Shown here: positions 1-26,367 of the stretch, in pieces
Layout of the letters: every line of letters starts with the position of its first letter
Numbering within the stretch: the first letter of the stretch is position 1
DNA from: Rozella allomycis CSF55
Taxonomy: Eukaryota > Rozellomycota
Assembly: GCA_000442015.1 (NCBI GenBank)
Contig: KE560569.1
Coordinates: forward strand, 1-26,367
Length of the DNA stretch: 26,367 bases
Direction: 5' to 3'
Notes under the pieces: model-generated
The model's input: the letters and a program-made list of their open reading frames with translations, nothing else
The model's database searches: none
Told to the model about the DNA's origin: nothing
Program-made: the position numbers and the translations under genes

Positions 1-192
1 ATTTTGCAAAGCTATTGAACCCATATCGTGGCCCATTGTAACATCCATGGCCAGTGACTTTCTTGCGTACCGACGATTGCCATCCATAATAAATGCCACA
101 TGCCTGGGCATCGGGCCTAAAAGAAGAGCATCAAGGCATAATTTTTGAAAATGTTTCCGAAGCAAATCGCAAATCGGCATATCGAAGAGCAT
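1..192 (-). CDS. DHDDS: cis-prenyltransferase (dehydrodolichyl diphosphate synthase), 5' part only
   Basis: Reading the minus strand from ATG at 192 gives 64 codons open to the window edge. The N-terminus [16 protein letters not shown] is followed by [19 protein letters not shown] and then a GHDMGS stretch. The FIMDGNRR block is the catalytic signature of cis-prenyltransferases (UppS/DHDDS/Rer2), holding the Asp that positions Mg-diphosphate, and the following GHxxG matches the family. The family condenses isopentenyl diphosphate into dolichol precursor at the ER. The intact catalytic motif argues for the DHDDS subunit rather than the catalytically degenerate NgBR/Nus1 subunit. An in-frame stop lies at 217-219, so 192 is the furthest upstream ATG; a second ATG is at 180. 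The rest of the gene is outside the window. Confidence 0.88.
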
Positions 193-281
193 ATTGCAAG
201 GGTATTTATAAAACCTTAACAGCGCTTGCATGCAAGATCTATTGATTAAATTAATTTAATCCTATAAATTTATTTCTAAAG

Positions 282-950
282 CTATGAAGAATTGATTTTG
301 GACATGGATAAATTGGACGCCGCCACAGTTGACGATGAGGATAAACGGTGTGCAAATGAATTATTCCCCTTTGCTACCTTCTTGTTAATCAACATGTTCA
401 TAATATCAGAAATATTAAGCAGGTCACTCTCAATTGTTTGAAATCTGTCTACTATTTCTTCAAGCTCTTGAGATTGCATTTCGTCGGTTCTTTGCAATTT
501 TTTTATATCGTCTCGCAGAATCATAATGCTTTTTAAAATTTCCTCGTTCTTATATAATTAATCGAACGAATATACCTCGTGCCTTAATATCGATTGTGCG
601 ACTTTTACTTCATCGATATAATCTATGCATTGATAAACAAATAATTTGATTTACTAGCTAAAGATTTAAAACTGGAACCGCGAAAAATAATATATGAAAG
701 TCCCTCAACTATGATGGACTCATTTTCTGTGTAAGCAGTTTCCTATTTCAAAGCTAAATTGAGTTTACCAGATGCTCAATAAATTGTTTCAAAGCCAGAG
801 GAGAAAATTCTTTGAGTAATGCGACTACAGGCGGTGTTGTCGATTGCAAAACTCTATTAGCATCAATAGAATATTACTAGATATCGGAGTGTCCACAAAC
901 AAAATTTTACAGGGTTTTAATATTGTTTTTGTTAAAAACTCTATCATCAT
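282..950 (-). CDS. unrecognised coiled-coil protein, five exons
   Basis: No plain ORF covers this gene. Splicing four short introns (877-852, 768-743, 654-623, 575-549; 26, 26, 32 and 27 nt) joins exons 950-878, 851-769, 742-655, 622-576 and 548-282 into one frame of 185 residues. The middle has a helical stretch with PPVVALLKEFSPLALKQFIE, then IIVEGLSYIIFRGSS. Residues about 90-150 form an acidic amphipathic coiled coil (EILKSIMILRDDIKKL, QSQELEEIVDRFQTIESDL). The tail is Ser-rich. I do not recognise the family; it might be a small subunit of a tethering or adaptor complex, but nothing shows that. The start is uncertain: ATGs lie at 950 and 947, the frame stays open upstream, and an extra 5' exon cannot be excluded. 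It is tandem with RRP41, whose stop is 143 bp upstream of this start. Confidence 0.6.
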
Positions 951-1093
951 GACAATAGTGCCACTTCTCTTCGAAAGAATCGATATAGACGACAAACGTA
1001 AACATTCAATCAAAAACTAACGACAGTTTTCAAAAATATTCTTTTTTAAATTTATAAATAAATTCTTTAACTTATTAAAAAAATAATTTTATT

Positions 1094-1935
1094 TTAAAAT
1101 CCTCGCATCTCGAGCAATGCTTTTGTTCTTTGCTTGACTCGCTCGTCAAAAATTTTATGCAAAGATTTACACCCCTCCAACCCAACTTCAATTAAACTAT
1201 CGACATTTGCAACGTGTATCTTTTTCTCAAGTTGAAAAAGTACGATACTTTGATCTCTTGGTTGAATAGCAATAGTTAATACAGGTGTATCTGAAGACTC
1301 TTCAATTGCATTCATGTCTAAAAATGGTGTATTTTTTATGTAGCCAATTGTAGAGGCAGTTATATAATCGGTCATAGGGATCCCCGCGTCAATTAAGGCT
1401 AGGGTCACTGCATTCACGCATGCCGACAACAGACCTTTTACCGATAAAGAAAATATTTACCGCCATCTACTTGAATAACTTGAATGTAAATGTCAATTTG
1501 CGATCTGGGAAACAGTTGAATTTTAACCACAGATTCCATGGTTTGTTTAATAAATATAGACATCTCCATAAGTCTTTTATCGACCCTAGCTTTTCTCCTG
1601 TCTGTTTTTGTAAAAGTTGACATTGATATTTCAGTTGTAATTATAGCCTTGTCGTGCTGTAACTGATGTCGTTTTTCAACCTTTGAAAATATGCAATAAC
1701 AAGTACCTCCCGAGGACCATAAACACATGCTAAAAGTTTTGTGTTTCCTTGTTCCAAATAACATGATCCATCTGCCTGTTGAAAAACAGACATCCTCGAA
1801 CGAATAGACCTTAACTCATGGGGCCTTCTACCGTCTATTCTGAGACCTGAATTAATTTTATAGTATTAAAAAACCTTCGGGTAGCAATAGCTCGCGTCTA
1901 GAAGACTAAAAACACCAAGAAAATAATTTTACCAT
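1094..1935 (-). CDS. RRP41: exosome complex component RRP41 (RNase PH-like)
   Basis: Five exons (1935-1933, 1905-1875, 1846-1707, 1680-1461, 1434-1094) separated by introns of 27, 28, 26 and 26 nt give 735 nt, or 244 residues, matching the roughly 245 aa family length. The protein begins MSSRRELLLPEGLRIDGRRP and continues with FQQADGSCYLEQGNTKLLA, VYGPRE, FPRSQIDIYIQVIQVDGG and ACVNAVTLALIDAGIPM. These are the hallmark blocks of RRP41/EXOSC4/Ski6 in the RNase PH ring of the RNA exosome, which processes and degrades RNA in nucleus and cytoplasm. In most eukaryotes the ring is structural and does not degrade RNA itself. Oddly, exon 1 is only the ATG codon, followed directly by an intron. The gene starts 43 bp past the stop of RPC4 on the same strand. 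Confidence 0.95.
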
Positions 1936-1978
1936 TTGATAAATTTCGGAAAGTGGTAAATCGAAGAAAATGTATAAT

Positions 1979-2982
1979 CTAGTTTATTAGAGATATTAAG
2001 CTTGGCTGACAAACCAATTTTTTCGTTATTTCTCCAAATTCAAAGATTTGCTTATTTTGACTGTCAATTGCGACCAAACTCCTAAACATGTCACCCTCGT
2101 GGCCAGAGTTCACCTAGAGAAATGTGGTAACAATTTGATTACAGTGAAAACTATATCGTCAATTGTTAATTCAATGTCTCCATTATCAAAAAATCTAAAG
2201 TTTCCTATAGTTCCATCTTTGAGTTTAGATGGAGTCCAGTTGGAACAATTTTCAAGCTCGGATATGGAAGGCAGAACTGGAGGTAGTTGGAAAAGAAATA
2301 ATCCATCTTCATTTAATATTGGTTCATCATCCTGTTTAAAGATAAGCCAAAATACTTACAAGTGATTTTAAGTAAGCTAAATCACATGCAGCTCCAACTA
2401 GCTTGTTTTTATGGTCAATTTGAGTAACTGATTCTGTGCTATTATCTTCTTTTTTGACAACATCCATGGCAGATTCGAGATCAAAATCTTCCTCCTTGAG
2501 AGCTACCTTTTCGTCATTCATGATTAAAACCGGAGCATCTCCGGAATTACCATCGCCAATATCATTTAAACTGATAACGTTATCCGATATCTGATCACTG
2601 ATATTGGCCAATTGTTTCTGAGTGGCTGCTGATTCTGTTCTAGAGGAGCCAAATAAGCTTGCAAATGTAGCTTTTCTAGTCTTTTGAATTCCTATCATTC
2701 TAACGTAAAGACATTACCGTCCATAGAAGGCCCTTGAGCAAAAAGGCCACCGGTGACTTCCTGGGTGATATTCTGTTTAAAATCCTTTTTATCCATTTTT
2801 GCTTTTCCCTTTGGTTTTCTCTCTTTTGATTTTGTAGCATCTAGGAGAGCAGCACCTTCAGATCTTTTAATAACGGGCGAGAAAAGTTACTTTTTTGCAG
2901 CCTTTACATTTGGTTTGAATTTCATTTTTTTAGCACCACCTAATGTGGTATCTTTATCTTTTATGGAATCAAGACGTTCCAT
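1979..2982 (-). CDS. POLR3D: RNA polymerase III subunit RPC4 (C53)
   Basis: Exons 2982-2891, 2863-2718, 2691-2360, 2331-2143 and 2113-1979, with introns of 27, 26, 28 and 29 nt, give 297 residues. The N-terminus is Lys-rich and low in complexity (KKMKFKPNVKAAKK, KSKERKPKGKAKMDKK), then TGGLFAQGPSMDG. The C-terminus carries the conserved RPC4 core: FLFQLPPVLP, DGTIGNFRFFDNGDIELTI, and finally FEFGEITKKLVCQPSL, equivalent to the LGHVxxKLVCxPD end of known RPC4 proteins. RPC4 pairs with RPC5 (C37) as a TFIIF-like module of Pol III acting in termination and reinitiation. The variable acidic middle is typical. The gene is divergent from the CCDC43-like gene, with 41 bp between the start codons. 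Confidence 0.87.
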
Positions 2983-3023
2983 ATTTTAGTCGAGTGACAA
3001 GCCACTATAGTGAAAGTGAGCAA
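2983..3023. promoter_or_regulatory. 41-bp bidirectional promoter / shared 5' UTR interval
   Basis: This is all the DNA between the start codons of RPC4 (minus) and the CCDC43-like gene (plus). Both promoters must lie here or inside the neighbouring coding exons. I see no convincing TATA element. The call rests on gene layout only. Confidence 0.4.
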
Positions 3024-3636
3024 ATGAATATAGAAGACGAGGATGTAATCGAGTATTTGACTCAGGTTATTTTGACTGAAGAAAATTGTCTTGATTTCGT
3101 AAAAGAATATTTAGAGGATTATTTTCAAGTAAACTCAAAGATTACTAGAGAGATAGAAAGACATTGAAGAGTCAGAAATTATATCATTTATAAATAAAGT
3201 ACAGAAAAAAACAAGTGAAAATAGTGAAAATGTAAAAGAAGAAAGAAGTTTAGAAACATCATTGACTGCAGAGAAAATATTGGATGGATTTGTACTAAAG
3301 GAGATCAAGGAAGAGAATGTAAATTTAGATAAAAAAGAATGGCAAGTTAAACAAAAAATTCTTGAAAAGTATTCAATAGACCGGGGTGATGAGTATGTGG
3401 AAAATGCCAAAGGAGAACTAGAGGTGATATATAAGAGTGCAGATGAATCGTCTAAAACATTTCAAGTTGTGGAAAATGAAAATAGAACTAGGGTTAAAGA
3501 TGAAGAAAGGATGGTGAGGGAGACACAGAGAATTGAGCATTTGAAGAAAAAGGAGAGAGAGAAGGAGTTGCTTGAGAAACAAAGGTTGAAAGAGGTTAAA
3601 AAGAAGACTCAAAAGCAAGAAAGAAGAAGAATGTAA
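3024..3636 (+). CDS. CCDC43: CCDC43-like coiled-coil protein
   Basis: Exons 3024-3128 and 3157-3636 (intron 3129-3156, 28 nt) give 194 residues, close to the roughly 220 aa of the family. The N-terminus (MNIEDEDVIEYLTQVILTEE) is a short acidic helical region like the PWI-like start of CCDC43. The middle has KILEKYSIDRGDEYVENAK, matching the LLxQYADVxDEE block. The last 60 residues are a highly charged basic coiled coil ending KKTQKQERRRM, as in CCDC43 tails. The molecular role of the family is poorly known. The frame is open upstream to 2943, but that would overlap RPC4 exon 1, so the ATG at 3024 is chosen. It ends 21 bp before the stop of the convergent acyl-CoA oxidase gene. Confidence 0.72.
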
Positions 3637-3657
3637 TAATAAAAGTATTTTTGACAT

Positions 3658-6017
3658 TTATTCATTTAATTCAATACGATCAGAGGGCAAATCTTTTCTT
3701 GAGAGGATTGGCTTCATTGTTCTTTCAAAGTAAGGAGGAACAGCAGGGGGATTATTTCTTACAATTTTATCAAAGTAATGACGATAAATATCTCCATCAA
3801 ATCTTCCCAGCGGTGAATTTAAAACGTAGTCAGATAAGCCAAAGGAGTCAACTAGAGGAACGGCTTCATTTCTAATCTCAGAGCAAAGTTCTAGAACTTT
3901 ATTCTGGATCATTTCAATCTGGTTAGATGAGAAAACATTAAATTGAAGGAACGAACCAGCATTTTCTTGAATGGTAAACAAAGAATACAACAAGCAAAGT
4001 TTTTCAAGAATTAATTTTGCATCCATAGGTGCCTTTTGGATCGCATCTTTAAATTTCTTAAATAGATAAGAAAAACTGTGCATTTTTGCTGCTTGGAATC
4101 TTTGAGTTGCACAACCTTCAAGTCCCGCATCTTCATTAGCACCCCTGGCTAAGATTTCATTGAATTTATCAAAAGATTTCTTCACAAAGTTTGCACAAAC
4201 AACGTCAAACGCTTTTTCAATATTTTCAAATTTTGTTGGATCTCCTTCACATCTTTGAACCAGGATTTCGGGTAATCTATTTAGATAAGCCACACCTTTT
4301 GGTAGATCTTTTCCATTCAATTTTTCTTTATAGCAAGAAATCAAATATCTTCCCAGCTGAAGTGTCAGCACTGTGTTATCTCCTTCCCACGTACATTGAA
4401 CAGCAAAGTCTTGATAAAGAGACGCTAAGCCAGCGTATGAACTGTAGCCATGGCCGCCAAGCGCTTGCCTGCTTTGCTCAATTATATTCAGAGTCGTCCA
4501 TCTACTTAAATCTTTTACTGTTCATTACGTGCAAAATGCTTTCAAACCAGCAGCAGTTGCATGGGTCTCTTTTAGCGAGTCTAGAACTTTGCCTATTTTA
4601 GGGTCAGATGGCTTAATGGAATCCAATTTAGCAACCAAAGAATCATAAATTTTTGTCACTTCCAATCCAGCGAAATTCATAGCAAACGTTGTGGCTAAAA
4701 GTGGCATCAATCTGTACTGATGCGTCGCGTAATCAAGAATCTTCTTTTCAATCTCCCCTGGCTGCAATGCGAATTGTCTTCTAATTGCTGAATATCTTAT
4801 TGCTATTGTTAAAGCCTTCTTGGCTATGTCTGCTGAATCCATAATCATCGTAACCCGCCCTAAAATTAACGCGCCATATGCCAATTGTTGTAATGGTGGC
4901 TCAGTAACAACCCCCTGTCGTTTTGCTAAAAGTATTTTACCTCTCTTGATACTTTGGTATGCTTCATTAACATATTAGATCTGGGAATCCTCACGTGCGT
5001 GAATCTTATCCATCCATTATCAATTGCATTTCGTCCCTATCATTAACAAAATCATCTGTTACCATCTTGGGGCCTAAATCTCCAATACTTATTCCAGGAA
5101 GTAAAGAAAAGTCACTGGGATCTCTCAATGGCACAATAAACGACTTGACTCCATAGCACTTTCCTTTTACAATCATCCTCGCAAATACAGCACTTTTAAT
5201 CCCTCTAATATTTATTACGAATGTGTTGCAGATTGTCCAGCACCACCAATCCAGAATTTGGTGGCAGTCAAAGTTGGCGTATGAATCACAAATTCATCAT
5301 TTTCTTCATCAAATACAGCTAGGGTCTCAAGTCCAGCCACATTCGATCCATGCCTATCAAATATAATTAAATAAATCACCCCAATTCCGTCATTGCAAAA
5401 CATCCAATCATTCCATTCAATGTAAATGCACCTTTGCCCATCCAATAGGCGATTTGTTCAGGTGTACCCTGACCTGTCAAAGCACCCAAGAATAACCCAA
5501 AATGAACACCCATTCTAGTCATGAATCCTGGATCAACCAGTGATATCACTCCAAAACGCATCCGTGCTTGCTCCACACTTTCACTTTGAATTGCTGCTAA
5601 AACGCTCTTGACTCTTTTCATCACAGCTTCTCTAATCTCATCCTTTGTCATATCTATCATCAAACATTGATCACGAATAAAATATCTCCGAGCCCACAAA
5701 ATTTCTCTTCCCAGCCCACATGGANATTGATCACCATACCATGAATACGCGACAAATCAAATGTAGGATCTCTCTCCATTTCCAACATAAACTGTTCCTT
5801 TAACTAGATTAAGAGAAAAATTTGTAACTGACGTGTGTAAAAGCTTCCGATCCATCCAACAAATACGTCATTTTGCGAACATCAAATGACGCCTTTTGAC
5901 GTTCCTGATTCAAGTCATTCGTTCCACTATTCTTTGACTAGTTATGTATAATTACGATTGCGGAACCATTGGATTGAATTGATTAGCCAATGCTACCAGT
6001 CGATCAGCTGCAGTCAT
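3658..6017 (-). CDS. ACOX1: peroxisomal acyl-CoA oxidase
   Basis: Recognised exons are 6017-5956, 5926-5833, a region from 5803 broken by the N at 5725, then up to 5380, 5353-5219, 5192-4941, 4914-4529 and 4501-3658. Clear introns are 26-29 nt. Family blocks in order: [33 protein letters not shown], the FAD/acyl-CoA loop; [47 protein letters not shown]; and [10 protein letters not shown], which contains the catalytic Glu. The C-terminal helical domain ([29 protein letters not shown]) is complete. The enzyme makes trans-2-enoyl-CoA and H2O2 in the first step of peroxisomal beta-oxidation. The C-terminus reads RIELNE and has no SKL-type PTS1, so import probably uses another Pex5-dependent signal, as for some fungal oxidases. 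The frame does not join across the N; an intron of about 35 nt containing it would restore the frame. Confidence 0.93.
5725..5725. other. single-N assembly gap inside acyl-CoA oxidase
   Basis: One N interrupts the coding strand between the codons for FDLSRIHG and EILWARRYF. Unlike the other five Ns in the window, it is not flanked by a long direct copy; only the 9-mer attgatcac recurs on both sides. If real sequence is missing here, the acyl-CoA oxidase model is incomplete at this point. Confidence 0.85.
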
Positions 6018-6037
6018 TCTGAAATTTACTCGTTCAA
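6018..6037. promoter_or_regulatory. 20-bp interval between divergent start codons (ACOX/TRAPPC8)
   Basis: Only 20 bp separate the two ATGs (6017 minus, 6038 plus). It contains gaaattt at 6021-6027, a core seen near several other starts in the window. The TRAPPC8 frame has a stop at 6020-6022, so its ATG cannot lie further upstream without an extra exon. Transcription start sites probably lie within or beyond the opposite gene's first exon. Confidence 0.4.
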
Positions 6038-9000
6038 ATGAATGAGATTTTACAAAGATTGTATTCACCCACAGTCCTAGTACAAACGTTATCAGATTTC
6101 AAAGAATATAATATTCTAAATACCCTGAGCGATTTCCGCTCCTTTCCTAAACCACTCTCAAATTTGAGATTTGTAGAGGAATTTAACGAAAAGGAAACTA
6201 GTTTTAAACCCAGTTTGAAAAGTTTAAAGGCTTATAAGAATAATTTCGAGTGGTTTGACGATCAAGTTTGTGCAATGCTAAAGGAATGTTCGGATAGATG
6301 TTTGGAATACGATACAATGTCACATCCAGTGGCTGCTTTATTGTTTGTATCTAGTGATGAAATAAATCCAATTGAATTAATCACTAAAGCCAAAGTTCCG
6401 TTGCTGTCGTTTATGGATCCTGGTCTTTTGAAATGCTACGTATTAGTTCCCGAAGGGTAATGAATTTAATTTAACATGAAAGAAATGAAGATCATTTAAA
6501 AATTCTAGAGAAAATGAACAAATCTTTGGGAACCAATTGTTTTATTTTCGACAAACAAGATCCCAGAAAGTTTGTAATGGAATTCTGTATGCGCTGTTTG
6601 CTTCCATTTATGAAAAAAGAAATTGATTTTATTAACGAGCAAGTAGAAGTTAGCGATAAAAATTATTTTAGATTGCAAGTTCACGCAAAGGATTTACTGG
6701 AAGGTTATTTACGGTTGGCAAAAAGTACTTTGCAAGGTCAGCGACAACTTCAACGNTTTAGTGATAAAAATTTTAGATTGCAAGTTCACGCAAAGGTTTT
6801 ACTGGAAGGCTATTTACGGTTGGCAAAAAGTACTTTGCAAGGTCAGCGACAACTTCAACGTCTTCACTAGTTGGGAATATAATTTCGTAATAAATTAATA
6901 ATTGAGACAAAAGGTATAATTCAAGCAGCCCTGAATTTCAAATGCGTCGCTTGGCTGATTATTCATTCTTTCTTGGTGACTATAGAATGGCTCAATCAAC
7001 GTATGACAGTGTTAAAAGAGATTATCAGACTGATAAGAATTGGACATTTTATGCATCAGCGCTTGTAATAAATTGTTGTGAACTTAAAAGGAAATGATTG
7101 GGATTTGTTGTATTTTATTAAAAGAAAAGGATCCTAAATATTTGGATAGTGCAGCGATGCATTACATGACAAAATGCAATGACATGCAAAAGGCCCTGTG
7201 TACATCAATGCTGCAGGCTAACAGTCTTTGCATGTACAATCAATTCAAGGATGCGGCTGTTGTCTATTTAAGAATGGCGAATGAATTTAAGGGTAAAGAA
7301 TATTGTTTGACGGCGTTGATGTATGAACAAGCTAGTCAATGTTATTCAAACATGGGTTGGAAGAGGAAGCAAAGTTTTTATTTGTATTTAGCTGGCAAGT
7401 GTTTCGATATTTTCGGATTGGTAATTAATAAAGTTTTAACTTCCCAAGAAAGAATACTCAACCAACTGCTGTTTTAATGCGTCAAAGACGATTACAGACA
7501 AGGGATGGACTGTGGCTGAAGATTTGATAAACTTTGGATTAAAATCATCAAATAATGATTCACTGATAAAACTTTTGAGAAAGAGTAGAATTAATCCAGC
7601 GCTCCAGCAAAGTTACCTTGATGAATTCTTATCCAAGGCAGTAATAAATCTTCTTATGATTTCCAGGATGAAGGATTATCCTTTAATACAAAGGAGTTGA
7701 AGGTTTTAAAAGTAATCAATGAAAGTGCTACATTTTCACAACGGCATTTAATAGAAAAACAAATCCCATCAGAGTTATCGACTGATTTTACTGATTTAGA
7801 AGCTCAGCGTGTTAGATTTGAAGAATGGAAGAGGGATGGATTGATTGATCCCAACACAATGTTTAACCCCAGTGATTTGAAAGCGTTTTGTAGCGTGGAA
7901 GGTAATTGAAGTCAATAAAAGTTATTAAAGAATTAGTGACGGTTGAAATTGGGATTGAAAACAATTTGAATGTTCCAATTTTCTGTTCAAACGTTTATTT
8001 GATTTGTGAATTTTCGGAAAATAGAGTTGAATGGAAAAGAGGAGAAAATTATGAGGAAATTGTTGTTGAAAGAATTGAAATTGAGCCAGAACAAATAATG
8101 ATATTTAAAGGACAGATAAAGGTGTTGAAGAAGGGGTATTATAGAGTAGTTGGATTGAGTATGAAATTTATGAATAAAGTTGAATTGAATCATTGTATAG
8201 AAAAGAAAGGGAAGCGATTGAATTCAACAAAGGAAGAGAGAATGAAAGTTTTGTATTCACAAGACAAAAGTTTAGAAATTCTTTCGCTTGATTCGCTTCC
8301 ATTAATTTCAGCATTTTTTCATGAAATTCCAGAAGAGATTTATTTTGGCCAAGTAGTGAAATCAACCCTTGAAATAACCAACATTAGTAAATTTCCAATT
8401 TCATCTTTAAAATTTAAAACAAATCTTCCACATTGCATTCAGATTGGATCTTTTAATAAATTTGATTCATCTTTTTATTCAGCCACAGAAGAAAATGAAG
8501 AAACGTTTCTCACTTCAAATGGATTGGTTGAAAAGAAAGAATTTGACATTCCTCTGCCTGCTTATTCTATGGGAAATCTTTTAGATTCAAATGAATCTTT
8601 TTTATACCCTGGTAGAACAGCATTAATCCCCGTGTGGCTTAGAGGGGAGTGGCATGGTTCGTCAAATCTAAAAATAGCCTTTAAATATGAATGTGAAATT
8701 AAAAGTCCTTTTCTAATCTTTAGAACGTTTGGATGGTCAAAGGAAATTAAAGTTCTTCCAACAATAAAAGCAAACGCTTTCACTAAATCTGGATTAACGT
8801 GCAATCAAAACACAATAGGAATTGAAATTGAAAATTTAAATGAATTAGATTTGGAAATTTCACAAATCTCTTGTCTAAGCCCCATTTGGAAACTAAAAAA
8901 GATTGACGAGGCTGAAATCAAATGGACAATTTCTTCACACAGAATTTTCTATTTTTCTCTAGAAAGAAATTTAGATCCAATCTATGAAATAGAAAAAGAA

Positions 9001-9914
9001 ATGGCACTCGTTGTAGATGACTATCTCTCTTCAAACTCAAAGGGCCTTTCATTCAAAGATTCAAATCTTTCTCTTTTAATCTCTTCAATCAAAAATAATC
9101 AATCTGAAATTAATCTAAATTCTCCTTTTCTGAAAAACTTTTTAAATCTTTCAAGGCAGAATTGGAGATTAGAAAATTTAAAAAATACTTTTCCACATTT
9201 TTCTGTTTCAGAATTTACTAGATTATTTCCAAAATATTTTTCAGATGAATTAGATTTAATCATCTTTTGGAACGCTGGAAATGTTAAGGCTCATCACATC
9301 ATTCAAGGTAAAATATTTTCAATCTTTTTTTCAAGGGATCTATCTTGGATCTCATGCGCCACTATATCTACCCAAACTGTCGGATTCAAATTATGTAAAG
9401 AAAATTACAAATTCTCTCTACATGGAAACTAAAAAGAAGAAGATGGACATATTAAATTCAATAAAAGCCCAAAATAATCCAAATCAAGTAATTTGACTCA
9501 AATTCTTCAATAGGCGTTTGTTAAACTAAGAATTAATCATAAAACAGAGTTGGATTTCAATCTTGAAGAGTAAAACAATTCTTTATCTAAAAATAGAACT
9601 GTGGCTGAGGTTGGGTATACAATCTACAATACATCTTGGAGAAGTGAAATCACTTTTAATCTTGAATTAATAAAGTAAAACAAAAAATACTATTTAAAAG
9701 TGGCGAAATGTCCAAAGGCGAATGTTTCTCATGGATTGGACCTCAAATACTTACTGGGCGTTTAAAGCCTGAAGAGTCAATCAATCTTCAATCTGAAATA
9801 GAGTTTTACCAGCAAGGAGTTTACAACGTTGCAAAATGGAAGTTGGAAATAAAATCATCAGACGGATCCACAATTCAAATGCCTAATTATTCATCCTTTG
9901 TAATCATTAAATAA
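6038..9914 (+). CDS. TRAPPC8: TRAPP-III subunit TRAPPC8 / Trs85
   Basis: Eleven introns restore a protein of roughly 1,160 residues: 6457-6482, 6842-6870, 6887-6913, 7065-7090, 7421-7448, 7641-7666, 7902-7930, 9308-9335, 9488-9513, 9570-9596 and 9675-9700 (26-29 nt each). Blocks matching TRAPPC8 are MEFCMRCLLPFMKKEIDFIN, then SSSPEFQMRRLADYSFFLGD with MAQSTYDSVKRDY, a TPR-like helical region (AAVVYLRMANEF, LMYEQASQCY), GWTVAEDLINF, and VEELVTVEIGIENNL opening the beta-sandwich half. TRAPPC8 is the specific subunit of TRAPP-III, the Rab1/Ypt1 exchange factor acting in ER-Golgi traffic and autophagy. The exon between introns 2 and 3 is only 16 nt (6871-6886). Positions 6651-6755 and 6759-6860 are near-duplicates around an N, so the assembled gene carries about 105 extra bases. 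Confidence 0.9.
6651..6860 (+). repeat. near-identical direct copies flanking N at 6756 (probable unmerged contig overlap)
   Basis: The left copy (about 6651-6755) and right copy (about 6759-6860) both encode RLQVHAK(D/V)LLEGYLRLAKSTLQ plus the start of the following intron. They differ by a 3-nt indel and about three substitutions. Family proteins have this segment once and only the right copy runs on into the next exon, so it is most likely an assembly overlap. Confidence 0.85.
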
Positions 9915-9942
9915 AATGGAGTTAAGTTAAGCAAATTTATTC

Positions 9943-12505
9943 TTAAATGAAATAAACGTTTAATTCCGAGAGTGAAATTGGTTTCTGAATTTTCAAATCT
10001 TTCTTTTCATTTGGCGCCAAATGGAAACAATTCTCCATTAATTCAATTTCACAATTACTCATGTTGAAAACAATACTAACAAAATATAATGCATTTTCCG
10101 TTGTATTTTGAATAGTTATTGATTCATTGTTTACTTTAACCAATGGTGCAACTTTGTTTCTTGATGTAATCTCTGCAAAGTCCTCCTCAGCTAGAATATT
10201 TCCATCTTTATGCCTAAATTTTGCTCTTAAGAAGCTTTGATTGAAATAATTCATTTCAACAATTTTCTTGCCCCTTCTGGCATCCATTTTCACCTCCAGT
10301 ATCGTCTTTTCAACTGTCATACCATAAATTTCAATCTCCACAACACCATCAATGATTTTATCAGTATCATTTATCATCCAAACAACCAACTTATTCCCAA
10401 CTTTGTGCATCGTTATTCTAATTGGTTCAAACGCTCTCTTTATGAAATAATGAGATAACTTGCAGTCACCATTCTCTGTTAAAGTTGACCATGAAGGACA
10501 TGTCCACACATCATTTAACTGCCAGTACAAGGCACCCATACAATTCCCCTCAAATTGTAGTCTTCTATAATGATCAATCTGACTTTGAAGCATCCATCCC
10601 TGTACAATTTGACTCGAATAAACCTGAAATTCAAATTCATCGCATTCACTGATAAATGGAAAGACTTTTTGCATTAAATTCATCATTTGGGTTTGACCAT
10701 TCAAGTGATGATTTCTTTGGATCATGAAATCTGAAAAGAAATTTAAATCATCGGTGCATTCAACTACTTTTCTTAAATCGTGATAATTTGGCATTGATTG
10801 ATAGCCAAATTCAGATGCGAAATTGGTTATTGGCAACTTGGACGTATCTCGTGCATCATCTTCGTAGTTATAGTAGTGAGTATCTCCAGTGTATGGAAGT
10901 TGAGCAAATCTTTCGCGACGAGGATCATTCAGAAAACAGCCATTTGAAGGGGAACTGGAGACGTAGGGTCCAACATACCCTGTTGATCTCAATGAATCTA
11001 GAATGCAATTATTTAAGATATAATAATCAATCGAATACAAAAAGGGATTTCGTTTAACTGGCTCAAACCACCCCTTCACTAGAATCTCTTCATTCTCATT
11101 GTTTCCGCTCCACAGCACTATGCATGCAAATCTACCTAGTCGGTTGCTTTGATATTCGATTTCCCTTTCAACGTTTTCAAGAAACTCTGAATTGGTTGGG
11201 TACATTGCACATGCTATTTAACAACGTGTAAATGACGTTACCAAACATACATTCTTGCCAAACCATTATTCCGTATTCATCACATAATTCATAAAAGAAA
11301 TCTGGAAGATACGTACCACCTCCCCAAACTCGAATACAATTCATATTCGCAGCTACACATTTTCGAATTATCTTTTCCAAACGCTCTTTGTTCACTTTAG
11401 TTTCATCAAGATCAATTGGTACAATATTTGCTCCTTTGCAAAATATCTTCCTGCCGTTCACGCTTATCACAAACTTTCTCTCCATGTCCAACTCTGAATA
11501 GCGAAATCCAATGGAAATTGTTTTAGAGAAAACACGCATGTGCATTTCGACATCATAAACATCAATTTTCAGATTATACAATTTTGATTTTCCATAGCCT
11601 ATTGGGTACCAAAGCTCTACCATATTTCTTGGTATTGTAAAAGTAAACTCAATATTAAATGGACCTCTGGCCAATTCACCATGATCAAACTCGAATTCAA
11701 TCTCATCAATCTTGCAAACTACTGAAATGGATTTGAACTTTAAGGCTAGCCCCGCAAATCCCACGAGCTTTATATGTGCGGCAAATTCATCAGCATTAAA
11801 AAGATTGACTCTCACATAGCATTCGCTCACGACATCTGAGTAGCCTTTTGTTTCGGTTAAGTAGATCTCTTCCCCGATTCCTATAGGTATAATGCACGGA
11901 CCCCTATTCATTTCAAGAAAATCGACATACCAATCCCATCCAAATGAACTCTGGTTTATCCTTAGAAAGTTTCTAAATCGTTCTCCATTTAAAACTTCCA
12001 CGTATCCATCGGGCAATTCATATGGGTAGAGGGCTGATTGTTGTTGAGCATATTTACAAGGTGATTGAAATGTCAATTTCAATATGTTCTGTTGAGATGA
12101 CAAGAGATATTTCAACGGAATAAAAAATGTGTATTTTAGAAAAGAGTTGTTACATGATCCTATCTTATAGTCATTGATAAAAACATCGCAAACTAATTCA
12201 ACCTTGTTCATAACTAGAATAAAAGTGTCATCCGAATTAATATCGGCAGTAGAGTCAAAGTCAGGTACACTGAATTCATTTTCAAAAGTCCAATCACAAT
12301 GAAATATATCTCTATATTTTGTATCGTTAGTCTCCTTTGTCAAGTTGGGAAGCACACCGTTTGATTCAAGGATACTGTGCACAAGGCCCGGAACACATGC
12401 ATTGAACTTTTGATTTTTTGATATTAATAGTCTCTGGACATTATTATGACTCAAATATATGTCGTGGTTAGGATAAATAGTCCATTCATTCGATAGGAAA
12501 TTCAT
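9943..12505 (-). CDS. MANBA: beta-mannosidase, glycoside hydrolase family 2, no signal peptide
   Basis: Two exons (12505-11242 and 11213-9943, 28-nt intron) give 844 residues, the usual length. Order of parts: N-terminal sugar-binding domain (WDWYVDFLEMNRGPCIIPIG), immunoglobulin-like domain (GIGFRYSELDMER-type block, IGFRYSEL), then the catalytic barrel. Barrel motifs are GANIVPID, NCIRVWGGGTYLPDFFYELC, MVWQECMFACAMYP, the acid/base Glu in VLWSGNNENEE, and the nucleophile Glu in FASEFGYQSMP; LYWQLNDVW follows. Both catalytic residues are present. It releases terminal beta-1,4-mannose from oligosaccharides. The N-terminus MNFLSNEWTIYPNHD has no hydrophobic leader, so a cytosolic enzyme is inferred, like clade B fungal beta-mannosidases, working on mannobiose or free N-glycan cores. 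It ends 28 bp from the stop of TRAPPC8 (tail-to-tail). Confidence 0.94.
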
Positions 12506-12652
12506 TGACGTTTTGATAAAGTTTGATCTTGATTTAAAATGACAAGTAGATATTAGTGGTTTAATCTTGATATATCGTTAAAGAAACATGTGATTTTTGA
12601 TACATCTTTGGTCATAATATTCGTAACTTTAGAATTTAATTGGATTTATTAA
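12506..12652. other. short AT-rich spacer
   Basis: This 147-bp spacer lies between the end of CYB5D1 and the start of beta-mannosidase, both on the minus strand. It should hold the beta-mannosidase promoter. I see no specific motif or RNA gene in it. Confidence 0.35.
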
Positions 12653-13526
12653 TTAAACTGGAATTGGCTCCGTAATCCGTTCTTCTTGTTTGACTGTATT
12701 ATTAAACTCTAATGGATCAGTTGAAAGATCATCAGTAAAATAGACGTGAAGCACTGGCATCAATTCATCAGAATCTAGACCGAATTTTTGATACAGTTCG
12801 GTTTCATCAGGAATATCATTCTCTTGCAGAGACTTAGACATATCCACTAAATGGCCTAGTCTTTTCCAAACATATGCTTTGGCGTGACAATTAAATTTCA
12901 AGTATCGGTCTTGTATAGCAAAAAAATTCTCTTCAGAACAAACCTTTGCCTAAATTTATAATAATTTACTTCCAGAATTGTTTCCTGTGACGTTAAAACA
13001 TTTAGTACTTTTATTTTACGCATTTTCGCCGTCAATTTGCCAATGTAATATTTATCTGCTTCCTTCCACCATGGTTTGGATTCGCGCTTCGTGCAGTAGT
13101 CAGTTGTTGGATAATCAGGCGGAAGGTCAATTACTTTTCCAAAAGGGGTTGTTTTGACTCTAGAGCCTAATTCACGATGTATATGCGATTTTAACTAAAT
13201 TCAGCTGAAGCCACAAATATTACTTCTCCAGATTTTTCATCAAACCAATGAGATATATCTTGCCCGGCAGCTTGGAGAATAGGGATAATTGAAACTTCGT
13301 CTAGTTTAAGCAGTTATCTTTCTCTACCTCTGTGCTTTTCAATCAATGGAGTCAAGTTATAGACATTTCCTAGCCAAGAGACCCAGCAATCATGAGCAGC
13401 ATTATGTTCTTTGACCTCATTCGTGGTGTAATATACAACTTCACGATATTTGTGAGGAGTCATTGTATCCAACGAGATCCTCCGATATCCAAGCCACTCA
13501 AATTTATGAGTAATCCGTGGATTCAT
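12653..13526 (-). CDS. CYB5D1: cytochrome b5 domain-containing protein 1 (ciliary)
   Basis: Four exons with introns of 27, 29 and 26 nt give 263 residues; human CYB5D1 is about 228. The cytochrome b5 fold is at the N-terminus: YYTTNEVKEHNAAHDCWVSW, LGNVYNLTPLIEKHR, then LQAAGQDISHWFDEKSGE containing the His expected to ligate haem. The C-terminal half matches the ubiquitin-like part of CYB5D1: KPWWKEADKYYIGKL, MRKIKVLNVLTSQETILE, AYVWKRLGHLVDM, PVLHVYFTDDL. The family is known from motile cilia, where it sits at radial spokes, so it marks an organism with a flagellum. The upstream ATG at 13526 overlaps the NUFIP start. An internal ATG at 13463, just before the conserved KYREVVYYT, is an equally good start and would remove the overlap. 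Confidence 0.88.
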
Positions 13527-14131
13527 TCCAGTTTCAACAAGGTAAACACAAATTTTATATATTATAGAACACTAAAAATTTTGCGTAACGTTAAACTGTT
13601 GGTTATAATAGGTTTAAATGCGATAACTGTAATTTGAGTTTTGTATCAAGAAATATGTATCATAAACATTTATCACAACATGTTAATTGTAAGTTTTGCC
13701 AGTTTAGCGCCATTTTCAAAGTGACAAAGGCCCACCAATTCAATTTCCATCAAGATGAGCTTTCACATATATCCCGAACAGCAAATCTAAATAATAAAAC
13801 TGAAAGTGAAGAAGACGTTCAAAAATATATCTTGGAAAGAAAAAGGAAATATCCATGCGAAGCAAATCGTTTACGCAATGTAAGAGCTTGTTTGTTGCGC
13901 GAATAGGAAATTGAAAAGATTGAATCAAGCGATCCTTTATGTTTAATTTCCGAAAACTATGAATCTGAAGAAGATAAAACAACCTTAGAAACAAAGAAAA
14001 AGCCTAAGCGGGACAGACGAAAGGGGAATGGAAAACCACTTAAAATACCAATCGGTTTGGCATTATTAGAAAAAGAAGTAGAAGAGAAGCATGTGTATAT
14101 TTTAGAAGCTTTTAATTTTCTCTTTAAGTAA
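13506..14131 (+). CDS. NUFIP1: NUFIP1-like zinc finger protein (box C/D snoRNP assembly)
   Basis: Exons 13506-13541, 13568-13584, 13612 to about 13879, and the remainder to 14131 (introns 26, 27 and 27 nt) give 181 residues. The first part holds two C2H2-like fingers, FKCDNCNLSFVSRNMYHKHL and CKFCQFSAIFKVTKAHQF. Next is EEDVQKYILERKRKYPCEAN, the defining NUFIP motif (WxxERRKRYPTxxN), which binds SNU13/15.5K. The C-terminus, ALLEKEVEEKHVYILEAFNFLF, matches the LLxxEIRxERxxLLQCxRY tail. NUFIP/Rsa1 helps assemble box C/D snoRNPs. Exon 2 is a 17-nt micro-exon. The stop codon lies within a GTAAGT sequence resembling a 5' splice site, so a small extra 3' exon is possible. Confidence 0.82.
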
Positions 14132-14310
14132 GTATTTGGAGTGAGAGGCCATTCATGTTATATGATAAGTTGATAACTAAATTTGCAATTTGAATTATAA
14201 TAAATTTAAATAATGGACTCCATTAAATGTTAAATTTTCTTTTATTTTTTTAATGTATCAACCGAATAAACGGGATTTGTTATAACGAAATTTCCTTGTT
14301 TACTTTAAAG
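14132..14310. promoter_or_regulatory. AT-rich intergenic region with ABCG promoter
   Basis: This 179-bp spacer is one of the longest in the window. It is very AT-rich and contains cgaaatttcc at 14286-14295, 15 bp before the ABCG start codon. That decamer is nearly palindromic and resembles elements near other starts here. Promoter assignment is inferred from position. Confidence 0.35.
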
Positions 14311-16306
14311 ATGGCCACTGAATTTGAAATGAAGGAGATCAAAAGTGGTGACCCAGAAGCAGCAAGACATTCTTCCATGGCTGCACCACAAAAGAGTGTT
14401 ACAGTCAAATTTGAAAACCTGAATTATTCTGTTTCAATCAAGGCCAAAAAGACAGTCACTGAAAAAGTCATATTAAATAATGTTTCTGGAATGTTTAAAC
14501 CAGGAAAATTTACTGCAATAATGGGAAACAGTGGATCTGGAAAGACAAGCTTACTTAACGTCCTGGTAAAAATGGCTTATTGCATTGAACCAGGCTGGCG
14601 CAGTGAAAGGAGGAAAGATTTCAGGTGATTTAATAATAAACGGAGAAAAAATGGATACAAAGTTTATGAAGAAAATGTCTGCTTTTGTTATGCAAGATGA
14701 TGTTATACTTGGGACAATGACAGTTAGAGAAGCTATCACAATGTCTGCTCTCTTACGATTACCTCCTGAAATACCGAAATCGGAAAAACTAGACCGAGTT
14801 GACGAAATAATTTCAATGTTACGATTGGATAAAGCGCAAAACACCGTCATTGGTTCGACTAGAGTTAAGGGTGTCTCTGGTGGAGAAAGGAAACGAACAG
14901 GTAATTTAATCATTTTTAAAATACCAGCAATGGCTATGGAAATGGTTACGAACCCAAGTATAATTTTATTAGATGAGCCAACATCTGGTTTAGACTCTTT
15001 CACTGCTTATTCCGTTTGCACAACTTTATCTGATTTAGCGGAGCAGGGTCGTACAGTAGTTGCTACTATCCATCAGCCATCATCAGATATATTTCTTATT
15101 TTTGATGATCTTCTTTTGCTATCGGAAGGGCGAGTTGCTTACTATGGACCTTCATCTGCAGTCATTGATTATTTTACGAAAATTGACTACCCATTTCCCG
15201 ATTATGTAAACCCCGCGGATTTCATTTTCATGCACATTTTAAATAACTCAGAGGAAGCCAAACAGGCTGATAAAAAGAAAGATGCTTTAAATAAAGTCCT
15301 TCTTGAATGGGATAATAGCGAGAATAAGAAGGTGATGCTCAACACCCCTGCCACCCAGAAAGGTCTACCTGCAGATGTGATGAAAGTCAACGCATCATTT
15401 TATGAACAATTCAGATTTCTACTTACCCGTGCTGGTAAAAATGTATGGAGGAACGCTCTGATGGTTCGTGCTAGACTTGGGCAAGCCGTTTTCCTGGGTA
15501 TTTTATTGGGGCTTGTTTATCGTGATGTATCTTCCAGACCTCTCAAGTCTCAAACACAAGTAACCCCCTATAATAGCATTTAAAGGATCGAAGCGGTTCT
15601 CTATTTTTTATTTGTATGAATTTAACAATGTCTTCGATGATTGGCATCCTTTCTATATTTTCTGATGAAAAAGCTGTTTTCATTCGTGAGTTCGGCGCTG
15701 GATATTATGGACTTCCTGCTTATTACTTTAGCAAATTGTTAGTTGAGGTATTCCATTTATATTGTAATGTTAAAAGTTACCATTTTTTATTATTCCACCG
15801 ATAAGCATGATCTCTATAATGTACTGGCTTGTGGGGTACCAAAACATAGCAGTAAAATATGTCATTTTGGCGATCATTGGAATTTTGGCCGCCAATTCTG
15901 GAACAGTATGAATTTAATAATATCATAATAGGCACTTGGTATCTTTTTAGCTTCGGTGTTTGAAGACGTTCAGGTGGCGTTATTTTTGGCACCAATGCTA
16001 ATCATGCCAATGATGGTTTTTAGTGGATTTCTTATTAACAATAATAATATACCGGTATACTTCAATTGGATTAAGTACCTTTCACCAATTAAATATGGAT
16101 TCACAGCAGCCGCGAAAAATGAGTTCCAGGGTTTAGTGATGACAGATCAATTTGGTTCGCTTACAGGAGAAAAAGTATTAGATGATCTTGCATTCACAGA
16201 TGAGCTACCAGTTGATCAAAACTTGTACGTCCTTTTATCCATGTTTATCATTTTAATTGGCATGGCATATATGGCTCTCTGGAGAGCCACAAAAAAGGTC
16301 GTTTAA
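14311..16306 (+). CDS. ABCG (White/ABCG2-type) half-transporter
   Basis: Six exons with introns of 28 (14566-14593), 27, 26, 29 and 26 nt give 619 residues, the normal half-transporter size. The nucleotide-binding domain comes first: Walker A GNSGSGKTSLL, Q-loop FVMQDDVILGTMTVREA, signature VSGGERKRT, Walker B IILLDEPTSGLDSFT, and switch His in TIHQPSSDIF. A linker leads to the transmembrane half, with FRFLLTRAGKNVWRN, GQAVFLGILLGLVY, the segment around MTMSSMIGILSIF-like helix (MSSMIGILSIF), PFFIIPPISMISIMYW, and MLIMPMMVFSGFLINNNNIP. The domain order NBD-TMD is that of ABCG proteins. It probably dimerises in the plasma membrane or an organelle membrane to export lipids or hydrophobic compounds; the substrate cannot be read from sequence. 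It is convergent with PTPA, 43 bp between stops. Confidence 0.93.
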
Positions 16307-16349
16307 TAAAAATGTCTTTACAAATGGATTATTTAATTTTTATTTAAAA

Positions 16350-17477
16350 TTAATCAAATGGCAAAAGTTCTGGACGTGCAGCAATCGCACTTGGAACTTT
16401 CATGACACAACAGCTAGGAAGTTCACCTGGCAATCTATGGTCGCATTCTTCTTCATGTGATTTTTCATATACATAAGGATACACTTTATCACTGACGATT
16501 GATATCTCAAAACGTAAAAATGAGCCAAACAGAAAATGTTGCATGATAGGAAATTTCGACAATATTTCAGCGTCAAGCATTTTGAAGAGACCTTCATTGA
16601 TCTTTTTCCAGGATTTGGCAGCACTTATATCATCCAGCATCGGTGAATGCCATCTAAGAGATGCAGTTTTAACCTTTGCTGATGCACTGAATTCCATACC
16701 TTATTTACAAACTCAATACAAGATAGGTAAAAATAATGTTTTGCATATCCTTCAATTACTTCAGGATCGTGTATAGATTTAGGTTTTATATATGGATGAT
16801 CTTTGAATCATTGAATAGCCATTTTTACCAATTAATTGAGCGGAGCCAAATAGAAATGGAAGAAAATGGTAGTCATCTAAGCCCCAGACGCCATGAGATC
16901 CAGCAGGCTCCAGAAGATATGTGAATTGTAACTTTCTCATTAATCGCAAGTACCTTATATTGATGTCTTGTAGATTGTACCTGTCGAAAACTCGTAATAC
17001 AATACCGGGAAAGTCGTTATCCTTAACAATACCAAGATGATACAGACAGTATATAAAGCAAACAAAATTCATTTCATTTCCAGTACCATAGTCAATTCTC
17101 TGTCTATGCCCAAATGACGACATTAAATAGGGTTTTGTTTCCACTAAAGATTCCTCGGGTATTCCAAGAGAAAAGATATAAGGGTTGATTTCTTGCGTAA
17201 TATGATCCAACCATTGTTGAAACATTGGACTACCAAATCTACTCATTTGTTTTTCGGGTGGAAATAGTGCTATGCTTTCAGTTAAGAATTCAAATAATTG
17301 AACTAGTTTTCTAATTGCCTCGGATTCTTCGACGCTATCACAAAGCGATTTTTTTACCACAGAGTTATTTAGGGCAACCAGAAATTGAATTAACTCTTTC
17401 TTCGTTTCTGATAAGTTAAATCTTTCAAGATCATCTTTGCATAGAATTTGTCTACTAGGCTTAAGAAATTCATGCAT
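16350..17477 (-). CDS. PTPA: PP2A phosphatase activator PTPA (Rrd1/Rrd2-type prolyl isomerase)
   Basis: Three exons with introns of 28 and 26 nt give 357 residues. Conserved blocks: FGHRQRIDYGTGNEMNFVCF (family GHxxxYGTGHE), RYLRLMRKLQFTYLLEPAGS followed by HGVWGLDDYHFLPFLFGSAQ, IKPKSIHDPEVI and SLRWHSPMLDDISAAKSW. PTPA activates and stabilises protein phosphatase 2A by helping load catalytic metals onto the C subunit, using ATP and peptidyl-prolyl isomerase activity. All signature residues are visible. Reading without splicing would split the gene in two at the intron after FLFGSAQLI. It is head-to-head with PEX11, 22 bp between start codons. Confidence 0.95.
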
Positions 17478-17499
17478 TTCGTATATTGGAAATTTCGCA
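17478..17499. promoter_or_regulatory. 22-bp interval between divergent start codons (PTPA/PEX11)
   Basis: All intergenic sequence between the two ATGs is 22 bp and contains ggaaatttcg (17488-17497), nearly palindromic and therefore readable on both strands. A shared bidirectional core promoter or overlapping 5' UTRs are inferred from layout. Confidence 0.4.
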
Positions 17500-18225
17500 A
17501 TGGGCTCTGATCAATCGAAACGAGCATTGGCAAAATTGGCCAGTTTCACTTCTTCTGTAAGCGGCGCTGATAAGTTTTACAGGATCTCCCAATATGCATT
17601 TAAAATTATAATCCATTTTCTTTCAAAGAATCCTAATAACAAACAATATATTGAAAAAATCAATAATTTTACATCTCCTTTAGCAGATACTAGAATGATA
17701 TTGCGATTCTTTGGGCTTCTTTCAACTATTGATGGATTAAAGCATCCCTATGAAACAGAAAAGTTGTACCGGCAAATTGAAATTGCCCAAGGACTATCGA
17801 TGATGGTCTATTATCCATGTGAGCATGTATATTGGCTTGGAATTCATAAAATATTAGATTTGAAAGATGTCGACTCTTGGTCGAGATGGTCATGCCAGGC
17901 ATGGGCTATTTACATTATCCTAGATATATTTGTAATCATTTCGAAGCTTTCTAATACTATTAAAAAGATGGGTTCAATCAAAATTAAAATAAAATCTGCG
18001 AAAAAAGATGAAGATTTTATCAAATTGAAAAAGTACCAAGAAGAAATCAAGGTGTGTGAAAATCAAAAGAATGACTTCTACCTAAGATTGATCGGCTATG
18101 TTGGAGACTTGCCACTTGCCATTCATTGGTCTTTGAAGAATCCAATATTATCACCTATTGGAGTTGGAATCCTCGGGACAATATCGTCAATTGCAGGCAT
18201 AAGCATGAAATGGAAATACACATGA
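17500..18225 (+). CDS. PEX11: peroxisomal membrane protein PEX11
   Basis: A single uninterrupted 241-codon ORF, unusual in a window where most genes are split. The N-terminus LAKLASFTSSVSGADKFYRISQYAFKIII matches the PEX11 start (first helices, including the amphipathic membrane-binding one). LRFFGLLSTIDGLKH and CEHVYWLGIH are also family-like. The C-terminus has the typical hydrophobic end (PLAIHWSL, PIGVGILGTISSIAGISMKW). PEX11 tubulates the peroxisome membrane during division. Residues about 155-190 form a Lys-rich charged loop between the two hydrophobic regions. The upstream in-frame sequence is inside PTPA, so ATG 17500 is chosen. It provides a second peroxisomal protein besides the acyl-CoA oxidase. 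Confidence 0.85.
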   Translation: MGSDQSKRALAKLASFTSSVSGADKFYRISQYAFKIIIHFLSKNPNNKQYIEKINNFTSPLADTRMILRFFGLLSTIDGLKHPYETEKLYRQIEIAQGLSMMVYYPCEHVYWLGIHKILDLKDVDSWSRWSCQAWAIYIILDIFVIISKLSNTIKKMGSIKIKIKSAKKDEDFIKLKKYQEEIKVCENQKNDFYLRLIGYVGDLPLAIHWSLKNPILSPIGVGILGTISSIAGISMKWKYT

Positions 18226-18431
18226 CCTTGAATAAAATACAATAAAGATGATAAATTGATAATGATACATTTACATTCATCGCATACATAAATCTTTAGT
18301 GTTAATCTATCACGTGGAACGGTAATTACACAAAATCGAGATTCTGGAAATTTCCAAGGCAGCCACATTGACCCCTGTAAAGTTCCAAGGTTCCTATTTC
18401 GTAAGACGATAAAATAATATGAACTCTTAGA
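18226..18431. other. 206-bp intergenic region, RRM gene promoter
   Basis: The longest spacer in the window. It contains the perfect palindrome ggaaatttcc at 18346-18355, about 76 bp upstream of the RRM gene start. No tRNA or other RNA structure is evident. A minus-strand open frame crosses it, but it continues through two well-supported plus-strand genes and is probably a shadow. Confidence 0.35.
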
Positions 18432-19219
18432 ATGGCCGAAAAGAGAATGCCCAAAAAAGATACTTCGCCAACTCGCAGTCAACGTGAGCCATCCCCTGCT
18501 CGTAGCACACATAGCGCGCAAAGTGCTTCTGACAAGGAAGGCCGTAAGATATTTGTTGGCAATTTGGACTTCCAAACTACCAATATTGAGCTTAAAGAAT
18601 TTTTCGCTACTGAAGGAAAAGTGTAAGTTTGATTTAGCCGCTTTAGTATAGTTTAAAAGCACACATCATAACTAGAGGAACTCTTTCAAGAGGTTATGGC
18701 TTTGTCACATTCGAAAAGGCTGAAGAAGCTGAACGGGCGGTTGAAAAACTTAATCAAACTGAGTTGAATGGACGCAAAATAAATTGTGAGATTGCTATTC
18801 CAAGAGAACATCATAATGAAAGCAATGCCCGTGGTAGAGGTCGTCTTGGAAGACGTGGTCGCGGACGTGGTCGTGGACGTGGAGGATTCCGTGGTGGCCG
18901 TCGTTTCAGCAAACGCAGAATTGCTCAAGGTGAACCATCAACTGATATGGTCTTTGTCACCAACATTCCATACAGCGTCGACGAAGATGAATTGACCAAC
19001 CACTTTAAGGGATTGAGTGTTTCTGAAGTCACTATTCCCCGCAATTCTCACAATCAACGTTCTAGAGGATTCGCTTTTGTTACCTTTTCAAAAGCTGAAG
19101 ATCAAAAGAAGGCTGTGGAGAAATTCGATCAAACTGAAATTGAAGGCCGTTCCCTAAAGGTCAGAATCGCTAAAGAGAGACCAAAAGAAGATTCCAAAAC
19201 CGGTGAGGCGGATGAATAA
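18432..19219 (+). CDS. RRM-RGG-RRM RNA-binding protein (Sbp1-like architecture)
   Basis: One 29-nt intron within RRM1 (after ATEGKV) gives 252 residues. The start is Ser/Pro/Arg-rich. RRM1 (about 38-115) has RNP2 KIFVGNLDF and RNP1 RGYGFVTF. It is followed by an RGG/GR-rich linker (GRGRLGRRGRGRGRG, GGFRGGRRF, about 120-145). RRM2 (about 155-230) has RNP2 MVFVTNIPYS and RNP1 RGFAFVTF. The tail is acidic. The order RRM, RGG, RRM is that of yeast Sbp1, which represses translation by binding eIF4G through its RGG box; other nucleolin- or Gbp2-like proteins can look similar. The fold is certain, the orthology is not. It is convergent with septin, 40 bp between stops. Confidence 0.85.
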
Positions 19220-19259
19220 AATAAATTATTCCATTCATTAAAGTAATTTTAATGTTCGT

Positions 19260-20788
19260 TTATTTGGCTGGAGAGTTTGGAACTTGAAGAACCGACATGT
19301 CTGAAATTTCCTTTTCCAATGCCTTAATCACTTCCTGATCTTGAGCAAGTTCCTTGTTCAACTTTTCCCTTTCATTTATTAACAATGTTAAGAAAAAAAA
19401 TAATTCTTACTCTCTGTTCCCATGATTTGAAGCGCACTTCATGTTGCTTTACTTGGTCAGCAAACTTTTGCTTCAATTCTTCTTCGGTTGTTTCATTAGT
19501 TTCCAATCTTTTACATTACATTTATGGTTTTACAAATCCTTTGATTTATTCAGCTTATATCCCTCTTTCAATGCTCTTTCCCGAAAATTTTCATAATGCA
19601 GTTCACTTGTTGTTTGAATTAAATCAAGCATGTGCATCCTAACCAAAAGATTTCTCAATTTTTTGAAATCACAATATTCATCATTTTCAACTAGTTCAAA
19701 ATAATCCTTTAAATATACCTTCTGCTGTACCCCAAGAATATTGGCGGGCTTTGACCCGATGCCCTTCCTTGTTTATACAGTCAATCTCTGAAGTTATAAT
19801 AGCAAAAGGCATTGAATTCTGTATCGTTAAACAATTTGTATTACCAAAATACTTAAATTCATATTCGTAGTTTGCTCATCGTCGCTCTCTGCAGCAAATT
19901 GAAAAACATTTATTTTGTTGGCTTCAAGGCAGTCTATAATCATTTGAAATTTCTATAATCCCCTTACCTTTTGCTTGAAAGATGTAAGCTCTCGTTTAGT
20001 TAGCATATCCGCCCTTGCAATGACTGGAATCAAATTGACGTGATCGCATAGATTTTTCATAGTATCAATATCTATTTGACGCAATCTGGGAGATAAAACT
20101 GTGGATTTTACGTTGTTCCAAGGGGTGGGATAAAGTATAGGCAAGCGTGGACCCTAGAGTCCTTGTATTTTCTTACATTCTCTTGACTATCTTGATTTAA
20201 ATAGTCCATATAGCTATCGTTGATATAAGAAAGAATTGGTTTCCAGCTATAAATAGAAANTCTGGAATCTTTGTATTTCCTTACATTCTCTTGATTATCT
20301 TGATTTAAATAGTCTAAATAGCTATCGTTGATATAAGAAAGAATTGGTTTCCAGCTATAAATAAAAACCCTGATCTCCTTACCAATTTTCATTATTGATG
20401 TAGTCCCCAAATCCAGGAGTATCAATTACTGACAACCGAATTTCAAATCCTTTTTCCACAAAAGCAAATATAAATTAAATGTGTTCAATTACTATTCACA
20501 TGGACCTGAATTCTAGTTGTTTTGTGTTCTTGTTGGAGACTTTCTTGCGAAAATCTACAATAGTCATCTTCATGCTTATAAACTGTGGTATTTAATAAAG
20601 AATTAATAAAAGTTGATTTGCCTAGCCCACTATCGCCTATGAATTCCGGCAAATTATAGTGTTATACCAACAAGAAGTATATTAAAGTCGATTCCTTTCT
20701 TTGATACTATTCTGTGCCTTTGATTAGGCAAATTCGCTATTCCAACGTTAGTAGCAATATCAGGTTTGGGCAGAAAGCCTAATGGCAT
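19260..20788 (-). CDS. septin GTPase
   Basis: About ten exons. The N-terminus is [20 protein letters not shown], then the G1 P-loop [12 protein letters not shown] (an intron interrupts the first Gly codon), G3 in [24 protein letters not shown], and G4 as [11 protein letters not shown] (usual AKAD). The septin-unique element is [18 protein letters not shown], followed by [17 protein letters not shown]-terminal coiled coil follows ([37 protein letters not shown]). Septins form filaments at the cortex and division site. Intron lengths are mostly 26-31 nt, with longer ones of about 43 and 49 nt. One intron near 19967-19941 has no ordinary 3' site. An N at 20260 is flanked by a copied stretch, giving the [13 protein letters not shown] region twice in the assembly. 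Confidence 0.93.
20156..20364 (-). repeat. near-identical direct copies flanking N at 20260 within septin
   Basis: Copies about 20156-20259 and 20264-20364 each encode [12 protein letters not shown](M/L)DYLNQD(S/N)[11 protein letters not shown]. They differ by several substitutions, at least two of them altering amino acids. Septins carry this segment once between G3 and the VHACLYF strand. It is read as an unmerged contig overlap, with the two versions possibly alleles. Confidence 0.83.
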
Positions 20789-20810
20789 CGCAATATATCA
20801 AAATTCGAAA
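20789..20810. promoter_or_regulatory. 22-bp interval between divergent start codons (septin/CobW)
   Basis: Septin starts at 20788 on minus and the CobW gene at 20811 on plus. The interval contains caaaattcgaaa. A shared promoter or overlapping 5' UTRs are inferred. An earlier plus-strand ATG at 20782 leads to a stop within 11 codons and is not the start. Confidence 0.4.
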
Positions 20811-21979
20811 ATGAAAATAATACCAGTTACCGTCTTTACAGGATTTCTTGGCGCTGGTAAAACAACAATAATTTTAGATATCTTGTCAAAATGTGATCCA
20901 GCTTATAAAGTCGCTGTTTTGAAAAATGAATTTGGCGATGTTCAAGGTAATACCTTGTTGATCTCTTATAGTACAAGTGGACAGTCAATTAATGAATCAA
21001 CAGAAAGATATGATTGTCGAAGAGATATCTAACGGGTGCTTATGTTGCGTTCTTGTAGGGCAAATAGAAAATGCCCTATTGGACATGAAAAGTATAATTT
21101 GATTATTCTTTGGCATTAGATAATTATGAGATTGATAGAATAATAGTTNCAAGAGATATCTAACGGGTGCTTATGCTGCGTTCTTGTAGGGCAAATGGAA
21201 AATGCCCTATTGGACATGAAAAGTATAATTGATTATTCTTTGGCATTAGAAAATTATGAGATTGATAGAATAATAATAGAAACATCAGGATCTGCATTTC
21301 CAGCTCCAATCGCATGGCAAATTAGACAGTTAAAGGAACATTTTGCGTTAGATAGCATTATAACAGTGATAGATTGTGTCAATTTTACTGGATATGAAGA
21401 TACAAGCTATACTGCTAAACTCCAGGCTCAAGTAATGAAATCTTTAAGCTTGAACAGTACACTGATTTGATTGTATTGAATAAACATGAGTTGGTTTCAG
21501 AGAGGCAATTAGACATTGTGATAGACCATGTAGCCAATTTGAACGACAGTACTCCACGAATAAAGTATAATAAGAGCTCTGGATTATCTACAAACTTGGT
21601 TTTTGGATTAGACACAAAGTTATTTTCAATGGTTGATCCCTTGAATGTTTGTGACGACGATCATAACAAGGAAGTTGAGTTGTTAACTTTAAAATCTAAT
21701 GGATTGTTTATAAATAATTCTTCAAAGACTGAACAAGAATGTTTTACTGATTGGTTAAATACTTTGTCAAAGGAGGATGTGTTTAGAGTGAAAGGATTTG
21801 TCAAATTGGATGGAAAGTGGCTCATTGTGAATCATGCCTTTGGGAGACCGAACTATTTAGAATTAAATGACGAGAAAGATTTGACCCTTTCAATTGTCGT
21901 AATGGGTCAGAATTTGAACATTTTGAAGAGTCGTTTGAATTCGCATTTTATTAACATTGAAACTGAATACATGAATTAA
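20811..21979 (+). CDS. CobW/COG0523 family metallochaperone GTPase
   Basis: Introns of 25 nt (about 20946-20970) and 26 nt (starting about 21431), plus removal of the copy around N 21149, restore one frame of about 320 residues. Motifs: Walker A GFLGAGKTT at residues 11-19; NEFGDVQ; the metal-binding CxCC as EISNGCLCCVL; ETSGSAFPAPI; VIDCVNF (Walker B-like); and NKHELVSERQ (guanine-specificity NKxE/D). The C-terminal CobW domain has VFRVKGFVKLDGKWLIVNHA. COG0523 GTPases deliver metals such as zinc to client proteins; ZNG1 is the eukaryotic example. There is no His-rich loop. The exact subfamily is not decided. The first copy around the gap carries an extra T causing a stop, absent from the second copy. 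Confidence 0.9.
21020..21277 (+). repeat. near-identical direct copies flanking N at 21149 within CobW gene
   Basis: Copies about 21020-21148 and 21150-21277, each about 128 bp, carry the SNGCLCCVL region. They differ by about four substitutions and one T insertion (a T-run of three versus two). The insertion frameshifts only the left copy. The right copy continues correctly into the gene. Interpreted as an unmerged contig end with either a sequencing error or an allele. Confidence 0.85.
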
Positions 21980-22047
21980 AAAGAGATTCTTTAATACACT
22001 ACCCTTTGATTAAAAACTAGAAATAAATTTTTTTGGAATGTGTTTTA

Positions 22048-25000
22048 TTAGTTTTTGGATGTAAATGACATTTTCCCACTTGTCATGACTTTTGATGATT
22101 GCTGCAATCTCATTTTAGAGTCACCGATCTTTGATCCAGTAGATTCTTCAACCATAGTCTTTTTTCTATTTTTGGCTTCAGGATCAGTTAAGCATTTGTA
22201 AATTTTGAAGCCGGCTAAAGATATTGTAGTTAGAAAGTGGGGCAGCAACAGGGAGAAAGAAGTGACAATGTAAGCAATATCAGCGGAAGTGACAGTCCAT
22301 TGAGCCAAAACGCTAATTAAAGTACCGAATACAACCCAGTTGTAGGTGGCAAAGCCGATTAACTTTGCCTCGTTAAAATCAGATGGAACATTTCTAATAG
22401 TGTAGGCGAGAACGGCAGCAATTAAAGTAATGAAAAGACGGATTCCAACGATACCTGCACTCCAAGTGGAAGTCGAGCAACGATCAGCAGAAATTGTATT
22501 GTCGACCATCAATGTTTCTGTAGGGACAGGAGCTGAAAGGAACGTCCAAGTAATGAGATATGAGCACATTAAAATAACAGACAAGCCAATGTATCTCATC
22601 AAGTATGTATCTTTTAGATTTAGATTTCGTTTAACGTGATTGAAAATTCTATCGATTCGATACATTTTAGCCAACAAAGCTGCAAACACAAGAGTAAATC
22701 CAATATTTTCGAACCAGGCACCAAGAATGCAACTTGCGAAGTAATTCTTTGCTTGAATAGCCAGAGATATAAAAGATAAAATAGATCCAACGATGGTCAC
22801 AGAAACTAAAATATAACTATTTGCTTTAACAACGTGATATTCTCTGAAATGGAATAATAACGCCACGGTCACAATACAGACAATTATCATTATTACAGCG
22901 ATTGCAGCAAACCCAATTCTGATACCTGAATTGATGGGTATTACAGGAAGACACTTGGAGAATGAAGAAGAATATCTTTCTGTCAGTGGATTGCATTCGT
23001 TGAAAACAATTTGAACATACGGATCTTCAGTGGCTGAAGGAAGTGGAACCAAGTTCCCGGGTAACGCAGATATGACGATTCGATATCTTCCAGGCTCATT
23101 ATTGGCAAATCTAAGGTTAGTGAAATTGACGATTCCTGTTGATACATCAAGAATTGCTTTCATAGATTCTCCCAAGAACGTCTTGTTATGAATGGCCTCA
23201 GTCAATTTGACAATCACTGGAGCTTGTAGATTAACAATGCTTGGATTTCCAAAATAATCNCAAATCTAAGGTTAGTGAAATTGACGATTCCTGTTGACAC
23301 ATCAAGAATTGCTTTCATAGATTCTCCCAGGAATGTCTTGTTATGAATGGCCTCAGTCAATTTAACAATCACTGGAGCTTGTAGATTAACAATGCTTGGA
23401 TTTCCAAAATAATCCAATGAATTTACCAGAATGTCTGGAATGCCTTGAGCTAAGTTCATTACAATTCCATCACCAAATGCGTCTGCATTCACAATATTCA
23501 ACGTTGACGCCAATCCTACAAATGTATTTTGTGGAAACGTTTGTAGCAAAGAACTTGTGAGAATCGACTGCGCTGTAGTGGCATATAGAACATACACATT
23601 TCCTTGCACGACATTTCCTTCGCTTGTGGTTGATCCCAAAATGAATCCTTGATTGTCTTTGCCTAAATACGCTAAACCGCTGGATGGATTTAAAGCCGCG
23701 GTATTTCCTTGAATAACCAAATTGGCTCCAGAAATTGTAATATTATTTGTTGTGTCCATATAAATCCCTCCACCTTGTGCTATTGCGTGATTATTCATGA
23801 TGGTAACGTTTGGTCCAATCGACGCTGATGATCCTCCAGTAAAATGTAACGCTCCTCCTCTGTACGCTTGATTTCCAACAAACCTCGCGCCGCTTGTAAT
23901 ATTCAAAAAAACATCGTCTTGGACAACTAATGCTCCTCCAATATTGCTTACCGAATTTCTTGCCATCGAACACCTTCCAATCAGCCCACTAGAGCCTGCC
24001 AGAAATGCTATAGCCCCACCAGAACCTCCATTTGTTGTATCGCTGATCTCAGAGTCTCCATCACACACCAACTTTGAATTTGTATTTGATATTGTAATTG
24101 GACTTCCAATAGTCTCTAAGATTTTACTTCCTTGAAGAATGTTAAAATTACATGCACCATAGACAAAGGCCACTGCATTAGCACATCCATTGCATTTGCT
24201 TTTAGCAACAATTGTATTGTACAGATTAAACGTGATAGATGTTTGAACAACAAACGCGCCCCCGGTACTGGGGCTGAAACATGAAGTAAAATTGGAATCC
24301 CTAATATTTATCAATCCATGGGAAAACGCATAAATGCATCCAGCCTGGTTGGACGCAGAACTATTGTACACTCGCACATTTGTCAAATTGGCCGTCATGT
24401 CATTATTAAAGAATCCAAATCCACCTGCTGTAGAAGTTAAACCAATAGCATCGAAATCATTCAATATCAAGTTGCAAGAAGCATCGAACATAAAACAAGC
24501 ACCCCAGTTCACAGCCGTTGCTCCATAGCAACCACCCCCTGTGGCTATAACTGTAATAGAATTTGTTCCGTAAATAAAACCACCATTATTCCTCGTATAT
24601 GCATTTCTTGATACACAATTATTACAAATCAATGTTCTACTACTCGCTATATACATGTCAGCACCATTCAATGCATTGTTTCCTATAAATGTTACATTAG
24701 TGAAATAATCAGGAACAGTTGAAGAAGAGGCAAAGAACACCCCAGAACCAGCACCATTTACATATAAATTCTGGAATACAACATTGGTAAGATTTAGATT
24801 GTAATTGTTTTGGACGAATATCGCACCTCCATTGGGACCCCAATTAGCACCATAGTTGTTGTTTTTGAACGTAACATTGTTAAGCACTGCATCGCCTCCG
24901 AGAATTAGATAAGGGCAGTTTTCATAAACACAATTTGATAGGGATAATAGACCGGATGATATATATGGCCCGTCAGCAAATGTGCAAAGTTTATAGCCTG

Positions 25001-25070
25001 TTGGACATGAAACGAAAGATATTGCACTTCTTATGAAGCTCACAACGAATAGTAATATGGTTAGCATCAT
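22048..25070 (-). CDS. class C (GABA-B-type) 7TM receptor with Pmp-like beta-helix ectodomain
   Basis: Single long exon, about 955 residues after removing the copied segment at N 23260. A signal peptide (MMLTILLFVVSFIRSAISF) is followed by about 550 residues of short repeats with GGAIFVQNN, GGAFVVQ, GGAIAFLAGS, GGALVVQDD, GGALHFTGGS and GGGIYMDTTN. Recurrent FxxN pieces are FKNNN, FIGNN and FVGNQ. This GGA(I/L) plus FxxN pattern is that of Pmp/pectate-lyase-like parallel beta-helices. There are many Asn-x-Ser/Thr sites. After about 100 residues come seven hydrophobic helices: GFAAIAVIMIIVCIVTVALL, SYILVSVTIVGSILSFISLA, ENIGFTLVFAALLAKMYRI, YIGLSVILMCSYLITWTFL, GIRLFITLIAAVLAYTI, FATYNWVVFGTLISVLAQW, and one ending FLTTISLAGFKIY. 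GFTLVFxxLxAKxxRxxRIF is GABA-B-like. The usual Venus-flytrap ligand domain is absent. The cytoplasmic tail is short and Ser/Lys-rich. Confidence 0.85.
23106..23414 (-). repeat. near-identical direct copies flanking N at 23260 within the receptor gene
   Basis: Copies 23106-23259 and 23261-23414 (about 154 bp) differ by four substitutions. Both encode IVNLQAPVIVKLTEAIHNKT and what follows, without amino-acid change. The left copy continues to the transmembrane half and the right copy to the ectodomain, exactly as expected for two contig ends that overlap. Confidence 0.88.
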
Positions 25071-25223
25071 TTCGCCGAATTTCCAGCAGCTTGGATACAG
25101 ATTTTAGTTAACACACACAATTTACATGACCTAATATATTGTGTAACAAAAACATGCATATGTCTACCTTTTATATCTGTAATAAAAATCTGTGCAACCC
25201 TTGCATAGCATTCTGATTTTCTG
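25071..25223. promoter_or_regulatory. 153-bp divergent intergenic region (receptor/SDR)
   Basis: The only roomy head-to-head spacer in the window. Near the receptor start is cgaatttcc (about 25076-25085), a one-base-shorter relative of the element near other starts. The rest is AT-rich with no clear motif. Confidence 0.35.
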
Positions 25224-26273
25224 ATGAGTTTAAAGCACATTGAGCAATTTCTCAAAGGAACAAATTTGGATAAATGCGTTGCTGTTGTCGTTGGTGGAAC
25301 TTCAGGAATAGGACAGGGTATTGCTATTAAGCTAGCATCCCTCAATGCAAAGGTGATAATTGCTGGAAGAAATGCTGAGGCACTAGCGCCAATGAATGAT
25401 AAGATAGATGAATTTTACCCAAAAGCTCCGAAAATTGAATTTAAAAAGGTAGATTTGCTGGAATTTGCAGATATTAACCGTTTTACATCAGATCTAAACA
25501 ATTCCCTGCCTAAAATTGATTATTTGATCCTCACTGCCGGTATTATGAGAATGGGTGGAAGACAAGATACTTTAAGTGGATTAGACGATAAAATGACTGT
25601 CCATTATTATTCCAAAGTTGTAGTTATTAAAAATCTAATACCCCTCTTGCAAAGGAGCTTCGGCGCTGGTAATCAACCAAAAGTATTGAGTGTCTTTGCT
25701 GCTGGGTTGGGAAGAATGGTTGATAAAAACGACTTGGATCNAAGTTGCAGTTATTAAAAATCTCATACCCCTCTTGCAAAGGAGCTTCGGCGCTGGTAAT
25801 CATCCAAAAGTATTGAGTGTCTTTGCTGCTGGGTTGGGAAGAATGGTTGATAAAAACGACTTGGATCTTAAGCACTGTTACAGTCTTAAAAATGCGGCCG
25901 ACGCATGCTCATTGTACAACGATCTGATGGTACAAGTAAGAGTATAGACGCAGATTTACGTTAGGAATTAGCAAAAGAATACGAAAATGTTTCATTTATT
26001 CACGCTAGGCCTGGTGTGATTGATACACCGTTAATCCTTAAAGGCATGCCGTGGTACATTAAACCAACCTATTATTTATTGAAACCCTTTATGAGATCTC
26101 CCGATAATTGTGCAAGCTTCATGGTTCATGGAATGCTGAATGCCAAATTTCCTGGATGGCAGCTTCTGAATGAACATGGAGAGCAAATTGAAAAGTGCAA
26201 GGATCATACCGACGAAAATTCATCACTAGTTTGGAATCATACATGTCAGATTTTAGGTGAAAAACTAAAATAA
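25224..26273 (+). CDS. atypical short-chain dehydrogenase/reductase-like protein
   Basis: After removing the copy around N 25741 and one 29-nt intron following NDLMVQ, the protein has about 298 residues. The nucleotide-binding motif is VVVGGTSGIGQGIA (TGxxxGIG class); the usual NNAG becomes LTAGIMRMGG. The Asp of IEFKKVDLLEF and the RPGVIDTPL strand fit classical SDRs. The catalytic SxnYxxxK is not intact: the expected position reads CYSLKNAADACSLYNDLM, with YxxK spacing instead of YxxxK. This suggests either altered chemistry or a non-enzymatic NAD(P)-binding role; similar degenerate fungal SDRs exist as far as I recall. The substrate is unknown. No signal peptide or membrane segment. The gene ends 94 bp before the window edge. 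Confidence 0.85.
25615..25867 (+). repeat. near-identical direct copies flanking N at 25741 within the SDR gene
   Basis: Copies 25615-25740 and 25742-25867 (about 126 bp) differ by three substitutions and encode IKNLIPLLQRSFGAGN(Q/H)PKVL and the following GLGRMVDKNDLD. SDRs contain this strand-helix unit once. Only the right copy continues in frame into LKHCYSLKN. Read as an unmerged contig overlap. Confidence 0.85.
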
Positions 26274-26367
26274 AGGGAGTTTTTCACGCGATTAACGTCT
26301 AACGAATTGTCCTTTCAATTTTCTTGTGCTTGTATAATCAACGTCAATAATAACTATAAAGTCAATC
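26274..26367. other. 3' flank of SDR gene
   Basis: Ninety-four bases to the window edge. Nothing recognisable; no clear start of a next gene. Confidence 0.3.

What the first reader, a model, noticed from the sequence alone, without database searches (positions are those of the whole stretch)
282..26273. Genome-wide ultrashort introns, modal length 26 nt
Hand-splicing finds about 50 introns across 14 genes. Nearly all are 25-29 nt, 26 is commonest, and a few are 31-49 nt. They start mostly GTAA and end AG. Removing them restores exact family-length proteins (RRP41 244 aa, PTPA 357, ABCG 619, beta-mannosidase 844), so the calls are mutually checked by frame. Such lengths are near the known lower limits seen in ciliates and nucleomorphs and leave little room for separate branch point, polypyrimidine tract and 5' site.
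Basis: partly seen in the sequence, partly recalled or inferred. Interest (0 to 1): 0.82.

Follow-up and report, generated by a model that had tools for sequence, protein, structure and literature searches.

The report
Rozella introns with fixed branch distance
A fungus-like parasite interrupts its genes with introns that are mostly only 26 to 31 letters long, and these share a hidden rule, an A usually placed exactly 23 letters from the start, which suggests that its splicing machine finds the key internal site by measuring distance more than by reading a motif.

Summary
The window is one contig of the Rozella allomycis CSF55 assembly. A gene finder without length or motif preference, run on 223,761 bases, gives a sharp intron peak at 26-29 nt with a floor at 26; seven nonsense boundary pairs give no peak. 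Homologous proteins support 15 junctions in four window genes. New here: in 358 of 487 introns of 26-32 nt an A sits at +23 from the 5' splice site, whatever the length (91, 76, 61, 74, 64 % for 26-30 nt); pooled, all other positions from +5 to +25 have 28-39 % A. The intron ends at the first AG whose G is at +26 or later (483 of 487). I read +23 as a branch A placed by distance from the 5' splice site: the reverse of Stentor, where it keeps its distance from the 3' end. U1, U2 and U6 boxes look canonical. Three deposited proteins of this contig differ from the spliced models; two were traced to wrong or missed introns. A quarter of introns lack the A; no RNA evidence was available.

The parts
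1435..1460 (-). 26-nt intron, RRP41; A at +23
1681..1706 (-). 26-nt intron, RRP41; A at +23
   Evidence: one-residue alignment gap two residues past the junction
1847..1874 (-). 28-nt intron, RRP41, donor GTTTTT; A at +23
   Evidence: missed by the model; gives the N-terminus of the 244-aa protein (match to RRP41 recalled)
1906..1932 (-). 27-nt intron directly after the RRP41 start codon; T at +23
   Evidence: missed by the model
2114..2142 (-). 29-nt intron; T at +23
2332..2359 (-). 28-nt intron
2692..2717 (-). 26-nt intron
2864..2890 (-). 27-nt intron
3129..3156 (+). 28-nt intron
4502..4528 (-). 27-nt intron, acyl-CoA oxidase; A23 G24 is an unused AG
4915..4940 (-). 26-nt intron, acyl-CoA oxidase
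5037..5062 (-). 26-nt intron, acyl-CoA oxidase
5193..5218 (-). 26-nt intron, acyl-CoA oxidase
5354..5379 (-). 26-nt intron, acyl-CoA oxidase
6457..6482 (+). 26-nt intron, gene broken by the N gap at 6756 (probably the same TRAPPC8-like gene)
7065..7090 (+). 26-nt intron, TRAPPC8-like; the deposited model takes 65 nt here
7421..7448 (+). 28-nt intron, TRAPPC8-like; the deposited model takes 67 nt
7641..7666 (+). 26-nt intron, TRAPPC8-like; the deposited model takes 53 nt
7902..7930 (+). 29-nt intron, TRAPPC8-like; the deposited model has 7890-7921
9308..9335 (+). 28-nt intron, TRAPPC8-like; the deposited model reads through and stops
9488..9513 (+). 26-nt intron, TRAPPC8-like
9570..9596 (+). 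27-nt intron, TRAPPC8-like
9675..9700 (+). 26-nt intron, TRAPPC8-like
11214..11241 (-). 28-nt intron, beta-mannosidase
12944..12969 (-). 26-nt intron
13195..13223 (-). 29-nt intron
13301..13327 (-). 27-nt intron
13880..13906 (+). 27-nt intron
14566..14593 (+). 28-nt intron, ABCG transporter
14901..14927 (+). 27-nt intron, ABCG transporter
15560..15585 (+). 26-nt intron, ABCG transporter
   Evidence: two-residue alignment gap 4-5 residues before the junction
15748..15776 (+). 29-nt intron, ABCG transporter; T at +23
   Evidence: one-residue alignment gap at or beside the junction
15906..15931 (+). 26-nt intron, ABCG transporter
16674..16699 (-). 26-nt intron, PTPA; also in the deposited model
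   Evidence: one-residue alignment gap about three residues past the junction
16801..16828 (-). 28-nt intron, PTPA; also in the deposited model; T at +23
16954..16980 (-). 27-nt stopless intron, PTPA; kept as 9 residues in the deposited protein
18623..18651 (+). 29-nt intron, RRM protein
19362..19410 (-). probable 49-nt intron, septin (model said 58 nt); A at +23 but not the first AG (that is at +42)
   Evidence: sequence, hand check of frame
19508..19533 (-). 26-nt intron, septin
19691..19718 (-). 28-nt intron, septin
19819..19844 (-). 26-nt intron, septin
19941..19967 (-). septin homologs call for removal of about 27 nt, which would end in TG, not AG (model said 15 nt); unexplained or a sequence error
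   Evidence: (four extra residues), hand check
20086..20111 (-). 26-nt intron, septin; C at +23
20947..20977 (+). probable 31-nt intron, CobW/COG0523-like gene (model said 25 nt); the AG ending at +25 would be passed over; T at +23
   Evidence: sequence; hand check against a recalled family motif
21432..21457 (+). 26-nt intron, CobW/COG0523-like gene
25936..25964 (+). 29-nt intron, short-chain dehydrogenase

Best explanation
These are U2-type spliceosomal introns of Rozella allomycis. In about three of four, the anatomy is GTA (then mostly A) at +1 to +4, about 18 AT-rich and nearly free positions, a branch adenosine at +23, at least one spacer base, and the first AG after that as the 3' splice site. 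The branch site is set by distance from the 5' splice site (a 22-nt ruler) and not by a strong branch motif or by distance to the 3' end. Total length is then 23 plus a short search for AG, which gives the floor at 26 and the tail to 31 and beyond. Shown: the length peak, the +23 A in the length classes 26 to 30 nt, use of the first AG from +26, canonical snRNA recognition sequences, and genes for several branching and second-step factors. Inferred: that the +23 A is the branch nucleotide, that the spliceosome measures the distance, and that the introns are excised in the cell.
For: Length peak without any length or motif prior: controls. A at +23: trained model 91/76/61/74/64 % for 26/27/28/29/30 nt (n 115, 92, 77, 57, 22); untrained GT..AG-only model 89/81/63/50 % for 26/27/28/29 nt (n 54, 36, 35, 20); pooled 358 of 487, bootstrap 69-77 %, other positions from +5 to +25 at 28-39 %; binomial p 4e-38, 3e-17, 8e-8, 5e-9, 3e-3 for 26-30 nt. 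The acceptor model is counted from the 3' end (-6 to +1) and the donor model covers only -3 to +8, so neither can create a 5'-anchored signal at +23 in 27-30-nt introns. Homology-checked introns plus the two RRP41 additions: 14 of 17 with A23, 17 of 17 ending at the first AG from +26. Loci never used for training: 74 of 113 with A23. TRA at +21 to +23 in 109 of 358 against 71 expected; purine at +22 in 214 of 358, p 1e-7; T at +21 in 183 of 358, p 1e-3. AGs between +26 and the used AG, counting only those that the frame can tell apart: 2 of 278 chances, 9.6 expected, p 3e-3. AG at +23/+24 is tolerated, 39 of 487. Of 44 calls over 32 nt, 5 end at the first AG from +26 (41, 41, 45, 47, 56 nt) and all 5 have A at +23; of the other 39, 15 do. 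U1 ACUUACCUG, U2 GUAGUA and U6 ACAGAG. SF1, CWC25 with an MGGGD start, ISY1, SLU7, PRP18 and a U2AF65-like gene are present.
Against: No transcript or lariat data. 129 of 487 introns have no A at +23; in them no other single position stands out for A. The 28-nt class reaches only 61 %, and 31-nt introns give 5 of 9, p 0.18. In the untrained set A23 is 50 % at 29 nt (n 20), 50 % at 30 nt (n 8) and 33 % at 31 nt (n 6), and 27-nt introns also show A at +22 in 67 % (n 36). On held-out loci the untrained model gives A23 in 26 of 41. In the untrained set the shortage of skipped AGs is weak (1 of 160, 4.4 expected, p 0.06). A at +23 in the control-boundary calls is 18-52 %, the highest being GT..CA with 16 of 31. 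Frame-breaking GTAA..AG decoys of 26-31 nt are rare in exons (59 against 111.8 in synonymous shuffles), but requiring A at +23 does not sharpen this specifically: 14 against 37.3, with similar ratios for A at +20 (14 against 35.4) and +24 (16 against 38.4); GTAT/GTAC/GTAG decoys are hardly depleted (91 against 100.9); and the word GTAA is itself depleted (463 against 593). Splice ends were chosen partly by my own trained model.
Confidence: 0.72

Rival explanations
1. The introns are real, but the +23 A is not the branch point: it is a contact position for another factor, and the branch A lies at varying places upstream, say +17 to +21.
For: About a quarter of introns lack A23 and have T-rich +22/+23; by eye several have possible branch As at +18 to +21. 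The context of A23 fits U2 pairing only weakly (T at +21 in 183 of 358).
Against: No upstream position is enriched for A in the pooled set: 28-39 % from +5 to +25 except +23. T21, R22 and A23 fit the order U-R-A that U2 GUAGUA would favour. Use of AG begins 3 nt past +23.
Confidence: 0.15
2. As in the ciliate Stentor, the branch A is held at a fixed distance from the 3' splice site, and the whole intron is a near-constant block.
For: Most introns are 26-29 nt, so 5' and 3' anchoring nearly coincide; Stentor offers a precedent (PMC9505925, passages).
Against: Counted from the 3' end the A moves from -4 to -8 as length goes from 26 to 30; after removing the +23 column, A at the 3'-anchored positions -4 to -12 is at most 42 %. 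The five introns of 41-56 nt that end at their first AG have A at +23.
Confidence: 0.04
3. The 26-nt peak is an artefact of gene calling: frameshifts, assembly gaps or chance GT..AG pairs.
For: The assembly has one-N gaps with duplicated flanks, and one called intron (21092-21119) is such a frameshift.
Against: Seven control boundary pairs give 13-31 events of 26-32 nt against 160. Protein homologs support the junctions examined. Artefacts give no reason for an A at +23.
Confidence: 0.02
4. The fixed distance is passive (this overlaps with the best explanation and differs only in the cause): introns shrank to the shortest length that this spliceosome tolerates, and +23 is simply the nearest branch position that works, with longer 5' distances equally usable but rarely present.
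For: The length distribution has a hard floor and a falling tail; deletion pressure in a compact genome would give this.
Against: Longer introns should then have branch As further out, yet the five 41-56-nt introns that end at their first AG keep A at +23; numbers are small.
Confidence: 0.25

Closest known systems
Stentor coeruleus 15-16-nt introns (PMC9505925, passages read)
   Same: Near-constant ultrashort U2-type introns; weak branch motif; branch A inferred from a positional peak (10th of 15 nt, 11th of 16 nt); conserved ACAGAGA box and U2 branch region.
   Different: There the A keeps its distance from the 3' end. Here it keeps its distance from the 5' splice site and the 3' end varies. 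Stentor CWC25 is reported to lack the N-terminal glycine plug and its ISY1 N-terminus not to be conserved; the Rozella CWC25 model starts MGGGD and the ISY1 model starts MARNREKAKS.
Paramecium introns (P. tetraurelia median 25 nt, P. bursaria median 24 nt; PMC12862383, passages read)
   Same: Typical length within 2 nt, mostly GT-AG.
   Different: The range there begins at 15 nt in P. bursaria; here there is a sharp floor at 26. No fixed branch position is mentioned in the passages that I saw.
Encephalitozoon cuniculi introns, 22-76 nt (PMC3629993 and PMC2483917, passages read)
   Same: Related lineage (Microsporidia), short introns, GT-AG.
   Different: E. cuniculi is intron-poor with relatively strict 5' site and branch motif (TAAYTT in all 13 introns counted by PMC2483917); Rozella is intron-rich with a degenerate branch context.
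Short branch-to-AG introns of hemiascomycete yeasts (PMC2483917, passages read)
   Same: Short distance from branch point to AG (Candida guilliermondii is said to prefer 3 nt, from few introns).
   Different: They use a strong ACTAAC motif; in the passages seen the constraint is on the 3' side.
Human short introns needing SMU1/RED (PMC6692369, passages read)
   Same: Problem of a short 5' splice site to branch distance.
   Different: Human assembly needs about 50 nt and is abolished at 35 on one pre-mRNA; here the inferred distance is 22. RED_N and RED_C gave no match in the assembly, but without a positive control.

Membership tests
U2-type spliceosomal introns | GT..AG ends with U1-complementary donor | tested here: met
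   GT..AG was imposed; A at +3 (92 %) and at +4 (68 %) in the untrained run were not; control ends give no peak; U1 5' end ACUUACCUG. The full U1 match GTAAGT is rare, 18 of 487
U2-type spliceosomal introns | U1, U2 and U6 snRNAs with canonical recognition boxes | tested here: met
   U1 scores 69.0 bits, just under its gathering score of 69.5; U4 and U5 not searched
U2-type spliceosomal introns | branch adenosine upstream of the 3' splice site | tested here: inconclusive
   position-specific A at +23 in 358 of 487; branching itself not observed
U2-type spliceosomal introns | excision from RNA | not testable with these tools
   no transcript data; protein homology only
Stentor-type tiny introns | length 15-16 nt | tested here: not met
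   floor at 26 nt
Stentor-type tiny introns | branch A at fixed distance from the 3' end | tested here: not met
   the positional A is fixed from the 5' end
Strong-branch-motif introns of intron-poor species (yeasts, E. cuniculi) | strong WCTRAY-like branch motif | tested here: not met
   TRA at +21 to +23 in 109 of 358; commonest 5-mer at +20 to +24 in 14 of 284
U12-type introns | U12-type donor and U11/U12 snRNAs | not tested
   U11/U12 families not searched; the commonest donors listed are GTAAWW-like

The most novel reading that the evidence does not exclude
The Rozella spliceosome selects its branch site with a physical ruler: the branch helix can only form 22 nt from the 5' splice site, nearly irrespective of sequence, and 3' splice site choice is a short search for AG starting 3 nt later. 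The 22-nt span, about 15-16 nm if fully stretched, would just bridge the 15 nm that separates the 5'-site and branch helices in the human B complex, so the introns may be spliced with the RNA pulled taut and, as RED was not found, without the human short-intron factor.
Probability: 0.4. Interest if true: 0.85.

Novelty: new variant of a known kind. Interest (0 to 1): 0.72.

Why it matters
Branch sites are usually held to be found by motif, by U2AF/SF1 and by closeness to the 3' end (general knowledge). Here the strongest internal signal is a distance from the 5' splice site, in an intron-rich genome of a lineage next to Microsporidia, with snRNA boxes and several splicing factors that look ordinary. 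That makes the lower limit and the geometry of spliceosome assembly testable in a natural system. Practically, two of the three deposited proteins that I compared on this contig are mis-spliced in a way I could trace (a retained 27-nt intron; introns of 53-67 nt where 26-28 nt fit the relatives), and the third is 90 residues short; if this is general, gene content, intron statistics and phylogenies that use the Rozella annotation carry an avoidable error, and the +23/first-AG rule could help to repair gene prediction.

Tried and rejected
Selection against introns of length 3n, as described for Paramecium (recalled): 27 nt is not rare (92 against 115 at 26 and 77 at 28); stop-containing 3n introns are somewhat over-represented (91 of 114, shuffled 80.9, sd 3.9), but my caller cannot easily see stopless 3n introns, so I draw nothing from it.

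A branch motif at -8/-9 (TTAAC): seen by eye in a few introns, then not supported by the column counts.

Use of exonic decoys to prove the +23 A: depletion is seen for GTAA with AG at 26-31, but it is not specific for A23.

Loss of second-step factors because of the short branch-to-AG distance: SLU7 and PRP18 are present, so rejected. Altered branching factors as in Stentor: rejected for the CWC25 plug and the ISY1 start.

Rejected window calls: 12566-12658 (looks like two genes joined; hand judgement), 21092-21119 (frameshift beside an assembly duplication; the right-hand copy reads through), and the ends of 19953-19967 (15 nt), 20947-20971 (25 nt) and 19353-19410 (58 nt); the last three have corrected ends under parts. 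They stayed in the counts; the 28-nt frameshift call also stayed in the 487.

Literature on Rozella intron structure: five paper searches named Rozella. I opened only PMC8476143 from their lists (passages; intron density 2.53 per kb, no Rozella intron length in the passages shown) and looked by DOI into the Paramicrosporidium paper (no 'intron' or 'splic' in its main text). The other listed papers were seen as titles and abstract starts only. The Rozella genome paper of 2013, a Mitosporidium paper and an aphelid paper (all three recalled) are not held, so I cannot say that the lengths are not in print.
Full report
What the window is. The 26,367-base window is all of contig C23 of a 9,970,177-base, 213-contig assembly. 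A spliced PTPA protein from it matches a deposited protein of Rozella allomycis CSF55 at 97 % over its whole length, and the longest contig given for that protein has 26,367 bases. Rozella (Cryptomycota) is called a sister lineage to Microsporidia in the passages of PMC8476143 that I read.

Noticed in passing
window 6756, 20260, 21149, 23260, 25741: Five of six single-N gaps join two copies of the same 103-154 bases at 92-98 % identity; unmerged contig ends or alleles. They break gene models and can create frameshifts. The sixth (5725) shows no duplication.
   Followed up: partly
window 21092-21119: Apparent 28-nt intron produced by one extra base in the left copy of an assembly duplication; the right copy reads through as coding.
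   Followed up: partly
window 19941-19967 (-): Septin homologs ask for removal of about 27 nt whose 3' end would read TG instead of AG (A at +23 present). Non-canonical intron, allele or sequencing error.
   Followed up: partly
window 22048-25070 (-): Class C GPCR 7-transmembrane domain (PF00003) behind a long repetitive extracellular-looking part, without called introns, broken by an N gap.
   Followed up: no
window 16954-16980; 7065-7129; 14311-16306: Deposited Rozella proteins for PTPA, TRAPPC8-like and ABCG differ from the homology-supported models; for the first two because ultrashort introns were kept or lengthened (ABCG cause not traced).
   Followed up: partly
own assembly, PF07808 and PF07807: No match to RED/IK, the human factor for short 5'ss-branch distances; no positive control was available.
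   Followed up: partly
129 of 487 introns without A at +23: They favour T at +22 and +23, are slightly longer, and have no common alternative A; a second, looser way to place the branch, or miscalls.
   Followed up: partly
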